Part shown: positions 1-64,000 of the stretch, in pieces
How the letters are laid out: each line of letters starts with the position of its first letter
How positions within the stretch are numbered: the stretch's first letter is position 1
Source of the DNA: a bacterium
Lineage (GTDB): Bacteria > UBP4 > UBA4092 > JAOAEQ01
Reading direction: 5' to 3'
DNA length: 64,000 nucleotides
NCBI GenBank assembly: GCA_026416715.1
Contig: JAOAEQ010000002.1
Span: 1 to 64,000, forward strand
Position numbers and translations under genes: made by a program
The notes under the pieces: model-generated
What the model saw: only the letters and a program-made list of their open reading frames with translations
The model's database searches: none
Told to the model about the DNA's origin: nothing

Positions 1-1089
1 GCAGCGAAACGTTGTTCCAGAGGGTAATGGAGGATATTCTGATATATATCCACCACCATCAACAAACGCTCCTTTCGCTTGCCCGGTGTTATCCCAGTCT
101 TGGAACCAGATTAAAGCATCGTAGATATATCGAATCGAATTATCATATTTAGTCGTATGTAATGCGAGCGCAGTTTCTCCTAATGCAGCAACCGCATTCC
201 CCATTCCATTAGCCGAATATCCACCAGTTTTTAAATTCCCTAAAACATCGCAATAAATATGCTCGATATGATTCGCTAATCCTATTATCGCGGTTGTCGT
301 AGCAATAGTTGTATCCGTGCCTAAAGACTCTCGGGCGTAAGCAAACGCTAAACTGACCCAAAACGTATGATAACATTCGTTCGATTTATCGCCATCAACG
401 GTAACACTACCGTACGAAGTATCTGCGGCATAACATGCATGGTAGGTAGTCCCATTTTTGCTGAAAGTATAATACGCTAGTAAACTATCTTTCGCATACG
501 TTATTCCACGTACAGTTTTCGTTCGTGCACTGGAACTGGTCGTGTATGCATAATACAATGCTGAAAAAGCAGTATATTTTCCAACGAGGGCAGCATATTT
601 ATTCGACCCGTAATGATTATTATACGGGTCCCAAAGTTTAACAAAATTATCCCAAACTTGGATTACATAATTGCGAAACCCTGACTCTGCGGAAAATGTA
701 TTCCTGACGGTAATTGACGCTACTGAATGATATCGGTATTCAGTGGTACTATCGTAGGCACAAGCGGTTAAAAGATATACGCCATTCGGATATTTTTGCG
801 TATCCCAATCCCATTGGAAATCACCAGCGGAAATATGGGAGTATGCCCGTAAATATCCATACGTAGTTGCGTTCGGTTCAATTGCGCGACTTGTGGTCTC
901 TCCTTCGACTTTAATCCAAACCGATTTAACTCCTTCTGGGTCAGTAGCAGTGATATGAATCGGAACTAGCCGTTTGACGGTTTGTCCGGTAGTCGGTGCA
1001 GTAATCTGACAATCAATCGCGTTTGCTAGAGAAACGGTTTGGTATATACCAAAACACATGAAGAATATCCATTTAATTTTCTCTATCAT
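1..1089 (-). CDS. Secreted protein with Ig-like module, 3' end outside window
   Basis: The frame is open on the minus strand from an ATG at 1087-1089 to the first base of the window, giving 363 residues with no stop, so the C-terminus is missing. The N-terminus (MIEKIKWIFFMCFGIYQTVSLANA) is a signal peptide. Residues of about 25-115 look like a bacterial Ig-like module (ITATDPEGVKSVWIKVEG, then PNGVYLLTACAYDS), the type often attached to secreted glycan-active enzymes. The remainder is rich in Tyr, Trp, Ala and Gly and predicted helical (KYAALVGKYTAFSALYYAYT, GNAVAALGETALALHTTKYD), consistent with an alpha/alpha-toroid domain such as those in lyases or glycosidases. I do not recognise a specific family. 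Its position beside other secreted carbohydrate-active proteins suggests a role in polymer degradation; that is inference. Confidence 0.75.
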   Translation of the reverse strand, partial: MIEKIKWIFFMCFGIYQTVSLANAIDCQITAPTTGQTVKRLVPIHITATDPEGVKSVWIKVEGETTSRAIEPNATTYGYLRAYSHISAGDFQWDWDTQKYPNGVYLLTACAYDSTTEYRYHSVASITVRNTFSAESGFRNYVIQVWDNFVKLWDPYNNHYGSNKYAALVGKYTAFSALYYAYTTSSSARTKTVRGITYAKDSLLAYYTFSKNGTTYHACYAADTSYGSVTVDGDKSNECYHTFWVSLAFAYARESLGTDTTIATTTAIIGLANHIEHIYCDVLGNLKTGGYSANGMGNAVAALGETALALHTTKYDNSIRYIYDALIWFQDWDNTGQAKGAFVDGGGYISEYPPLPSGTTFRC

Positions 1090-1327
1090 GTTTGTTCTTA
1101 GTTCCGTCTTCTAGTAAACAACTATCACACACATTATGTAAGCATATCATCGAGGGCTTATGGTATCATAATCCGTTTGTATTTTCCTCCGGGAAACGGA
1201 ACCGCAAACCCAAATTTTGTATTAGAAAACAAGCTATGGATTGAACCCCCGTTATCGTTGATAATTGTAGTCGTCGACATCAAGATAAGGGCTAGATATT
1301 CAAACTCGAACCGCTCTCTTTGATGAT

Positions 1328-4018
1328 TTAATCGGTAGTAAATAAATTTTGGATAATAACTTCTCGAACCAAATCAATTGCGGTGTTGTTTAGTCTCACG
1401 CTCTGAGCAAATAGACTTTTCTGGTTCGGTAATGATAATGAATCATAAATTTTCAACTGATTTTTCAAGGTCGTAAAATCGTTTTTCAGGGTTTGTATAT
1501 CTTTTTTATGTTTAGCCATTCTATATAACTTTGATAATACCGGTTCATAATTGATGGAAAAGAACCTAAGATTTTCTGTAATCTGATTTTTATAAAAAGT
1601 TGTAGTAAGTTGCTGAGTTATCCGCTGTGCTTCTTCCGGAGAGAGCGTTTTCTGATAGAAAATATAGGTACCGAATTTCTCGGGAATATGGTATCCGGTT
1701 TCAAGATGCGCCCAACTGGTTGACCGTTCTTCAGCAGTATAAACATTACGGCAGATATTCCCCTGCCATTGTTCATTATGTTCCGGAATACGTTTCAATA
1801 TTGAAAACGGGATTTTTAATTCAACGGACCATTTTTGCTCACCTCGATATGCTTTCCCTTGCCATTGGTCTAAAGGAATGCTACCTTCTCCAAACGAGAT
1901 TCCGCTCCATCGGGCGCTAGCAATATTTATCGCAAATTGGTAATAAGCTCGGCTGCCGTATGGTTTAATAAATATTTCGTTACTATCATCTAACCACACA
2001 CTCTGGTTATCCTTATACTCTCCCTTTACTTTATCCATTTCTGGTTCTAAACATTCGATACCTACATATAGCGCGGTACTCGTATACCCTATTTTGAAGT
2101 AGGTTTGTTTCGGAGCGAATTCAATTTGATTTTTCAACAATAAAAAATCTGATGCTGCTGGGATATTTTGCCAAGCGATATCATCTTCCACGTTTCCATC
2201 CAACTGTGGTTCTTGCTCAAGCTGATATATCGGATAACTCTTCTGTATTTCTTGAATAGTTGAACTTAACACCGAATCAAACACCACTTCAGTTTTAGGT
2301 TGATTCTGGTGTAACAGTAAGATATAGTAAATCATCTCTAATCGGACGATATCGAGATTGCGGTTGAGGTTAAGATTCGCTAAGTATTGTTCCGCTTTCG
2401 CCGCAATATCTCGTAAGGAAGACGAGTTTGATTTTTTCGCGGTTTCTATAGCCTGCAGTAACGTGGTTAAATAGCGAACATCATCTACCCCTTCGCGATA
2501 TCCTTCCCAAGCAATAGTATCAATCACTCCATCTACCGTCGGATACGCAAAAACATGGTCGCGATACTGCGGATGGTCAAAATCATTCCAGATATTCCCA
2601 AACGAATGTTGATATGCATAATCTGCAGCGCCATCGTAATTATTTTGCCATAACAATAAACCGTAGTTACGGCGATATACTTCTGGATTTTCGACCCCAA
2701 TCTGCGGATAGGAATAACTCCAGATTTTATGACCGAGCGAATGCCATTTATCTGCTTCTTCTTTTGAAGGTTTAAACGCACAAACTAATAAATCCTGGAT
2801 ATCACCCATCTTTTCAAAATTACTATCTCGATATCCGGCAACAAAAATTTTACCACCGACCTTTCGCGTTTCATCCCAAGCTTCGCGCTGTTCGGTTAAT
2901 CGCGTACCACGTGCTTCATCGCGCCCATAAAAGTATACTTCTGATATGCCATATTGTTTAAAAAATGCTAACGCTGATTTTATAGTATCAAGCTGGTCTT
3001 TCTTTTCAATAATTAATCCTAAATAATATAACGGCTGGTTCTTGATTCCTACTTGTTCACGAATTGATAATACTTCCCCTAATAATGTGGTATCTGTAAT
3101 CGGTTGATATACAATCGGATTCGTTACGCCATGTGCTAACATATTTTTATATTCAGCAATAAGCTGCGTTCGTGATTTCAGTTCTGAAGAAACCGACCCT
3201 TTTCCCGTGGCATCGAGTCGTCCTCGATAATATATACTCGAGGTATAGTATGGCTCAGCGAGTTTAAACGGAAGTACTTTAACGTTTAGCGTAATCGTCC
3301 CGACATTTTTTTTACCAATCATCAAGTTGATTTTCCCTTTATATATTCCAGATAATGCATCCTCAGGTATTTGAACAGTAACCCAGACTTGTTTCTGTGA
3401 ATTCGCTGGTATGTTCACTGGTAATAAGGTCGGACTATCTTTTACCGGATATTCTTCCGGCGTTGGAACATAATATGGTCGTAATTCGGTTGTATCGCTA
3501 ATCCAAACATAGCGTTCCCCATCTGGAAATGAAAGTTTGAGATAGTTCTCTTTTTTTTCATAATCCACCTTAACCAATGTATCATCATTTACCAATAGTT
3601 CCGGAACCAATACTTTATCCCGTTTATCTTGACCGATACCAATCCATGCGCTACCCGCTTGATACCAGCATTTAACCAGTTTAATATCGACATTGTTCGC
3701 TGGAATAACTCCTGATTTACCTACCAGGTCGCTTGCAGTAAAATGTAATCCGATAATATCTGAGTTTGCTACTACGACAAAACTTCCCGGTTCATATTCT
3801 CCAGGACAAGCGATAAGATTCATCTCGTGTCCTATTTTTTCAGGTAGTTTAATATTGAAAGGTAAAATTTTTTCGCTGGTGATAGGAGAAATAGTATAAA
3901 AAACCAAATCATGTTGATATTTTTTTTCTGCAGAAATGATAGAGGTTATAAGACTAAAAAACATAAGAAGTATTACATACCAATTGATAGTTTTAACAGG
4001 TTTATATATTTGATTCAT
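1328..4018 (-). CDS. Secreted GH123-like glycoside hydrolase with C-terminal CBM9-like domain
   Basis: This 896-residue protein starts with a hydrophobic signal segment (residues 11-30). Residues of about 40-250 form a beta-rich N-terminal module, and 255-560 look like the TIM barrel of the GH123/DUF4091 group. A conserved adjacent acid pair is visible in YFYGRDEARG (Asp367-Glu368), the position where GH123 enzymes carry their catalytic Asp-Glu. From about residue 600 the text YQLEQEPQLDGNVEDDIAWQ begins a CBM9-like carbohydrate-binding domain, followed by a helical tail. GH123 members cleave beta-N-acetylgalactosaminides by substrate-assisted catalysis, but DUF4091 relatives are largely uncharacterised, so the substrate is open. 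The start ATG lies about 20 bases beyond a strong terminator of the upstream gene and has no clear Shine-Dalgarno sequence. Confidence 0.75.
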   Translation of the reverse strand: MNQIYKPVKTINWYVILLMFFSLITSIISAEKKYQHDLVFYTISPITSEKILPFNIKLPEKIGHEMNLIACPGEYEPGSFVVVANSDIIGLHFTASDLVGKSGVIPANNVDIKLVKCWYQAGSAWIGIGQDKRDKVLVPELLVNDDTLVKVDYEKKENYLKLSFPDGERYVWISDTTELRPYYVPTPEEYPVKDSPTLLPVNIPANSQKQVWVTVQIPEDALSGIYKGKINLMIGKKNVGTITLNVKVLPFKLAEPYYTSSIYYRGRLDATGKGSVSSELKSRTQLIAEYKNMLAHGVTNPIVYQPITDTTLLGEVLSIREQVGIKNQPLYYLGLIIEKKDQLDTIKSALAFFKQYGISEVYFYGRDEARGTRLTEQREAWDETRKVGGKIFVAGYRDSNFEKMGDIQDLLVCAFKPSKEEADKWHSLGHKIWSYSYPQIGVENPEVYRRNYGLLLWQNNYDGAADYAYQHSFGNIWNDFDHPQYRDHVFAYPTVDGVIDTIAWEGYREGVDDVRYLTTLLQAIETAKKSNSSSLRDIAAKAEQYLANLNLNRNLDIVRLEMIYYILLLHQNQPKTEVVFDSVLSSTIQEIQKSYPIYQLEQEPQLDGNVEDDIAWQNIPAASDFLLLKNQIEFAPKQTYFKIGYTSTALYVGIECLEPEMDKVKGEYKDNQSVWLDDSNEIFIKPYGSRAYYQFAINIASARWSGISFGEGSIPLDQWQGKAYRGEQKWSVELKIPFSILKRIPEHNEQWQGNICRNVYTAEERSTSWAHLETGYHIPEKFGTYIFYQKTLSPEEAQRITQQLTTTFYKNQITENLRFFSINYEPVLSKLYRMAKHKKDIQTLKNDFTTLKNQLKIYDSLSLPNQKSLFAQSVRLNNTAIDLVREVIIQNLFTTD

Positions 4019-4034
4019 ATTAATAGTTTTTTAT

Positions 4035-4075
4035 AGTAAAAAATGGTGCTGTTATATAAAAAATAACAGCACCAT
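4035..4075 (-). terminator. Intrinsic terminator after the propeller protein gene
   Basis: A perfect 13-bp stem (4043-4055 pairs with 4063-4075, arms ATGGTGCTGTTAT and ATAACAGCACCAT) with a 7-base A-rich loop is followed on the minus strand by six T residues (4037-4042). It lies 26 bases beyond the stop of the gene at 4101-6011. Because the next gene starts at 4018, that gene either depends on read-through or has a promoter overlapping the terminator. Confidence 0.85.
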
Positions 4076-4100
4076 CGTTCAACCCAGTTATATTTCAAAA

Positions 4101-6011
4101 TTATTCTTCGAAAAGTTCCCAAGTATAGCTGATGTTCCCTTTGCGCAGAATCGCTGGCTGGATATCCAGCTGTAACGGCGCATTGGTCGGCGTCACCACT
4201 ACCTCCGCCGTCGCCATATTCCCATACACATCCTCCGCCGTTATCGTCGCCGTACCATACGTCAACCCAGTCGTAACATACGCCGTCCGCCCCTTGTTCG
4301 CTGTGCTATCTATCGCCGCTATCCCAGAATTGCTACTCACCCACGTCACCGGCGCTACCCCACCAGTATGCGTGAACACAATCTGACTCCCAGGATTCCG
4401 ATTCGCTACCTGCGGCGCAATCTGCGTCGGCGAACTGTCTACCGTCCCCTCAGCATAGGCAATGCGCCAAGCGTTCACTCCGTCTTTTGTACCACTAGGA
4501 TTATACCACATCTTAAATTTTTTCCCAACTCGAATCACATGGGCTGCGCGTAAATTATAATCCCAATCGGATGAAGTTTTCGTGCGAATTATCGGATTTC
4601 TTGGGTCTTTCGTGAAAAAGAAACCATCATCTGATACCGCGTGAGAAATATCCCACGGTGAAGCTGAGGTGCCGCTAGTGTACCAAAGGTGATATACTTC
4701 AGCATCAGCATCATAATATGGTCCTGGTAACCAGAGTCTAAAACTATCGTATTGTGTAGTATCGGAAGTCATCGTACTAGTTCGCATCACCTGATACGGT
4801 TTACTCCAATTAATCCCATCAGTCGATTCACTATATCCAATTTTGGTTCCACCATCGTCACAAAACCACATTTTGTAGGTATTACCGACTTTAATCACTC
4901 GCGGACACATCGCTGAACCTTCATTCATTGTGAATTTCGTGCCAGTATCTACACCAAGCACCGGACCATATCGCGTCCAATTCGTCGTTCCATCAGGAGA
5001 AGTAGCATAACAGATACGATTCGCTGGAGTTCCTCGGTCTTTCCAAAGACCCAGCCCGGTATACCACATTTTGTAAGTTGTTGTAACACCATCAACTTCT
5101 TTCAGTACACAAGGTATCCAAATACGGGTAGTATCATAGTAATATCCATCAGCGGTATGATCATTAAACGCATAGACCGCACCGAACCGCAGCCAATCTA
5201 TCCCGTTTGTCGATTCCGCATAACAGATCCGAAATACAGAATCCTGCGCTCTGCCTGTATACCACATTTTATACAGGTCACCGTCTTTAATTACCCAAGG
5301 ATGACCGCGTTCCATATCATCATCTTTAGCAGGTGCAGTATCTAGCGCTATAACCGGGGAACCAAAATTAATCGCTTTATATTCAGTAACCTGGTCATCA
5401 ACCCACGCTTTATACTCGTCTATAAAATGGTTATCAATATCATCAGTCGCTCCAGCTCGATAATCTAAATAAAACGAAGTCCGGAAATTTACACAAGTAT
5501 CTGGTATCCAGAGAGGCCAACCGAAAAACGGCTGCCAGGTTGCTAACGCTGCATACGGTCCTGTTCCTGCGCTATACGCGCCGACGTGAAGGTCATCCCC
5601 AGTCCCGGTAGAAAAGGTATTCGAAATATATCCAGTTCTTCCAGTGCCGGCATACCAACCTTGTGCAGCATAGACGTTCGGAATACATACCCAACATCCC
5701 ATATGAACACGATTTTTTCCGGAATACGGACTTACATCCGCCCATTGCGAAATAGCTCGACCATCAGTTCTTCGGGAAATACATACTGCTTTATTCCCAG
5801 CAAAATACAATGTATCCGTCTGATAAATTCCTTCCGAGTTAGGAGCAAACGCTCCGAGTCCCCATTGTCCAAGCTGGGTTCGATATCGAACGATAGTATC
5901 CAGGGAAATAGGATTTTCAAATCCGGTATTTTGTAATAATTGCGTACCAATAATGGCGTAACCGGGAATAGCACATAGTAACACTAAAATAACGACAATA
6001 ATATTTTTCAT
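4101..6011 (-). CDS. Secreted GH43/GH32-like five-bladed propeller protein with Big-type Ig tail
   Basis: This 636-residue secreted protein has a signal peptide (MKNIIVVILVLLCAIPGYA). Residues of about 20-190 resemble a carbohydrate-binding jelly-roll (LLQNTGFENP). From about 210 to 520 the motif YKMWYTG and variants (YKMWFCD, YHLWYTS, FKMWYNP) recur with SxDGxxW phrases (ESTNGIDWLRFG, SPDGTTNWTR), the signature of the beta-fructosidase/GH43-like five-bladed propeller superfamily. Residues of about 530-605 form a Big-2-like Ig domain. The end (PTNAPLQLD... ELFEE) resembles the tail of the secreted protein at 39875-41230. A strong Shine-Dalgarno region (GAGGAGGGAGGTG, near 6025-6040) precedes the ATG. 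It follows the prepilin gene by 75 bases and is probably co-transcribed. The sugar substrate is unknown. Confidence 0.75.
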   Translation of the reverse strand: MKNIIVVILVLLCAIPGYAIIGTQLLQNTGFENPISLDTIVRYRTQLGQWGLGAFAPNSEGIYQTDTLYFAGNKAVCISRRTDGRAISQWADVSPYSGKNRVHMGCWVCIPNVYAAQGWYAGTGRTGYISNTFSTGTGDDLHVGAYSAGTGPYAALATWQPFFGWPLWIPDTCVNFRTSFYLDYRAGATDDIDNHFIDEYKAWVDDQVTEYKAINFGSPVIALDTAPAKDDDMERGHPWVIKDGDLYKMWYTGRAQDSVFRICYAESTNGIDWLRFGAVYAFNDHTADGYYYDTTRIWIPCVLKEVDGVTTTYKMWYTGLGLWKDRGTPANRICYATSPDGTTNWTRYGPVLGVDTGTKFTMNEGSAMCPRVIKVGNTYKMWFCDDGGTKIGYSESTDGINWSKPYQVMRTSTMTSDTTQYDSFRLWLPGPYYDADAEVYHLWYTSGTSASPWDISHAVSDDGFFFTKDPRNPIIRTKTSSDWDYNLRAAHVIRVGKKFKMWYNPSGTKDGVNAWRIAYAEGTVDSSPTQIAPQVANRNPGSQIVFTHTGGVAPVTWVSSNSGIAAIDSTANKGRTAYVTTGLTYGTATITAEDVYGNMATAEVVVTPTNAPLQLDIQPAILRKGNISYTWELFEE

Positions 6012-6086
6012 AAGTTAGCAGCACCTCCCTCCTCTTTTGAGATAGATTCAGCTGAACTCAACTTCCGAACTTTTGGTTTTAATACG

Positions 6087-6674
6087 TTACGGACCAACGC
6101 GCCAGATATCACCGGGACTAACCACACCATTCGTCGGGTCATAAACTGATGTAGATAAATACCATACTTGTACGCCACGAGTTTCGTATGGTGCATCAAA
6201 CCTTCCATTCGGTCCAACCGAACGTAACTGCCAAACTAACGGACCACCATAAATTTCATGATGTCGTGTTGCTGCTCCGTAGAGTTTAGCATCCCAATAC
6301 CAATAATCAAATTGCCGCTCTTTAGTCACATTAACATACGCCGGGTCGGTATATGCGCGACGTGCTTCCTGAAATGTATCCTTAGGAATACTACTTAAAT
6401 ACGCTATCGGTGTACTTAACCGCACTAGTCGGATATCGTGTGGAACGATATTATAAGTATATCCTTTCCCATATTCAAAACAGGGTAAATAATCGTTATT
6501 ATCTACATAGTATGCTTCTAACGCAGTCGCTACTGTTTGCATATCCTTCTGGATTCGAGATACTTTACTTCGCGTTTGCGCTGCGAGAAAATTCGGTATC
6601 GCAATCGCAGCAAGTATCGCAATTATGGCTACAACAATCAATAATTCTATCAACGTAAACCCTTTTCTATCCAT
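6087..6674 (-). CDS. Type II secretion/type IV-like prepilin (major pseudopilin type)
   Basis: This 195-residue protein has a textbook class III prepilin signal: a short basic leader (MDRKG), then FTLIELLIVVAIIAILAAIA, with cleavage expected between Gly5 and Phe6 and the conserved Glu at mature position 5. The helix continues as QTRSKVSRIQKDMQTVATALEAYYVDNNDYLP, typical of PulG-like pseudopilins. The C-terminal half carries the SVGPNGRFD and YDPTNGVVSPGDIWR phrases seen in large prepilin families of candidate phyla. A strong Shine-Dalgarno sequence (AAGGAGGTG) sits upstream. It lies between a 67-residue protein gene and a secreted propeller gene, so these pilins may be tied to export or surface display of the co-encoded hydrolase; that is inference. 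Confidence 0.9.
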   Translation of the reverse strand: MDRKGFTLIELLIVVAIIAILAAIAIPNFLAAQTRSKVSRIQKDMQTVATALEAYYVDNNDYLPCFEYGKGYTYNIVPHDIRLVRLSTPIAYLSSIPKDTFQEARRAYTDPAYVNVTKERQFDYWYWDAKLYGAATRHHEIYGGPLVWQLRSVGPNGRFDAPYETRGVQVWYLSTSVYDPTNGVVSPGDIWRVGP

Positions 6675-6697
6675 ATTTTATTTTCACCTCCTTAAAA

Positions 6698-6901
6698 TTA
6701 TGAAGTATATGGCTTAACTGGATACACTTCCAGTACACTCTGTCCCTGAAGATGCGCACATCCTTTTTTCACTCCGGGCAATTGTTTCGCTTTCATCATA
6801 GCGTCAACAGCGTTTTGTGAGCGAATAATAAATTTTTTCGTAACATGTTTTTTATGCCCGTAATGTCCCATTTTAACTAAACAGCAATATAATGATTCCA
6901 C
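6698..6901 (-). CDS. Small conserved-looking hypothetical protein upstream of prepilin
   Basis: The frame could start at a TTG at 6953-6955, but that lies only about 10 bases past the terminator at 6961-6998 and has no Shine-Dalgarno sequence. An internal GTG at 6899-6901 has AAAGGGG eight bases upstream and is preferred, giving 67 residues. The protein is basic (HYGHKKHVTKKFIIRSQNA) with a short alpha/beta pattern (NAVDAMMKAKQLPGVKKG, SVLEVYPV), suggesting a compact ferredoxin-like or RNA-binding-type fold, but no family is recognised. It ends 23 bases before the prepilin ATG, so the two are very likely co-transcribed. Its role is unknown. Confidence 0.6.
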   Translation of the reverse strand: MESLYCCLVKMGHYGHKKHVTKKFIIRSQNAVDAMMKAKQLPGVKKGCAHLQGQSVLEVYPVKPYTS

Positions 6902-6960
6902 ACTATATTCCCCTTTTAATCCAGCAAATCTTTTTAACAAAAATGTCTCAATCAATCTAT

Positions 6961-6998
6961 TAAAAATGGGAAGAGAGTTCTGGAAACTCTCCTCCCAT
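6961..6998 (-). terminator. Intrinsic terminator after the beta-helix protein gene
   Basis: The arms 6966-6979 (ATGGGAAGAGAGTT) and 6985-6998 pair with a single mismatch, and on the minus strand the stem is followed by five T residues. It lies about 12 bases downstream of the stop of the large secreted gene. Confidence 0.85.
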
Positions 6999-7009
6999 AA
7001 AACCGCAGT

Positions 7010-10000
7010 TTACTTCTTCGGGTCAATAACTGCTTCTATTTCAAATCGGGATAATTCAACCGGCACACCAAACGGACCGCTGATAGTCCAATCGGAAAGC
7101 GAGCTCTGGTTGTTCATAGTGATTGTATAGAGATTATAATTATCTATCCAACCACGTGAATTTGGAACAGAATATGTCCACGTCGCACCATCCCATTTGT
7201 TCATATAAACATCCGTCCCGATTGTCCCAGCTCCGAGATTAGCATCCGTTGAATCCGCTGCAGTGTAAGTCAAGGTAATATGCGCGGTCATTACAGAAAT
7301 CCCGATGGCAGTCGTATCCAAAGTGAAGTAACGCGATACAAAATATTGACCACCTAACAATCCGCTCGTATCGTTTGCAAACGGATGTTTTGCATCCGTT
7401 ACTTTCGCTTGAATTCGTGGTGCAGTACCAGCAGTTGTGGTAACCGAAGTCAACCGGAATAATACCGGTGTTAATTCCGCTAATGAAGCGCCAGTAGTTC
7501 CGATACCGAACACATAGGTTCCGATAGGATTACTTCCTGGTATTGTATATTCATCAGTATCAACGCATTTCGGCGTTATACCACCAACATAACTTCCGCT
7601 ACCAGCAAGATTTGTACCTCCAGTACCTTTCCCAGCTAGGAACGTATTCCGGACAGCTAAAAATTGCGGATTAGCCGTATCTGTACTTGCAAAGTAAGGC
7701 ATCGCGTAATATACTGAGTTCAATGATACCGTTGCTGCACCGGAACCAATTACAGATAGAAGTCGTTCTGTATTATCAAACGCTGGAGTACTGGTTCCGA
7801 TAGCAAATACACTATTATAAACATTGATTGCCGCACCTGGTGCTGTTGACCGGTTATCAACTCCCGTTCCGTTATAGGCGGAAAGAACACAATCCCGCAA
7901 GTTGACTTGTGTAGTTACCGCTGCAGCGTTTACCAGAACTACGAAATTTCTGTCTGGATCTGGCGTATAGAAGGTACAGCCAATGAAAGTAGTGGTATTA
8001 GTCGCATTTCTAACATCGTTATATAGCGCCATATTCCCTGTACCTCGAACGCCCCAATTGTAGAACGTGCATTTCTCGAACCGAACATCTTTTGCTGCAC
8101 CAGCTGCATACATCGCACTACTCCATGGATTATAGAACTTGCACGAAGTCGCAGTAAACGAAGTTACTCCGTCAATATATATTCCATATCTACCGTTACT
8201 GGTTGTCGCTGGGTCAAATGTACAGTTTGTCAAAGTAAACACAGGCAATCCAGGCGACTGGATATTGGTATTCGCTCGTTGCAGGATTAACCAATCTGTA
8301 CCGGTACGATTTCCGCCGACAAACCGACAATTATCCAAAATCACTTGTCCAGGCTGGATACCATTAGCAGGATTATTATCGTAATCTACCGTAACTATAC
8401 ACCAAGTATTCAGAATCTGGTCCGTTGCATTCGGTGAACGTATCACATCAACATTTCTTAATACAATTTCACGTGGAGTATTGCGCACTCGAATAACCGT
8501 ATATCCTCTACCTGGGTCTAACCAACTAATTAAACTATCTTCGATTGTTAAACTAACCCCGTGTTGGAGGATATTGATTATTTCCGTACCGGTCGCTACA
8601 GCATAGGTACCGAGCGGCGTTTGTCGAATATTGCAGTTTTTCATCGTCATTACTGACCACGGATTATCATTAACAATGTTTTCGGTAACACCAACGCCAA
8701 AAATATCCTGCGGGAGTGCATTATCGAAATTGCAATATTGGAAATAGGCTTCATGGCATGGGAACGGAGCTGCTGGATTCGCAATATACAGGTTGCTAGC
8801 GAACTGATTTGAACTCGAATGCGTTGAATAGGTAACAAATCGCGCACCACGATTATTACCACTGAACGAAATCGGATTTGATGGTGTTCCGATAGCGGTT
8901 AATTTCACTGCCGGAGTCCATAAACAAAAACCAATCGCATCGTTATAATCGAACCGTGTTCCAGGGAGAATCTGGACAACACCACCGTGGATCATTGTTC
9001 CGTATCCTTTAGCCTGGGTGATAATGGTATTATCAAAAACAATTTTCGGTCCCTGTTTACTGAAGTTCGTCGCCCACGTTGCTGAATCTAATGTATAGCT
9101 TACCCAGACCGGGGTACCAGCTCCACCAGGTAATGCGGCGCCATTAAGCTGAATTGTCATCCCCGAAAATACATCTGCTGCCGTCCCCGCATTATATGTG
9201 ACCCAAACCGGAGTCCCAGCACCAGGTAATGTAGTCACTGAATTCAATGTAATAATTCCACCGCTGGTAAAACTATTACCAGGACCACTGTAGAAATTGA
9301 ATCCCGCTCCGGCGCTATTTGTCCACACACCGGTTACCGAATTTAGTGGTGTCCAACCAACCGTAACTTGTGTAGCACTATCAGATAGTACTGATTCGAG
9401 CGTATACGTCGCTGGTGCTGCATAATTTCGACCGGAACCATCTGGATTAACGAATACACCTGATACTGTTGTCATCGGCACATAAGGCGGAACTATAGTG
9501 TATGCGGTCTTCGAAAAGGTAGCTATTCGCGTTAAACTCCGTGACATAAACGCTGCTTCCAACGCAAGCCATTCATCGCCAATAATTGTCGAGTTTGCTT
9601 TCACGGTGCAATTGCCGTATAATCCATTTTCGTAACATCCCGGAGTCGTATCACCAGCATTCGAAGTTAATAGGCAGTTTTTTAATACAATTTCCGAACT
9701 TGGGTCAGTCCGATAATTCCAGTTTATCCAGAAAACATCACCGTCATTATGGGTCGTTATACTACCCAAAATTTTATCCGGCAATACCGGCGGCATAAAA
9801 ATTAAATTTTCAAACCGATAATACGCTGAGCCAATGCTATCGATCGCAATTGCTTTATCAGCTCTATTACCTCCAGTATACGGCAATTCTGGAACTAAAA
9901 TAATTGGGCGATACTCAGTGGTAGGTGAGGTATATGTCGGCGTCGAAATGGTCGGGTCAGCGCGAACGATAACTGTTGCCCGACAATATCCCGGTTCACC

Positions 10001-10285
10001 CGGCTGTATTCCCATTTCTGAACCTTTCAACGTGAACAGAATCTGACCTGTTCCGGGTCCAACGGGCGCAGTGTTCTTCACATTAAAGATATTCGGGGTT
10101 ACATCCAAAGCTTCATAATAGAGTCCGCCGGGATTAAATTGGGCAATCGCTTCCTGTAAGGTCTGATATCGCGCAACAGACGTATCGGTGGGTTGCGAAG
10201 CATCAATCCAGACTTCTTGCGATTGAGCGGTGAGCGGTAATACAATTCCGATAGTCATAAAAACGAAAACTAAAAAACGTCTCAT
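7010..10285 (-). CDS. Large secreted parallel beta-helix protein
   Basis: A longer frame starts at 10342, but the ATG at 10283-10285 is preferred: it has AAAGGAGGG eight bases upstream and opens directly into a signal peptide (MRRFLVFVFMTIGIVLPLTAQSQ), giving 1,091 residues. The text YQTLQEAIAQFNPGG after the signal peptide is typical of right-handed beta-helix proteins (pectate-lyase superfold). Repeated short strands follow (FENLIF, LKNCLL, MKNCNI, LTNCTF, TSCKFY, FEKCTFYNW, FIGCTFY, LRDCVLS), as in successive helix coils. A tandem internal repeat lies near residues 270-400 (two copies of GAGTPVWV and related text). The end, PVELSRFEIE, resembles the C-terminus of the secreted protein at 26910. 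No catalytic residues can be assigned; adhesin, lyase or surface-layer functions are all possible. Confidence 0.75.
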   Translation of the reverse strand: MRRFLVFVFMTIGIVLPLTAQSQEVWIDASQPTDTSVARYQTLQEAIAQFNPGGLYYEALDVTPNIFNVKNTAPVGPGTGQILFTLKGSEMGIQPGEPGYCRATVIVRADPTISTPTYTSPTTEYRPIILVPELPYTGGNRADKAIAIDSIGSAYYRFENLIFMPPVLPDKILGSITTHNDGDVFWINWNYRTDPSSEIVLKNCLLTSNAGDTTPGCYENGLYGNCTVKANSTIIGDEWLALEAAFMSRSLTRIATFSKTAYTIVPPYVPMTTVSGVFVNPDGSGRNYAAPATYTLESVLSDSATQVTVGWTPLNSVTGVWTNSAGAGFNFYSGPGNSFTSGGIITLNSVTTLPGAGTPVWVTYNAGTAADVFSGMTIQLNGAALPGGAGTPVWVSYTLDSATWATNFSKQGPKIVFDNTIITQAKGYGTMIHGGVVQILPGTRFDYNDAIGFCLWTPAVKLTAIGTPSNPISFSGNNRGARFVTYSTHSSSNQFASNLYIANPAAPFPCHEAYFQYCNFDNALPQDIFGVGVTENIVNDNPWSVMTMKNCNIRQTPLGTYAVATGTEIINILQHGVSLTIEDSLISWLDPGRGYTVIRVRNTPREIVLRNVDVIRSPNATDQILNTWCIVTVDYDNNPANGIQPGQVILDNCRFVGGNRTGTDWLILQRANTNIQSPGLPVFTLTNCTFDPATTSNGRYGIYIDGVTSFTATSCKFYNPWSSAMYAAGAAKDVRFEKCTFYNWGVRGTGNMALYNDVRNATNTTTFIGCTFYTPDPDRNFVVLVNAAAVTTQVNLRDCVLSAYNGTGVDNRSTAPGAAINVYNSVFAIGTSTPAFDNTERLLSVIGSGAATVSLNSVYYAMPYFASTDTANPQFLAVRNTFLAGKGTGGTNLAGSGSYVGGITPKCVDTDEYTIPGSNPIGTYVFGIGTTGASLAELTPVLFRLTSVTTTAGTAPRIQAKVTDAKHPFANDTSGLLGGQYFVSRYFTLDTTAIGISVMTAHITLTYTAADSTDANLGAGTIGTDVYMNKWDGATWTYSVPNSRGWIDNYNLYTITMNNQSSLSDWTISGPFGVPVELSRFEIEAVIDPKK

Positions 10286-10548
10286 AACATATTCCCTCCT
10301 TTCTTGAGTAACATAAATTTGGTATTTATTTTTACTATCCATCTATCTTAACCCTCCTTTCCGTTTTAGGAAAAAATTTTTTTAATTATTGCTTATTGCG
10401 TTGTGCTCAATTGCTAGTTTAGCAACAATACCACATAGCAATCGAGAATAAAAAATCAATTTAAAAAAATTTTTCGATTATATTCTATATAAGCTATGGA
10501 GAAAAAGATGATTAGTTCAACCCGGTTATTTACAATTTTGATATTAAA

Positions 10549-10577
10549 ACTATATCACATAAAAATTATTTTGTCAA
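10549..10577 (-). promoter_or_regulatory. Sigma-70-type promoter for the beta-helix gene
   Basis: On the minus strand TTGACA (10572-10577) and TATAGT (10549-10554) are separated by exactly 17 bases. Transcription would start near 10542, leaving a 5' leader of about 255 bases before the preferred ATG. No known riboswitch is recognised in that leader. Confidence 0.65.
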
Positions 10578-11014
10578 CTTTTTTCGTATAAATTGATGTC
10601 AATTATTAATTATATCGTAGAACCTTTTTATTCGGAATTGAATAGCAAGATTATGGCTGAGGATTGCTCTTGAAGATACCGAATCATTAAATTATCCTTT
10701 GAAAAATGGTTTGTGTATCTCGCCGTTTTATATATTAACTCGAAACGTGCAGGCCCAAGCTAGCAATCTAAACCTGCTTTATTTTCAGCTACCGAAACTC
10801 AAATAGAAAATAAACAAACACTTACGTTTTCGTACAACCGTACAACCTATGAATCTAAGATATCAGTCTATAAAAGAAATTCGCGGCAATAAGCAATACA
10901 TATAAATATGTTATAGATAATAAGATTGACAAATAGTAACCTTATATCTTATTATAATTTACATAAAAGTTAAGAAGTTTAATAAGAATTTATTTCAGAA
11001 AGTAACATAAAGTT
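10578..11014. other. Divergent intergenic region
   Basis: This AT-rich region separates the minus-strand secreted gene from the plus-strand solute-binding protein gene. A plus-strand TTGACA at 10926-10931 and TATAAT at 10953-10958 could drive the latter, but the 21-base spacing is too long for a standard promoter. I see no gene, convincing hairpin or operator in the rest. Confidence 0.35.
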
Positions 11015-12376
11015 ATGGATATTAAGAAAATTGACTATATGAATTTTCGGAATCTCATTAAAAAGATCAACAAACCAATTTTTATAGGATTGGCTTGTAG
11101 TATTATCATAGCCTTTTTAACAGCATCTTGCGGTAATCAGCGAGAAAAAAAGGTGGTTAAATTTGCGTTCTGGGCTGATAGGATTAATCGGGTTTCTGTA
11201 ACTACACTCATTGACCAATACAATAGTTTAAATCCAGAAGTAACCGTTGAATATTTTCCTGTAGAATCCCCGTATGAACGAAAACTACTCACCTTAATTT
11301 CCGGGGGAATGGCACCGGATATGATGATATTAGGGCCGGTTGATTTAATTGAATATGCGCATCGGGGCGTAATTTTGCCATTAGATTCGTATATGGAACA
11401 AGACACAACGTTTATCAATTTGAAAAATGATATTATTCCTGGACTCCTTGATGATACGAAATATCTTGGAAAACATTATGCGGTTCCGTTCTGGACTAAT
11501 GCAATTGCTATGATTTATAACCAGGATTTGTTTGATAAAGAACATTTATCCTATCCAACTTCAGATTGGACCTGGACCGATTTTTTAACCGCAGCGAAAA
11601 AATTAACGAAAGATACTAACGGCGACGGTCGTATTGATCAGTTCGGTTGGGAAGCGGTACCATCATCGTTAGGCGGACCGAATTGGGACCTGTATATGTA
11701 TATTATACAAAATAATCTTCGCTTATTCAGCGAAGATGGAGAACGATGTCTCATTGAAAATAAAGAAGTTAAAGAAACGATACGCTGGGCATTAGATTTA
11801 AAAATGAAAGAACATGTCGCTCCGTTGAGCAAAGAAATTAATTCCGGTAATTTCTATGCGCCGGGTTTTGCTAATTTTGCTTTTTTATCTGGAAAAGTCG
11901 CTATGTCGAAATGTGGCCGATGGTGGCATGTATATAACTTAGACAAACTAAAATTCAAATGGGGTATAGCGCCCTTGCCGAAAGGGAAACGCGCAACCAC
12001 AAACCGGGTTACCATTTCGCTAGCAATCTCGCAAAAAACAAAATATCCTGAAGCATGCTGGGAATTTCTAAAGTTTGCTATTAGTAAATCCGGACAGAAA
12101 TATATTCTTACAACCAGGTCGGATATCTCCATTCTCTATTCCAATGGTACATCGGAAGAATTTTTAACGATGCATTTTTCTCCGGAAGTAAACAAGATAT
12201 TTTTTGATGCGGTGGTTCATTCTGAAGCATATCCGACGTTTATCGGACAATATGAATGGAACGATTATACGTTGAGCCAGTTTGAATTAGTTGAAGCGGG
12301 GAAACTCGATTTTGATACTGCCTGTACGAATATCGCTAAGAAATATATTGAAATCAGAAATAAAAATAAAATTTAA
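11015..12376 (+). CDS. Family 1 extracellular solute-binding lipoprotein (sugar ABC type)
   Basis: This 453-residue protein belongs to the sugar-binding family 1 of ABC importers. A basic N-terminus and hydrophobic stretch end in a lipobox-like FLTASCG, predicting lipid anchoring at about Cys32. Typical features follow: VKFAFWADR, LIDQYNSLNPEVTVEYFP, SGGMAPDMMILGP, YAVPFWTNAIAMIYNQDLF and TDTNGDGRIDQFGWE-like text. The expected partner permeases (MalFG type) are not in the window, so this is either an orphan binding protein or shares distant membrane components. It opens a plus-strand cluster of oxidoreductases, which suggests it imports the compound they process. ATG 11015 is used; an internal ATG at 11039 is possible, and neither has a strong Shine-Dalgarno sequence. 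Confidence 0.85.
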   Translation: MDIKKIDYMNFRNLIKKINKPIFIGLACSIIIAFLTASCGNQREKKVVKFAFWADRINRVSVTTLIDQYNSLNPEVTVEYFPVESPYERKLLTLISGGMAPDMMILGPVDLIEYAHRGVILPLDSYMEQDTTFINLKNDIIPGLLDDTKYLGKHYAVPFWTNAIAMIYNQDLFDKEHLSYPTSDWTWTDFLTAAKKLTKDTNGDGRIDQFGWEAVPSSLGGPNWDLYMYIIQNNLRLFSEDGERCLIENKEVKETIRWALDLKMKEHVAPLSKEINSGNFYAPGFANFAFLSGKVAMSKCGRWWHVYNLDKLKFKWGIAPLPKGKRATTNRVTISLAISQKTKYPEACWEFLKFAISKSGQKYILTTRSDISILYSNGTSEEFLTMHFSPEVNKIFFDAVVHSEAYPTFIGQYEWNDYTLSQFELVEAGKLDFDTACTNIAKKYIEIRNKNKI

Positions 12377-12435
12377 GTTTAGGTTATCGAGAAAAAGGAA
12401 TAACGCTCTTATATCAAATAGGGAATGAAATAACC

Positions 12436-13737
12436 ATGAACAAATATGATTATGATATTGTTATTGTGGGCGCTGGTGCTGCAGGAACGGTTGCAGCGAT
12501 TGCCGCTGGTAGAAAACAATGTAAAACGTTGTTAATTGAAAAGGAGAACTGTGCCGGAGGGATGGCTACTTCCGGTCTGTTATCTATCTTCGGTCCGTTT
12601 GATAATGGGCAAGAAAGAATTATTCGAGGTATTCCCGAAGAGATACTGTCCAGACTTCTTGCATTAAAAGCTGCGGAAGAACGCGCTACCGGATTCATTC
12701 CTATCAATTCGGAAACTTTAAAATTTGTTCTCGATGCGATGCTTGTCCAAGCAGGGGTGAGCGTATGGTATCATACTCTTTTAGTGGATGTAGCAGTGAA
12801 AAACGGATTGATTGACCATATAACGATTGCGACGAAATCAGGGTTAAAGAAAATCGTTGCGCAACAATATATTGACGCTACTGGCGATGGAACCCTTGCG
12901 AGTTTAAGTGGGGTTCCGTATGAAGTTGGCGATGCTAAAACTGGTTGGGTACAACCTATGACAATGGTATGTCGGTTAGGTGGTGTTGACGAAAAAGAAT
13001 ATCGATGGGAAGGGAATTTCCGATATGCAGAAGAAATCAACCTTGCGAAACGGAACGGTGAATTAACCTTCGATACCGACGGGATAGGTGCAGCGGAATT
13101 TGTTCCGGGAATGCCCGGAGTAATCGCGGTTAATATGTCGCATATCTATGATTTGAACCCCATTTCACCAACTGATATCAGTCAAGCAGAAATTATCGGA
13201 AGACAGCAAGCGCAGGAAATCCTTTTATTTTTTCGGAAATATGTCCGGGGATGTAGCCATGCTTATTTAATTGATACGGCAATGCAAGTTGGTATTCGTG
13301 AATCCCGACGAATTCGAGGAAAATATATGTTAACGAAAGAGGATATTGTATCGGGTAAACAATTCTATGATGGCATCGCCTGCAATGCCTACCATATTGA
13401 TATCCATCTTCCAACAAATCAGAAGAAAAAATATCATGACCTGCAGAAACCAAAAAATTATTATATGATTCCCTATCGGTGTCTTCTGCCAGATAAGGTC
13501 GATAATTTATTAGTTGCAGGGAGATGTATTTCAACTACACATGAAGCATTGGGTTCCGTTCGCATCATGCCTGCATGTATGGCTATCGGACAAGCTGCAG
13601 GTACAGCTGCAGCAATTGCGGTTTATAAACAAATAATACCTTCCCAGCTCGAAATATCCTTGTTGCAAAGTGTTTTAGAAAATGATGGGGTATATCTCGG
13701 TGCAATTGACTCCAAGAAAGGAAACGACGGAATGTGA
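12436..13737 (+). CDS. FAD-dependent oxidoreductase (FAD_oxidored family)
   Basis: This 433-residue protein opens with a dinucleotide-binding fold (YDIVIVGAGAAGTVAAIAAGR), a GxGxxG motif followed by the acidic end of strand two (LLIEKE), and the CAGGMATSG motif of the FAD-dependent oxidoreductase family that includes xanthan-lyase-associated proteins. A second FAD contact appears in IDATGDGTLASLSG, and the C-terminal LLVAGRCISTTHEALGSVR plus MPACMAIGQAAG is characteristic. These enzymes commonly sit in polysaccharide or sugar-oxidation clusters. Its GTG-start neighbour overlaps it by four bases (GTGA), implying translational coupling with the Gfo/Idh/MocA enzyme. The substrate is not predictable. 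Confidence 0.85.
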   Translation: MNKYDYDIVIVGAGAAGTVAAIAAGRKQCKTLLIEKENCAGGMATSGLLSIFGPFDNGQERIIRGIPEEILSRLLALKAAEERATGFIPINSETLKFVLDAMLVQAGVSVWYHTLLVDVAVKNGLIDHITIATKSGLKKIVAQQYIDATGDGTLASLSGVPYEVGDAKTGWVQPMTMVCRLGGVDEKEYRWEGNFRYAEEINLAKRNGELTFDTDGIGAAEFVPGMPGVIAVNMSHIYDLNPISPTDISQAEIIGRQQAQEILLFFRKYVRGCSHAYLIDTAMQVGIRESRRIRGKYMLTKEDIVSGKQFYDGIACNAYHIDIHLPTNQKKKYHDLQKPKNYYMIPYRCLLPDKVDNLLVAGRCISTTHEALGSVRIMPACMAIGQAAGTAAAIAVYKQIIPSQLEISLLQSVLENDGVYLGAIDSKKGNDGM

Positions 13738-14906
13738 ACAAGATAAGAATTGGTATTATTGGGGTTGGGAGACGAGCTCGATTATCGAAATATTGGCATA
13801 ACCCTGAGGGGAAATCCGTGGTTATCGCCGGAGCTGATATCAATCAGGAAATGCTTAACGACTTCCGAAAGGAGGTCAACCAGCAGGCATTGATAACCTG
13901 CGATTACCAAGAACTTCTCCGGAAAAAAGATATTGACGCCGTTGCGGTCATGTCCCCGGATCATACCCACGAACACTATACCATCGCTGCATTTGCAGCG
14001 GGTAAACATGTATATTGTGAGAAACCAATGGCAATAACTACATCAGGTTGTGACCGCATGCTTGTTGCGTGGCATAAATCGCATAAACATTTTATGGTCG
14101 GATTTAATATGCGATATATGCCGATATTTAGACTTATGAAAAATATTATTGATTCAGGTGCTATCGGGGAAATCAAATCGGTTTGGGTACGCCATTTTGT
14201 CGGGAACGGCGGAGCGAGTTATTATCACGATTGGCATGCTAATACTAAATGGGTTACCAGTCTCTTATTACACAAAGCGAGTCACGATTTCGATATGATA
14301 CATTGGTTAACCGGTCAGTATACGAAAAAGGTTGCAGCGTTCGGGAGTTTAGATTATTACGGCGGTACCAAACCCAACAACCTGAAATGTTCTGCATGCT
14401 GTGAACAAGAGCTGTGTATGGAATTCGTTGATAATAAACGACGCGAACTTTGCGCTTTTCGTAAAGAAATAAACGTTGAAGATAACAATATAGTGATGAT
14501 GGAACTCGAAAATAATATTAAAGCGGTCTATATGCAATGTTTTTTTACCCCGGATTATTTCAGAAATTATACGATTATCGGAACTGAAGGTCGCATCGAA
14601 AATACTACGGATAGAACAACGGTTAAACTCCTCATGAGAAATAACAAAATGAAATGGAAAAGTTATGCTGATGGTGAATATACACTGAAACAAGGTGATA
14701 GTTCTCATAGTGGTTCCGATTTTCTGATCGCCCAAGATTTTATTAATATGATTCTTTACGATAAAAAGCCGCTGGTCAATCCATTAGACGGAAGAATGAG
14801 TGTCGCGGTTGGGTATGCAGCAACTGAATCGTTACGGCAAGGTGGAAAAATTATCACAGTTCCACCACCGCCATCATCATCAACAATAAGGAATAATAAT
14901 AAGTAA
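13734..14906 (+). CDS. Gfo/Idh/MocA family oxidoreductase with Cys cluster
   Basis: This 390-residue NAD(P)-dependent sugar dehydrogenase-like protein starts at a GTG overlapping the preceding stop. The Rossmann fold is visible at the N-terminus (IRIGIIGVGRRARL), and the family's EKPMA lysine-proline motif lies in VYCEKPMAITTSGCDRM. HKASHDFDMIHWLTG contains the usual catalytic-site His/Asp pair. An insertion near residues 220-245 carries five cysteines (CSACCEQELC and a later CAF), also seen in modified form in the paralogue at 19117-20409; in this subfamily it may bind a metal. It forms part of a set of four Gfo/Idh/MocA proteins in the window. The exact substrate is unknown. Confidence 0.85.
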   Translation: MNKIRIGIIGVGRRARLSKYWHNPEGKSVVIAGADINQEMLNDFRKEVNQQALITCDYQELLRKKDIDAVAVMSPDHTHEHYTIAAFAAGKHVYCEKPMAITTSGCDRMLVAWHKSHKHFMVGFNMRYMPIFRLMKNIIDSGAIGEIKSVWVRHFVGNGGASYYHDWHANTKWVTSLLLHKASHDFDMIHWLTGQYTKKVAAFGSLDYYGGTKPNNLKCSACCEQELCMEFVDNKRRELCAFRKEINVEDNNIVMMELENNIKAVYMQCFFTPDYFRNYTIIGTEGRIENTTDRTTVKLLMRNNKMKWKSYADGEYTLKQGDSSHSGSDFLIAQDFINMILYDKKPLVNPLDGRMSVAVGYAATESLRQGGKIITVPPPPSSSTIRNNNK

Positions 14907-14925
14907 TATTGGGAGGGTTTCGTTT

Positions 14926-15930
14926 GTGAATAAGATTAGATATGGAGTTATTGGTTTAGGTTTTTTCGGTGAAAAACATATTGAAGCGTTAAAAACCTTA
15001 CCACAAACTGAGGTAATAGCAGTATGTACACGTCGTCAATCGCGATTAGAAGAAATAACCAAGAAATATAACGTACCGTATGCATATACGGATTATAATG
15101 AATTGCTCGCCAATCCGGAAGTCGATGCCGTCAGTATTGTTACCCATATCAACGACCATCTTCAACCGACCTTGGCAGCAATCCAAGCGAAAAAACATAT
15201 ATTTTTAGAGAAACCGATGGCTGCTTCCGTGACTGAATGTGATCAAATCATCGCTGCACTAAAACATACTGAAAAATTCTTTATGGTAGGACATATCTGT
15301 CGTTTTGATCCCTCGTATGCTTTAGCGAAACGTTATATTGATGCGGGAAACCTTGGAAACATTCTCTCTATTTATGCCCGAAGAAATATTCCGGCGAAAG
15401 TAACCGAACAGGTTCTGACGAAAATTTCTCCTATCGTTGGAGACGGGGTTCACGATATTGATATTATTCTATGGTTTACCAATGCAAAAGTTAAAACCGT
15501 ATATGCGAAAACTGTGCAATATCGAAATCTACCAAATCCGGACTTAGGATGGACAATGTGCTCTTTGAGTACGGGAGCAGTGGCGGTGCTAGAGAATGTT
15601 TGGTGTTTGCCAGATAATACGCCATTTGAACTTGATGCCAAAATGGAGATTATTGGCGAAAAAGGTTCGATCTATATTAATAGCCCAGGCGATTCTGTAG
15701 CAATAAGTTCATCTACCGGATGGAAATATCCTGATACTGTTTACTGGCCTAAAATCCATATCGGCAGAATCGGAGCTCTGAAAGAAGAACTTGCGTATTT
15801 TTTAAATTGTATTCTTACCAACACGGCTCCGACAATTATTACACCGCAAGAATCTCGGCAAGCAGTAGCTATAGTTACTGCTGCTGAAGAATCAGCGAAA
15901 ATCGGAAAAGAAATAACGTTGGTTAGCTAG
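14926..15930 (+). CDS. Gfo/Idh/MocA family oxidoreductase
   Basis: This 334-residue protein starts at a GTG with GGGAGGG just upstream. The N-terminus (IRYGVIGLGFFGEKHIEAL) is the NAD(P)-binding fold, and IFLEKPMAASVTECD is the family motif. GDGVHDIDIILWF supplies the His-Asp active-site pair. It lacks the Cys insertion of its upstream neighbour and is shorter. It sits 19 bases after that gene and 9 before the VOC protein gene, so it is in the same operon. Members oxidise or reduce sugars and inositols; which substrate applies here cannot be read from sequence. Confidence 0.85.
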   Translation: MNKIRYGVIGLGFFGEKHIEALKTLPQTEVIAVCTRRQSRLEEITKKYNVPYAYTDYNELLANPEVDAVSIVTHINDHLQPTLAAIQAKKHIFLEKPMAASVTECDQIIAALKHTEKFFMVGHICRFDPSYALAKRYIDAGNLGNILSIYARRNIPAKVTEQVLTKISPIVGDGVHDIDIILWFTNAKVKTVYAKTVQYRNLPNPDLGWTMCSLSTGAVAVLENVWCLPDNTPFELDAKMEIIGEKGSIYINSPGDSVAISSSTGWKYPDTVYWPKIHIGRIGALKEELAYFLNCILTNTAPTIITPQESRQAVAIVTAAEESAKIGKEITLVS

Positions 15931-15939
15931 GAGGGAAGC

Positions 15940-16260
15940 ATGATTTTCGACCATCTCGGATTAATTACTACTGAAAAAAAAGAAAATGAAATTTGGGTTG
16001 AACCTACTCGGGTTTGGGTAACCGACCCTAGTCACCATCCTTATCGAATTGAATGGTTACGATACGAACCGGATAGCCCTGTTACCGGTCCGGTTAGAAA
16101 TCAACCGCATTTAGCGTTCAGAGTTGATAATATTGAACAGGCAGCTGCTGGCTTGAACGTATTATTAGCGCCGTTCCAGGTCAATGAATCATTGCGAGTA
16201 GGATTTTTTGAAAGTAAGGATAAAGTGGTTATCGAATTTATGGAATATAAAAATATGTAA
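15940..16260 (+). CDS. VOC superfamily (glyoxalase-like) protein
   Basis: This 106-residue protein shows the vicinal-oxygen-chelate pattern: an N-terminal MIFDHLGLITTEK strand with a His ligand candidate, HLAFRVDNIEQAAAGL in the second module, and a C-terminal KVVIEFMEYK strand with a Glu ligand candidate. GGAGGGAAGC precedes the ATG. VOC proteins are metal-dependent isomerases, lyases or epimerases. Its position among sugar dehydrogenases and next to an isomerase remnant suggests a sugar-intermediate epimerase or lyase step, which is inference. It is the last intact gene before a decayed segment. Confidence 0.75.
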   Translation: MIFDHLGLITTEKKENEIWVEPTRVWVTDPSHHPYRIEWLRYEPDSPVTGPVRNQPHLAFRVDNIEQAAAGLNVLLAPFQVNESLRVGFFESKDKVVIEFMEYKNM

Positions 16261-16288
16261 GCGGAATCTACATTTTGTTCCACCTCGT

Positions 16289-16500
16289 ATGAAACTTGGC
16301 ATTTGTAATGAAATATTTCAAGGATGGCATTGGGAAAAAGTAACCTGTTATGTGTATCTTCGCTGGGCTACAATAGAATTGAAATAGCACCGTTTACTTT
16401 TGCTGATTCGGTAGCTAACGTTTCCGCCTCGAACTAGAAAAGAAATATTGCAGCAGAAAGTATAAAATATCTTAAAAGCATTTTTGAAAATAATAAATGA
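16289..16500 (+). pseudogene. Decayed sugar-phosphate isomerase/epimerase (xylose isomerase-like TIM barrel) remnant
   Basis: From ATG 16289 the frame reads MKLGICNEIFQGWHWEKV, the usual opening of sugar phosphate isomerase/epimerase (AP endonuclease 2-like) proteins. After about 23 codons a one-base loss shifts the frame: the next frame continues SLGYNRIEIAPFTFADSV, which is the expected next part of the family. A TAG at 16435-16437 interrupts it, and the same frame then gives AAESIKYLKSIFENNK ending in TGA (16498-16500), which resembles the family C-terminus. About 200 central codons are therefore missing. The order in sequence is seen directly; the family identity rests on recognition of the N- and C-terminal phrases. 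It follows the VOC gene and belongs functionally with the sugar oxidoreductases. Confidence 0.75.
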
Positions 16501-16651
16501 ACATGGTACAATTTCATTGATAAAAAAATACTACCGGTTTCTTAGATAGGCTAGATTAAATAGGCAATCGCTAAAAATTAATTTGAAACGGGTATTTTTC
16601 TATGTAGCAAAGCATTTTAAACATTATTTTTCAAAGGAGGAGTTTTGTTTT

Positions 16652-17638
16652 ATGAAGATTAAAAATATTTTTATGACCGGTGGTAGTGGTAAAATTGGTA
16701 GAGCATTGTTACCGGAATTAGTTAAAGCTGGATACCAGGTAACTGCGCTCGAGTTCGATAATGAAAAGATTGAGTGTAAAGGAGTCAACATTATTAAAGG
16801 TGATATCAGAGACCCGAAACTCGCTCCGAAAGCTTTAAAAAATATGGATGCGGTAATCCATTTCGCTAATTGTAAAGAAAACCGGGAATTGTTCATGGAA
16901 ACGAATATAAAAGGAACGTTCTACCTTTTAGACGAAGCAATGCGGTGCGGGCATATTAAACAATTTATTCAAGCCGGTTCTGACGCCCGAGCAGGGATAT
17001 ATTATTATCCTCGTCCCTTTCCGATAGATGAAACGTTCCCGCATGCGGCATATCCGGGTTACTACGCATTTTCCAAGGTGCTTGAAGAAACCATGTGTGA
17101 ACAATATCGGATTCAATATGGTACCCCGATAACGGTACTGCGGTTTTCGTGGGTCTGGGACGAAGATGACGCGATTGCGCATATGACTCTGAAAGAACCA
17201 AATTTTGGTGTTCCAGTTTGGAAAGAACTAGCAAAAACGAAAGAACAAAAGATGTATTTCAAGAAAAATCGTGATGCTGTAGCGAAACTTCTTAAATCTG
17301 ACGGAACACCAGGAATTCGGCATGTGGTAGGGATAAAAGATGTTGTGCAAGCATGCCTACTCGCGATTGGAAACCCCGCGGCTATCGGTCATGCGTTTAC
17401 CATTGCAGGTCCTGCACCGTTCAGTTATGATTATGCAGCAAAATATCTCAGTAAAAAATTAGGTTTACCGGTGGTAGAGTTTATTTGTCCTGAATATCAT
17501 GATTTCCAGCACAATATCGCTAAAGCAAGGTCTATTTTAGGATATAATCCGGTGTATGATATAACCAAAATTATCGATGACGCAGTTGCATTCCGGCAGT
17601 CAGGGAAACAACGTACGCCGATTAAATATATTGGGTAA
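16652..17638 (+). CDS. NAD(P)-dependent sugar epimerase/dehydratase (extended SDR)
   Basis: A longer frame begins at a TTG at 16583, but ATG 16652 is preferred because AAAGGAGGAG lies upstream and it opens directly into the Rossmann fold (FMTGGSGKIGRALL, GxxGxxG). The product is 328 residues. GDIRDP and VIHFANCKEN mark the cofactor pocket, and YYAFSKVLEE supplies the Tyr-xxx-Lys catalytic pair. ITVLRFSWVW and the late IAGPAPFSYDYAAKYLSKKL are typical of NAD-dependent epimerase/dehydratase proteins (GalE/UronD type). It may act on a free or phosphorylated sugar acid such as a uronate, but NDP-sugar epimerisation is equally possible. Confidence 0.85.
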   Translation: MKIKNIFMTGGSGKIGRALLPELVKAGYQVTALEFDNEKIECKGVNIIKGDIRDPKLAPKALKNMDAVIHFANCKENRELFMETNIKGTFYLLDEAMRCGHIKQFIQAGSDARAGIYYYPRPFPIDETFPHAAYPGYYAFSKVLEETMCEQYRIQYGTPITVLRFSWVWDEDDAIAHMTLKEPNFGVPVWKELAKTKEQKMYFKKNRDAVAKLLKSDGTPGIRHVVGIKDVVQACLLAIGNPAAIGHAFTIAGPAPFSYDYAAKYLSKKLGLPVVEFICPEYHDFQHNIAKARSILGYNPVYDITKIIDDAVAFRQSGKQRTPIKYIG

Positions 17639-17683
17639 TAATGCTCCAGTTACATTACTCCTATTGCTATAAGAGGTGTTCGT

Positions 17684-18865
17684 ATGGTTAACCATAAATT
17701 TGTTGTTGGACAAATTGGTTGCGGCGCATTTGCTAGAGAACAACATGGTCCTAATTGTCTACGGAACCCACATATCGCCAAAATAAAATGGGCTTGCGAT
17801 ATTTCTCATAAAAATGCCATAGCCTACGCGGAAAGATTTAATGTTGAAAAGGTAACAGATTCATTTCAAGAGGTAACCACTGACCCGGAGGTTGATATAA
17901 TCTGTATTGCTACACCTCACGATGGTAGAGTTGAAATTATCCAAAGTGCAACGAACCATGGAAAACACATATTCTGTGAAAAACCGATGGCGTTACATGA
18001 AAAAGAATGTTACGAGATTATCAAAGCTGTCCGAAAAGGCGGCAAAAAATTTTGTGTTGATTACATGCGGAGAAAAGCGCCGGCAGTACTCGCTTTGAAA
18101 CGAGAATGGCTTAATCATATAAAAAAACCAAAACATCAACCGTGGAGGTATATCGAAAGCAAACGCGATAAATTACTAGAAGAAACCGTCAGTGATTTTT
18201 TAGTGCGCGTACAAGATGAAAGTTCAACCTATCGCATGATTCATCTCGACCCTTATAGTGGTGGTGGTTTGATTATCGGTGAAGCTGGACATTGGCTCGA
18301 TTTAGCATGTTGGTTGTTCGACCAAGATCGCCCGATAGAAATTAGAGCGTGGGGTTCAGCCAGAATGCGGTATGGTATCTATCTCACATTTCAGAGTGGA
18401 AATTCTGCTACCATCATATATACTCCAAACGGTACCTTTGATTATCCAAAAGAAATGTTTGAAATTGCAGCGGATGGTGCATTATTCAGAATGGAATTCT
18501 ATGTAGAAAATCAATACTTTGGTAGACCAGGAGAACAGCGAGAATTATTTCCGCTAGAAAGAGACCCATTTCCGAATATCGGAACACAAGGCGGATTCCA
18601 AGGATACCTCGAAAAATATAGGTATCGTGTTCAAACCTCACAAAATGCAAAACAAGATTGGGGTTCGTTAATGGTTGACCATGGATATCAGGGGATGTTT
18701 GATGGATTTATTGATTCGATAATTCATAATACACCGGAACCGTGTGATGTCGTAGCAGGATATCGTGCAACGTTACTCTGTAATCTAGCAATACAATCAA
18801 TTCATCTTAATCAACCGCTGCCGATACCGGCGGAAAAATGGGATATGTATGTTCATTTAGAATAG
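17684..18865 (+). CDS. Gfo/Idh/MocA family oxidoreductase, long form
   Basis: This 393-residue protein has the N-terminal Rossmann fold (FVVGQIGCGAFAREQHGPN) and IFCEKPMALHEKECYEI as the family motif. GEAGHWLDLACWLF carries the His-Asp pair. Two or three extra segments relative to the 334-residue paralogue lie near residues 145-190 and 285-320. AAGAGGTG precedes the ATG. It is the last gene of the plus-strand cluster and converges with the minus-strand cluster beyond it. Substrate unknown; likely a sugar or cyclitol dehydrogenase. Confidence 0.85.
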   Translation: MVNHKFVVGQIGCGAFAREQHGPNCLRNPHIAKIKWACDISHKNAIAYAERFNVEKVTDSFQEVTTDPEVDIICIATPHDGRVEIIQSATNHGKHIFCEKPMALHEKECYEIIKAVRKGGKKFCVDYMRRKAPAVLALKREWLNHIKKPKHQPWRYIESKRDKLLEETVSDFLVRVQDESSTYRMIHLDPYSGGGLIIGEAGHWLDLACWLFDQDRPIEIRAWGSARMRYGIYLTFQSGNSATIIYTPNGTFDYPKEMFEIAADGALFRMEFYVENQYFGRPGEQRELFPLERDPFPNIGTQGGFQGYLEKYRYRVQTSQNAKQDWGSLMVDHGYQGMFDGFIDSIIHNTPEPCDVVAGYRATLLCNLAIQSIHLNQPLPIPAEKWDMYVHLE

Positions 18866-19005
18866 CCAAGCCTGATGATTTATCCCGAATCATAGAATAG
18901 GAAATATTCTATCAATAATCTTATGCCTCGAGGGATGAATAGCTTGAAAGGTAAAACGCAGGCTTGTTAAGCATCATTTTCTCACTCAGCGATAGCTCGT
19001 GTAAC

Positions 19006-19023
19006 GTTGCAGTCTCCTGCAAC
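19006..19023. other. Short perfect hairpin between convergent clusters
   Basis: GTTGCAG and CTGCAAC pair perfectly around a TCTC loop, midway between the convergent ends at 18865 and 19117. There is no T run on either side, so bidirectional termination is only a possibility. Confidence 0.3.
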
Positions 19024-19116
19024 TAAATAGTATCGAATCCTAATAGGCATTGGCATAATCTATTCCAGCGGCTCAGATAGGATAATAGGCGCTATCAAAA
19101 AAAAGCACGCGAGAAA

Positions 19117-20409
19117 CTATATATTGGGATCTAACTCCGAACAACTTCGGTTTCCCCTCTCTATTTCAATTGGCACAACGATATGTTGGTGTCGCGATTT
19201 CTCAGCTGCGAATACTATCAGATGAGTTTCAAGCGTTTCTTCAGGACCAGATAGAATAAGCGTCGGGTCATCTTTTGCTACTGCGGTAATAAATGTGTGC
19301 AGGAGTTCGAAATCACCGCCGCTATGTCCTTTCAAAACTGGATAGTCGACCTTATCCGGTAAGATTTCTTGCCAAGTATCAGTTAAAAAATCAAAATGTC
19401 GTAATTTCGTCCCGTCACCTTCCAATTGACCGAGCGTCCCGAAAATCCGAACTTGCCGCGGTGCGGATTCGGTAAACGCTATCATGGTGAACGAAGCAGT
19501 ACGATTACCAGCAAAAAGCAGGTTAACCACCTGATTATCAACCACATCATTATCACATGCATAAACGCACCGGCCATACGGACCGTCCCGTAACGCGATA
19601 ATAACGTTCGGCTCGTTTACTTCCGGAGTTATAATACTCACCGGCCAGGTGGTAATTCCCCGCGCTAAACATCCTAAATATATTTTTTTCGCTGAATAGG
19701 GACATTTCGATTCAATCGAACAATCGAGACATCGATCCCCCGCTCCCACAGGTTTTTCTTCAGGACGGAAATGTTTTAAGGTACCAAATGATTGAACGGC
19801 TATGCAGGGGACGCCCATGATATATCGAATCCAATCAAGGTCATGACAACTTTTTGCTAATAACATCGGAGAAGATTCCGCTTCATTCCGCCAATTCCCA
19901 CGAACGAACGAATGTGCTTGATGCCAATATCCGACCGGCTCTAACAATTGGATATTAACTACATCACCGATAAGTCCGCTGGTAACCAGTTGTTTCACTT
20001 TACGCGTATATGAGGTATACCGCATAGTATGGCATACCGCAAAGATGATATGCGAGTTTCGTACCTGCTCGGCAATCCGTCGGCAATCCGTTTCATTTGA
20101 TGCCATGGGTTTTTCAAGCAGGATATGGTATCCTTGTTTACTAAACGCAATCGCTGGTTCAGTATGCATCGTATCTTGCGTGGCGATAATTACCGCATCA
20201 GCAAATTTTGGACGGTCGGCTAGTTCCCGCCAGTCATTCGCGATATTCTCTGAAGGGATCTGATGCAGCTGTGCTAACCTAGTTCGATAGTATTCTCTCG
20301 GTTCAGCCACTCCAATTACTCTCATACGGTCAGGAAATGCTATTGCATACGTACCGTAATTATACCCTCGTGATCCAGCTCCGATTATAATAACTGATAT
20401 TGGATTCAT
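19117..20409 (-). CDS. Gfo/Idh/MocA family oxidoreductase with Cys cluster
   Basis: This 430-residue protein begins SVIIIGAGSRGYNYGTYA (Rossmann) and carries ILLEKPMASNETDCRR (family motif) and LAKSCHDLDWIRYIMG (active-site region). An insertion near residues 215-245 has spaced cysteines (RCLDCSIESKCPYSAKKIYLGC), a pattern common in one subfamily of these enzymes and probably metal-binding; this is a more regular version of the insertion in the paralogue at 13734-14906. It is the distal gene of the long minus-strand cluster, just after the Opp-type importer, which fits a role in converting the imported sugar. Confidence 0.85.
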   Translation of the reverse strand: MNPISVIIIGAGSRGYNYGTYAIAFPDRMRVIGVAEPREYYRTRLAQLHQIPSENIANDWRELADRPKFADAVIIATQDTMHTEPAIAFSKQGYHILLEKPMASNETDCRRIAEQVRNSHIIFAVCHTMRYTSYTRKVKQLVTSGLIGDVVNIQLLEPVGYWHQAHSFVRGNWRNEAESSPMLLAKSCHDLDWIRYIMGVPCIAVQSFGTLKHFRPEEKPVGAGDRCLDCSIESKCPYSAKKIYLGCLARGITTWPVSIITPEVNEPNVIIALRDGPYGRCVYACDNDVVDNQVVNLLFAGNRTASFTMIAFTESAPRQVRIFGTLGQLEGDGTKLRHFDFLTDTWQEILPDKVDYPVLKGHSGGDFELLHTFITAVAKDDPTLILSGPEETLETHLIVFAAEKSRHQHIVVPIEIERGNRSCSELDPNI

Positions 20410-20494
20410 ATCATTTTACCATTTTAACTCTTTTACTCGTTATCACATTTAAATACCACTTTCATTGTGCTAATTCTATATCAAATTAATTTGA

Positions 20495-21532
20495 TTACCC
20501 TGATATTCCAGCTAGGTTCAGAGTTTCAGCAAAATGACATGCTGAATAATGCGGTTTAGCACTCATTGGATTAATATTAACGAATGCTGGCGATTCAAGC
20601 TTACAAATTTCTTTTGCATATCGACATCGCGGATGAAAATAACAACCAGTCGGCGGATTTGCTGGGTCAGCGATATCTCCTTCGAGGATAATTCGTTTCT
20701 TTTTCTCTTTATACCCTGGTTCCGGACTCGATGCTGCGGATAGTAACGCTTCTGTATAAGGATGTTTCGGCATCGCAAACAGTTCTTCGGTATCAGCTAA
20801 TTCAACGAGTTTACCTACATACATCACTGCAATCCGTTCACTGATATGCTCAACTGCAGCTAAATTATGCGCAATAAATAAATAGGTTAATTTGAATTTC
20901 TCCTGTAACTCTTGCAATAAATTCAGAATTTGCGCTTGCACGGAAACATCTAACGCTGAAATCGGTTCGTCGGCAACAACAAATTTTGGTTCTGATATCA
21001 ACGCCCGGGCTATTGCGATTCGCTGCCGTTGTCCGCCGCTAAACGCATGCGGATATCGTCGTAAATGCTGCGGATCTAACCCAACATGTTTGAGCATTTC
21101 TGCAACACGATGCTCAATTTCAGTTTTATTGGTAACCAATCTATTTACAATCAGTGGTTCAGCAATGATTTCCATAACATTCATTCTCGGGTTCAATGAC
21201 GAATACGGATCCTGAAAAATCAGGCGTAACCACCGCCTGATTTCTTTCAACTGTTCTTTTTCTAATCGGCAAATATCTACCGGTTCGTGGGATTCATCAA
21301 ACCGAAACAATATTCTTCCGGACGTAGGTTCAATCGCACGAAGTAAACAACGACCAACGGTTGTTTTCCCGCAGCCGCTCTCTCCGACTAATCCAACCGT
21401 CTCCCCGTGTCGAATATCAAAACTAATCTCGTCAACCGCTTTTACCAATCCGACAATACGGCGGGTTAACCCTTTAGTTGCAATAAAATATTTCTTTAAC
21501 TTATCAACCTGTAACAGTACATCACTACGCAT
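20495..21532 (-). CDS. Opp/Dpp-type ABC transporter ATPase (OppF-like)
   Basis: This 345-residue ATPase has Walker [12 protein letters not shown], signature [12 protein letters not shown], and Walker [13 protein letters not shown]. The C-terminal oligopeptide/dipeptide extension contains the cysteine motif [17 protein letters not shown] typical of OppD/OppF/DppD/DppF. It starts one base after the stop of the OppD-like gene (TAAAATG), so the two are translationally coupled. It energises import of the ligand bound by the family 5 protein at 24997-26904. Confidence 0.92.
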
Positions 21533-21533
21533 T

Positions 21534-22547
21534 TTATTGATATAGATGACACCAAACAGAATGATTCAAAGCTATAACCGTTTCGTTCGGTTTCTGCTCT
21601 TTACATATTGTACCAATATAATTCGGACATCGGGGATGGAACGGACATCCGCTCGGTCGCTCGTATAAACTTGGGACGGTCCCGCTGATGACCGCTAATT
21701 TTGATTTCGATTTTTTACCTAACTTCGGGATTGCCGCAAGTAATCCCCGGGTATATGGATGTTTCGGGTTTATAAAAATATTATTTACTGCTCCATATTC
21801 TATATTTTCGCCTAGATACATGATCAATATTTTTTTCGCCAATTCGGCAATAATTCCCAAATCGTGGGTGATAAGAATAACCGACATTTTCAATTCCTGC
21901 TGTAGCTGGATTAGTAAATCGATAATTTGTGCTTGAATGGTTGCATCTAATGCAGTAGTCGGTTCATCTGCAATTAGCAGCTTCGGATTGCAGGATAACG
22001 CCATAGCAATCATTGCCCGTTGTCGCATCCCGCCGGATAGATGGAATGGATAGGCATCAAGTTGTTGTTCCGGTTTCGGCATTTTCACTTTCCGCAGCAT
22101 CGCAATTGCTTGCTCGCGCGCATCAGCTTTACTACTTTTCCGATGTAAGCGAATGACTTCCATAATCTGGTTTCCGATCGTATGGACTGGACTGAACGAA
22201 GTCATCGGTTCCTGAAATACCATCGCAATTTCTTTTCCGCGAATCGCCCGAATTTCGCTTCCTAATGGGTCTTGTTTAGCTAAGTCAATTATCCTGACCC
22301 CATTATAATGTGAATGGAATAAAATCTCGCCGTCAACAATTTGCGCGTGTTTCGGCAGAATACGAAGTATCGATAACGCAGTTATACTTTTCCCGCAGCC
22401 ACTTTCTCCGGCAATTCCGAGAACTTCACCCGGATTAACTGAAAAAGATACACCGTTGAGCGCCTTTAAAACACCTTCACGAGAATAAAAATAGGTTTTA
22501 AGATTTTTTACCGAAAGTAACTGGTTATCCTGCATAATTTCAATCAC
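21534..22547 (-). CDS. Opp/Dpp-type ABC transporter ATPase (OppD-like)
   Basis: This 337-residue ATPase has Walker [11 protein letters not shown], signature [14 protein letters not shown] and Walker [13 protein letters not shown], and ends with the Cys-rich Opp tail ([15 protein letters not shown]). The start is a GTG with AGGA six bases upstream; an in-frame ATG four codons later is an alternative. The Q-loop phrase [16 protein letters not shown] identifies the OppD subtype. It pairs with OppF-like to form the nucleotide-binding dimer of the importer. Confidence 0.92.
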
Positions 22548-22704
22548 TAATCCTAGGTTCCGTCCGTCTTTAGCAGAATATCAAACCTGTAGCTTGACAT
22601 AAACATCTAACCTTAAAAGATTACTAACCCTGAGCTTATCCTTGGTCAAAGAAGTTCGGCTAAATGCTATTGAAGCTTGATGGTAATATCTTTGATACCA
22701 AACG

Positions 22705-23814
22705 TTACACCCGACTATACGGATCAGCAGCATCTCGCAATCCATCACCAACAAAATTGAATGCTAGAACAACAACTAAAACAAATATTGCCGGACTTAA
22801 TAACCACGGGGTATGAGCGATGGCCGGGATATTCTGCGCATCTTTCAGCAATACCCCCCAGCTAATCGCTGGGGATTGTAATCCTAATCCAATGAAACTT
22901 AATGCAGTTTCTCCGAGGATCATTCCGGGAATAGCTAACGTCATCACCGCAATGATATGACTATAAAACGAAGGAAGTAAATATTTAAAGATAATTCGTA
23001 GTGTGGAAGCGCCATCTAATCGAGCTGCCATAACAAAATCTTCTTCCCGTAACGCCATGAATTTTCCGCGTACCACTCGCGCTAACGATGTCCAACCAAT
23101 CAACGAAAGAATGATAATAATGCCAAAATAAATTTTTACCATTGACCAATACGGCGGTAATGCCGCAGATAATCCCATCCATAACGGTAAACTCGGAATC
23201 CCCATAATAAACTCGATGATTCGCTGAATGACACGGTCAATCCATCCGCCATAATATCCTGAAATTCCGCCAATGATTATTCCTAATAAAAAACTTATAC
23301 CAATTCCTAATAGACCGACCGTTAACGAAATCCGGCTGCCGTAAAATATCCTCGAGAGTAAACATCTTCCGGCTTTATCAGTTCCTAAAAGATATATCGG
23401 CTGCGAGGCTATCCCAGTTCCAAATAAATGTCGGGAACATTTGAACAATCCCCATAATTTATATTCATCACCGCGAACAAAAAAATATATCGGAATTCGC
23501 TGGTGATAGTTGATAAGATATTTTTCTCGATAGGTTACCGGATCTCGAGTCATGGTCATCGGATAGACAAACGGTCGAAAATGAAATTTACCATTCGTAT
23601 CAATAAAATGGATTCCTTGTGGCGGGGCATTGAGATACGCAATATTGCGTTTCCGTGGGTCATTAGGAGATAAAAACTCACACAAAGCTGCTATACCATA
23701 GAAGATGAGTAAAATAATACTAGCCACCACTGCCATTTTATGGCTCAAAAACTTCCAGCGAATTAACTGCCACTGGGAAGCCATGAATATTTTTTCGTCT
23801 TTATTCGATTTCAT
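22705..23814 (-). CDS. Opp/Dpp-type ABC transporter permease (OppC-like)
   Basis: This 369-residue inner-membrane protein has an N-terminal membrane helix (VVASIILLIFYGIAALC), an extended periplasmic stretch of about 90 residues, and five further helices. The cytoplasmic coupling loop EEDFVMAARLDGASTLRIIF is the EAA motif. The segment LLGTDKAGRCLLSRIFYGSRISL is the classic OppC signature (normally GTDxxGRD; here Cys replaces Asp). The large insert between helices one and two is longer than in E. coli OppC, as seen in oligosaccharide-type systems of thermophiles and anaerobes. Confidence 0.9.
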   Translation of the reverse strand: MKSNKDEKIFMASQWQLIRWKFLSHKMAVVASIILLIFYGIAALCEFLSPNDPRKRNIAYLNAPPQGIHFIDTNGKFHFRPFVYPMTMTRDPVTYREKYLINYHQRIPIYFFVRGDEYKLWGLFKCSRHLFGTGIASQPIYLLGTDKAGRCLLSRIFYGSRISLTVGLLGIGISFLLGIIIGGISGYYGGWIDRVIQRIIEFIMGIPSLPLWMGLSAALPPYWSMVKIYFGIIIILSLIGWTSLARVVRGKFMALREEDFVMAARLDGASTLRIIFKYLLPSFYSHIIAVMTLAIPGMILGETALSFIGLGLQSPAISWGVLLKDAQNIPAIAHTPWLLSPAIFVLVVVLAFNFVGDGLRDAADPYSRV

Positions 23815-23841
23815 CCTAATGCTTTGTACTTCATCCTTGAG

Positions 23842-24828
23842 TTATACCGATTCACGGATCCGTGGATCGACCCAAGCAAGTAATAAATCGGAAATTAAGG
23901 TTCCGATAACTGTCAACGAACTTAACACCATTACAATACTACCTGCTAGAAACATATCCTGATTCATCAGCGCTTCGAGCATAATCGGCGCGAGCGTTGG
24001 TAATCCGAGAACTAACGAAATGAGTAGTTCACCACCAACCAGTGCGGGAAGTATCCAACCAATAGTACTAATTGCCGGATTTATTGCTATTCTAAACGGA
24101 TATTTATAGAGCAGTTTTCTTTCCGATAACCCTTTAGCTCGGGCAACCATGACATACGGTTTTTGCAGTTCATCAAGTAGATTTGCCCGAATCGTTCGAA
24201 TTAATCCTGCGGTCCCATGTAAGCCTAATATGATTGCCGGTAGCCAGAGATGTTTCAGCAAATCGATGAATTTCGCCAAACTCCATGGTGCGGAAACATA
24301 TTCCGGTGAAAAAAGACCTATTGCGACTTTACCGGTATTAATAAAGTATAGCCATAATAGAATGATGGCTAAAACAAACCCAGGAATTGAAATGCCAATA
24401 AATCCGAGAAACGTAAAGATATAATCCCGAATTGAATATTGATGGGTTGCCGAAAAAACTCCGATGGGTAAACCAATGAGCCATACAAAACAAAACGCAC
24501 ATACGGTTATCGTTACACTCCACGGTAATCGCTCTAATATAATCTTGCTCACCGGTTTATTGTATAACAACGATTGCCCTAAATCCCCATGCAGAATTCC
24601 GATGAACCATTTTGCATACCGTACATACAACGGTTCCCCTAATCCATACCGTTCCCGTAGTGCAGCAACGACATCATCGTTCACCTGTTCTCCTAGACTA
24701 GCTAATTGCGCAACATATGAAGTTACAAAATCACCCGGTGGCAACTCAATAACCGCAAACGAGACCATGGATATCGCCAATAACGTCGGGACCATTAATA
24801 CAATTCGGCGTACAATATATCGAAACAT
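23842..24828 (-). CDS. Opp/Dpp-type ABC transporter permease (OppB-like)
   Basis: This 328-residue permease starts MFRYIVRRIVLMVPTLLAISMVSF, the standard OppB opening helix, followed by PPGDFV and the RYGLGEPLYVRYAKWFIGILHGDLGQS phrase. The coupling loop is KPYVMVARAKGLSERKLLYKY (EAA motif). GGTGAGGAGA lies just before the ATG. It forms a heterodimer with the OppC-like protein encoded 27 bases downstream. Confidence 0.92.
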   Translation of the reverse strand: MFRYIVRRIVLMVPTLLAISMVSFAVIELPPGDFVTSYVAQLASLGEQVNDDVVAALRERYGLGEPLYVRYAKWFIGILHGDLGQSLLYNKPVSKIILERLPWSVTITVCAFCFVWLIGLPIGVFSATHQYSIRDYIFTFLGFIGISIPGFVLAIILLWLYFINTGKVAIGLFSPEYVSAPWSLAKFIDLLKHLWLPAIILGLHGTAGLIRTIRANLLDELQKPYVMVARAKGLSERKLLYKYPFRIAINPAISTIGWILPALVGGELLISLVLGLPTLAPIMLEALMNQDMFLAGSIVMVLSSLTVIGTLISDLLLAWVDPRIRESV

Positions 24829-24996
24829 AATCTCCTCACCTGCCTAAAGCAGACAAACTCCAAAATCCAAGATTCGAAATGAACATATCAATAGAATGTT
24901 CCAATAACGAAATCATAAATTTTAACTTTTAAACTATTCAGAGCTTCGATATTAGAATTATGAATTATTAAGTGTTTCGGATTTCGATATTCGCAT

Positions 24997-26904
24997 TTAA
25001 TTTTTTAATTGGTTTATTTTAAACCATGACGCTGGGTGATAATAAATAAAATTACCGTCATATAAGCCGGTTTCAGGAACGTTACGCATCGTATTGTGAA
25101 TGACGAGAAATCGTCCCGTACTCAGTGGTGGTTCGTTAACAATACCGATATCCCATAAATTTTCTGCGCGAATTTTGAATGCGAGTTTATTTAACGCAAT
25201 CCGTTTATCCATATTTGGTTCGGCTCGAACTTTATCCCGGATAACCATCAACTCTTTAACGGGAGGTGGTGGTTCTTCTCCAGCTTTTCCATCAGTCGCA
25301 AACCATAGTCCCCAGAGCGGACCCCAATATGAACTTGAACTAATTGGATAAACAAATGGTTGAAGTATTGGGTCAACGCCATAAGAACCATTAAACGACA
25401 TATACGTTGCTAATTGAAATTGTGCTCCTGCAACTCGAGTCACCCACAGTGAGGTTGCTACTGGTCTAGGAATAACTTGAATACCAATATCTCGCCAGTA
25501 TTCTTTAACCATATCCTGAACTTCCATATTTAAAAACCAACTTGCGAAAACATCATTAATCAAAAATAATCGTTTCCCATCCGGTCGAAGCCGATATCCT
25601 TCTCGGTCGCGCTTGGTTAACCCAAGTTCATCTAAAATACGGTTAGCCTCCTTCGGATTATACTCAATATCACGATTATTATATTCCGGCATATACCATG
25701 GGGTTCCTTTCCCAGGAAAATTTTGAGAAGGATAAAATGTTCCTTTAAAAAATAACTGATTGATTTCGTCTCGATTTATCGCTAACGACAACGCACGTCG
25801 AAACTGTTTATTCCAAAAAAGAGTACGTAAAAATTTATCTTGAATATGATAATTAAAAAAAATCGTCGAAAAATTACTTTCCGGAGTTGGAAATAGTTGA
25901 ATGCGATAGTTCCCCTGTTGTTGATGTTCAACCAGGATCGGATAATTATTCATATCGGCTAATCGACGCTGTTGAACATCAATCTCTCCGGATAATGCAC
26001 GGAGTAATACCGCATCAGGTGATGGAACAAAATATCGGTCAATTCGGTCAAGATATGGTAGTTGATTGCCAGCTTGGTCAACTTTCCAATAATACGGATT
26101 TCGTTCCAAACGGTGAACCGGTGCATCAAGTTTCGTTTTCGATATCCACGCTTCAATTCCCGGTAATTCTGGATTATTAAATTGCGCATTTTTCGCGGAG
26201 AAAAATGCGGACCACGTATCGTAATTCTCTTTTTTTCGCATCGCTTCTATTTTCTCTAGCGGAGTATATCGCGGATGAAACTGTTGTAAATAATGTTTCG
26301 GTGCATAGGTTAGATTCCAAACTGAAGCAAGATGCTCGAGGAAAAAACCGTTCGGTTTCGGGAACGTCCACCGAACCGTATACACATCAAGTTTTTCAAG
26401 TTTACCGATTTTCCCATCAACTTTCAACCACGATGGCGGAATCGGGGTTAATTCCTTATTTAAAGCGATATCTTCATACCAAAATAATAAATCGTCTGCC
26501 GTAAACGGTTTGCCATCGCTCCACTTGATTCCCTTCCGTAAATAAAGTACCAGTTGCGTTATATCTTTATTCCATTGCCAGGCGCGAACGATATTCGGCT
26601 TTATACAGGTAAATGAAGTATCATAAACCACTAGTGGTTCGCGAATAATTCGAAGACAATCAGCTAGGTCTATCACGCCGAGATGCGCTTGTCGCCAGAT
26701 TCCGCCGTAGTGTCCGATTTCTTTAACCGTGACAATAAACGGTTCTTCTGGTAACCTTTCTCGAATTGGGGGAAGTTTCTTTTCTTGAACTAATTTCCGG
26801 AATTCTGCACATTCTTTATACTCCATACTTCTAGCCGGAATTCCATTCGTCGAAAATAATAAAACCACAATGAAAATATAGGTTAGACGAAAAACGATAC
26901 ACAT
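24997..26904 (-). CDS. Family 5 extracellular solute-binding protein (OppA/DppA superfamily)
   Basis: This 635-residue secreted protein has a signal peptide (about 1-26) and belongs to the large subgroup with GHYGGIWRQAHLG near the start. Typical family-5 phrases are LYLRKGIKWSDGKPFTADDL, RALSLAINRDEIN and the late ANRILDELGLTKRDREGYRL. Members of this long subgroup in anaerobes often bind oligosaccharides rather than peptides. No lipobox is evident, so it would be free in the periplasm or retained otherwise. It is followed by the two permease and two ATPase genes, completing the importer, and begins five bases after the stop of a secreted protein gene. Confidence 0.88.
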   Translation of the reverse strand: MCIVFRLTYIFIVVLLFSTNGIPARSMEYKECAEFRKLVQEKKLPPIRERLPEEPFIVTVKEIGHYGGIWRQAHLGVIDLADCLRIIREPLVVYDTSFTCIKPNIVRAWQWNKDITQLVLYLRKGIKWSDGKPFTADDLLFWYEDIALNKELTPIPPSWLKVDGKIGKLEKLDVYTVRWTFPKPNGFFLEHLASVWNLTYAPKHYLQQFHPRYTPLEKIEAMRKKENYDTWSAFFSAKNAQFNNPELPGIEAWISKTKLDAPVHRLERNPYYWKVDQAGNQLPYLDRIDRYFVPSPDAVLLRALSGEIDVQQRRLADMNNYPILVEHQQQGNYRIQLFPTPESNFSTIFFNYHIQDKFLRTLFWNKQFRRALSLAINRDEINQLFFKGTFYPSQNFPGKGTPWYMPEYNNRDIEYNPKEANRILDELGLTKRDREGYRLRPDGKRLFLINDVFASWFLNMEVQDMVKEYWRDIGIQVIPRPVATSLWVTRVAGAQFQLATYMSFNGSYGVDPILQPFVYPISSSSYWGPLWGLWFATDGKAGEEPPPPVKELMVIRDKVRAEPNMDKRIALNKLAFKIRAENLWDIGIVNEPPLSTGRFLVIHNTMRNVPETGLYDGNFIYYHPASWFKINQLKN

Positions 26905-26909
26905 AGTGG

Positions 26910-29387
26910 TTACTCTATGGAAAAGGAGGATAACTCGACTGCAACCGGCCGAACGGGACTATATATTTGGATTTCATCTATCATAACCCACGTATTATTC
27001 CTCGTGAGCGTTATTCTGACATACTTCGCATAGCAGGGACTAAACGTTACTAACATATCTCCGCTGATTGCATTTCCTGATTCAGTCGGTCGCACGCTGG
27101 TTGTTCCAACATGCTGCCAATTGGTACTATCAGTTGAAACTTCTACTTTCATACTTGCAGGAAAACTAATACCACTATAGTTCCCACCTAAAAAATGGCC
27201 GTATACTTTTTGGACTAATTGCGTTGACTGCAAATTGAAAGTGATTACCGGATTAACATTCTGAAATCCAACAACCCGTAATGTGGTAGTAGTATCCGGT
27301 AAATATCGGAAATCATTGAGTTTGGTAAAACTGATATCCGGATAATTTGCATCCGGTGAAGGAGAATATGCATATGGTTTTCCTATGGAAAGGAGCGTTG
27401 GATATCTTTCTTTGATAAAATGATATATATTATCATAAGCATCACGCGCATACGGAGCACTATCATAACTAGAAAAACAGAACCGTTTAATCGAATCAAC
27501 ATTCTGATAATATCCTAAAAGACAATCTCCTATATATGCTTCTCGGTCGAAATTACCATAATCTAAATACGTACGTAAATTTATCCCATCGGTAAGCGGA
27601 CGATTATCTAATTCAATTTCTATTCCCATGGTATATGTTCTTGCTCGTTGCGCAGCAGTAGATAATCTATTGGGGTCAGGACTACCAGTACGAAACATCC
27701 AAGCATAGTTCGGTTGATATATTACACCATCAAATCTATAGGAAGTCCAAGTAGACCATCCAGTGGCACTATAGTAAGGTATCCAAAGAAATTTCATTCC
27801 ACGCTTATGTACTTCATCTGCAATTTGTCTAACCAAACTTGCATCACTACCACTTTCAACCATCCAATATAATGCGACCCAATCTAGATTCGAGTAATTC
27901 GCTGTGGACCATCGGGAAAACAATTCGTTCAAATACCATTTAACTACTTTCAATCGCACAGAATCTGTAGATAGATTTTCAGTTAATCCATCACCATCAA
28001 CATCTCCAAAATTGGACACCCCGGGATTCGGGTATGGAATCATCATTACAATTTTCATCTTGTATGAGGTTGATAGATTTAAGGTGGTTTTAACTTCGCC
28101 GACAACTTGATTCAGCATAGATAACTGCATATCCGGATGATGAATAGTATCAATGAATGAAAGCCAATCAACTTTATTCGTTGACCCCGTTGCATAATTT
28201 TGACCGGAAGGAGAACCACTGAGAGCTAAATACAACGCCGCATCAAACATCGTATCTAAAACCCATTTCGTTGTTGCTTCTAGATAAGCAACATAAGGAA
28301 GATAATCGTTTCGATTGCTCCAGCTGAGATTGTTAATCGCTCTTCCAATATTTTTCGGTGCCTGCCACATGCCGCCGGAATTAATTGAATAAAAAATATC
28401 ATAAATCGAATCCTGCCATAAATAGGGTCCTTTATCAGAATAGTATAATATATTCCCATCGCTAGATATACATGGCCAACTCACCCCCCAACTCGTTGAG
28501 GTAGTCGCCGGAGATATGGTTCCGACTTGTGATACCGATGCGGTTGACCATGGCTGAGTCGTACTCGAACGTACCGCGCGATATATGTTCCAAGTATCAC
28601 TCCCATGAATCCGGATATCTGTTCGATTCGACGCAACGTACATAGTTAGTTCATCTGCCGTAACACTAACGCCGGATTGTTCACTTGCAGTAGAATTAAT
28701 CGGGGAACCAATATTAACCGGAGCAGTCCATTTTCCATTCACATCTTTTTTTGAATACCAGATATCGTATCCGCCATAGCCCCCAGACCGGGAAGAACAG
28801 AAATATAATGTCTGGTTATCTCGGGATAAAAATACGCCAAAATCATGGCCATCAGTTAGGGTGGTAACATTGATCCCAGGTGCCGCATCATCATTGACCA
28901 AATATGGCGAATTCCAACCACCGCTCGCGTTTCGAGTTGCAGTAAAAATTCTCCATCGGCCGGAATCTAGATTATACGGTGGACCGACCGCGCGATTTGA
29001 TGTGAAATAGATTCGTTGTCCGTCACTAGTTAAACACGGCGATTGCTCCGAAATATCCGGAATATCTAACTCTACCACTTTCCGAGCTGGTTTCCAAATT
29101 CCACTGGTTTTTTCACTATACCAAATTTCTTCAGCACCATAATTCCCGTTCACAAAAAAAAGAGTATTACCATCTGCGGATATCCACGGCATCCGACTTC
29201 TCGTGCCCGGAGAAGGAGCATTTAAACTGTAAAAAAGGACAAGATGATGTATTCCACCAGCACGACTATCTCCTTCTGGCATATATGCGCTGAATGCAGA
29301 ATGGGTCAACAGCTGGATAAGAAAAAAAATTGAAATTGATTTAACCGACATACCGAACAGTTTATCGAATTCCCGATAATCAAACAT
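26910..29387 (-). CDS. Secreted PD40 propeller, DUF4855 and discoidin-like multidomain protein
   Basis: This 825-residue protein has a signal peptide after a short N-terminal extension; an internal ATG at 29351 would place the signal peptide at the start. Residues of about 45-340 show repeated TolB/PD40 propeller text (PWISADGNTLFFVN, PCLTSDGQRIYFTSNR, LSRDNQTLYFCSSR, VTADELTMYVASNR). Residues of about 370-640 match DUF4855, a TIM-barrel-like domain (KMKIVMMIPYPNPG, VALYWMVESGSDASLVRQIADEVHKRGMKFLWIPYYSA). The C-terminus is an F5/8 type C-like module (VEVSTDSTNWQHVG, YVRITLTRNN) ending PVAVELSSFSIE. Polysaccharide recognition or degradation is likely. It is co-transcribed with the Opp-type importer. 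Confidence 0.8.
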   Translation of the reverse strand: MFDYREFDKLFGMSVKSISIFFLIQLLTHSAFSAYMPEGDSRAGGIHHLVLFYSLNAPSPGTRSRMPWISADGNTLFFVNGNYGAEEIWYSEKTSGIWKPARKVVELDIPDISEQSPCLTSDGQRIYFTSNRAVGPPYNLDSGRWRIFTATRNASGGWNSPYLVNDDAAPGINVTTLTDGHDFGVFLSRDNQTLYFCSSRSGGYGGYDIWYSKKDVNGKWTAPVNIGSPINSTASEQSGVSVTADELTMYVASNRTDIRIHGSDTWNIYRAVRSSTTQPWSTASVSQVGTISPATTSTSWGVSWPCISSDGNILYYSDKGPYLWQDSIYDIFYSINSGGMWQAPKNIGRAINNLSWSNRNDYLPYVAYLEATTKWVLDTMFDAALYLALSGSPSGQNYATGSTNKVDWLSFIDTIHHPDMQLSMLNQVVGEVKTTLNLSTSYKMKIVMMIPYPNPGVSNFGDVDGDGLTENLSTDSVRLKVVKWYLNELFSRWSTANYSNLDWVALYWMVESGSDASLVRQIADEVHKRGMKFLWIPYYSATGWSTWTSYRFDGVIYQPNYAWMFRTGSPDPNRLSTAAQRARTYTMGIEIELDNRPLTDGINLRTYLDYGNFDREAYIGDCLLGYYQNVDSIKRFCFSSYDSAPYARDAYDNIYHFIKERYPTLLSIGKPYAYSPSPDANYPDISFTKLNDFRYLPDTTTTLRVVGFQNVNPVITFNLQSTQLVQKVYGHFLGGNYSGISFPASMKVEVSTDSTNWQHVGTTSVRPTESGNAISGDMLVTFSPCYAKYVRITLTRNNTWVMIDEIQIYSPVRPVAVELSSFSIE

Positions 29388-29563
29388 TAATGTCCAATAC
29401 CAAATTCAGCTCAAACCAGGTCACACTAAACAATGGTTGATACATTGCAACCTCGATATATTACGAAAATGAAATTTCATTGGATACAAGTGGTCATCGC
29501 GCGCAAATTAGGAATATATGAATTCAGATTAGTTCTGCTGAAATGGGTTCGATACGTTCAAAT

Positions 29564-31303
29564 TTATTCGTTTCCGAATTGGGTTTTTAAATTGCGCGAT
29601 ATGTTCAACCAAAGGAACAGCGCGATAATAATTAGGGTTAACCCAAATAGGATATCTCCGAAAATGAGCTTACCCAGTCCGAAAAGCACGCAATAAATGA
29701 GCGCACATCCGCTTAACCAGTTAATCAAATTTAACGGCAAATTATCCGGCGATTGGATATTCGGTATAGCTTGTTTGACCGGCTTCCACCATCCAGGTGG
29801 TTTCACTCTGCGATAAAATTCGATAAGTTTATCTTGTGCAACCGGAGCAGTCAATAGGGTTACTACCCCCCAAACGAATGTAGTGCCAATAACGGTAGTT
29901 AACGTCATGAGAACAAATTGGTATGGTACATCAACCTTCCATCCTAAGCCAAATTGGAGTGAAACGGAAATAATAAAAGCTGCTAGCATAGCTGAAATTT
30001 CAGACCACGCGTTAATCCGCCACCAGAACCAGCGAAGGATATATACCGACCCGGTTCCCGCGCCGATAGCTATAAGGAATTTCCATGCGCCGGAAATAGT
30101 ATTCATCAACAGGGTGGTTATAACACTAATTCCGGCAATTACAATGGTTGTAATTCGAGAGAGTAAAACATAATGGTTCTCTGAAGCATTTGGATTGATG
30201 AACCGTTTATAGACATCGTTAATGAGATAGGATGCCCCCCAATTGAGATGGGTTGATAACGTTGACATATATGCGGCGAAAAATCCAGCGAGCATCAATC
30301 CGCGCAATCCTGCTGGGAGTAAATCATTCATTGCTAGAATGTAGCCGGTTTCTTTATCCGTTAAATTTGGATATAATACCATTGCAACTAATGCGACTAA
30401 AATCCAAGGCCAAGGTCGGATGGTATAATGTGCTATATTGAACCATAATGCTGCTAATAGCGAATGCCGTTCATTTTTTGCGGAAAAAATCCGCTGGGCA
30501 ATATATCCGCCACCACCGGGTTCTGCGCCGGGATACCATGATGCCCACCAGGTCACCGCTAGATATGTAACCAGTGCAGATAATGGCATCCAAGGTGAAT
30601 CAATATCAGGGAAGAAATTTAACAGATTTTTTCCATTAGGATAGGTGGCTGCTAATGCAGTTTGTAATCCGGCAATACCGCCAACTTTCTCTAATGCAAA
30701 AAACATTAACAGCACCGCACCTACCATCGCTAACCAAAATTGAATGAAATCCGTTATAACGATACTCCATAATCCGCCAAGCGCTGAATAAACCAAGGTG
30801 ATACCTAGACTCAACGCTAATCCTTGAATTGGTGGAATTCCAATGGTATGCTGTAAAATTTTTACCATAGCTAAATTTACCCAACCGATGATAATACAAT
30901 TGATCGGAATCGCTAGATAAACCGCTTTAAATCCGCGAAGGATACTTGCAGGAGTACCCGAATATCGCGCTTCAACGAATTCTACATCAGTGATAACTTC
31001 ACTGCGCCGCCATAATCGTGCGAAAACGAATACGGTTAATATTCCGCTGAACACCATATTCCACCAGAGCCAGTTTCCAGCAATCCCATGACTTGCAACC
31101 AATCCGGTTACCGCTAATGGTGTATCCGCAGCGAACGTAGTTGCAACCATTGAAGTTCCAGCTAGCCACCAATGCAGATTTCTTCCGGAAACGAAATATT
31201 CACCGACATTCTTCCCGCCCTTTTTAGTAAATGAAATACCAACGAGCAAAACGAAAATAAAATATGCAGCGATAATCAGACCATCAAGATATACGAGTTT
31301 CAT
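29564..31303 (-). CDS. Sodium:solute symporter (SSS family)
   Basis: This 579-residue membrane protein has the SSS opening (LIIAAYFIFVLLVGISFTKKGGKNVGEYFVSGRNLHWW) and about 13 hydrophobic segments. GTSMVATTFAADTPLAVTG covers the sodium-site region, and PAGLRGLMLAGFFAAYMSTLSTHLNWGASYLIND is the conserved mid-protein signature with the Ser/Thr-rich sodium-binding stretch. The C-terminal part carries a hydrophilic segment (RRVKPPGWWKPVKQA) as in SGLT-like sugar transporters of bacteria. AGGAACA precedes the ATG. A monosaccharide or sugar acid substrate is likely from context. Confidence 0.9.
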   Translation of the reverse strand: MKLVYLDGLIIAAYFIFVLLVGISFTKKGGKNVGEYFVSGRNLHWWLAGTSMVATTFAADTPLAVTGLVASHGIAGNWLWWNMVFSGILTVFVFARLWRRSEVITDVEFVEARYSGTPASILRGFKAVYLAIPINCIIIGWVNLAMVKILQHTIGIPPIQGLALSLGITLVYSALGGLWSIVITDFIQFWLAMVGAVLLMFFALEKVGGIAGLQTALAATYPNGKNLLNFFPDIDSPWMPLSALVTYLAVTWWASWYPGAEPGGGGYIAQRIFSAKNERHSLLAALWFNIAHYTIRPWPWILVALVAMVLYPNLTDKETGYILAMNDLLPAGLRGLMLAGFFAAYMSTLSTHLNWGASYLINDVYKRFINPNASENHYVLLSRITTIVIAGISVITTLLMNTISGAWKFLIAIGAGTGSVYILRWFWWRINAWSEISAMLAAFIISVSLQFGLGWKVDVPYQFVLMTLTTVIGTTFVWGVVTLLTAPVAQDKLIEFYRRVKPPGWWKPVKQAIPNIQSPDNLPLNLINWLSGCALIYCVLFGLGKLIFGDILFGLTLIIIALFLWLNISRNLKTQFGNE

Positions 31304-31434
31304 ATTCTTGTTCCTATCTTTTCCTTGATTTTCCGAAACTTTTCCAGCGAAAATATGAAATTGTAAACATACTCAAGAGTATCTATACCACCAAAATTAA
31401 CTCCATATTATTTCACTCTATTGGGATATCGTGG

Positions 31435-32727
31435 TTAACTTTTTATTTGACAGTCATCTTTTGATTTATGGGATTTACTCAATACCGTTGCTACTTTCCT
31501 TATTGCGGTTGCAATATCTTGAACATCCGATTCGCTTATTCCTTCATTCCAACTTATACATAACCAATGCTTGAGCGACCAGAGCGCATTTGGATAATCT
31601 TCCGCCCTATACCGACCTGCTCCTTTGTTCGTTCTTTCGCAATCAAATGGACAATGGGTTTTCCCATACGTTTTCTGTTCCTTAATAACGTCATATTCGA
31701 AGATTAACTTCGGAATATAACCTAACGTAACCGGGATTCCTTCCGCTGCTAGCGCCTGCTGAAACTCCTGACTACTGACACCTAATTCTTGTTCATCTAC
31801 CGTAAACGAATACATCCAGTAGCTGGGGTTAACGACTTCAAGCATTTTTGGTGGATTGACCCCAGGAATATTACGAATCAGACTAGTTAGTTGTTCTGCT
31901 GTTTTCCGCCGGGTAGCAACGATAGCATCCAGTTTATACAACTGCGCTAATCCCACTGCCGCTTGTAATTCGGTCATTCGATAATTCGGTGCTAAAAATA
32001 AATGACCGCGACCGGATTTATCTCGCGGCCATCCTTTATCCGAAAATAATTTCGCGCGGTATCCGAGTTGTTCATCATTGCTGATTGTCATTCCGCCATC
32101 ACCGGTCGTTATTTGTTTCGATTGCTGAAACGAAAAACAACCCATAATACCGAACGTTCCGACTTTTTTCCCTTTATACTCAGCAGCATGCGCCTGACAG
32201 CAATCTTCTACTACCCAGAGATGATATTTATCCGCTATCGCTAATATCGCATCCATATCGCACGGCTGACCAAATAAATGCACAGCGATGATTCCTTTTG
32301 TCTTTTGCGAGATATATTTTTCAATTGACTGCGGTGAAAGATTACCGGTTAACGGGTCAACATCAGCAAAAATCGGTATCGCATTACATAATAATATAGC
32401 GATCACCGTTCCCATATCGGTTATCGGCGTGGTGATAATTTCATCGCCCGGTCCCACCTCTAAAGCACCGAGTGCTATATGAAGTGCAGCGGTTCCTGAA
32501 CTTGAACTTACTGCGGATTTTATCCCGTAATATTCAGCAAAGGCTCGTTCAAATTGGGTGACAAATTTTCCACCGACTCCAAACAAATGACCACTTTCAA
32601 GAACTTCCATCACAAACTGTTTTTCTTCTTCTCCGATCCACCGGCCGGATTGATCGTTTACCGTTGGAAAAGGTTTTATTCTCACTTTTTCTCCACCATT
32701 AATTGCCAATCGTTCTAATGTATCCAT
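31435..32727 (-). CDS. DegT/DnrJ/EryC1/StrS family PLP-dependent aminotransferase
   Basis: This 430-residue protein carries SSSSGTAALHIAL (PLP-phosphate site), VVEDCCQAHAAEYKGKKVG with the Asp that contacts the pyridine nitrogen, and FSFQQSKQITTGDGG with the Schiff-base Lys204. Such enzymes aminate keto-sugars, usually on NDP-sugars, or act as sugar dehydratases. The C-terminal half (NPSYWMYSFTVDEQELGV, PKLIFEYDVIKEQKTYG) is longer than in short DegT members and fits the AHBA synthase/StsC-like group. AAGGAG lies 11 bases upstream of the ATG. It sits with kinase, nucleotidyltransferase and dehydrogenase genes, consistent with an amino-sugar route. Confidence 0.88.
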   Translation of the reverse strand: MDTLERLAINGGEKVRIKPFPTVNDQSGRWIGEEEKQFVMEVLESGHLFGVGGKFVTQFERAFAEYYGIKSAVSSSSGTAALHIALGALEVGPGDEIITTPITDMGTVIAILLCNAIPIFADVDPLTGNLSPQSIEKYISQKTKGIIAVHLFGQPCDMDAILAIADKYHLWVVEDCCQAHAAEYKGKKVGTFGIMGCFSFQQSKQITTGDGGMTISNDEQLGYRAKLFSDKGWPRDKSGRGHLFLAPNYRMTELQAAVGLAQLYKLDAIVATRRKTAEQLTSLIRNIPGVNPPKMLEVVNPSYWMYSFTVDEQELGVSSQEFQQALAAEGIPVTLGYIPKLIFEYDVIKEQKTYGKTHCPFDCERTNKGAGRYRAEDYPNALWSLKHWLCISWNEGISESDVQDIATAIRKVATVLSKSHKSKDDCQIKS

Positions 32728-32893
32728 GGGAACTGTTTCTCCTTAATTTGCACTTCTCTACAGAGATATCTCGGTTTGCACTATTAACTTCATAGTACCG
32801 ATGTTAACCATTATGAGAGTTCTCGCGATACATCCATATATATCTGTACAAAATTGATAGCCAAGTATCGACCTAACTCTCGACGAATTATTC

Positions 32894-34417
32894 TTATTTT
32901 TTAACCACAACTGCGGTTGAAATAACCCGAGGGAAACCATCTGATGGTCGATTAACAACCTCTCCATTATACCATAAGGTTGAAGACCCTCCACCATCGA
33001 AATTAAGCGCAGCATAACAATCTAAATCTAACATAATTTCAGCAAGTTCCCTCAATGTTGCACCAATACTATACCGTTTATTACCTGGTCTTTCAATATT
33101 TCGGTCGTCATCAACCGTCAATAAAATCAGTTGATGCTTGGTGGTTATTCCGATTGCAGACCGGGGCGCACGCGATTTCTCATCGGTAACCGTATGGGTA
33201 AATCGTGTTGGTGCCCATAGTTTTGCACGAAACTCTTCCCTAGGCGGTTCCTGTTCAAAAAAATAGGCAGGTATAAGTCTTCCTTGGTCAACCAGCTGTG
33301 GTCCAGCAGCAATTCCATGTAACATTGTCCCGAATCTTCTCGGTAATTTTAAGGTATATTCTACTTTCCGACTGACGGATAATCCGGCAAGAATCTGGTC
33401 TAATTCCGGACTATTTTTATCGTATGAAAGAACAAATCCATTTTGTGGTATGGTCGTTCCCGGTTCTTCATTGAGTTCAACAACTTCTTGTTCGGTTATG
33501 ACTAATTCCGTTTTATTCGCATCATTCGGGGTGGTGGTACCATACGTTCGTGTATAGATGGTTGCTGAGCGAATGTTACAATTATTAATTTTAATTTCGA
33601 TATCTTTCATCGAAACCCGATGGATAAATACTTCCCCTCGAGTATTAATTAAGAGACAACTACGAGTAAATGTTGGCGGAATCAGAATAGTGCCGTCTAT
33701 CATTAAGAATCCAACCGGATCATTCATAACACCATGGATACTATCCAATTCTTCCGGCATATTCAAAAAATAGCCGGCATTAATCCCAGCATTAGCCTTA
33801 GCTGTTTCACAAAGTTCCGGTAGCGTGGCAAAACTGTTTGTATATCCAATAGGCATTAAGGTAGGAATAACCGGAAACCAACCATCGTTATATAACGCCA
33901 ACTGATTTTCTTTGAACTCTTCAGAAAATTTAAATGGAGTCGCGGTTCGTGGTATTGAATAATACAATCTACGCTGATTGCTCACCTGCATTACTATCTG
34001 TCGTTCGCATTCATCTTTAACCGGGGCAACCTCGAACCAGCGTCGATATCCCTTATGCATCCAGAGTCGTTTTTCCTGAACCAAATTGGTTATAACGATA
34101 AATTCTATTGCATCAAAGGATAAAATGGTTTTCCCTCTGATGGATAACGGTTTCCAGATATTAGGCACTCCTTTATTGCGACTGATAATTAATACTGTAT
34201 CATTCGTTTCTTCGCCCCGGATACCGTTCAAGCTAACATTTTTAATTCGTCGGAATGCAGCGGCAATTTGTTCCATTTTTTTAAGGGTGTTCGGAACATT
34301 AGCTATGACCGGGAATATCGAAATTTCTTTCTGAATGAGTTTTTTTAGGTCTAATGTAATCCAGTGGATTACTACCGGACCCGCAAGTGATTGAATAGTT
34401 TTCTGCGCTAATTTCAT
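32894..34417 (-). CDS. NAGPA-type phosphodiester glycosidase domain protein
   Basis: This 507-residue protein has the phosphodiester glycosidase (NAGPA, formerly DUF2233) domain in its C-terminal half: GINAGYFLNMPEELDS, RSAIGITTKHQLILLTVDD, LAEIMLDLDCYAALNFDGGGSSTLWYNGEVVN. The NFDGGGSST motif is the family hallmark. The N-terminal 190 residues look like a beta-rich module of unknown family. I see no clear signal peptide, which is unusual for a family whose members mostly act outside the cytoplasm. In animals the relative uncovers mannose-6-phosphate by removing GlcNAc; bacterial substrates are largely unknown. It lies within the nucleotide-sugar cluster. Confidence 0.8.
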   Translation of the reverse strand: MKLAQKTIQSLAGPVVIHWITLDLKKLIQKEISIFPVIANVPNTLKKMEQIAAAFRRIKNVSLNGIRGEETNDTVLIISRNKGVPNIWKPLSIRGKTILSFDAIEFIVITNLVQEKRLWMHKGYRRWFEVAPVKDECERQIVMQVSNQRRLYYSIPRTATPFKFSEEFKENQLALYNDGWFPVIPTLMPIGYTNSFATLPELCETAKANAGINAGYFLNMPEELDSIHGVMNDPVGFLMIDGTILIPPTFTRSCLLINTRGEVFIHRVSMKDIEIKINNCNIRSATIYTRTYGTTTPNDANKTELVITEQEVVELNEEPGTTIPQNGFVLSYDKNSPELDQILAGLSVSRKVEYTLKLPRRFGTMLHGIAAGPQLVDQGRLIPAYFFEQEPPREEFRAKLWAPTRFTHTVTDEKSRAPRSAIGITTKHQLILLTVDDDRNIERPGNKRYSIGATLRELAEIMLDLDCYAALNFDGGGSSTLWYNGEVVNRPSDGFPRVISTAVVVKK

Positions 34418-34583
34418 GTACTCAACTTAATCGTACCGTTAAGGTTATGGAAACGATTTGTTTTATCGATTGCGTTCCGCGGCTATGGTTAAATACTCAA
34501 TCGGCTACCGATGATGAATCCTGATACATAACTGGATATTATTTAACGTATTTACTGCACGAATCCACTCATTTAACGATTGA

Positions 34584-36200
34584 TTAGAAGCAAACTAAAC
34601 CTGCACCCGAAACAGAAATACACCGTTCTGCTCCTAATGGCAACGCCCGCGGGGTATAATATTCTTGCTGTAATACGTTCAATACTCGGTCAACTTGGTT
34701 CTTTTCCACAAGGACAAGAACACAGCCACCCAGCCCAGCTCCGGTTAATCCAGCGCCAACCACACCTGGGATACGTCGCGCGATATCAACCAATAAATCT
34801 AACTCCGCACAACTACACCGGTATCCACCGCTCTGCCGATAGAGTTGCGCTCGTTCTATCCGTTCGGGTTCGTTACTTTCCAAATCGGAGATGAGCTGTT
34901 CCAACTGCGCTACAGTAGTATGATTATTGTACGGTCGACAATTCTTTTCAGAATCGTATTCGACTACACGGTCACCGTCATGGGAAATACTCATTAATTT
35001 CCCAAATCCCACCATATCATTGTTCGCTAAAAAATCTACACAAATTTTCCCACGTTCACATTCAGCTAACCCAAATAATATGATATCTCGAACCCGATAT
35101 CCGGTTGCCGGTTCATCGTGCGTACAAAATAATTCATCTAAATGCTCTTTGTGTTCCGACAATTGCGCATATGCTTCTGCTCGAGTCATGGTTTCGGGTA
35201 GTGATTTAAGCATTCGATAAATTGTTGATTCAGATACACCGAGATGATGCGCATTTATATCCCGGAGATGTTCTAATTTTGCCGCAAACTCCGGATAATT
35301 CTTTTTAATGAGCAGAAATCCGAGTTCATACCCCGCGATCCGCGAATTGAACATATCCTTAACATCTTTCGATTTACTTGCCGGTTTAAATGAATTACAG
35401 ATTACAATTTCATATCCGCTAGGAAAAGGATAATATTGAACCTGTAATGGATAGAACTGGATATGCGCTATCTGATTTCTTTTCCCAAGCAGCATCGCCG
35501 CATGGTCTCCAGCGCCACCACGGGTACCGACATACCATTCCGCTTGACCACAAAGTTCAACGAGGGTTGTAGGGTCTATTCGTTCGTTATTTAATCCTAG
35601 CGTAACAAGCGTAGCAGCAACAACTAACGCCGAAGATGAACTCAATCCTGCGGCAAATGGTATACTACCATTGACGAATAAATTCATTCCGGTTAATGGT
35701 TTATTTGGAAATTCGGATTGCACGCGTAAAACCGCAGCTTTAATATAATTTGACCAATCGCCCTGTGTCTCTGTTACCGCACGAACTACTTCTTCCGCAG
35801 AGATATATTCCAACCAATTCTGCCAATTCCCTTTTTGTTTCTCCGAATGAATTGAAAAAGTACGCGCTGGAAATAATGCTGAACGTAGATTGTGGATGTG
35901 CACTATATCATCGGATCGTGCAGAACCCGCAATAAGAATTTCGCGATAATGGGTTAAATAATTGACATACCCGCCACGATGCTCAATATGTACCCCTTTG
36001 AGATTTATCCGCGATGGACTGCGACTAACAATAACCTCGGATTGAACACCAAATTGGTCTCTGAATGCGGTTAAAAGGGTTAAATATGCTTGTCTTCGTT
36101 CCTGGATTAATTCTAAAGAATCTCCGTACATTAATGCAAACTGTTCTTGCGTTTTTTGGTCAAACCGAATTAGTTTATCAATCCATTGGTCTACATTCAT
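34584..36200 (-). CDS. GHMP kinase, galactokinase-like with modified substrate motif
   Basis: This 538-residue protein matches the galactokinase branch of GHMP kinases. The first signature is at 62-78 (PSRINLKGVHIEHRGGYVN, versus GRVNLIGEHTDYNGGYV in GalK, so the substrate-contacting GEHTD becomes GVHIEH). PFAAGLSSSSALV at 181-193 is the ATP phosphate loop, GTRGGAGDHAAML carries the likely catalytic Asp, and the late TGAGLGGCVLVLV is motif three. It is about 100 residues longer than GalK, with extra N-terminal residues and a mid-region insert. It ends 167 bases before the downstream gene and begins 13 bases after the nucleotidyltransferase gene. It probably phosphorylates the C1-OH of a sugar other than galactose. 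Confidence 0.82.
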   Translation of the reverse strand: MNVDQWIDKLIRFDQKTQEQFALMYGDSLELIQERRQAYLTLLTAFRDQFGVQSEVIVSRSPSRINLKGVHIEHRGGYVNYLTHYREILIAGSARSDDIVHIHNLRSALFPARTFSIHSEKQKGNWQNWLEYISAEEVVRAVTETQGDWSNYIKAAVLRVQSEFPNKPLTGMNLFVNGSIPFAAGLSSSSALVVAATLVTLGLNNERIDPTTLVELCGQAEWYVGTRGGAGDHAAMLLGKRNQIAHIQFYPLQVQYYPFPSGYEIVICNSFKPASKSKDVKDMFNSRIAGYELGFLLIKKNYPEFAAKLEHLRDINAHHLGVSESTIYRMLKSLPETMTRAEAYAQLSEHKEHLDELFCTHDEPATGYRVRDIILFGLAECERGKICVDFLANNDMVGFGKLMSISHDGDRVVEYDSEKNCRPYNNHTTVAQLEQLISDLESNEPERIERAQLYRQSGGYRCSCAELDLLVDIARRIPGVVGAGLTGAGLGGCVLVLVEKNQVDRVLNVLQQEYYTPRALPLGAERCISVSGAGLVCF

Positions 36201-36213
36201 ATATTTGATGCAG

Positions 36214-37809
36214 TTATAAAATCTCTTTACTTACATTATCAATAAGTATCTTATTTTCAATTACCTGGTTTCGTTCAATCCGGCTGTTCTCTATGTAACT
36301 ATTCAAAATCGTCGCCCAGGGTGCAATATCAATCCTACCCTTCAACCCAATTATACCGTTAAGCACTACGTGGGGTCCAATATAAAATGATGGAATGGTT
36401 TTTGGGGGGATTTCAAGAATCGCGGACCAATCGTGTTCCCGGAGCAGGTGTATATACTGTTCGCAAAATTCTTTCGCTCCACCAACGAGTTTAACTCGGT
36501 GCGCTAAATTGGTTAAGAAAAAAGCAATCTCTGGGTCAACATAAATCTCGGTATTTGGCATAACCGTGACTGCAAACACTTGCTCTAAAACTTCAAATTC
36601 AGGTTCTCCGAGAAGTTTTGAGGTTCGGAAATCGTTACGTAGGTAAGACATCAGAGTTGACGGTCTTTGCGGGAAACTTTGCATTCGATCTTGAGCGTAG
36701 TGGCGTAAATCGGTCCGCGTATCGAATCCCATAGCAGTTTTTCTCGGAAGTGAAAATATTCCGACTGATTTATTCTGGGATTTCAGTTCCATAGCAAGTT
36801 CTGGCAAATAGTATTCATTTTTTTTATGCCGCCGTAAAACATAGGTTCCCACTGGATTTGGTGCTATTTTCCGACTTTCGAAAATAGACAATAACTCTGA
36901 TTTTGTATATAGTTTCCCACGAATACTAACCTCTTGAGATGGCGATAAAGCATTTATATCCGGATTCGGAACCACTCCAATCTCTCGACCATATTCATCT
37001 CGAATTACACGCGCATAATTCGGCGCATCGATATCTCGAATGGTGTTCAGAAAAACCTCACGATTTATGACTTCAAGAAGCACGTTCCGTTCTTTAATCT
37101 GATGTAAGTATTCTTTTGATAATGGTTCGGGGATGCCTGGGAACGAAATCGTCCCAGAACGTTCTTCTGGAGTTCGTCCAATTTCCGATTGTTCAACGAC
37201 GGCAATAAATTCACCTGTCTGCGGTTCTCGAACAATTCGTCCGTAATTAAAGGGGTCTTCCTCAATAACCGATGCGATGGTCATTTCATATCCCATGCGG
37301 ATGTGAAACAACACCATCTCTTTCAATAGTTCCGCTGGTATCGTTGGAATATCCGAAGCAAGGATAAGAATATATTGATATTCCGGATGATTCAAGAGAA
37401 ACTCTTTTGCTTCCCGCGCGACCACCGTTGCACCGGTTCCATCATCTAATCCATCGGCATTGCTATAATAGTGTCTAACGGTTGGAATTCGTTTTTCAAT
37501 AAGCGCAACTACATCAGCATGGAGTTTATATCGAATCTTTTCATAGTCTGTTTGGCACTGGTCTTTCGGTTTGGGTCGATGGCCGACCCGAACTAAAATC
37601 TGTTCAGCAACTTGTCCATTTAATAAGGTATCAAATATTAGGTCGAGAAACGGTTTCCCGGTTGATAGTTCTCGCGTCGCTGGTTTGGCTAACGCATCGA
37701 GAAACGGGTCGCCTATCGTCCATAACGGAGTCATGCGTGAACCCAATCCCGCTGCGGGTATCACCGCTAGAACCCGTTTTACTAATCTTAACTGAGCATA
37801 TTCATCCAT
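36214..37809 (-). CDS. Sugar nucleotidyltransferase (NTP_transferase family)
   Basis: This 531-residue protein begins RVLAVIPAAGLGSRMTPLW, the nucleotide-binding loop of sugar-1-phosphate nucleotidyltransferases (GxGxR). LASDIPTIPAELL is the metal-binding acidic region and DGTGATVVAREAKEFL is a typical core helix. The C-terminal part (IGPHVVLNGIIGLKGRIDIAPWATILNSYIENSRIER) looks like a left-handed beta-helix as in GlmU/RmlA-long types. It is larger than usual, with an additional middle domain of about 150 residues. It lies 13 bases upstream of the GHMP kinase gene, so kinase plus nucleotidyltransferase can make an NDP-sugar from a free sugar. Confidence 0.85.
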   Translation of the reverse strand: MDEYAQLRLVKRVLAVIPAAGLGSRMTPLWTIGDPFLDALAKPATRELSTGKPFLDLIFDTLLNGQVAEQILVRVGHRPKPKDQCQTDYEKIRYKLHADVVALIEKRIPTVRHYYSNADGLDDGTGATVVAREAKEFLLNHPEYQYILILASDIPTIPAELLKEMVLFHIRMGYEMTIASVIEEDPFNYGRIVREPQTGEFIAVVEQSEIGRTPEERSGTISFPGIPEPLSKEYLHQIKERNVLLEVINREVFLNTIRDIDAPNYARVIRDEYGREIGVVPNPDINALSPSQEVSIRGKLYTKSELLSIFESRKIAPNPVGTYVLRRHKKNEYYLPELAMELKSQNKSVGIFSLPRKTAMGFDTRTDLRHYAQDRMQSFPQRPSTLMSYLRNDFRTSKLLGEPEFEVLEQVFAVTVMPNTEIYVDPEIAFFLTNLAHRVKLVGGAKEFCEQYIHLLREHDWSAILEIPPKTIPSFYIGPHVVLNGIIGLKGRIDIAPWATILNSYIENSRIERNQVIENKILIDNVSKEIL

Positions 37810-37988
37810 CTTAAAAGAAAAAACTCAAAATTGGAAAATCAAAATGCAAAAACTACCGAATAACTAAAGAAAAACGATGAAACAAAGAAACAAAAATTAA
37901 TGATTTATGAGTTTTCTGTTCTTTAGTTCTTCCGTTTTTTCGTGTATGGTTGAGTTGATATTAGGAATATACCGTTTTCCTTTTGTCG

Positions 37989-39638
37989 CTAAATATGTCC
38001 GTGATGCATCTTTTTCACTACACAACCTCGTTTAAGGAATACCGCTATCTTATCATCACTTAAGGTTCCGCAATCTATGATTACTAACGAACGTGCTGAT
38101 TTCCCGGTTGCTTTAATAACCGTATCCGGATTTATTTCGCGATACTCTTGATGTGGCACAACGAATAATATCACATCGGCTCCCTGTAACACCAATTGGG
38201 TATTCGCTGAAACGGTTAGTTTTTTCAACGGCGCTTGATTTTTAAAATGGTTGGCCATAGAGTATGGATTTCTATCTTGGTCCCGGAGTTCGTCAAGACT
38301 TTTAACGTATGGGTCACCAACTGCTATCTTAGCGCCTAATTCTTGCAAACGGCGAACGATAGATTCATACGATGCATAGCGCGTATCGCCAACATCTTCC
38401 CGATATGCGGCACCAAGTACGGCAACTTTACTTCCTTTAATTCTCTTCCCAATGCTTTTTAACGCAATCTGCGCTAAATCGACCATTCGTAATGCACTGG
38501 TATCATTGATATCAACGATAAGCGAAATTAACCGCAACCAAGCGTTAAGTTTTTCTCGCTGTTTTCTATCGAGTCGGGAAACAAACGCTGGGATATTTCG
38601 CGCTGACCACATCAGAAATACCGCATCTTTCGGCAAACAGTATCCGCCGGTACTTGGAGTGGCGGGAACAATCAAATCCCGATGCGTTGGTCGTTTCGTA
38701 ATCGCATCTTTTACCGCAGTTAAATTTACTCCCATAATTTCAGCTAAAAATCCGCCTACCCGAGCGAAAGCTAACAAACTCGCACGATAACTATTCTCAA
38801 AACATTTCGCAAACTCTGACATCGTTGTCGTCGGTAACTGGGTTAATTCCGCTTTCGGTCCAGTTAATACTTCGCTCAAAAATTTTCCGGCTAATTCTGC
38901 ACTTATTTGATTAATTCCCGAATATACCCGCGGGAAATTTACAATCGAATCCCAATAATCCTTTCCCGGCATAACCCGTTCATACGAATGCGCTAACCGA
39001 ACCGGATGTTTGTTTAGATTAATTCCGCGTCGGATAAATTCCTTTTCTAAAATTGGTTTAGCAATATACTCACAAAATCCCGGCGGTACCGTGGTTTCAA
39101 TTAAAACTAACGTTTCTGGTTTAATATATTTTCCTATTGTACGAATCGCTTCTTTACATGCATCAATTTCAACGGTTGCAGAGTCAGCGTTACCGAATTC
39201 TGGCTTAACGACATCACATTGCACGTCCACGACCACAATATCAGCTAATGCTAAGACTTCATCGACCCATGTAGCAATATAAGTTTTCTTTTTGAGAACA
39301 GTTCGTGCAATCCCTTCCGCAACGTTCGGGTCTTCTGAAGCGATAGGCGAAATTCCGGCATTCAACATCGGAATCTTCCAGAACGACCTGCGGGATGGAC
39401 GTTGTAATCCAACAACAAATTTATTTTTAGCATCAGCAATGATCGCTGCCATAACCGCACCTACAAATCCCTGTCCTTGCACAACAACAATCTCGGCATC
39501 GCGCTGTTTCGCCTCATGGATTTTCTGTTTAACTCGTTCTAATTCCACATCTGTTTGTGATTTATCCGGTAAGGGATACCTTGTTCCATCAGGTGCAATA
39601 GATACATTTTCTATATTTACGATTTTTTTCCTTTCCAT
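37989..39638 (-). CDS. UDP-glucose/GDP-mannose dehydrogenase family protein
   Basis: This 549-residue protein has an N-terminal extension of about 45 residues, then a Rossmann fold (AEIVVVQGQGFVGAVMA). ETTVPPGFCEYIA and STGGYCLPKDAVFL (catalytic Cys334) are family signatures, and LGAAYREDVGDTRYASYESIVRRLQELGAKIAVGDPY marks the C-terminal UDP-binding domain. These enzymes oxidise the C6 hydroxyl of an NDP-sugar (glucose, GlcNAc, ManNAc) to the acid in two NAD-dependent steps. The glycine-rich motif GQGFVG replaces the common GxGYVG. It is the first gene of the minus-strand cluster, followed after 180 bases by the nucleotidyltransferase. Confidence 0.88.
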   Translation of the reverse strand: MERKKIVNIENVSIAPDGTRYPLPDKSQTDVELERVKQKIHEAKQRDAEIVVVQGQGFVGAVMAAIIADAKNKFVVGLQRPSRRSFWKIPMLNAGISPIASEDPNVAEGIARTVLKKKTYIATWVDEVLALADIVVVDVQCDVVKPEFGNADSATVEIDACKEAIRTIGKYIKPETLVLIETTVPPGFCEYIAKPILEKEFIRRGINLNKHPVRLAHSYERVMPGKDYWDSIVNFPRVYSGINQISAELAGKFLSEVLTGPKAELTQLPTTTMSEFAKCFENSYRASLLAFARVGGFLAEIMGVNLTAVKDAITKRPTHRDLIVPATPSTGGYCLPKDAVFLMWSARNIPAFVSRLDRKQREKLNAWLRLISLIVDINDTSALRMVDLAQIALKSIGKRIKGSKVAVLGAAYREDVGDTRYASYESIVRRLQELGAKIAVGDPYVKSLDELRDQDRNPYSMANHFKNQAPLKKLTVSANTQLVLQGADVILFVVPHQEYREINPDTVIKATGKSARSLVIIDCGTLSDDKIAVFLKRGCVVKKMHHGHI

Positions 39639-39717
39639 AATGCAATCTTATAATCCTTTCCGCTGAATTCACCCTCGCATGAACGAGAACGTGAATTAAC
39701 AATAATAATTATTATTC

Positions 39718-39747
39718 ATAATAAAAGCGCTTACCTATGATAAGCGC
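39718..39747 (-). terminator. Second hairpin terminator downstream of the secreted propeller gene
   Basis: GCGCTTA (39727-39733) pairs with TAAGCGC (39741-39747) around a 7-base loop, with TTTTATTAT next on the minus strand. It would stop any transcript that passes the nearer hairpin at 39828-39862. Confidence 0.65.
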
Positions 39748-39827
39748 CTTATCGTCCAAGATAAAACCAGTAGATAAATATGTCTCAATATTTTATTCGA
39801 ATCTATTAAGTTAGAATTACAAAATTT

Positions 39828-39862
39828 GCGGGGAGTCGACGATTATCTCTTGTGCTCCCCGC
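39828..39862 (-). terminator. Hairpin terminator just after the secreted propeller gene
   Basis: GCGGGGAG (39828-39835) and CTCCCCGC (39855-39862) form a perfect 8-bp GC-rich stem 12 bases beyond the stop, followed on the minus strand by AAATTTTGTAATT. The 19-base loop is long for an intrinsic terminator. Confidence 0.6.
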
Positions 39863-39874
39863 TGAATATATCTT

Positions 39875-41230
39875 TTATTCTTCTAATCGGACTCGATTGA
39901 ATTCTGGAGTATCCGGATATAATGGCGCTACGGTCGGCACGACATTAATCGTTACTTCAGCATATAACCCATTGGCATCAGTACACCGCACTACACAACT
40001 CCCAACTCCAGTCGAGATAAACGTTACACTATCCCCACTGACCGCACTCAATGTTCCCGGACTCCCTGATATCGTGTTGATTGACCAAGTATACGGTTTA
40101 GTTCCTAAACTTGCAGTCAGCTCACGATTGATTCCGATACTAATAGTGAGCGAACCGGAAGGTACTAACTGTGGTAATTCCGGCGCATAAATATGGAGTT
40201 TACTCGCAACGAAATCGATGGCAATAAGTCGCTTATTATTTCCACTACCAATGGTGCACGACCCTGAACACCAGCCGGTGGGTCCAACCGTGCTATCTGC
40301 GGTTAACCGTTGTGTTTCCACGCCACTATCTAAATCATAGACACTGATAAAATATCGTTCCGGAACCGCTGAACTCACCGAAGCAAACGTCTGCCGATAT
40401 TCCCCATCAAATCCTAGCTGGAGCCGTACTCCATACATTGAATTATAGTTCATCAGTACCGAATCGATTGCATACCCTGTTAAATCCGAGGGAGTTCCGC
40501 CTGACCAACGTTCTAACAATCCGATAGAATTAAGGGTTAAGAAATTATTATTCGCTGCATCATACGTCAGACCGCGAATAAACCGGATTGAACCGCCTGA
40601 AGTTGATGCGCCATACGACGTATCGATCCCAATCCCTGTTGCCGCATCTATTCCGACTAACCGGCTGGTATACTGAACGTTCGGATTCGGACTTATTCCA
40701 CTCAGGACTATTTTATTCGACGCTGGAACGTAACATAACCCACCAGCTCGGAACGATAATCCATCCATCACCGGTGGACTCACTTTCCCGTTAGTCCCGA
40801 AACTGGTCACCACATTCCCATCTTTATCATATTTGCAGATAGCCGTTTCACCACCAAACGCACCAATGTCGTAATAGTAGGAAAAATATACATTATCCGC
40901 AGTATCGCAGGTGAGCCCATAGTATTGGTTCCAAACCGAAATATCACTCACGGTATGTAAAATCGATGCAGCGCGTGTCCCCGGGTCTAACACATTCACC
41001 AGCTTGTAGATATGAATATCGCCACGACCTGCCTGGTTCTGATAGGTACCGTAATACACCACCCCACGAGAATCAGCAGCAACCCGAATTAACCGTTCTG
41101 TTGGACTTAATGCTAAACCGTTAGAAGTATCTATCGCCCCTTGATATACCCATTTGACACTTTTCGCTTGACTATTTACCGCTAACAATATCAAGCTTAC
41201 CATGATACCTACAATTAAGTTTTTTTTCAT
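39875..41230 (-). CDS. Secreted beta-propeller protein with Big-type C-terminal domain
   Basis: This 451-residue protein has a signal peptide (about 1-22, ending QAKS). Residues of about 25-350 contain SMP-30/NHL-like propeller phrases (VAADSRGVVYYGTYQN, GLTCDTADNVYFSYYYDIG, GLTYDAANNNFLTLNSIGLL). Residues of about 355-435 are an Ig-like module (SGSLTISIGINRELTASLGTKPYTWSI, GSCVVRCTDANGLYAEVTINV) and the protein ends PTVAPLYPDTPEFNRVRLEE, clearly related to the tail of the secreted protein at 4101-6011. AAAGGGGGTGAA precedes the ATG. It is flanked by its own promoter and terminators, so it is a single-gene unit. Function unknown, probably surface or extracellular. Confidence 0.72.
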   Translation of the reverse strand: MKKNLIVGIMVSLILLAVNSQAKSVKWVYQGAIDTSNGLALSPTERLIRVAADSRGVVYYGTYQNQAGRGDIHIYKLVNVLDPGTRAASILHTVSDISVWNQYYGLTCDTADNVYFSYYYDIGAFGGETAICKYDKDGNVVTSFGTNGKVSPPVMDGLSFRAGGLCYVPASNKIVLSGISPNPNVQYTSRLVGIDAATGIGIDTSYGASTSGGSIRFIRGLTYDAANNNFLTLNSIGLLERWSGGTPSDLTGYAIDSVLMNYNSMYGVRLQLGFDGEYRQTFASVSSAVPERYFISVYDLDSGVETQRLTADSTVGPTGWCSGSCTIGSGNNKRLIAIDFVASKLHIYAPELPQLVPSGSLTISIGINRELTASLGTKPYTWSINTISGSPGTLSAVSGDSVTFISTGVGSCVVRCTDANGLYAEVTINVVPTVAPLYPDTPEFNRVRLEE

Positions 41231-41449
41231 TAATAATTCACCCCCTTTCTTTTATGGTACGCTTATTTAAACTTAATACTCTTTCGTTTTTGATTTTATC
41301 TTGATTGATTATTTAGTGTCTATTCTATAATATGAAATGCAATTGATGTATCAAGCATTACTATTTCGACCCGGCTTTCCACCGAGGATATATTCCGATT
41401 TATCGGGTAATATTATGGAAAAGCATTAATCCCGTATCTGAGATAAACC

Positions 41450-41465
41450 CTGAGCGCAAGCTCAG
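41450..41465. other. Hairpin with GCAA tetraloop in the leader region
   Basis: CTGAGC and GCTCAG pair perfectly around GCAA, a GNRA tetraloop (on the minus strand the loop reads TTGC). A neighbouring imperfect hairpin (GAGGTC, GACCCTC) lies at about 41468-41483. Both fall within the predicted 5' leader of the propeller gene. No known riboswitch is recognised. Confidence 0.4.
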
Positions 41466-41530
41466 TCGAGGTCGTTGACCCTCTGTATTTCAATGGGAAC
41501 TAATATTGATATAATTAAATCGTAATAAAT

Positions 41531-41559
41531 ATCATAGCGTAAACTGGCAATATTGTCAA
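41531..41559 (-). promoter_or_regulatory. Sigma-70-type promoter for the secreted propeller gene
   Basis: On the minus strand TTGACA (41554-41559) and TATGAT (41531-41536) are separated by 17 bases. Transcription would begin near 41524, giving a leader of roughly 290 bases, similar in length to that of the other secreted gene with a promoter at 10549-10577. Confidence 0.7.
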
Positions 41560-41621
41560 TAATTTTCACAAAAATGTAAATTATTTATAAAATATTATAA
41601 ATAGTAGTTTTAGTGTATAGT

Positions 41622-41633
41622 CAAACGTTTGAA
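41622..41633. promoter_or_regulatory. Perfect 12-bp palindrome upstream of the promoter, possible operator
   Basis: TCAAACGTTTGA lies about 63 bases upstream of the -35 box of the promoter at 41531-41559. The AAACGTTT core resembles LacI-family operators. No regulator gene of that family is in the window, so this is a candidate site only. Confidence 0.35.
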
Positions 41634-41667
41634 ATAAATAATTATTGCTTTATTTTACGTTATTAAT

Positions 41668-43842
41668 TTACTCAATAACTATTAATTCGTAGGTCTCAAA
41701 ATTATCGATCGTAAAGTTAACTCTATCCAGAACAATTTGAAACGGAATTTGCTGTTTTAAAGATAGCGAAAATATTTTTTTCGGCGGTGATATCCGGAGT
41801 GAAATAGCTATTTTTGGAATCGGGAAAACTCTATTGATTGGACGTTGCATATCCCCACTCATATTAATCAGGTGAATCAGTAATCGGTTAGGATGCGACT
41901 GTTTTCGAAGTTCGATTTCAACCGTTGGTGGTGCATCGGTTTCCAAAAATAATCTATTTCCATAAGCAAGTTTGATGCTATTAATCATCAATTGCAGATG
42001 TTCTGCAAGTTTCAAACGCATATATGCCTCTTCTACGAGATGCGGAAAATAAATGAGTTTGCCATTGCCTGACAATATCATGGCGGGATATTCCGATTCC
42101 CCTTGAAGCGAACGATACAACTGTCCTACTGGATTCATAAATATTATCGGACTCGGCGTTTTCGAGGTCGGTTGAATCAGCAAACTATATCCCGGTCGTG
42201 GTAGCAATTGGTTTAACCTAAGCCCATCAGTTATTAATTCATTCGATTTAATTTTTAAATATTCTTCGCCAGCAGTCGGTGCTAATACCCGTTCTATTTT
42301 GTTTATGCCAAATAATTGCCATAACGGATTCTGCGGTCTTGGGTTTCCGGATTCATCATATTGTCCAGTTTCATAGCTAGCAATAAGGCTTCCTCCTTTT
42401 GCCACATACTCCTGAATCTTAGCTATTTGGCCATCAGACAGACAAGCAGCGTTTGATAATATGAGCACGCGATATTTTTGTGCGGTAATTCGTTTGATAT
42501 CATCGTCAAGAATAATATCAAAAGGGATATGACTCCGAAACATCGCTGTCATCCAACCTAGCATTGCGGTATTCATAATCTGGTCGCAGATTGATTTTCG
42601 TTTCGTCCAGTCAATTGTTTTTTCTGCGGTAACATCAGCCACTAATCCTTCTTCGCGACCGGTTCCAACATCGAGATACATATCCGTTAATTGCGATAGA
42701 TAATAGGTGGTTGTTTGTCGGGACAGAAGCAGTGCAATATCAGCCGCGGATTCTGTTGCCGTATAATAAACTTCATTTTCTTCAATGAATCCATTCACTT
42801 CTTGTACCGGATGTAGCGCCGTTTCATAACCATATTCTAATGCCGGGCTGAATACTGCAAACCACGGATTTGCACCGTTCGCTACAGTCTGCGCAATTGC
42901 AATTCGCATTTCTTCTTCCGGCAGTGGAATATAATGCCAAGAACCAAGACAATGATGGTTAAAAACTACTGCTGGCTTTTTCCCTGCAGTTAAATATTTC
43001 GCTAACCCTGACCAGAAAAAGAGTGATACATCTGGAAAACCAGGATGGAAAAATGCTTCTGCACCATTGAAATCCTGATACGGTCCAACTTTCTCCATAT
43101 CCCGAGCAATGCGCCATGCGCCACCGAGCCAATTTCCCGCATTTAGAAAAATTACTCCTAACGGATTGATTGCTTTAACGACTTGGCGGGCATCATAGAG
43201 GAAATCAGCTACTGATTGTTCACGAAACTCGATAAATTTTTTCCAATTCGGGTTAAACCAATCTTCCTGGGTAGGAATTTCAGTTTGTTCCTGCAACTCG
43301 AATTTACGCCTACACGCAGAACAATAACAGCAATTCGGGTAGATTACCGGTCCATCAAGGAACACGCCATCAACTCCGGTTTTCATTGTTTCTTCAATCA
43401 TCTCAAATGCCCAATCTCGCCATCCGGAATTAACGCAAAAGGTTGTTCCAGAACCGTATAGCGGTCGATAGCGACCGTAAGGTGTCCCATCCGGTAGCAA
43501 TTGTTCCCACTCTGGATGGTTAGCCGCAAACTCATAGCTAAACCAATGCATATTTAGATACGCAAGCACTCGGATTCCATATTTTTTCGCATAAGGTAAA
43601 TATTCTCGCAGCCAATCGAACTCACCTAAAGCGGGATATTTTTCAAATTTAGGCGTGTTAAAACTCACGGTATACCCTAATCCGGGAGCGACTCCTAACG
43701 TGGCTACGAGCCATTCACAGTTGATATGCCATTGTTCTTTTTTTATTTTCGCTAATGCATCTAAATCAATGGATTTAATTTGTTCAAATGCATCTAAATA
43801 GTCTAGCCGCATCATTCGCACTGGTTTTTCATACCATTCCAT
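41668..43842 (-). CDS. Cytoplasmic glycosidase-like TIM-barrel protein with GATase-like domain
   Basis: This 724-residue protein has no signal peptide. Residues of about 30-350 look like a TIM barrel of the alpha-amylase/GH42-like type (WLREYLPYAKKYGIRVLAYLNMHW; KTGVDGVFLDGPVIYPNCCYCSACRRK with Asp163 as a candidate acid and a local Cys cluster). Residues of about 440-560 resemble the trimerisation, glutamine-amidotransferase-like domain (HIPFDIILDDDIKRITAQKYRVLILSNAACLSDGQIAKIQEYVAKGGSLIA), as in GH42 beta-galactosidases. The catalytic Glu pair is not obvious. GAGGAAG lies nine bases before the ATG. Probably a cytoplasmic oligosaccharide hydrolase; the exact family is unrecognised. Confidence 0.7.
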   Translation of the reverse strand: MEWYEKPVRMMRLDYLDAFEQIKSIDLDALAKIKKEQWHINCEWLVATLGVAPGLGYTVSFNTPKFEKYPALGEFDWLREYLPYAKKYGIRVLAYLNMHWFSYEFAANHPEWEQLLPDGTPYGRYRPLYGSGTTFCVNSGWRDWAFEMIEETMKTGVDGVFLDGPVIYPNCCYCSACRRKFELQEQTEIPTQEDWFNPNWKKFIEFREQSVADFLYDARQVVKAINPLGVIFLNAGNWLGGAWRIARDMEKVGPYQDFNGAEAFFHPGFPDVSLFFWSGLAKYLTAGKKPAVVFNHHCLGSWHYIPLPEEEMRIAIAQTVANGANPWFAVFSPALEYGYETALHPVQEVNGFIEENEVYYTATESAADIALLLSRQTTTYYLSQLTDMYLDVGTGREEGLVADVTAEKTIDWTKRKSICDQIMNTAMLGWMTAMFRSHIPFDIILDDDIKRITAQKYRVLILSNAACLSDGQIAKIQEYVAKGGSLIASYETGQYDESGNPRPQNPLWQLFGINKIERVLAPTAGEEYLKIKSNELITDGLRLNQLLPRPGYSLLIQPTSKTPSPIIFMNPVGQLYRSLQGESEYPAMILSGNGKLIYFPHLVEEAYMRLKLAEHLQLMINSIKLAYGNRLFLETDAPPTVEIELRKQSHPNRLLIHLINMSGDMQRPINRVFPIPKIAISLRISPPKKIFSLSLKQQIPFQIVLDRVNFTIDNFETYELIVIE

Positions 43843-44005
43843 AATTTAATCTTCCTCACAAAAATGTTAGATTTCGATGCAAGTATTATAACATACTGTA
43901 TCATTATGCAGCGCAATATACACAATGTGGAATAGTACGCTTGGATGCTAAACGTAATCATTATTGCCTGCTGCTCTAACTTCATTATCGAATAACGCTT
44001 CAAAA

Positions 44006-44053
44006 TTAAAATATTCAATATTCAGAATCTTAAAATATTCAATATTCAGAATC
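44006..44053. repeat. 24-bp perfect tandem duplication
   Basis: Two identical 24-base units beginning TTAAAATATTCAATATTCAG occur head to tail. They lie between the minus-strand hydrolase gene and the promoter at 44134. The rest of 43843-44133 shows no gene. A functional role is unclear. Confidence 0.85.
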
Positions 44054-44133
44054 ATGGTAAAAGTTAATAAAGGAACTAATATAACGAAAGTACCCAGAAA
44101 ATACTTGACTTTAAGGAGCGTGAGATGTTTTCC

Positions 44134-44162
44134 TTGACAAACGAGGGATATTTTACTACAAT
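44134..44162 (+). promoter_or_regulatory. Strong sigma-70-type promoter for the small lipoprotein gene
   Basis: TTGACA (44134-44139) and TACAAT (44157-44162) are separated by 17 bases, with a start site expected near 44169. This shows that the coding start must lie downstream of here, at ATG 44227. Confidence 0.8.
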
Positions 44163-44226
44163 AAAAAGGTTAATTTTGATAAATAAAAAGTTTTTTAATG
44201 GATTGAAAGGAGGTGTATTGCGAGAT

Positions 44227-44439
44227 ATGTTACGTTGGATAAAGCTTGGCTTAGTAACCGCATTAATGCTCAGCTTGGTAGCATTATGTATTTACGGTTG
44301 TGCGCCGAAACCACAAGAACAGCCACCGGCACCACCGCCTGCGGTTGAACAGCCAGCTCCAGTAGCACCTGATACCACTGCAGCACCAGCTGCTCCGGCA
44401 GCACCAGCACCTGCACCAGCGGCTCCGGAAAAAAAGTAA
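44227..44439 (+). CDS. Small Pro/Ala-rich lipoprotein
   Basis: This 70-residue protein starts at ATG 44227, with AAAGGAGGTG eleven bases upstream; a longer upstream frame overlaps the promoter and is rejected. A hydrophobic signal segment (LGLVTALMLSLVALCIYG) ends in a lipobox-like IYGC, so lipidation at Cys25 is predicted. The mature part is low-complexity, with PAP, APAAPAAP and similar repeats and a basic end (PEKK). Such Pro/Ala linkers often span periplasm or peptidoglycan, like short TonB-type or Braun-type anchors. Its own strong promoter suggests high expression. No enzymatic role is expected. Confidence 0.75.
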   Translation: MLRWIKLGLVTALMLSLVALCIYGCAPKPQEQPPAPPPAVEQPAPVAPDTTAAPAAPAAPAPAPAAPEKK

Positions 44440-44457
44440 ATTAATCAAGTTACTCTA

Positions 44458-44530
44458 GGCAGTCATTCGTTAGAGAAGCACAAGGGAAGTTGAAATCACC
44501 TATGCGATACTCCGATGACGAATGACTGCC
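44458..44530. repeat. Long inverted repeat after the lipoprotein gene
   Basis: GGCAGTCATTCGT (44458-44470) and ACGAATGACTGCC (44518-44530) are perfectly complementary 13-base arms around 47 bases. It lies 18 bases after the lipoprotein stop and 13 before the Hsp20 ATG. It could act as a terminator, a processing site, or a structured leader of the chaperone mRNA. There is only a short TTT after it. Confidence 0.6.
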
Positions 44531-44543
44531 TTTACCATATTCA

Positions 44544-45071
44544 ATGTTCTACCGCACGGTTTACCATAGAAATAACTCGGTCAACCAATCTACAGATGTA
44601 CTAATTCTTTCAACGGATAGTTTGAAATCTGTTAAAGATGAAGTTGCGGATCTCGATGAACTGATTGATAATATTTTCGATTCTTTTCTCCCGAGTAAAC
44701 GGAAAAATATGGCGTTTATTCGGCCGCAAAAAGTTTTTTCTCCAGCGACCGATGTATATGAAACCGAATCCGAGTTAGTTATAAAACTTGAAATTGCGGG
44801 AATTAATCCGGATGCGGTAGTGGTTTCAGTTTCAAAAGATTATGTAATAATCCGTGGTGTCCGCAAAGATATTCACACACGGCATATTCGGAAATGCAGT
44901 TATCATCTAGCCGAAATAAATTACGGCGTTTTTGAACGGCACCTTCCACTTTATATTCCAGTAAATGAACAACTAGCAAAAGCAACTTACCAGCAAGGGT
45001 TCTTAATTATCAGTCTTCCCCGGCAAGGCTCTTCAAAAGTTAAACAAGTTACGATCGAGTCGGAAGAATAA
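44544..45071 (+). CDS. Small heat-shock protein (Hsp20/alpha-crystallin)
   Basis: This 175-residue protein carries an alpha-crystallin domain at about residues 60-165: SPATDVYETESELVIKLEIAGINPDAVVVSV, then the strand KDYVIIRGVRKD, YGVFERHLPLYIPV and the closing YQQGFLIISLPR, where the G-x-L motif is the family's dimer/substrate groove (here GFLII). The N-terminal arm (SVKDEVADLDELIDNIFDSFLP) is the usual variable chaperone segment. No clear Shine-Dalgarno sequence precedes ATG 44544, so a start further in is possible. It prevents aggregation of unfolded proteins without ATP. The hairpin upstream may influence its expression. Confidence 0.85.
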   Translation: MFYRTVYHRNNSVNQSTDVLILSTDSLKSVKDEVADLDELIDNIFDSFLPSKRKNMAFIRPQKVFSPATDVYETESELVIKLEIAGINPDAVVVSVSKDYVIIRGVRKDIHTRHIRKCSYHLAEINYGVFERHLPLYIPVNEQLAKATYQQGFLIISLPRQGSSKVKQVTIESEE

Positions 45072-45216
45072 TATTATTCATCTCACCACAGAACACGCAG
45101 AAACACAGCGAAACATTAAAATACATTTAAATAATATATACTTTTTTCCTTATTTTTTCAACGGGCTCCGTAGTAAATAATTATAGCGGTTTTTTTGTTC
45201 TTCCCCATTTTTTCGC

Positions 45217-45246
45217 TTGACGAAATGGTGTAGTTCTCGCTATATT
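45217..45246 (+). promoter_or_regulatory. Sigma-70-type promoter for the RpiB-like gene
   Basis: TTGACG (45217-45222) and TATATT (45241-45246) are separated by 18 bases, about 50 bases upstream of ATG 45299. Confidence 0.6.
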
Positions 45247-45298
45247 GTTGTATTATTATTTTAAACAAACAGTGGTATAACCCTGTGTGGGGTTCCGT

Positions 45299-45766
45299 AT
45301 GAAGATTGTTATCGGTTCAGACCACGCTGGATTCGAATTGAAAGAAACCATTAAATCTTATTTACTTGAACTCGGACATGAAGTGAAAGATTTCGGAACG
45401 TTTGATGGTTCTACGCCGGTCGATTGGCCTGATATTGCGTTTTTAGTTGCACAAGCAGTGATGCGGGGTGAATTCGATCGCGGGATTATGATTGATGGTA
45501 TCGGAACCGCTATGCCAATCGTAGCCAATCGTCTGCCGGGGATTCGCGCGATGTGTTGTTATGATGCGTTTACTACGCAAATGAGTCGAGAACATGCTGA
45601 TGCAAATATCCTCTGTCTTGGCGGGTATATGACCGGTAAAGGTTTAGCGAAAATATTAGTTAAACAATGGCTGACTACTGAATTTCTCGGTGGTCGATAT
45701 ATCAAACGATTGGAGAAAGTAAAAGAACTAGAGAAAGTTCTTTATAAACCAGAATTATTAAAATAA
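45299..45766 (+). CDS. RpiB/LacAB-like sugar-phosphate isomerase, divergent active site
   Basis: ATG 45299 gives 155 residues (MKIVIGSDHAGFELKETI); an upstream GTG at 45287 is less likely. The fold is that of RpiB: GSDHAGF at 6-12, SREHADANILCLGG at 97-109, FLGGRYIKRLEKV near the end. The usual catalytic segment CGTGIGMSIAANK is replaced by DGIGTAMPIVANR, so the catalytic Cys becomes Asp66 and the anion loop is altered. This variant resembles the RpiB-like proteins found beside deoxyribose-phosphate aldolase in sugar-phosphate-type microcompartment loci (family knowledge, from memory). Its substrate may differ from ribose-5-phosphate. MTA phosphorylase and DeoC genes follow. Confidence 0.85.
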   Translation: MKIVIGSDHAGFELKETIKSYLLELGHEVKDFGTFDGSTPVDWPDIAFLVAQAVMRGEFDRGIMIDGIGTAMPIVANRLPGIRAMCCYDAFTTQMSREHADANILCLGGYMTGKGLAKILVKQWLTTEFLGGRYIKRLEKVKELEKVLYKPELLK

Positions 45767-45930
45767 ATTCGAAATATCGAATATCGAAACAAAAAGATAA
45801 CTATAAAACGTAAAAAACGGAAAAGCCGACAACGATACTGGTAAGTTTTGAAGTAGAGTATGTATATTTTGGTTTTTGGCATGTCTTTTATTGTTGCGAC
45901 ATTCGATATTTAGAATAGATTTTTACTCCT

Positions 45931-46827
45931 ATGGAAAAAGTTAATTTAGCCGTAATTGGTGGTAGTGGATTATATCAGATGGAAGGACTAACGGAGCTGA
46001 AGGAAGTGAAACTGAAAACTCCGTTCGGTAATCCATCTGATACAATTATGATAGGCACTTTAGCAGGGATGCGGATAGCATTTTTACCTCGGCATGGTCG
46101 CGGACATCGGATTATGCCAACGGAACTGAATTCCCGGGCGAATATTTATGCGTTAAAGAAACTGGGAGTAGAACGGATTATTTCCGTGAGTGCGGTAGGT
46201 AGTTTGCGAGAAGATTATAAACCGCTCGATGTGGTTATTCCCGACCAACTCGTTGACCGAACTCGGCATCGAATACATTCAACTTTTTTTGGGAATGGAA
46301 TTGTTGCTCATATTCAATTTTCTGACCCGTTCTGTCCGGATTTATCGAAATGGCTTATTCAATCCGGACAAAATCTCAATAAAACTGTCCATCCGCAGGG
46401 AACTTGGATTTGTATGGAAGGACCGGCATTCTCGACAAAAGCGGAATCGAACTTATATCGTCAATGGGGGATGGATATTATCGGGATGACCGTGCTTCCT
46501 GAAGCGAAATTAGCGCGGGAAGCAGAAATATGTTATGCTGCAATAGCTTTGGTTACTGATTATGATTGCTGGCATCAGACGGAAGAAACTGTTTCTGTTG
46601 AAATGGTGATTCAGAATCTGTTAGCTAATGTAGAAACGGCAAAAAATATGATTCGCAATATTATTCCCATGCTGCCGAAAGAACGGAATTGTCATTGTGC
46701 AACGGCGTTACAGTATGCAATTATAACCGACCCGAAACGGATTACTCCCGCAATCAGGAAAAAACTAGCGTTGCTTATTGATAAATATTTACCAGAACAA
46801 CCTACAAAAAAAACGCAAAGCCTGTAG
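45931..46827 (+). CDS. mtnP: S-methyl-5'-thioadenosine phosphorylase
   Basis: This 298-residue protein is a purine phosphorylase of the MTAP branch. GGSGLYQMEGL is the phosphate-binding start, PRHGRGHRIMPTELNSRANIYALKKLGVERIISVSAVGSL is diagnostic for MTAP/PNP, and ICMEGPAFSTKAESNLYRQWGMDIIGMTVLPEAKLAREAEICYA contains the nucleoside-binding Met and the Asp that contacts the purine lies in VTDYDCWH. It splits MTA (and usually 5'-deoxyadenosine) into adenine and the 1-phosphate sugar, feeding MtnA encoded at 57365. The C-terminal 40 residues are longer than average. The preceding gene encodes an RpiB-like isomerase. Confidence 0.9.
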   Translation: MEKVNLAVIGGSGLYQMEGLTELKEVKLKTPFGNPSDTIMIGTLAGMRIAFLPRHGRGHRIMPTELNSRANIYALKKLGVERIISVSAVGSLREDYKPLDVVIPDQLVDRTRHRIHSTFFGNGIVAHIQFSDPFCPDLSKWLIQSGQNLNKTVHPQGTWICMEGPAFSTKAESNLYRQWGMDIIGMTVLPEAKLAREAEICYAAIALVTDYDCWHQTEETVSVEMVIQNLLANVETAKNMIRNIIPMLPKERNCHCATALQYAIITDPKRITPAIRKKLALLIDKYLPEQPTKKTQSL

Positions 46828-46903
46828 AACGTTACAACTTGTGGCTATGCAGAAAGTTTATTCGCCATTAGCGGGACTAGCGAAACGGCGGTTCATCATA
46901 ACA

Positions 46904-47048
46904 CAGCCATAAACGGCTGCGCTAAATCACTTATCCATTCGGGATAAACAACAAGCCCTGCAAAGGGCGATTGCGCTTAGTTTAGCCCAGTATGCAATGT
47001 TGGGAAATTTAGTTCGAGCAAAACGAAATAGTCCCGTCCTTGGGGCGG
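46904..47048. repeat. Chain of GC-rich hairpins, dispersed palindromic repeat type
   Basis: Within the 415-base gap before deoC there are successive stems: CAGCC/GGCTG (46904-46919), GCCCT/AGGGC around a GCAA loop (46955-46968), CCCA/TGGG (46986-47004) and CCG.CC/GG.CGG (47033-47048). The overall text (GCCCTGCAAAGGGCGA, then a CCCA..TGGG element, then CCGTCCTTGGGGCGG) resembles a repeat family I recall from Planctomycetes and FCB-type genomes. The block is not coding. The remaining bases up to 47242 include a tRNA-like fragment that does not fold as a complete tRNA. Confidence 0.5.
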
Positions 47049-47242
47049 CTGAATGAAAAAACATCATTTCACTGCGGAGAATGCCGAGGTGGTACAACTG
47101 GTAGAGGTAACAAACAGAACTAATTGGTTTCTCAGCAGACTCTGCGAACTCTTCGCTGGAAAATCAGGGTTTATCATCCTTTAGGGGTAAGTTGTTACTT
47201 CAGCATAACGTCAGCACGATAGATGGACTGAAATAAGGAACT

Positions 47243-48136
47243 ATGAATGAACAACAGATAAACGAATTGGTTACTGCTATAACCAGAAACGTTCTGGCGC
47301 GTCTGCAATCGGCTAAAGACTCGATTCATCAACTCCAACGTCCCACAACCGCACTTGGTTGCAGCAACGATCCGGCTTCCTGTTCGGATTGCGGCCATTG
47401 CGCAACTAAACGAACTGATGCGGTGCAAGAATTCGTTCACGCCGGGGTAGCTCGAATCAGTTCTGCACCGCATATCGCGCAGGTTCCTGCCACCATCGCA
47501 CGGTTGATTGACCATACCCTACTAAAACCAACAGCAACTCCGGATGAAATTATTCAACTCTGCCAAGAAGCGAAACAGTTTGGGTTTGCTACGGTTTGTG
47601 TAAATCCGACGTATGTTAAATTAGCTAAATCGCAATTACAAGGGAGTCCGGTTAAAGTTTGCACAGTGGTAGGGTTTCCGTTAGGCGCCACGTCAACCAC
47701 TGCTAAAGTCTGCGAGACCTTGCAAGCGATAATTGACGGTGCCGATGAAATCGATATGGTGATTAATATCGGGTTGCTTAAAGGAGGTCGGCTGAAAGAA
47801 GTTGAAGAAGATATCCGCGCGGTTAAACAAGCTTGTCAAGGACGAATCCTAAAAGTTATTATCGAAACTGCGCTGCTCTCTGATGAGGAGAAAGTTACCG
47901 CTTCAATTCTGGCGAAAGCGGCTGGAGCGGATTTCGTTAAAACTTCGACAGGGTTCTCTTCCGGCGGTGCTACGGTTAAAGATGTCGCGCTGATGCGAAA
48001 AGCGGTCGGTCCGGAAATGGGCGTTAAAGCCTCCGGCGGGATTCGGGATTTAGCTACCGCAGAACAAATGGTACAAGCTGGTGCAACCCGACTGGGCACT
48101 AGCGCAAGTATTGCAATCGTGAAAGGAACGCAATAA
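47243..48136 (+). CDS. deoC: Deoxyribose-phosphate aldolase with N-terminal helix and four-Cys extension
   Basis: This 297-residue protein has a DERA core from about residue 82 ([17 protein letters not shown]) to the end; ordinary DeoC is about 220 residues. Active-site residues are present: Asp171 (EIDMVINIG), Lys204 ([10 protein letters not shown]), Schiff-base Lys233 ([14 protein letters not shown]) and Lys262 (VKASGGIRD). The extra N-terminus has an amphipathic helix at 1-25 ([16 protein letters not shown]), like encapsulation peptides of microcompartment enzymes, followed by cysteines at 40, 47, 50 and 53 (CX6CX2CX2C). DERA splits deoxyribose-5-phosphate into acetaldehyde and glyceraldehyde-3-phosphate. 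The neighbouring RpiB-like gene and the BMC vertex protein at 56256 support a compartment role, which remains inference. Confidence 0.9.
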
Positions 48137-48286
48137 GAAATCTCGGTTGTGAACAGTACAATACCAAATGCCTAAATCCCCATGCTAATAAATGACCCAT
48201 GTCAAAACAATCATATATGATCTGGAATTTGAAATTTGACATTATTACCTTAGAGAACATGCTCGAAAAATTAAGCTTGTGGATAT

Positions 48287-48826
48287 ATGTATTCTGATAT
48301 AGAAAAAATATTATTAACCGAAGAACAGCTGCAAACGCGAATTAAAGAGCTCGGTGCCCAAATTTCACAAGATTATGTCGGGAAAAATCCGTTGTTAATC
48401 TCGGTACTTAAAGGGTCGATTATATTTTTATCTGATTTACTCCGTTGTATCACAATCCCTTGTACTTTCGATTTAATGACGGTCAGCAGCTATGGGAAAA
48501 AAACGCATTCTTCCGGATCGGTTAAACTCGTCATGGATTTAAAACAAGATGTAGCTAATCAGCACGTTCTGATTATCGAAGATATCTTCGATACCGGAAG
48601 AACAATATACTATATCCTTGAACATATCAAACTCCGAAATCCAGCAAGCGTAAAAACCTGCGTTCTCTTAAACAAACTTGCTCCACGTGAGATAAATATT
48701 CATCTCGATTATATCGGATTCAATATTCCGAATGAATTTGTTGTTGGATATGGTCTTGATTACGGTGAATTCTATCGAAATCTACCGTATGTTTGTGTTC
48801 TCAAACCAGAAGTATACCAAAAGTAG
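48287..48826 (+). CDS. hpt: Hypoxanthine phosphoribosyltransferase
   Basis: This 179-residue protein has the PRPP-binding motif VLIIEDIFDTGRT, the flexible loop SSYGKKTHSSGSVKLV, the early LISVLKGSIIFLSDLLR loop and the late LDYIGFNIPNEFVVGYGLDYGEFYRNLPYV, all standard for Hpt. It recovers hypoxanthine or guanine as nucleotides using PRPP. With MtnP, a purine nucleoside phosphorylase and phosphopentomutase nearby it completes a nucleoside salvage set: the base is saved while the pentose is degraded. No obvious Shine-Dalgarno sequence precedes the ATG. Confidence 0.93.
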   Translation: MYSDIEKILLTEEQLQTRIKELGAQISQDYVGKNPLLISVLKGSIIFLSDLLRCITIPCTFDLMTVSSYGKKTHSSGSVKLVMDLKQDVANQHVLIIEDIFDTGRTIYYILEHIKLRNPASVKTCVLLNKLAPREINIHLDYIGFNIPNEFVVGYGLDYGEFYRNLPYVCVLKPEVYQK

Positions 48827-49051
48827 CGGCTTACTTTATTGACTCCACCTAATCTCAAAATGTATGGGCTAAAGTCCGATATTATCAAGCTAGTGGGAAC
48901 TCAGTTCAATAGAATAAATCCCTATGAGCTTCAGTTCGGGGTAACTGGTACCTAAACCACGTTGGGAGTGAATCCCGAATCTCTTGATCCCGCAAGGCTG
49001 GAAACAAAAAATGGATATTCCCTATTGTAAAATTTGAGGGATATCTACGAA

Positions 49052-50047
49052 ATGAATCAATCTGCTACGCTAGAGTTAACCGGTAGGGAAATAACATTGG
49101 CAAAAAAGATTACCTTAACAATTGATTCTACCGCACCCAAAATTCGGATAGACCTTTTTTTAGCTAAACAACCTGAACTAGGACTATCAAGAGCACGCAT
49201 TCAATCCCTGTTGGCCCAAGGATTAATCAAAGTTAACGGGAAAACAGTTAAACCGAGTTATCAACTCCGGACTAACGATTGTATTGACATTATAATTCCT
49301 GAACCGGAACCATTAACGATTGAATCAGAACAAATTCCGCTTGATATCTATTATGAAGATGAACAAGTTATCGTTATCAATAAACCGGCGGGGATGGTTG
49401 TTCATCCAGCAGCTGGAGTTAAAAAAGGAACGTTGGTTAACGCGTTGTTAGCGCATTGCAAAGGTTTATCCGGCATCGGCGGAATCCAGCGACCGGGAAT
49501 TGTTCATCGATTGGATAAAGGGACTTCCGGTTTACTCATGGTCGCTAAAACCGATTTTGCGCATCAGATATTATCTGCACAGTTGAAAGAACGTAGTATA
49601 ACCCGAAAATATTTAGCGTTAGTTTATGGGAAAGTAGAACCGAATGAAGGATATATCGAGACCAAAATCGGTCGGCATCCAAAAAACCGGAAAAAAATGG
49701 CGGTTGTAACTCAGGGCGGAAGAATTGCAGGCACCTATTATAACGTTATCCAATATTTTTATTCTGGATTTACCTTAGTTGAATGCAAATTAACTACCGG
49801 CAGAACACATCAGATTCGAGTCCATTTATCTTACGTCGGACATCCAATTGTTGGCGATACAACCTATGGGAGCAAAAAAACCAGAAAACTTCCAGCCAAC
49901 CTAGAATCAGCGGTTAAACAACTGAACGGAATCGCACTCCACGCACAAACGCTCGGATTTAACCATCCGATAACCAAAACATACCTCGAATTTACTGCTC
50001 CGTTACCTCAAAAATTCCAAGAGCTTATTTCTTTACTATCAAATTAA
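49052..50047 (+). CDS. RluD/RluC-type 23S rRNA pseudouridine synthase
   Basis: A TTG at 49034 extends the frame, but ATG 49052 has GAGG 12-15 bases upstream and is preferred, giving 331 residues. An S4 RNA-binding domain lies at about 35-80 (RIDLFLAKQPELGLSRARIQSLLAQGLIKVNGK). The catalytic domain has VINKPAGMVVHPA, the HRLDKGTSGLLMVAKT active-site motif with the catalytic Asp, RKYLALVYGK and LTTGRTHQIRVHLSYVGHPIVGDTTYG. It converts specific uridines in large-subunit rRNA to pseudouridine. A housekeeping gene, unrelated to the surrounding nucleoside catabolism. Confidence 0.92.
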   Translation: MNQSATLELTGREITLAKKITLTIDSTAPKIRIDLFLAKQPELGLSRARIQSLLAQGLIKVNGKTVKPSYQLRTNDCIDIIIPEPEPLTIESEQIPLDIYYEDEQVIVINKPAGMVVHPAAGVKKGTLVNALLAHCKGLSGIGGIQRPGIVHRLDKGTSGLLMVAKTDFAHQILSAQLKERSITRKYLALVYGKVEPNEGYIETKIGRHPKNRKKMAVVTQGGRIAGTYYNVIQYFYSGFTLVECKLTTGRTHQIRVHLSYVGHPIVGDTTYGSKKTRKLPANLESAVKQLNGIALHAQTLGFNHPITKTYLEFTAPLPQKFQELISLLSN

Positions 50048-50330
50048 CCCGAAGTTTGAATTAGAACCGATACTCACTTGCAGCAGGATTTTTCGTTTTA
50101 AGCGGAGTATCCCAATGGATATCGAAATTCCAGGCTATTCACTATCGAACTAACTCGCCCAGTGTTTCAGCTCGATTGTGGTACCATACACTTGCGGTAA
50201 AATTGTGGTTCACTACACTACGATGTGTCCTGCGTTATGGTATGATAAAGGGTGCGGTTTTGTTTCAAACTATTTACCTCTATAGAAAGATAGTCTTTAC
50301 AATAAGTCAGTTAAATTTTTTTGGACAGTA

Positions 50331-50861
50331 GTGAAATATAATCAAAATCAATTTTTTTCGCATTTTTTTGTAGGGTTTTATATGGTCTATTCCCGTCTAT
50401 ATATAAGAGGAGCAGGTTACGGAATTATTAACCCCAATATTTTAGCGATACCGATTAGTGCGGTGGTGCCTACGCTTTCTTCTTGGCAAGTAAACTTTAT
50501 GCAGAAACTTAAAAAGGTAATTAGTGATTATATTTTAAAATTTATATTTTGGTTTTACTTTTTCTTCGTAATAATACATACAATGCTGGTGGGTTATTGG
50601 GATGGCAGGGCTCGGTGGAATACCTGGAATAGTTTTGGAATGGACATTGGGATGTTGATTATTAATATATCTATGATTTATCTTATCAAGGTTGCTCGTC
50701 AAGAAGGCAGAATAAGAAGCATTAAGAGCAGCAAAAAATATAAACAATTTGTCATAATTACAATCGTAATATTTATTGTAAGTTATACTGTAGGCTTTAT
50801 TTTTTGGCATAAAGTATGGCAGTTTCTTAAGTTTTTAGTACAACTGCAGCATAGAATATGA
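50331..50861 (+). CDS. Hypothetical membrane protein, three predicted helices
   Basis: Starting at a GTG, this 176-residue frame has three hydrophobic segments: YILKFIFWFYFFFVIIHTMLVG, MDIGMLIINISMIYLI and FVIITIVIFIVSYTVGFIFW, separated by short basic loops (RQEGRIRSIKSSKKYKQ). No family is recognised. The N-terminal 60 residues look unlike a signal and the true start may be an internal ATG. Codon use and AT-richness are higher than in the neighbouring genes, which could mean horizontal acquisition or simply membrane-residue bias. It stands alone between intergenic gaps. Confidence 0.5.
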   Translation: MKYNQNQFFSHFFVGFYMVYSRLYIRGAGYGIINPNILAIPISAVVPTLSSWQVNFMQKLKKVISDYILKFIFWFYFFFVIIHTMLVGYWDGRARWNTWNSFGMDIGMLIINISMIYLIKVARQEGRIRSIKSSKKYKQFVIITIVIFIVSYTVGFIFWHKVWQFLKFLVQLQHRI

Positions 50862-50927
50862 AATTTCCCATGCATTTATTGTGCGCTTGAGAAACGGGTG
50901 ATACGAACGGATTCATTTCAAATTTAG

Positions 50928-50974
50928 CCCCGTTAAACGGGGTAAACATTTAGTTTTACCCCGACAAAGTCGGG
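50928..50974. repeat. Three contiguous palindromes, dispersed-repeat type
   Basis: CCCCG-TTAAA-CGGGG (50928-50942), GGTAAA...TTTACC (50941-50960) and CCCGAC-AAA-GTCGGG (50960-50974) abut each other. The gap 50862-51125 otherwise holds no gene. The block lies about 70 bases after the membrane protein gene and has no T run, so it is more likely a repeat element than a standard terminator. Confidence 0.6.
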
Positions 50975-51125
50975 AATTTCAAAACGAAAATTTGCACACT
51001 GCTAACTTTGCCATTTAAACTGATTGATATGGTTTCTTATGTTCAGGAAGGCTTCGGGAATGTTTTAGCTACTAGCGGTTCTCTGACCTCTAACTTATGG
51101 CATCTGACCTCGAAGCAGGTAATAG

Positions 51126-51165
51126 ATAATAAAAAGAGCAAAGTCCGAATTTCGGACTTTGCTCT
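51126..51165 (-). terminator. Intrinsic terminator of pgk
   Basis: The arms 51133-51148 and 51150-51165 (AAGAGCAAAGTCCGAA and its complement) form a 14-16 bp stem, followed on the minus strand by CTTTTTATTAT. It lies about 55 bases downstream of the pgk stop. Confidence 0.9.
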
Positions 51166-51219
51166 TGCATAGCATCCATTTAAATCCGCTGGCTATTTTA
51201 TGCCCGTCTGAATCTGTTA

Positions 51220-52407
51220 TTATTTGTTCGTTAACGCTGCCACGCCTGGTAATTCGATTCCTTCCAAAAACTCTAACGACGCACCGCCTCCGGTAGAAAC
51301 ATGGCTCATTTTATCGATATACCCTGCTTTTTCGAGCGCTGCAATTGAATCACCACCACCGATGATAGTTACCGCACCGGATTCACCAACGAGTTTCGCT
51401 ATCGCATTGGTTCCTTTAGCAAACGGTTCCATTTCAAACACACCGAGCGGACCATTCCAGACAATCGTTTTCGCTTTCTTAATTTCACTAGCAAACTTCT
51501 CGATGGTTGCCGGACCGATATCCATTCCCATCCATCCTTCAGGAATCTTGCCTTGAACCACAGTTTGCACATTCGCATCCGGCGCAAAGTTATCAGCTAT
51601 AATATGGTCTATCGGCAGCAGTAACGGAATACCTTTTTCATTCGCTTTCGCAAGAATCTCTTTCGCTAACGGAATCTGGTCTTCTTCAATGAGCGATTTG
51701 CCAATACTTCCCCCTTGCGCTTTTAGGAACGTATACGCCATCCCGCCACCGATAATCAGGCTGTCAACTTTATTAAGCAGATTTTTAATAACCCCGATTT
51801 TCGTTGAAACTTTCGCGCCACCGAGTATAGCAAGGAATGGACGTGCCGGATTTTCTAACGCTTTTCCAAGATAATCAATTTCTTTTTTCATCAGGAAACC
51901 CGCTACTGCCGGCTGGATATATTTAGCGACTCCTTCAGTTGAAGCATGCGCGCGATGCGCTGACCCGAACGCATCGTTGACATAGACATCGCCGAGTTTC
52001 GCTAGTTTCCGAGCAAATTCCGGGTCATTTTTCTCTTCTTCTGCATAGAACCGGACGTTTTCAAGTAACACGACCTCGCCTTCTTTCATCGCGTTCACCA
52101 CAGATTCAACTTGCGGTCCAATACAGTCATCTAGTTTTATCACCGGTTTCCCGAGCAACTCACTTAACCGTTTCCCAATCGGAGTTAACCGATATTTTTC
52201 ATCTACTTTCCCTTTCGGCCGACCGAGATGCGACATCAGAATCGCTTTCCCGCCTTTTTCGATGATATATTGAATAGTTGGCAACGATGCACGAATCCGA
52301 GTATCATCCGTGATATTTCCTTGTTCATCCTGCGGAACATTGAAATCTACCCGAACTAAAACGCGTTTCCCTTTAAGCTCAATATCTGATATACATAGTT
52401 TATTCAT
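51220..52407 (-). CDS. pgk: Phosphoglycerate kinase
   Basis: ATG 52405-52407 with GGAGGGAAAACTT just upstream gives 395 residues; the upstream TTG in the same frame overlaps the Shine-Dalgarno sequence. Hallmarks are [86 protein letters not shown] and the C-terminal [17 protein letters not shown] followed by [17 protein letters not shown]. It makes ATP from 1,3-bisphosphoglycerate in glycolysis. It is a single-gene unit with its own promoter (52455-52484) and terminator; the usual gap/tpi neighbours are absent. Confidence 0.96.
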
Positions 52408-52454
52408 AAGTTTTCCCTCCAATAATACATGGTTTGACTATAGTTTAGGTGATT

Positions 52455-52484
52455 ATTGTATATAGAAATCGCTAAATTCGTCAA
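52455..52484 (-). promoter_or_regulatory. Sigma-70-type promoter for pgk
   Basis: On the minus strand TTGACG (52479-52484) and TACAAT (52455-52460) are separated by 18 bases, with about 45 bases of leader before the ATG. Confidence 0.65.
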
Positions 52485-52589
52485 CTGTTTATGATTAGAA
52501 TCAGAAGTCTAACAAAATATTAAATAATCGAAATTTTAAATAAAATTCCTGGTCTACACGATGCTGGATGGTAATTCTTTTTGTTTGAG

Positions 52590-52617
52590 TTCGCATAAAT
52601 CTACCTCTTTATGCGAA
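52590..52617. repeat. 10-bp perfect inverted repeat upstream of pgk
   Basis: TTCGCATAAA (52590-52599) and TTTATGCGAA (52608-52617) flank an 8-base spacer. It is about 105 bases upstream of the pgk -35 box and about 120 bases downstream of the membrane glycosyltransferase gene. It may be an operator or a weak terminator without a T run. The remaining gap 52618-52740 shows nothing else. Confidence 0.45.
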
Positions 52618-52740
52618 TTTGCGAAAAATATCTTTAGCATAATTCTGACAATTTGAAACAATTCGTTGAGTTGAATTATTCCTACTAGAGCATAATACAA
52701 GTTAAATATATTTAATCTTTAACGTATGTAAAATCAGGAT

Positions 52741-54180
52741 TCATAATTTCGAATCCCTACTATACACCCAATATTTCCCGAGATGGTCAACTAAATGATA
52801 GTTGGTTCGAATCGCGTTAATCATTTCTTCCGTATATCGTTCTAAATCCGGATTGCGGTTAACATCGAAATAGAGGATAATCAGGTCAAACTTCTGCTGG
52901 TTCAAATCATTGACGACAGGCGTTTGGTCCCATAATTTCTGGCGGGCGAGCGTGCTCATGATAAACGGCTGAAATAATACTGGTCGGTAATTACGAACCA
53001 ACATCGCCGCATCATCACTTACAATCATCCCCATCGTCTGCTGAATATATTTTTCGGTTTCCCGAGCATAGAACCAATCTTTTTTAGTCGGCGTTTCTCC
53101 ATATTCGAATTTATAGGGGATATGGTATATCCAAACCAATTGTACTATAAGCAAAACATTGATTACCATTGGTTTGGAAATCCGAAATTTATTTATACTA
53201 ATCCCAAAGAGGATACTACTCGCAGCGATAAGTTCTAATAAATAATTCACCGCTGACCCGACCTTTCCACAACTTAACGCGACTATGACCGAAAAGGAAA
53301 AATAGAGCGAAAAGAGGATATTGATTTTTTCCCTACCTAGTGCAAATAGTGCAAATAAAACTAACATCAGAAATATCGGATAGAAATAAATAAGGTTTTT
53401 TGCATAGAGCCAGACGGTAAACCACGAAAATGGATTCATATTATATACAACCAAATGCTGATAAAACTCTCCGCTGGTAATCGTGTTTCCAACCAGAAAA
53501 ACAATGATTATTCCTACGAGATATACGAAAACTAACATCCTAGCTTGTTTCTTATCTTTCATAAAAAGATATATTGCGGCGGCAACCGGAGCTGCTACCA
53601 TACTCTGCTTGGTATAAAAAGCGAGAATGAACAATATACAAGGGATTAAAACACCTGATATTTTTGATTTCGAATTGTGAATTTCGAATATACGCCAAAT
53701 AAGATATATTCCAAGCAGAGAGAAGAACAGCGCGAGCATATCTACCCGGTTATACGCTGCCCAACGATAGAAATAATGGGTAGCAAATGGAAACAATGCG
53801 GCGATGAATGCTGGGGTATTCGTATTGGTTATCCTCTTAACGATGAGAAATACTATCAATCCGATTAGGAGTGTAGAGAGAACTGATAAAGTTCGGCCAA
53901 TGGCATGGCTATTCCCAAAAATCCAGGTTAGTGGCACGCAGACCAACTGGAATACCGGTGGATAATTCCCGACGGTATAAGGATAATCGTTCAACGTCGG
54001 ATAAATAGTTTTCCCTTGAGCGAGTAATTTGGTTTGATTTAAGATAAATCCTTCTTCATTATCCAAATCATAGGGATAGATGATATACATGATGCAATGG
54101 TAGAGAAAAAAGAGAAAATAAACTATTAATATACCAATAACAATAGTTGTACCTATTTTCTGTATGATATTTATATTCAT
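52741..54180 (-). CDS. GT39-like multi-spanning membrane glycosyltransferase
   Basis: This 479-residue protein has about ten membrane helices. After the first helix the acidic motif YPYDLDNEEGFILNQTKLLAQGKTIY corresponds to the Asp-Glu catalytic loop of ArnT/PMT-like GT-C enzymes (normally DExxY). GNYPPVFQLVCVPLTWIFG, AIGRTLSVLSTLLIGLIVFLI and RWAAYNRVDMLALFFSLLGIYLIWR follow the usual pattern. These enzymes transfer a sugar from a polyprenyl-phosphate donor to lipid or protein on the outer face of the cytoplasmic membrane. The C-terminal 100 residues form a small soluble domain. Substrate unknown. Confidence 0.75.
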   Translation of the reverse strand: MNINIIQKIGTTIVIGILIVYFLFFLYHCIMYIIYPYDLDNEEGFILNQTKLLAQGKTIYPTLNDYPYTVGNYPPVFQLVCVPLTWIFGNSHAIGRTLSVLSTLLIGLIVFLIVKRITNTNTPAFIAALFPFATHYFYRWAAYNRVDMLALFFSLLGIYLIWRIFEIHNSKSKISGVLIPCILFILAFYTKQSMVAAPVAAAIYLFMKDKKQARMLVFVYLVGIIIVFLVGNTITSGEFYQHLVVYNMNPFSWFTVWLYAKNLIYFYPIFLMLVLFALFALGREKINILFSLYFSFSVIVALSCGKVGSAVNYLLELIAASSILFGISINKFRISKPMVINVLLIVQLVWIYHIPYKFEYGETPTKKDWFYARETEKYIQQTMGMIVSDDAAMLVRNYRPVLFQPFIMSTLARQKLWDQTPVVNDLNQQKFDLIILYFDVNRNPDLERYTEEMINAIRTNYHLVDHLGKYWVYSRDSKL

Positions 54181-54296
54181 ATATTAATGCCAAATGGGCA
54201 ATCAACCTAAAGTCATACCACTTCTGACCGCTAGAAAATAATATCATATGCTAAGTGCCTCCTTTGCCAACTCCTGTGAACTTAGCGGTTAGCGTT

Positions 54297-54839
54297 CTAT
54301 TCTGTAAAATCAAGCATGCATGGGAAAAACGCTAATCCTAAATAATGTTGCGTAAAACTTTGCGCTGCAAGTTCATCAAATAATCGTGGTAGTTTTTCTC
54401 TTTGTTCTTTACTCTGTAAACCGTATGGTATACCGTGAACCTTATATAAGTTTAGATGGTGATATAGTTCATGAGCCAGTGCGATTTGTTCAAGTTGGGT
54501 AACAGCAATTTCATGGTTGTTTTTTTCTGCTAACTGCTGGATAGCTTTTCGGTAAATGGTTATCGTCGGGGGATTGCCGGAATATTTTGCATAGATTCGC
54601 AGAGTTCCGAGCCGACTTGTTTCATAATTATAGTGCACTATGACCCCCAATTGATTAGCAAGTTTTTCTAACGGAACATTCGGATAATTTTGTTGCATTG
54701 TGCATGCAATTTTTCTACCGCATTCTAGCGCCTGCTGGATAAATTGGTTTTGTTTTTCAGCGGATAATTGAGTAAATACTTTATGACGAGAACAGAATTG
54801 GACGATGATTTGATAATTTCGGTATGAACGATTTACCAC
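54297..54839 (-). CDS. ImmA/IrrE-like zinc metallopeptidase domain protein
   Basis: This 180-residue protein uses a GTG start. The central motif LAHELYHHLNLYK is a zinc HExxH (His-Glu-Leu-Tyr-His), and downstream FDELAAQSFTQHYL supplies the typical third-ligand Glu region of the ImmA/IrrE (DUF955) family. YPNVPLEKLANQLGVIVHYNY is also typical. Such proteases often cleave an XRE-type repressor encoded next door, but no such gene is present here. Its neighbours are a GGDEF regulator and a membrane glycosyltransferase. Function is otherwise unknown. Confidence 0.7.
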   Translation of the reverse strand: MVNRSYRNYQIIVQFCSRHKVFTQLSAEKQNQFIQQALECGRKIACTMQQNYPNVPLEKLANQLGVIVHYNYETSRLGTLRIYAKYSGNPPTITIYRKAIQQLAEKNNHEIAVTQLEQIALAHELYHHLNLYKVHGIPYGLQSKEQREKLPRLFDELAAQSFTQHYLGLAFFPCMLDFTE

Positions 54840-54895
54840 AATCTGATAGAAAGGAAAAACGATATATATTTATGTAACCTTGTAACCTATTGAAC

Positions 54896-55897
54896 CTATT
54901 TAACTATGTTCTCTGGTGGTAAACAGACTTTATTTTTCCCATCCTTTTTCGCTTTATACAATGCGGTATCCGCTTGCCGATTCAGTTCATCTGTTGTTCT
55001 GGCATGGGTAGGAATATTTGCTACTCCGACACTAATGGTTAAATGAAATGTTTTTCCGGGTTCATTAGTTGGAAATTGGGTGGTATCAATCAAATGCCGT
55101 AGTTTTTCGGCAACCACAACCGCAGCGGTGCCGTTCGTTTGGGGAAGCACGATGGCAAACTCATCGCCGCCATATCGTGCAACTAAATCTACTTCTCGCA
55201 CATTTTCGGAAAGTAACCTCGCAATTTGCTTCAGTAAGATATCCCCTTGCTGATGGCCATAGGTATCATTATAATCCTTGAATTGGTCAAAATCAATCAT
55301 AATCAAGGACAGCGGCAAATCATACCGAATCGCTTTTTTCACTTCTTCATCAAGTCGCTCCTGTAGATACCGATGATTATAGAGTTGGGTTAAATCGTCA
55401 GTAATCGCTAGTTTCGATAAATTTTCATTTGCGATTTTCAGCTCACGGGTAGCTTGTTCGATTTTCTCTTCTAAAATCCGTTGCTGTTGTTCCAAATCAT
55501 GAATTAACTGGCGGTTGTTAATAGCTAATGCGCGTTTTGTTATCGCATTGCGGACTGTTAGTCGAATTCGGTCTACCGAAAACGGTTTTTGAATATAATC
55601 AAACACATTCAAGGTAACCGCATCAATCGCTGTATTGATGGAAGCGTAGGCGGTAATAATAATTATTTCTGTATCCGGGTCGAGTTTTTTCGCATGCCGA
55701 GCGATATCCATCCCATTGCCGTCAGGAAACTTAATATCGGTTATCACCAGCGCATACCGTTTTGCACATAACGATTGTATCGCATCCGCAACCGATGCAA
55801 CCTGAGTAATATTATATCCATCCGGCTCAAGTGCATCCGCAATAAGTTCGCCTACGGTTTGTTCATCATCGGCAACGAGAATTCGTTCTTGTGCCAT
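54896..55897 (-). CDS. Response regulator with GGDEF diguanylate cyclase output
   Basis: This 333-residue protein has a receiver domain at 1-120 (ILVADDEQTV, phosphoacceptor Asp54 in VITDIKFPDGNG, the Thr/Ala switch ITAYAS, Lys104 in YIQKPF), a coiled coil at about 125-160, and a GGDEF domain at 165-330. The active motif YGGDEFAIV is intact, and a RxxD inhibitory site (REVD, 234-237) lies five residues before it, so product inhibition by c-di-GMP is expected. Phosphorylation would activate synthesis of c-di-GMP. The gene is divergently transcribed from the BMC shell protein, kinase and mtnA operon, suggesting that the kinase is its partner; that is inference. Confidence 0.9.
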   Translation of the reverse strand: MAQERILVADDEQTVGELIADALEPDGYNITQVASVADAIQSLCAKRYALVITDIKFPDGNGMDIARHAKKLDPDTEIIIITAYASINTAIDAVTLNVFDYIQKPFSVDRIRLTVRNAITKRALAINNRQLIHDLEQQQRILEEKIEQATRELKIANENLSKLAITDDLTQLYNHRYLQERLDEEVKKAIRYDLPLSLIMIDFDQFKDYNDTYGHQQGDILLKQIARLLSENVREVDLVARYGGDEFAIVLPQTNGTAAVVVAEKLRHLIDTTQFPTNEPGKTFHLTISVGVANIPTHARTTDELNRQADTALYKAKKDGKNKVCLPPENIVK

Positions 55898-55999
55898 ATA
55901 TTCAACGTGTCTCTAGCAAAGAATCAATTTCGGAAATTGAAATTGTTATTGTATAATATACAGGAATGATACAATTTGTAAAGGGTTTTCGGTTTTAAA

Positions 56000-56027
56000 T
56001 TGCCGGTGTCCTATTAAATTTTATAAT
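56000..56027 (+). promoter_or_regulatory. Possible promoter for the BMC shell-kinase-mtnA operon
   Basis: TTGCCG (56000-56005) and a perfect TATAAT (56022-56027) are separated by 16 bases on the plus strand, in the 358-base divergent gap 55898-56255. It leaves a leader of about 220 bases containing GC-rich palindromic text. No gene is seen in the gap. Confidence 0.45.
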
Positions 56028-56255
56028 GAAGGGGTTGGGCTATCAAACTTTGCGGTTTCGACTCGGCGTTTAGTCGAGGGTATCTTCCGCTGTATCGAGG
56101 ATATTTCCGCTAAAGCATTGCGAATATAAATGGCATCGACCCTATATGATTGTTCGACTGAAACTATTCAGCATCAGGATTGTTTTATCATAGACATTAC
56201 GTATCTTAAAATAAAAAATAGTGTATAGGTCATTTGGTATTCAGGATTATCGATA

Positions 56256-56558
56256 ATGTATTTAGCGAAAGTCATCGGGAAAGTCATTTCAACCATTAAA
56301 CATCCAGCGTATCTTGACCGAAAAATGTTGCTTATCCAACCGCTAACCCCGAATAACCTACCCACTGGAAGAATTACGATTGCGATTGACTATGTCGGCG
56401 CAGGAGAAGGGGATACTGTTATCATCAGTGCTGGTCCGGGAACTGCGGCAGAAGTATTCGGATATCCCCGCGCTCCGATTCGAGAATTAATTGTCGGGAT
56501 TGTTGACTACATCACAGTAGCAACCGCAGAACATAACAAACACAATCCAAATAGTTAA
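56256..56558 (+). CDS. Bacterial microcompartment pentamer shell protein (EutN/CcmL family, BMC-P)
   Basis: This 100-residue protein matches the BMC vertex family along its whole length: MYLAKVIGKVISTIKHPAYLDRKMLLIQPL is the characteristic opening (xxGxVVxTxKxxxLxGxKLLxV), DYVGAGEGDTVIISAGPGTAAEVFG is the central VGAGxGExV..GSSA-type motif, and APIRELIVGIVDYI is the family end. Five copies form the vertices of microcompartments. No hexameric BMC-H genes are in the window; they must lie elsewhere if an organelle is made. It is immediately followed by a histidine kinase and mtnA. Shine-Dalgarno is weak (AGGAT). Confidence 0.93.
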   Translation: MYLAKVIGKVISTIKHPAYLDRKMLLIQPLTPNNLPTGRITIAIDYVGAGEGDTVIISAGPGTAAEVFGYPRAPIRELIVGIVDYITVATAEHNKHNPNS

Positions 56559-56576
56559 CAATTGCAACATTCAACT

Positions 56577-57341
56577 ATGGCACCGGATACTACAGAACTT
56601 GAAGGAAAATTACGAGAAACAGAAAAACTCGCATATCTAGGGCAGATGTCGAGCAAACTAGCGCATGAGTTGCGGAATCCACTCAATACCATTTCGATAA
56701 ATTTGCAGCTGCTTGAAGAAGATATAAAACGTCTCAAATCAACCAATTTAGACTTGGGATTAATTTCGCAAATAATCGATTGCAATAAATTTTGCCAACG
56801 AATAGAAATATCGCGACATGAAATCGAACGGCTTGAACATCTACTATCGAACTTCCTACGTTTTGCAAAAACCGCTCATAAAGAATTAATTTCTCTCGAT
56901 ATCAATCAGCTGCTCCGTAATTTGATTGAGTTTATCATGCCAACCGCGAAAGCTAAACAGATCGAAATTATCTCCGAATTGCAGTCAGGACTACCGTCCA
57001 TTCGCGCTGACGATAAACTCATCAAATCCGCATTTCTAAATCTAATTCTGAACGCAATCGAAGCAATGCCAACCGGTGGAACGCTAACGATTAAGACTAC
57101 TGCGGTTAACTCGGAGTTGAATCCAATCCAAGTTATCATTCAGGATACAGGAATCGGTATACAACCGAAAAATCTCGCAAAAGTATTCGATATTTTTTAT
57201 ACTACGAAAGAAGATGGTTCCGGTCTCGGTCTGCCAATCGCTAAACGGATTATTAATGATATTGATGGAACGATTACGATAAGTTCAGAAGTCGGGAAAG
57301 GAACGACCGTTACGGTAACCCTCCCGACGGTACCACCGTAA
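56577..57341 (+). CDS. Soluble histidine kinase (HisKA-HATPase_c)
   Basis: The first ATG after the BMC-P stop, at 56577, gives 254 residues; an upstream TTG at 56562 would add five. There is no membrane segment or input domain. The phosphoacceptor His30 lies in KLAHELRNPLNTI (H box), NLILNAIEAMPTGG is the N box, DTGIGIQPKNL the G1 box and GSGLGLPIAKRII the G2 box. It phosphorylates a response regulator on signal, with the signal received by an unknown partner or ligand. It lies 18 bases after the shell gene and 23 bases before mtnA, so all three are co-transcribed. The divergent RR-GGDEF gene is the best candidate partner. Confidence 0.9.
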   Translation: MAPDTTELEGKLRETEKLAYLGQMSSKLAHELRNPLNTISINLQLLEEDIKRLKSTNLDLGLISQIIDCNKFCQRIEISRHEIERLEHLLSNFLRFAKTAHKELISLDINQLLRNLIEFIMPTAKAKQIEIISELQSGLPSIRADDKLIKSAFLNLILNAIEAMPTGGTLTIKTTAVNSELNPIQVIIQDTGIGIQPKNLAKVFDIFYTTKEDGSGLGLPIAKRIINDIDGTITISSEVGKGTTVTVTLPTVPP

Positions 57342-57364
57342 TGGGTACAATTCGGAGTTGAAGT

Positions 57365-58378
57365 ATGGCAATAAAAACATTAGAATGGATTGACAATAAA
57401 CTGCGGTTAATTGACCAGACGATGCTCCCAGAAGTTGAAGGGTATATTGAATGCCAAACGAAAGAAGAAGTGTTTGAAGCGATTCAGCAGATGCGAGTCC
57501 GTGGCGCACCAGCTATCGGAATTGCCGCGGCGTTTGGGGTCGTACTCGGATTATTCCATTCGCAAACTACTGACTATCGCTCATTCCGGCAAGAAGCGGA
57601 ACAGGTTATCCATTATCTTCGACTCGCTCGACCGACCGCAGTTAACCTTTTCAACGCATTGAATCGTATGCAGCAGGTTATTGAGCAGAATAAAAATATG
57701 GAAGTTGCAGATATTAAAATCGCACTTTTAACCGAAGCGAAAATGATTCTTGAAGATGAGAAACGTGCTTCCCAGCAGATGGGTGATTTCGGCGCCCAAT
57801 TACTTCCGCAAGAATGCACGATATTAACCCATTGCAATGCTGGCGCATTAGCGACCGCAGAATATGGTACCGCATTAGCGGTCATCTATCGTGCGGTGGA
57901 ACAAGGGAAAATTATCAAAGTATATGCCGATGAAACCCGACCACTCCTGCAAGGTGCGCGATTAACCTGCTGGGAATTAATGCGAGCGGGAATTGATGTA
58001 ACCTTAATTTGCGATAATATGGCTGCATCGTTAATGCGGAAAAAACTAATTGATTATATTTTTGTTGGTGCTGACCGTATTGCGCGCAACGGTGATACCG
58101 CTAATAAAATTGGAACTTATAACCTAGCGGTATTAGCGAAATACCATGGGATACCATTTTACATTGTTGCGCCGACTTCGACCATAGATAACAATATTCC
58201 GGATGGTGAATACATCCCGATTGAAGAACGTGCTCCGGAAGAAATCACGCAATGGGGAAACCGACGAATTGCACCGAACAATGTTAAGGTATATAATCCT
58301 GCGTTCGATGTTACGCCAGCTGCATTAATCACCGGCTGGATTACTGAAGAAGGACTTCGTCAACCGCCGTTTACTTAG
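57365..58378 (+). CDS. mtnA: S-methyl-5-thioribose-1-phosphate isomerase
   Basis: This 337-residue protein is MtnA. Signatures are QMRVRGAPAIGIAAAFG, TILTHCNAGALATAEYGTAL with the catalytic Cys, ADETRPLLQGARLTCWEL, and DRIARNGDTANKIGTYNLAVLAKYHGIPFYIVAP with the catalytic Asp. It isomerises methylthioribose-1-phosphate (and 5-deoxyribose-1-phosphate) to the ribulose form. It pairs with mtnP at 45931; the later methionine-salvage genes (mtnB, mtnC, mtnD) are absent, which instead fits a shunt ending in an aldolase. CGGAGTTGAAGT precedes the ATG, and the gene is co-transcribed with the BMC-P and kinase genes. Confidence 0.93.
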   Translation: MAIKTLEWIDNKLRLIDQTMLPEVEGYIECQTKEEVFEAIQQMRVRGAPAIGIAAAFGVVLGLFHSQTTDYRSFRQEAEQVIHYLRLARPTAVNLFNALNRMQQVIEQNKNMEVADIKIALLTEAKMILEDEKRASQQMGDFGAQLLPQECTILTHCNAGALATAEYGTALAVIYRAVEQGKIIKVYADETRPLLQGARLTCWELMRAGIDVTLICDNMAASLMRKKLIDYIFVGADRIARNGDTANKIGTYNLAVLAKYHGIPFYIVAPTSTIDNNIPDGEYIPIEERAPEEITQWGNRRIAPNNVKVYNPAFDVTPAALITGWITEEGLRQPPFT

Positions 58379-58530
58379 TCTCTATCTGATTTGAGCTGAA
58401 GAGGTATAATGCTTTTAGTATAAAAAATGGCTAACCCTACAAGGTTAGAACTCTGAGCTGAAGTTTATTCCGATGCATATCGGAACTCGGTCGAAGCTCG
58501 TTCGGTGCTATATTTCTAAGTGAATTTTGG

Positions 58531-58573
58531 GGGGTTGAGTGGGTATTGCTCAAAGCAATACCCACTCAACCCC
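58531..58573. repeat. 20-bp perfect hairpin
   Basis: The arms 58531-58550 and 58554-58573 are perfectly complementary over 20 bases, with a three-base CAA loop. It lies between mtnA and the DUF167 gene, 21 bases before that gene's ATG, with no T run on either side. The preceding bases 58379-58530 contain smaller palindromes (CTAACC/GGTTAG; CCGAT/ATCGG) but no gene. Confidence 0.9.
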
Positions 58574-58594
58574 AGTGATACCCTACAATATAGA

Positions 58595-58855
58595 ATGAAA
58601 TTAACAGTGAAATTACAGCCGCGAGCACGGAACAATGAAATTATCGGAGTTAAAGAAGGTATGGTATGGGTTCGGGTTACGGCACCGCCGGTTGATAATC
58701 AAGCGAATGGAGCGTTAATCGCTTGCTTAGCGAAAAAACTCGATATTCCGAAATCTAGAATTCGGATTGTCACCGGAACCCAATCCCGAATAAAAGTCAT
58801 TGAAATTGATGGAATAACCGACCTAGAACTTTATGCTAAATTAAAGGGGAAATAA
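58595..58855 (+). CDS. DUF167 (YggU family) small protein
   Basis: ATG 58595 gives 86 residues; a longer frame would include the hairpin and is rejected. The text VKLQPRARNNEIIGV, WVRVTAPPVDNQANGALIACLAKKLDIPKSRIRIVTGTQSRIKVIEI is the complete DUF167/YggU fold, found across bacteria, of unknown biochemical role. The last base of its TAA is the A of the ATG of the following purine nucleoside phosphorylase, so the two are coupled. It is a conserved housekeeping gene of unknown function. Confidence 0.85.
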   Translation: MKLTVKLQPRARNNEIIGVKEGMVWVRVTAPPVDNQANGALIACLAKKLDIPKSRIRIVTGTQSRIKVIEIDGITDLELYAKLKGK

Positions 58856-59691
58856 TGAATCCACGTATTACAATTCAACAAATTGAATCTAGCGCCCGAT
58901 ATGTAAAGAAACGGATTAAACCAACTCCCAAAATAGCGATTGTTCTCGGCTCGGGATTAGGTGAATCCATTACTACCGCTATCAAGAATAAGAAAATTAT
59001 TCCTTATAAAACGGTACCGTATTTCCCGGTTTCAACTGTTCCTGGACATAGCGGTCAGCTTATTGCCGGTGAGCTCCATCGAACACCCCTACTAGTTCTA
59101 CAGGGGCGCTGGCATTTTTATGAAGGATATACGCTTGCCCAGATAACCTTTCCGATTCGCGTTCTTAAAGCGATTGGAATTAAAACGTTGATATTAACCT
59201 GTGCAGCTGGTGGATTAAATCCGAACCATCACCCTGGCGACTTAATGCTGATAACTGACCATATCAACCTGATAGGAGATAATCCACTCATCGGACTCAA
59301 TGACCCGGCGTTCGGACCGCGATTTCCAGATATGTCGGAACCATATAATTCGGAATTAATTACATTAGCGCGAGCAACGGCAAAAAAACTCAACATTACA
59401 TTGCATCAAGGGGTATATACCGCGGTTAGTGGTCCAAACTATGAAACGAACGCAGAATTGAAATGGCTTCGCAAAATCGGAACTGATGCTATCGGAATGT
59501 CAACCGTTCCAGAATGTATTGTCGCAAATCAAATCGGACTGCAGGTGCTCGGGGTTGTAGCGATAACTGATGTCTGGCATGGGAAATATAGCCAGCCGTT
59601 ATCGCATACGGAAGTACTTAAAGTTGCGAACCGGATATCAGGCACGTTAAGTAAACTTATTATTGGGATAATTAAAAATATCAAATGCTAA
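58855..59691 (+). CDS. punA: Purine nucleoside phosphorylase (trimeric, inosine-guanosine type)
   Basis: This 278-residue protein belongs to the trimeric PNP family. IAIVLGSGLGESI is the phosphate loop, TVPGHSGQLIAGEL and LQGRWHFYEGYTLAQITFPIRVLKAIGIKTLILTCAAGGLN are family hallmarks, VSGPNYETNAELKWLRKIGTDAIGMSTVPE contains the purine-binding Glu and ribose-binding Met, and AITD closes the site. It splits inosine, guanosine and the deoxy forms into base and (deoxy)ribose-1-phosphate. It overlaps the DUF167 gene by one base and is followed by deoB, which converts its sugar product to the 5-phosphate. Confidence 0.93.
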   Translation: MNPRITIQQIESSARYVKKRIKPTPKIAIVLGSGLGESITTAIKNKKIIPYKTVPYFPVSTVPGHSGQLIAGELHRTPLLVLQGRWHFYEGYTLAQITFPIRVLKAIGIKTLILTCAAGGLNPNHHPGDLMLITDHINLIGDNPLIGLNDPAFGPRFPDMSEPYNSELITLARATAKKLNITLHQGVYTAVSGPNYETNAELKWLRKIGTDAIGMSTVPECIVANQIGLQVLGVVAITDVWHGKYSQPLSHTEVLKVANRISGTLSKLIIGIIKNIKC

Positions 59692-59790
59692 TTCTCACCT
59701 TCGTAACGATATCATACCTGCAAAAGCTGGACTGAATGCTAAGGGAATATAAAATGATTAACCATGTAGCTTTGTTTTGATATTTCGTCT

Positions 59791-60966
59791 ATGCTGTTAA
59801 CTCGGGTTATATTAATTGTCTTAGATGGTGTTGGAATCGGCGAACTTCCTGATGCAGTTCGATTTAATGACCAAGGGAGTAATACGCTGGGTAATCTCGC
59901 AAAAGCTGTCGGTGGATTGCAGCTCCCGAATTTCCAGAAACTCGGATTAGGCAATATCGCTCCTATATTAGGAGTTGAACCGGCTAATCCTGCGCTAGCG
60001 AGTTATGGCAAAATGGCAGAACGCTCTGCGGGGAAAGATACTACGGTTGGCCATTGGGAACTTGCTGGGATTATTTCTACCAAACCGTTTCCCGTGTATC
60101 CGCAAGGATTCCCGAAAGAAATTATCGACCAATTTATATCTGAAACTGGGATACACGGTATCCTCGGGAATGTTCCTGCTTCCGGAACTGAAATTATCTT
60201 GCGTCTCGGTGAAGAACATCTCAAAACCGGGTATCCTATCGTTTATACTTCTGCGGATAGCGTATTCCAAATCGCTGCACATGAAAAAATCATTCCGATT
60301 GAAGAGCAATATCGAATATGTACAATTGCGCGGCAGATTCTCCAAGGAGAGCATGGGGTAGCGCGAGTTATTGCCCGTCCATTTCTTGGTGAACCGGGGA
60401 AATTTTATCGCACTGAACGACGAAAAGATTTTTCTCTTCCGCCACCGCAACCGACAATGTTAGATTATTTAAAAGAAGCAGGATATACAGTGTTTGGCAT
60501 CGGAAAAATCGAAGATATATTTGCAAATCAAGGGTTAACGAACTCAATCCATGCGCATGGTAATACGGAATGTATTGAAACTACGCTTGCGGTTATCCAT
60601 CAATCGTTCTCAGGGCTCATTTTGGTTAATCTGGTTGATTTCGATATGCTCTGGGGACATCGGAACGATTGCGCCGGATTCTATCATGGATTGATTGAAG
60701 TAGATAAGAAACTTCCGGAAATAATGCATGCAATGCAACCAACGGATATCCTATTTCTCGTTGCTGACCATGGTAATGACCCGACTACTCCTAGCACCGA
60801 CCATTCCCGCGAATATTCACCGCTTTTGGTCTATAGCCCGTCGCTAAAAGGAAACGTTAACCTTGGCACGCGCGCATCCTTCGCTGATATTGCTGGAACA
60901 ATAGCGGAAATTTTCCAATTGAAGACTAACCTTGCTGGCAGAAGTTTCCTAAAAGAACTCATCTGA
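59791..60966 (+). CDS. deoB: Phosphopentomutase
   Basis: This 391-residue protein belongs to the alkaline phosphatase-like superfamily. [18 protein letters not shown] is the N-terminal metal site, [16 protein letters not shown] contains the nucleophilic Thr, [37 protein letters not shown] is the phosphopentomutase cap, and [27 protein letters not shown] is the second metal site. It interconverts ribose-1-phosphate and ribose-5-phosphate and the deoxy pair. With PNP upstream and DeoC at 47243 it completes conversion of deoxynucleosides to acetaldehyde and glyceraldehyde-3-phosphate. Confidence 0.95.
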
Positions 60967-61008
60967 TTTATTGCTCGATGGTATAATTTAACCTATGGTA
61001 ACCCAAAC

Positions 61009-62133
61009 CTATATATTTTTCCCATTAAATTTCTGGTTGATTTTTCTCGTTATCAATAACAGGAAAAAATTGATGATACCGGATAAGAGAACAACCGACC
61101 GCGCGAGATCCCATTCCTTAATCATAAATGCGATTGCCATCGAAATGAGCAGAACGAGTAACGATGCTTTTGCGATAGCCAAAAATTCATGAAATTCTGC
61201 ACCGACTTTATGTTTCTGATATAATCCATACCAAGCACTAATGATAATCCAGAGCCCAATGATTAATGGTAATGCGTAGAGATAATAGATGAATGGATTG
61301 AGATGTTTGCCGAACAGTTCCGCTAAATATTCTCGAATCCAATATGCTGAAATCCAGGAAATAGCTACGGAAAGAATATCAACCAGAACTAACATTAGAA
61401 CATGCATAATAAATACCATATTTCCAACGAGATATCGGCGCCACATCCGTCGCGGTTCGAGATATAACCGATATAACCATTCTAACCCAGATTGTCGCAT
61501 CCACCGCGGAGCACGCGGGGTTTTCAGTGCATAATATTCCAATAATGCACCAACCCCCCAAGCGACCGGAACATTCAATTCCCGATAATGTTTCGCTAGC
61601 CATTTCTCCTGACGTGGCACCCCGAATCCGACTAGTAAAATATCCGGTTGTTTATTTTTTATATCAGCTATGATACTCTGTTCTTCCGATTCTGTAAAGT
61701 AGCCGTGATAGGTTCCGACTATCTTAAGATTCGGAAACTGTTTTTTTAATTGCTGTGCTGCAGCTTCAGCTACGCCAGGTTCTGACCCGAGAAAATAGAG
61801 TTTATATTGTTTCAATTCACAGAGCTTACATAAATCGGGTAAAAAATCACCTGCATTAACTCGTTCTGGTAATGGGTCATTCGTTAAATGAGAAACCCAA
61901 ACTAATGCCATTCCATCTGCATAGCAGATATCAGAATTTAATATTATTTGTCGATATTCTTCATCGGTGAAGGTTCGATTAACACAATGCGCGTTCAGAT
62001 ACGATATCAAGTGTGGTTTTCTCGAGGCGATAAACTCTTCTAATTTTTGCAGAACTTCCTGGGTAGTAATTTTATCGATATTCAAATCGAATAAATGACA
62101 AACAGAACGCATAGAATGAAATTCCCAATCCAA
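61009..62133 (-). CDS. WecG/TagA/CpsF glycosyltransferase fused to a four-helix membrane domain
   Basis: This 374-residue protein has a complete TagA-type domain at about 10-235: HLISYLNAHCVNRTFTDEEYRQIILNSDICYADGMALVW, LGSEPGVAEAAAQQLKKQFPNLKIVGTYHGYF, LLVGFGVPRQEKWL and the closing RAPRWMRQSGLEWLYRLYLEPRRMWRRY. From 245 to 362 there are four hydrophobic helices, with text (YALPLIIGLWIIISAWYGLYQK, FLAIAKASLLVLLISMAIAFMIKEWDLARSVVLLSGII) resembling the N-terminal membrane part of polyprenyl-phosphate sugar-1-phosphate transferases. Ordinary TagA proteins stop at about 250 residues. It probably adds an N-acetylhexosamine-type sugar to lipid-linked intermediates while membrane-anchored. Confidence 0.82.
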   Translation of the reverse strand: MDWEFHSMRSVCHLFDLNIDKITTQEVLQKLEEFIASRKPHLISYLNAHCVNRTFTDEEYRQIILNSDICYADGMALVWVSHLTNDPLPERVNAGDFLPDLCKLCELKQYKLYFLGSEPGVAEAAAQQLKKQFPNLKIVGTYHGYFTESEEQSIIADIKNKQPDILLVGFGVPRQEKWLAKHYRELNVPVAWGVGALLEYYALKTPRAPRWMRQSGLEWLYRLYLEPRRMWRRYLVGNMVFIMHVLMLVLVDILSVAISWISAYWIREYLAELFGKHLNPFIYYLYALPLIIGLWIIISAWYGLYQKHKVGAEFHEFLAIAKASLLVLLISMAIAFMIKEWDLARSVVLLSGIINFFLLLITRKINQKFNGKNI

Positions 62134-62167
62134 CCGTCAAAAAAATACTGTATGCAATGCAATTAAC

Positions 62168-63067
62168 TCATTTACCCTGTTTACCGAAGTAACTTTTAAT
62201 ATCGAGATAACAGGAATATATCCCTAAAGCTAAATCTAACAATAATAATGAACTTATTCCGCTTCTTTTGGTATCGCGATAACAGTAAACGAGTCCACGA
62301 GCGATATTCCTACCTAAACTACGAATTAACTTTCTCCCGGTTACAGGCGGGTCTAAATCTACTGCGGTCCATCGCCATCGTGTATATAGAATAGACCGAA
62401 TTGAATCATCCCGCAAATGGGTTACTTTAGCGCGAGGGTCATAAATCAATGAATAGCCGTGTTGATAGAGACGTTGCGATAAATCTAAATCTTCATAATT
62501 CGTCCGATAATTTTCTCGATATCCATTGACCGCAAGTAACGCGGTTCTCCGATAAACACTGTTGCTCCCATACAACCATTTTGGATTATGAATACGGGCG
62601 TCACCCCAATGCTGGGACATATGCGCAATTCGCCACCGGTTCGCAATCCCATGGGTATTCAATTCAACGAGTTTTCCTCCCACTCCAGCAAGTTTTGCGG
62701 AGACAGACGAAGAATTGACAGTATTTGATATAGGTTCGTTAGTAAAGTTTTGCATAAGCGCTGCTAGCCAATCTGGTTCAGCAACACAATCCGCATCTAG
62801 ATTTGCGATATATTCCGAGTCGAGATTCTGCCAAGCAGTGTTGCGTGCGGCAGCAAGTCCGCGATTCACTTTATGCCGGATTAGCTTAACCTGCGGGAAT
62901 TGTGCAACGATATCAATAGTATTATCCGTTGACCCATCGTCAACCACTAAAATAGTTTTAATCGAATAAGTTTGCTGCAGAATACTCTGAAGACACCGTT
63001 CAATATATTTTTCTGCATTATAACAAGGGATGTATAGAGAAACGTCCACAACAGTACTCAATACCAA
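62168..63067 (-). CDS. Glycosyltransferase family 2
   Basis: This 299-residue protein has a GT-A fold: VDVSLYIPCYNAEKYIERCLQSILQQTY, VVDDGSTDNT (nucleotide-sugar-binding Asp), RGLAAARNTAWQNLDSEYIANLDADCVAEP (the DxD-equivalent metal site) and YRENYRTNYEDLDLSQRLYQHGYSL (the catalytic-base region). The C-terminal SIRSILYTRWRWTAVDLDPP is a common ending in rhamnosyl- or N-acetylhexosaminyltransferases of O-antigen clusters. It transfers a sugar to a growing surface glycan in the cytoplasm. Three bases separate it from the upstream GT4 gene. Confidence 0.85.
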   Translation of the reverse strand: MVLSTVVDVSLYIPCYNAEKYIERCLQSILQQTYSIKTILVVDDGSTDNTIDIVAQFPQVKLIRHKVNRGLAAARNTAWQNLDSEYIANLDADCVAEPDWLAALMQNFTNEPISNTVNSSSVSAKLAGVGGKLVELNTHGIANRWRIAHMSQHWGDARIHNPKWLYGSNSVYRRTALLAVNGYRENYRTNYEDLDLSQRLYQHGYSLIYDPRAKVTHLRDDSIRSILYTRWRWTAVDLDPPVTGRKLIRSLGRNIARGLVYCYRDTKRSGISSLLLLDLALGIYSCYLDIKSYFGKQGK

Positions 63068-63070
63068 GTA

Positions 63071-64000
63071 CTAAGTACTAAATTGGTTCGTACTTTGTCC
63101 TTCGTATTTTTTCCTTCCCAGTTCGTATGCGGATAAAAAAGTGTTAGCGATTTTTGTCCAATTATAGATTTGTTCTGCGCGTAACCGCGCTTGTTTCCCT
63201 AATTCTGCCATCGTATCAGGATTATTCAATAGTTCAATGATTCCCCCAGATAAAGCTTTAACATCATTAGGATTAACTAATATTCCAGCATTACCTAGCA
63301 TGTTCGGAATATCTCCTACCCGACTGGCAACAATCGGCTTTCCCATCGCAAGATATTCCGCAATTTTTAAAGGACTTTTCCCGTGGGTAATCTCGTTATC
63401 TTCAAAACACGCTACAGCAATATCCGCAGCAGCGATATATTCCGGGATTGCTTCCTGATGAACATAATCAGTAAAAATCATATGGGGGGTGATCTGCAAT
63501 TTCTCAGCCAATTGCTTTAATTGTGGAAGTTTATCTCCACCGCCAACAATAAGAAATTGCGTGGTAGGGAATTTCTCGAGAACAAGCGGTGCAGCATGCA
63601 CCAATTGGTCAGCATAAGTTCCTAAATCCATTTGACCATGATAGATGATTACAGGTGAACCTAAGTTATATTTTTGTTTTATTCTTGAGCCATCAACTTC
63701 GGGATTAAATAGTGTGATATCCGCACCGACCGGCGCAGCGAAGATTCTATCCGATTTGATGCCATAGCGAACCGCTAGATTCCGAATCATCTCCGTTGAA
63801 ACGGTTATCGTATCAACCAGTTTCGGAATCAGCCATTCATATATGATTAAAGCGAATTTGACTAACTTCGATTGACTCCAGTCCGTAGCAAGCGCTGACT
63901 CGCGGTCATCCCAGTCATAATGAACTGGTTTATCGTAGAGATATGCTGCGAATAGTGCGGGTAATGCCGCATCAGGAAAGCATTTTTGGAAATGAATTAT
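63071..64000 (-). CDS. Glycosyltransferase family 4, 5' end outside window
   Basis: The frame is open without a stop from 63071 to the last base of the window, so 309 residues are seen and the start is missing; an internal ATG at 63788 is not the true start. The upstream text (YDKPVHYDWDDRESAL, IYEWLIPKLVDTITVSTEM) is the end of a GT-B N-terminal domain. The C-terminal domain has PVGADITLFNP, SPVIIYHGQMDLGTYADQLVHAAPLVLEK, LIVGGGDKLPQL and the EITHGKSPLKIAEYLAMGKPIVAS nucleotide-sugar-binding region. It probably transfers a hexose or heptose in the same surface-glycan pathway as the two genes below it. Confidence 0.87.
   Translation of the reverse strand: MIHFQKCFPDAALPALFAAYLYDKPVHYDWDDRESALATDWSQSKLVKFALIIYEWLIPKLVDTITVSTEMIRNLAVRYGIKSDRIFAAPVGADITLFNPEVDGSRIKQKYNLGSPVIIYHGQMDLGTYADQLVHAAPLVLEKFPTTQFLIVGGGDKLPQLKQLAEKLQITPHMIFTDYVHQEAIPEYIAAADIAVACFEDNEITHGKSPLKIAEYLAMGKPIVASRVGDIPNMLGNAGILVNPNDVKALSGGIIELLNNPDTMAELGKQARLRAEQIYNWTKIANTFLSAYELGRKKYEGQSTNQFST

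Follow-up and report, generated by a model that had tools for sequence, protein, structure and literature searches.

The genome that contains this 64,000-nucleotide window is predicted, from its signature enzymes and gene content, to encode a dispersed microcompartment similar to the SPU (sugar-phosphate-utilizing) type. We consider it moderately probable that a single dispersed metabolosome shell houses two aldolases targeted by encapsulation peptides (EPs), the deoxyribose-5-phosphate aldolase DeoC and a class II aldolase that would split ketose-1-phosphates derived from MtnP and MtnA. The gene inventory, the copy numbers, the architecture of the predicted EPs and the presence of two tagged aldolases with one set of shell genes can be read directly from the genome sequence.

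Dispersed shell genes and enzymes

The eight genes that the original prediction had placed in this part of the window (RpiB-like, MtnP, DeoC, Hpt, BMC-P, MtnA, PNP and DeoB) were all recovered where it had put them, by profile matches and open reading frame coordinates (Table 1), and the ATG at 45299 is the start it had assigned to the RpiB-like gene. DeoC and MtnA (one profile match) are each single-copy in the genome. The prediction had correctly seen no BMC-H, aldehyde dehydrogenase (AldDH) or class II aldolase in the window, had proposed a genome search for these and for a PTAC enzyme, and had held that a genome lacking BMC-H would speak against it. The search found all of them elsewhere, including two BMC-H, PduL as the PTAC and a class II aldolase of the fuculose type, and this genome-wide set of shell proteins and enzymes supports the scattered SPU-like reading.

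Table 1. Features of the window and of the dispersed shell and core-enzyme loci
Feature	Position	Strand	Evidence or remark
RpiB-like isomerase, BMC-type paralogue	45287..45766	+	PF02502 165 bits, TIGR01120 156 bits
MtnP, S-methyl-5'-thioadenosine (MTA) phosphorylase	45931..46827	+	TIGR01694 338 bits, cut-off 275
DeoC, 2-deoxyribose-5-phosphate aldolase	47243..48136	+	TIGR00126 285 bits, cut-off 117; PF01791
DeoC N-terminal encapsulation peptide (predicted)	about 47243-47332	+	helix model, EP profile
Hpt, hypoxanthine phosphoribosyltransferase, base salvage	48287..48826	+	TIGR01203 206 bits
BMC-P vertex protein, third of the genome's three	56256..56558	+	PF03319 79 bits, cut-off 25
Sensor histidine kinase, flanked by BMC-P and mtnA	56562..57341	+	PF00512, PF02518
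MtnA, 5-methylthioribose-1-phosphate isomerase	57365..58378	+	TIGR00512 458 bits, cut-off 279
YggU-like small protein	58520..58855	+	ORF; name by inspection
PNP, purine nucleoside phosphorylase	58855..59691	+	NF006054 351 bits, TIGR01700 314 bits
DeoB phosphopentomutase	59791..60966	+	TIGR01696 461 bits
Two further BMC-P	C1:37035-37736		
Class II aldolase, two BMC-H, PduL, flavoprotein-like protein, AldDH	C1:181-187 kb (class II aldolase at C1:186 kb)		core operon
BMC-H	C1:185 kb (within the core operon above)		
Tandem BMC-T	C20:22 kb		

The genome encodes two BMC-H, a tandem BMC-T and three BMC-P, one of the latter in the window. These shell genes lie at four separate places including the window, and at none of them do BMC-H and BMC-P occur together. 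A single shell type is feasible, as one BMC-H pair, one BMC-T and three BMC-P suffice to form it. The AldDH is of the EutE/PduP type (NF011927, 619 bits, cut-off 403) and PduL also exceeds its family cut-off (NF011652, 239 bits, cut-off 209). Next to the shell loci of this genome we saw no diol dehydratase. We also identified no alcohol dehydrogenase that could recycle NAD, which counts against the metabolosome model. Within the window, the BMC-P gene, the histidine kinase gene and mtnA follow each other on one strand with gaps of 3 and 23 bases, so the BMC-P gene and mtnA are probably co-transcribed, with the kinase as a possible regulator.

Predicted targeting peptides and an Asp-type RpiB

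We ranked 241 proteins with an EP profile whose training set excluded this genome. The C-terminus of the class II aldolase ranked first, followed by the N-termini of DeoC and AldDH, with the PduL N-terminus somewhat lower, and MtnP, MtnA, PNP, DeoB and Hpt all fell outside the best 25 of the 241. By absolute standards these are weak scores (DeoC reaches 6.0 bits, with E 0.11), which counts against the metabolosome model. The AlphaFold model of DeoC has a helix at residues 3-30, then a Cys-rich linker of low confidence (~residues 31-80, block pLDDT about 40-63), then the aldolase domain, and together with the profile rank this bears out the earlier suggestion that the DeoC N-terminus resembles an EP. 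The catalytic residues of DeoC are intact, with the Lys of VKTSTG, the Lys of VKASGG and the Asp of EIDMV invariant in the alignment. Both aldehyde-releasing aldolases are predicted to be tagged, DeoC N-terminally and the class II aldolase C-terminally, and we infer that they are encapsulated together in this cell.

A parallel comes from another genome, G272, in which one strand of a 6.8-kb contig carries a fusion of Asp-type RpiB to DeoC, shell genes (BMC-H, BMC-P, BMC-T and two more BMC-P), AldDH and a class II aldolase. The presence of both aldolases in a single shell locus supports one shell for the two enzymes. The original prediction that both routes feed one shell is backed by the two tags and chiefly by this locus; for the second route, what the class II aldolase cleaves is our tentative assignment. 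Class II aldolases with a C-terminal tail of 58-106 residues were found in 37 BMC genomes, compared to none of 21 class II aldolases from non-BMC genomes (Fisher p 1.7e-6), and in 30 of the 37 the tailed aldolase is the only PF00596 protein.

In the RpiB of the window, Asp replaces the catalytic Cys (MIDGIG). In the alignment, Asp occupies this position in all 15 RpiBs encoded beside EP-tagged DeoC or shell genes, compared to Cys in all seven other RpiBs. The second RpiB of this genome (C13:6347-6763) keeps the catalytic Cys, which led us to reject the window RpiB as the ordinary housekeeping isomerase, and the Asp-type protein would instead have a role in the compartment.

Probable salvage feeders and a likely substrate for the class II aldolase

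PNP is predicted to convert (deoxy)nucleosides to (deoxy)ribose-1-phosphate and DeoB to convert deoxyribose-1-phosphate to deoxyribose-5-phosphate, the substrate of DeoC, while MtnA could take 5-deoxyribose-1-phosphate as an alternative substrate. In G001, a relative of the same class that has no shell, MtnP-DeoC-Hpt-RluD and MtnA-YggU-PNP-DeoB-WecG are each kept together and the encapsulation tags, the RpiB paralogue and BMC-P are missing, indicating that the salvage clusters are shell-independent feeders. MtnP, PNP, DeoB, MtnA and Hpt are thus best read as cytosolic feeders, not shell components. Their inclusion as members of a BMC locus had to be given up, since both clusters persist in G001 and none of the five has an EP, and since the SPU loci examined from other phyla showed DeoC with neither MtnP nor MtnA detected next to it. 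Neither gene was found beside shell genes in the other loci examined, which counts against the metabolosome model, and MtnA adjoining shell genes, although expected, was not found in the five MtnA neighborhoods of BMC genomes that were examined.

The class II aldolase is the sole PF00596 protein of the genome, so there is no MtnB, and PF01048 is represented by three proteins only, MtnP and a pair of PNPs, so there is no MTA nucleosidase. Among curated models, 3-oxo-tetronate-4-phosphate decarboxylase is nearest to the aldolase and FucA second, all below cut-off; that the aldolase is thus left without a name from any curated model counts against the metabolosome model. Its metal-site Glu and His residues align with those of DrdA and FucA, and it is about equally close to DrdA, FucA and YgbL-type proteins. 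A phylogenetic grouping of EP-aldolases with MtnA-adjacent class II aldolases was not supported, as the latter (sampled from G023, G029 and G047) fall in clades separate from the EP-tagged family. MtnA occurs in 36 of the 37 tailed-aldolase BMC genomes compared to 32 of 48 non-BMC genomes (p 3e-4), a frequency not clearly higher than in other BMC genomes (36 of 43, p 0.06), and the one exception, G070, counts against a link between MtnA and the aldolase. Genes that recur beside EP-aldolases encode shell proteins, AldDH, PduL, and PduS-like and acetate-kinase-like proteins, the latter pair identified by inspection; little else that would reveal a substrate recurred across unrelated genomes. We think it likely that the class II aldolase would consume the MtnA product, on the MTA or 5'-deoxyadenosine route.

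A small but real chance remains that the shell is a plain SPU shell for deoxyribose-5-phosphate and that the EP-aldolase cleaves a 6-deoxyhexose product of the L-fuculose- or L-rhamnulose-1-phosphate type to lactaldehyde, as in PVM and GRM5. The enzyme belongs to the same superfamily as the class II aldolases that PVM and GRM5 employ (PMC8217296, PMC4207490), FucA models rank second for it, sugar and glycan genes abound in the surroundings, and the genome has two FGGY kinases. However, both kinases match xylulokinase best, reaching at most 187 bits against a fuculokinase cut-off of 471 and at most 81 bits against a rhamnulokinase cut-off of 528. An FGGY kinase over cut-off is missing from 18 of the 28 searched genomes in which the EP-aldolase is the sole PF00596 protein, 17 of these 18 having MtnA, and on the 6-deoxyhexose route the MtnA product would have no visible outlet in this genome.

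It is quite unlikely that only DeoC and RpiB are linked to the shell, with MtnP, MtnA and the class II aldolase serving ordinary cytosolic salvage and the aldolase tail having no targeting function. The clusters retained in G001 and the SPU loci of other phyla, free of MtnP and MtnA, fit such an arrangement, but the aldolase shares an operon with BMC-H, PduL and AldDH, its tail has the top EP score, long tails were seen in BMC genomes only, and mtnA is closely spaced with the BMC-P and kinase genes. We regard it as very improbable that the shell is in decay and its genes are leftovers of a compartment that the cell has ceased to assemble. There is no contiguous main locus, and G001, shell-less and of the same class, has a tail-less aldolase that sits beside tagged ones in the tree; yet all shell and cargo genes here are open frames scoring over family cut-offs, EPs and catalytic residues are retained, and scattered shells, as in FRAG, BRC1 and Poribacteria, are a recognized pattern (PMC8217296, PMC4207490).

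In the two-aldolase metabolosome that we favor, the shell would be encoded at four places and both aldolases would be brought in by their EPs. The DeoC branch would release acetaldehyde, which is toxic, from DNA breakdown products, and the class II branch acetaldehyde probably derived from spent SAM cofactor. MtnP and MtnA would turn 5'-deoxyadenosine or MTA into ketose-1-phosphates, which the class II aldolase would cleave to DHAP and acetaldehyde or methylthioacetaldehyde. Within the shell, AldDH would convert the aldehyde to acyl-CoA and PduL would form the acyl-phosphate, drawing the unfavorable aldol cleavages onward while the aldehyde stays contained for use. Such aldol equilibria strongly favor the ketose phosphate (PMC6079011), which gives a reason for coupling cleavage to AldDH.

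Relation to known microcompartments and implications

Like SPU loci (Axen 2014, Sutter 2021), this genome has a pair of DeoC (pfam01791) and an RpiB-type protein (pfam02502), an EP on DeoC, BMC-H, BMC-P and BMC-T, an acetaldehyde-type AldDH, PduL and a predicted use of DNA breakdown products. It differs in having no main locus, with BMC-H and BMC-P always apart, in the second, EP-tagged class II aldolase of its core operon, and in the nucleoside and MTA salvage genes that flank the DeoC and BMC-P sites. The SPU-like locus of Latescibacteria (Axen 2014) and ACI (Sutter 2021) share the class II aldolase, with a C-terminal EP in ACI, as well as shell proteins and AldDH. In those systems the class II aldolase replaces DeoC, whereas here, as in G272, both occur with one shell set. 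FRAG (Sutter 2021) shares scattered shell genes, three BMC-P (here split two and one) and an occurrence in candidate phyla, but has no recognized aldehyde-producing signature enzyme, compared to two EP-tagged ones here. The PVM and GRM5 fucose-rhamnose microcompartments share a class II aldolase and PduP-type AldDH; the present genome differs in having DeoC and in lacking a fuculokinase or rhamnulokinase at the curated cut-off.

The DHAP shunt and 5-deoxyribose disposal (MtnP or MtnN-MtnK, MtnA and Ald2; DrdK-DrdI-DrdA) are characterized pathways described without a microcompartment. The shunt shares MtnP, MtnA, a single fuculose-type class II aldolase and the lack of MtnB, whereas the present aldolase bears an EP and belongs to a clade apart from the MtnA-adjacent aldolases sampled. 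Our literature search found no paper tying microcompartments to the DHAP shunt, and by title and abstract microcompartments and methylthioadenosine appeared together only in an unrelated context.

The RpiB Cys-to-Asp change offers a simple marker of microcompartment RpiBs, and the two tagged aldolases were recognized via their targeting peptides, beyond gene neighborhood alone. 5'-Deoxyadenosine and MTA are by-products of SAM and radical-SAM enzymes. The ACI microcompartment has a class II aldolase with an unassigned substrate, and FRAG, HO and MIC microcompartments have AldDH with the aldehyde source unassigned (PMC8217296). We suggest, tentatively and with more doubt than for the two-aldolase shell itself, that the widespread shells accompanied by a single class II aldolase with a C-terminal tag (the shell of this genome as well as SPU-like, ACI-like and some FRAG-like ones) might be DHAP-shunt organelles that dispose of 5'-deoxyadenosine and MTA; in genomes such as this one, deoxyribose-5-phosphate cleavage would share the shell. 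If the class II aldolase does take the MtnA product, such shells would be linked to the disposal of SAM by-products.

Metabolosome genes in and beyond the window

All eight genes named in the original prediction of an SPU-type microcompartment pathway were correctly placed, each matching its own family, and the 16-kb stretch resolved in the window into two neighbourhoods separated by Pgk and unrelated genes. Genes of the first were loosely spaced (150-415 bases apart). In the second, BMC-P, a sensor histidine kinase and mtnA were tightly packed, the kinase lying 3 bases past BMC-P and 23 ahead of mtnA; the signal sensed by the kinase could govern shell and MTA route jointly. The genome also encodes a second purine nucleoside phosphorylase besides the window PNP.

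A search of the 2.96-Mb assembly (64 contigs, completeness 100) found PF00936, EutE/PduP-type aldehyde dehydrogenase (AldDH), PTAC and class II aldolase genes all present outside the window. Absence of BMC-H from the genome would have refuted the original prediction; two such genes lie at C1:185 kb, within a core operon having intergenic gaps of 54-159 bases. AldDH and PduL scored above the NF011927 and NF011652 cut-offs. Since BMC-H, BMC-T, BMC-P, aldolase, PduL and AldDH were found, the genes make up a metabolosome set, complete save for an identified NAD-recycling enzyme. Its shell proteins are two paired BMC-H, a single BMC-T and three BMC-P. At C1:37 kb, the second of the two BMC-P genes is followed after 9 bases by a glycerophosphodiester phosphodiesterase gene.

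Features of the studied genome (G000; contigs C1, C4, C20) and comparison genomes; L-numbers are fetched DNA stretches
Feature	Position	Content or family
First neighbourhood	window 45.3-50.0 kb	RpiB-like, MtnP, DeoC, Hpt, RluD
Second neighbourhood	window 56.3-61.0 kb	BMC-P, histidine kinase, MtnA, YggU, PNP, DeoB
Sensor histidine kinase	window 56562-57341	
Core operon	C1:181-187 kb	one strand: class II aldolase, BMC-H, BMC-H, PduL, flavoprotein-like, AldDH
BMC-H (two)	C1:185048-185275; C1:185502-185729	PF00936
Tandem BMC-T (one)	C20:22361-22873	PF00936
BMC-P (three)	C1:37035-37283; C1:37485-37736; window	PF03319
Phosphodiesterase	L009:9786-10517	PF03009
Second PNP	G000:C4:21989-22711 (L094)	NF006054, 310 bits
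Cys-rich linkers	window 47243-48136 (DeoC residues about 40-58); L008:9880-10761; also L012, L018, L019, L023, L216	CxxC/CxxCxxC
G272 locus	6.8-kb contig	one strand: RpiB-DeoC fusion, BMC-H, BMC-P, AldDH, BMC-T, two BMC-P, class II aldolase
RpiB-DeoC fusions	L216:5106-6563 (G272); L125 (G026)	single frames, about 480 residues
G001 aldolase and neighbour	L116:7206-8844	
G001 Hpt, seemingly fused	L114:8619-9686	single 355-residue frame

Encapsulation peptides and the RpiB-like protein

An encapsulation peptide (EP) profile whose training set left out the studied genome (class II aldolase tails and AldDH N-termini of other genomes) was run against 241 proteins from the studied genome's stretches and its same-class relative G001. 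It matched best at the C-terminus of the class II aldolase, followed by the N-termini of DeoC and AldDH; the PduL N-terminus ranked after two internal matches, and MtnP, MtnA, PNP, DeoB and Hpt were absent from the best 25. As is usual for motifs of 20 residues, scores were low; the evidence is therefore rank and terminal position, not E-value. The EP-like DeoC N-terminus noticed originally thus ranked second, and its AlphaFold model (helix at residues 3-30, low-confidence linker, then aldolase domain) follows the helix-linker-cargo arrangement reported for such peptides (PMC8217296).

Cys-rich motifs lie between EP and catalytic domain in both aldolases, with Cys pairs in 25/40 BMC-type class II aldolase tails vs 1/49 others; a metal site or redox switch is possible. 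The DeoC residues that we take to be catalytic were invariant in the alignment.

The window RpiB carries Asp in place of the catalytic Cys of E. coli RpiB. In the loci retrieved, Asp occurred in all 15 RpiBs beside EP-DeoC or SPU shell genes and Cys in all seven others (p 6e-6, for sequences that are not independent); the second RpiB of the studied genome has Cys. The parts of the microcompartment RpiB literature that we saw made no mention of this substitution. The Asp form might act as an isomerase whose base is altered, or might open the ring for DeoC; both are guesses. A locus in G145 (L174) combines a class II aldolase and shell genes with a very divergent RpiB bearing Glu at this position.

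The G272 locus is a compact form of a shell with both aldolases, which supports a single shell for the two enzymes in the studied genome. Its RpiB likewise has Asp, and its class II aldolase has a Cys-rich tail with no clear EP. Within its fusion, the EP-like helix ANDLERIAREVSSMLS separates the RpiB domain from the DeoC domain.

A relative without a shell

The G001 genome encodes no PF00936 protein and retains MtnP-DeoC-Hpt-RluD and MtnA-(insertion)-YggU-PNP-DeoB-WecG, so the MtnP-DeoC-Hpt-RluD and MtnA-YggU-PNP-DeoB salvage clusters are shell-independent. G001 has no RpiB-like gene beside MtnP and no BMC-P beside MtnA, its DeoC is without the long N-terminal extension, and its class II aldolase (212 residues) is without the C-terminal tail; these missing features are those a shell would need. 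In the tree this aldolase adjoins the tagged one of the studied genome within a mostly tagged family, making shell loss in G001 plausible. Immediately downstream of the G001 aldolase gene is a homocysteine S-methyltransferase-like gene, which hints at a connection with methionine or SAM metabolism. By inspection, G001 Hpt seems fused to an N-terminal region like a Clp N-domain, which would be unusual unless it is a start-site artefact.

Aldolase substrate and proposed pathway

Neither phylogeny nor curated models name the class II aldolase. The studied genome encodes no PF00596 protein besides it, so MtnB is absent, and PF01048 is represented by MtnP and two PNPs alone, leaving MtnP as the visible route for MTA and 5'-deoxyadenosine. 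MtnA acts after MtnP, and among PF00596 proteins the aldolase is the only visible consumer. Together with MtnP and MtnA, the aldolase would form the DHAP shunt, a route of disposal for both compounds whose chemistry is established (PMC10986504).

In 80 BMC genomes, 37 class II aldolases had long C-terminal tails (classed by a length window of 58-149 residues, with hydrophobic moment as a guide only), most ending in amphipathic helices, vs 0/21 among the better-scoring aldolases from a 60-genome non-BMC sample. MtnA exceeded its cut-off in 36 of the 37 long-tail genomes vs 36 of 43 other BMC genomes, 30 of the 37 had no other PF00596 protein, and an FGGY kinase over cut-off, as would supply fuculose- or rhamnulose-1-phosphate, was missing in 18 of 28 checked, counts that ignore kinship and come from genomes many of which are probably MAGs. 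With MtnA frequent, PF00596 sole and FGGY kinase often missing, the counts argue for a DHAP-shunt substrate over fucose or rhamnose, but the other BMC genomes often have MtnA too. We slightly favour such a substrate for the aldolase of the studied genome, and consider it possible, if somewhat doubtful, for the tagged group as a whole.

In the proposed pathway, cytosolic PNP and DeoB would yield deoxyribose-5-phosphate, and MtnP and MtnA would yield 5-deoxyribulose- or methylthioribulose-1-phosphate. The sugar phosphates would pass into the shell, where tagged aldolases would liberate acetaldehyde or methylthioacetaldehyde, which AldDH and PduL would convert to acyl-CoA and acyl-phosphate. As the aldol equilibrium lies toward the ketose phosphate (PMC6079011), draining aldehyde within the shell would pull cleavage. 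Encapsulation of the DHAP shunt is our inference.

By its signature enzymes the system works like SPU; as the SPU main locus is missing, we leave it outside the SPU loci. It resembles FRAG in organisation and overlaps with SPU-like and ACI types through the second aldolase. Scattered satellite loci were already noted in BRC1 and Poribacteria (Axen 2014); new here are the combination of one dispersed shell with two tagged aldolases, a control genome that has no shell, a marker in RpiB and the arguments for a SAM by-product as substrate.

Follow-up and report, generated by a model that had tools for sequence, protein, structure and literature searches.

Among the described systems closest to the protein studied here is the TagA/TarA enzyme of Thermoanaerobacter italicus (PDB 7mpk and 5wb4) of the WecB/TagA/CpsF family, a peripheral protein whose own chain stops after a C-terminal appendage. 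The accessible parts of the study on this enzyme (PMC6493773) propose that it alternates between a soluble dimer and a membrane-bound monomer, that the soluble dimer is inactive and that the appendage becomes ordered on the membrane and brings Arg221 into the active site, a mechanism that was derived for this particular TagA and in part from a model; they also propose that Thr37 positions ManNAc. The other close systems are the large monotopic phosphoglycosyl transferases (PGTs, here Lg-PGTs; TIGR03025/TIGR03022) such as WbaP (PDB 8t53), polyprenyl-phosphate sugar transferases with an N-terminal four-helix membrane bundle, a cytoplasmic DUF (PF13727, CoA_binding_3) and a catalytic domain (PF02397, Bac_transf). 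According to PMC10942596, it is unclear what the accessory domains of large PGTs do, and this includes the four-helix bundle. In the same source, PGTs with other fused domains form a named class, Bi-PGT, and one enzyme class outside the PGTs, the PglF/Cap5D-type sugar dehydratases, is reported to have the same bundle, though there bundle plus DUF are retained on a dehydratase.

The stretch of DNA analysed here (64,000 nucleotides; hereafter the window) encodes on its minus strand a protein that combines a complete TagA/WecG (GT26) glycosyltransferase with a membrane bundle of the Lg-PGT (WbaP) type of around 130 residues, an identification on which sequence profiles, invariant residues and predicted structure agree. 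The open reading frame of this TagA-TM4 fusion (61009..62133) has 374 codons if read from a TTG, but the ATG at residue 8 (62112; 367 aa) is probably the true start because the Coatesbacteria homologues (L039, L044) begin there. The TagA/WecG part comprises residues 10-238 (61420..62106, minus strand). Its residues 67-234 match PF03808 in full (positions 1-168 of 168; E 5.9e-66; 221.9 bits against a cut-off of 27.4), as anticipated in the preliminary description, which had placed the end of a complete TagA domain at about residue 235. The protein also scores 152 bits with TIGR00696 (cut-off 69) and 143.8 bits with the NCBIfam equivalog NF041710 for the ManNAc transferase TarA, the cut-off of which (350) is not reached. 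Residues 10-207 of the predicted model superpose on chain B of the TagA structure 7mpk with Z 28.4 and an rmsd of 1.1 over 198 aligned residues, showing the GT-E fold, and across these 198 residues, i.e., the whole catalytic domain, the two proteins share 38% identity.

This alignment is ungapped with an offset of 8, and Asp65 (the base), Gln167 and the appendage residues Arg214, Arg221 and Arg224 of T. italicus TagA are all matched in the window protein, by Asp73, Gln175, Arg222, Arg229 and Arg232, respectively. Over 28 aligned TagA rows, Asp73 and Arg222 are conserved in all 28, Gln175 and Arg229 in 27 each, and position 232 is Arg or Lys throughout (28/28). The three arginines lie in the C-terminal appendage, residues 204-238 (61420..61524, minus strand), which we assigned from the ungapped 7mpk alignment and residue counts and whose role is taken from the accessible parts of PMC6493773. 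A donor-binding position differs, with Tyr45 in place of Thr37 in the window protein and likewise in 11/11 fused rows of the alignment; over the 28 TagA rows, the equivalent residue is Tyr in 19, Thr in six, Phe in two and Val in one. Based on this substitution, the sugar added by the window enzyme may be other than ManNAc.

Unlike T. italicus TagA, the window protein does not end with the appendage but adds four predicted transmembrane helices. In the AlphaFold2 model of the full protein (mean pLDDT 92.5, pTM 0.85), the tail forms four long helices, assigned by DSSP and from hydropathy and all encoded on the minus strand: residues 227-269 (61327..61455), one continuous predicted helix in which the last helix of the appendage runs on into the first transmembrane helix (TMH1), followed by residues 281-301 (helix 2; 61231..61293), 313-337 (helix 3; 61123..61197) and 345-373 (helix 4 and the C-terminal tail; 61015..61101). 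A separate structure prediction of the bundle alone reached a pLDDT of 90.3. We delimit the Lg-PGT type bundle (TM4) to residues 239-369 (61027..61419, minus strand) based on TIGR03025, hhalign, invariant residues and the comparison with 8t53.

Several lines of evidence show that this bundle is a true homologue of the Lg-PGT bundle. Residues 250-369 match positions 1-114 of the 445 of TIGR03025 (E 1.5e-8), which cover the N-terminal membrane portion of Lg-PGTs, and for TIGR03023 and TIGR03022, further models of large PGTs, the match of the tail is likewise confined to the first quarter; all three scores are far below the model cut-offs, as expected of a fragment. When the tails of five short fusions, i.e., proteins with TagA and bundle only, were compared by hhalign with eight distant Lg-PGT bundles, the probability of homology was 99.7% (E 2.7e-26), against 0.1 to 3.2% for controls with four stretches from three unrelated membrane proteins; with a PGT of the window's own genome alone it was 97.8%. 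Seven residues (D252, R267, Y284, Y305, F336, R345 and R363) are invariant in 17/17 bundles, ten of which come from PGT genes and two from full fusions that still carry the PGT half. At the structural level, VIA-align 2 placed WbaP (8t53, chain residues 7-143) first for the bundle model with Z 14.1 and an rmsd of 3.1 over 129 residues, ahead of a runner-up entry at Z 8.0; for helical bundles, Z values below about 13 may be due to chance, a zone that the WbaP match exceeds in agreement with the sequence evidence. WbaP chains also ranked top in a profile search of the PDB with the bundle, though with weak E-values (best 0.0019, 9s7s), and Foldseek alone found no significant match for the bundle model in the PDB (best E 1.4).

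The bundle is N-terminal in PGTs, whereas in the window protein it is C-terminal to another enzyme and stands without PF13727 and PF02397. Neither the window protein (Pfam, E up to 1) nor the sequence downstream of its gene gave a match to PF13727, and no PF02397 match was found in the protein or anywhere on its contig; the window protein is not a PGT. This anatomy bears out the preliminary description, according to which the extra 130 or so residues are four helices of the membrane type of polyprenyl-phosphate sugar transferases without the catalytic domain. A membrane-bound dehydratase as source of the bundle was considered and rejected on length only, given that the genome's matches to this family are all in frames of 289-379 aa, which leave no room for bundle plus DUF.

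The fusion gene probably forms an operon with a GT2 glycosyltransferase gene immediately upstream (62168..63067, minus strand; PF00535, E 2.3e-35) and a GT4 glycosyltransferase gene identified by Pfam (63071..64000 and on to around position 64258 of the contig, minus strand), both found in the same order in G001, the other genome of the window phylum. Beyond GT4 lies a gene for a B12-binding radical SAM protein (around 64568-66055 on the contig), and the order of GT2, GT4 and radical SAM genes is also that of G001. On the other side, a convergent gene, presumably a phosphopentomutase, ends around 43 bases from the end of the fusion. Elsewhere in the window, a membrane protein of 479 aa with a PMT_2 (mannosyltransferase-like) match is encoded at 52741-54180. 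B12-binding radical SAM genes were seen beside glycosyltransferase clusters that contain TagA in three genomes (L036 3568-5055, which is past the window end; L038 15328-16836; L212 6452-7987), and the nearest NCBIfam model for the L036 and L038 proteins is HpnJ, far below its cut-off.

The remainder of the genome encodes MraY, a protein strongly matching the UDP-GlcNAc 2-epimerase family (PF02350, E 2.1e-115), two whole Lg-PGTs (contigs C15 and C5) and one WecA-like enzyme whose best NCBIfam hit, TIGR02380, scores 102 bits where 326 would be needed for an assignment, so an acceptor polyprenyl-PP-sugar could possibly be supplied by another enzyme of the cell. Contig C9 carries a GT2-PGT fusion whose catalytic domain comes without bundle or DUF, and contig C42 ends in a PGT fragment of 51 codons. 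The combination of GT2 with a bundle-less PGT catalytic domain was observed at L253 (9842-11503) and L250 (7766-9445), with domains scanned for the window genome; this GT2-PGT fusion adjoins a gene similar to the operon's radical SAM gene, and G001 is alike by position and N-terminal sequence.

The same short fusion is found in relatives, as had been suggested as a check. It occurs in both genomes of the window phylum and has a match in all four genomes of the phylum containing Coatesbacteria (that of G035), three of which encode it completely; the fourth match, in G060, begins at position 224 of the model where its contig runs out and is thus a fusion cut by the contig end. Scanning a GTDB collection with a query spanning the junction revealed 78 loci encoding a relative, of which three (L043, L044 and L045) span both parts, and these are the loci of G001, G062 and G035 rather than additional genomes. 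Of 386 genomes surveyed with the fusion profile, 216 gave some match, and among the matches listed, a stop-free frame extending from TagA through the whole bundle was seen for the short form in the window genome (G000), G001, G035 and G061 and for a full form in G283 and G147.

This full form is a complete TagA-TM-DUF-PGT fusion, and it is encoded by nine of the 14 genomes of the phylum of G147 (G388, G394, G391, G393, G283, G390, G395, G389 and G147); in G392 it is N-terminally incomplete, and in G396, G397 and G398 TagA adjoins a separate PGT. Like the window protein, these full fusions (L142, L143, L167-L173) have TagA followed by the bundle and belong to the same TagA and bundle clade, but they run on into DUF and catalytic PGT for a total of 688-756 aa; the two that were scanned with Pfam (L142, L168) contain PF03808, PF13727 and PF02397. 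We note that in G387 of this phylum, a TagA-PGT fusion is split over two frames near the TagA appendage (L175 1522-2121 and 2126-3577), which may be a sequencing error or a natural split. In family f46 (G045, G192), TagA and Lg-PGT are adjacent genes.

The phylum of G147 has a second paralogue of 537-551 aa with TagA, membrane part and DUF without the PGT catalytic domain (L185 970-2583, L186 1483-3138, L187 1489-3138, L188 1480-3135, L193 1492-3129 and L194 1492-3138). CoA_binding_3 was confirmed by Pfam on L186 and L193, and the paralogue belongs to a different TagA clade, so that it is apparently an independent case of the same kind. Other arrangements came up during these searches: an uncultured Arenicella protein in which TagA leads straight into a small PGT catalytic domain, with neither bundle nor DUF (L078 5386-6849, 487 aa), TagA fused to STAS domains (L160 1483-3111, L087 3377-5065), a GT2 joined to an entire Lg-PGT in G035, a genome of the phylum containing Coatesbacteria (L140 484-2994, 836 aa) and two side-by-side TagA matches in one protein of 483 aa in family f15 (L014 / L162 1477-2928). 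A viral origin was rejected; none of 30 pattern-matching stretches encodes a relative, and partial matches in 15 phage records all stayed below 80% query coverage. A candidate plasmid-borne fusion (Roseateles, match over 87% of the query) turned out to be two separate annotated genes. In the open-licence papers that we searched, no description of a fusion between TagA and an Lg-PGT bundle was found, and we regard the window protein as a new form, a GT26 enzyme with the membrane bundle of an Lg-PGT and no PGT.

In a quick TagA tree of 93 rows, all short and full fusions group together with four unfused TagA proteins (SH-aLRT 92), which leaves room for separate fusion events within this clade. 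A bundle tree of 46 rows, with several long branches, places the window and G001 bundles beside those of full fusions and tandem bundles of family f264 (98/86), followed by the bundles of the Coatesbacteria-containing phylum (92/53) and then a PGT of G079, with the tandem pair of f46 outside. When TagA and bundle were combined (18 rows), short and full fusions fell on one side with a support of 93/97, which is below the tool's star, and a single clade of short fusions gave an AU p of 0.336, i.e., one or two losses of the PGT are both compatible with the data. A recent duplication of a PGT bundle of the own genome was rejected as the source of the fused bundle, because the own PGT is far off in the bundle tree. 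Since other genomes encode complete TagA-TM-DUF-PGT fusions, the bundle is best taken as the remnant of a lost PGT half. Most likely, the window protein would thus descend from a TagA-PGT fusion from which the PGT half disappeared while the anchor stayed, with the full TagA-Lg-PGT fusion as the probable ancestral form. The simplest reading of these trees would be a single fusion and one or two later losses of the PGT half, with a direction of change that we infer.

Pairwise comparisons by the Nei-Gojobori method indicate that the bundle is under purifying selection, with dN/dS around 0.1. For G061 and G060, the bundle has dS 0.33 and dN 0.029; for G035 and G062, dS 1.08 and dN 0.114 (TagA part: dS 1.78 and dN 0.155); and for G035 and G061, dS 1.22 and dN 0.11. 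The remaining pairs are dS-saturated in at least one part, and so is the comparison of window and G001, in which dN is higher for the bundle (0.411) than for TagA (0.343).

On balance we consider it fairly probable that the window protein is a GT26 glycosyltransferase which is permanently anchored in the cytoplasmic membrane by an Lg-PGT bundle and derives from a bifunctional TagA-Lg-PGT ancestor. In this ancestor, the PGT half would have made the first polyprenyl-PP-sugar and the TagA half would have added the second sugar. The lineage of the window would then have lost DUF and catalytic PGT and kept the TagA enzyme with the bundle. The positive-inside pattern and the known topology of PGTs point to an N-in/C-in bundle that would present the TagA domain on the cytoplasmic face, though the charge counts are modest and loop 3, which would lie outside, has two positive charges. 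Since the appendage helix is the start of TMH1 in the model, the appendage would be positioned at the bilayer constantly, and by analogy with T. italicus TagA, this may amount to constitutive activation. The resulting protein would be a membrane-resident second-step transferase with the proposed activity of transferring a sugar to a polyprenyl-PP-sugar, the acceptor presumably coming from a WecA-like enzyme or a separate PGT. In its outcome, this matches the earlier suggestion that the helices would fix a normally peripheral enzyme in the membrane, which is backed by anatomy, predicted structure and conservation.

The bundle might instead have been kept primarily as a docking module, anchoring being secondary. 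Its partner would be the related bundle of a complete Lg-PGT, or some other membrane protein of the pathway, and the pairing would hold the first two glycosyl steps together. We regard this as unlikely, even though the bundle's polar and aromatic residues have stayed invariant with the catalytic domain gone, dN of the bundle does not exceed that of TagA in the three pairs from the Coatesbacteria-containing phylum for which both parts were compared, TagA and PGT genes are adjacent or fused in several lineages, and PGT catalytic domains are present in 12/12 genomes examined. In the accessible parts of PMC10942596, the bundles of the WbaP dimer touch each other through helix 3, but most of the dimer interface is located in the DUF, which the window protein lacks. 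Furthermore, the PGT of the own genome whose bundle comes closest shares just 31% identity, a distant relationship, and lies on the other side of the bundle tree, and between window and G001 conservation is lower in the bundle than in TagA. The broader form of this idea, in which the Lg-PGT bundle is a portable docking module that would pair with a PGT bundle or a flippase and hold steps 1 and 2 in one complex, is similarly tentative.

It is improbable that the bundle is a passive relic, a tolerated and functionless leftover of the lost PGT half, though full fusions exist and the short form resembles their truncation. A leftover of this kind is at odds with the purifying selection on the bundle (dN/dS around 0.09 and 0.11 in the two pairs whose dS could be used, comparable to TagA), with the nearly identical end point of the protein in five genomes of two phyla and with the invariant residues.

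Slightly more doubtful still is the second suggestion of the preliminary description, that the protein is half of a split initiating transferase whose bundle works together in trans with a PGT catalytic half from another gene. The PGT catalytic domain without bundle or DUF on contig C9 (the GT2-PGT fusion) and the fragment at the end of C42 could be seen as candidates for such a partner, but no PGT catalytic domain is found on the contig of the gene, in the neighbouring genes or in the surroundings of the short fusions of relatives. Specifically, a tblastn search for the missing half over the window, the 37 kb of contig that follow it and the loci of four relatives recovered its positive control and no DUF or PGT remnant. 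In the Coatesbacteria-containing phylum (four genomes), every PGT frame has at least 455 aa, sufficient to encode an entire enzyme, leaving no orphan half there, and according to PMC10942596 a small PGT is nothing more than a catalytic core. A frameshift joining two genes in assembly or annotation, for which we found no support beyond the TagA/PGT fusion split between two frames in G387 of another phylum, can be dismissed with near certainty given that separate assemblies of two phyla share the uninterrupted frame and architecture and that no second gene precedes the convergent gene around 43 bases downstream.

Taken as a membrane-anchored GT26 transferase, the window protein bears on the biology of both of its parent families. 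For the PGTs, it presents a bundle kept under selection on the enzyme of the next step with the catalytic domain and the DUF gone, which separates the role of the bundle from PGT catalysis. For TagA, the very segment that was proposed to switch on activity by membrane contact is here joined to a transmembrane helix. Docking between bundles, if true, would give a function to the bundle domain, and this natural fusion in two little-known lineages offers a way to ask what the membrane part of Lg-PGTs does.
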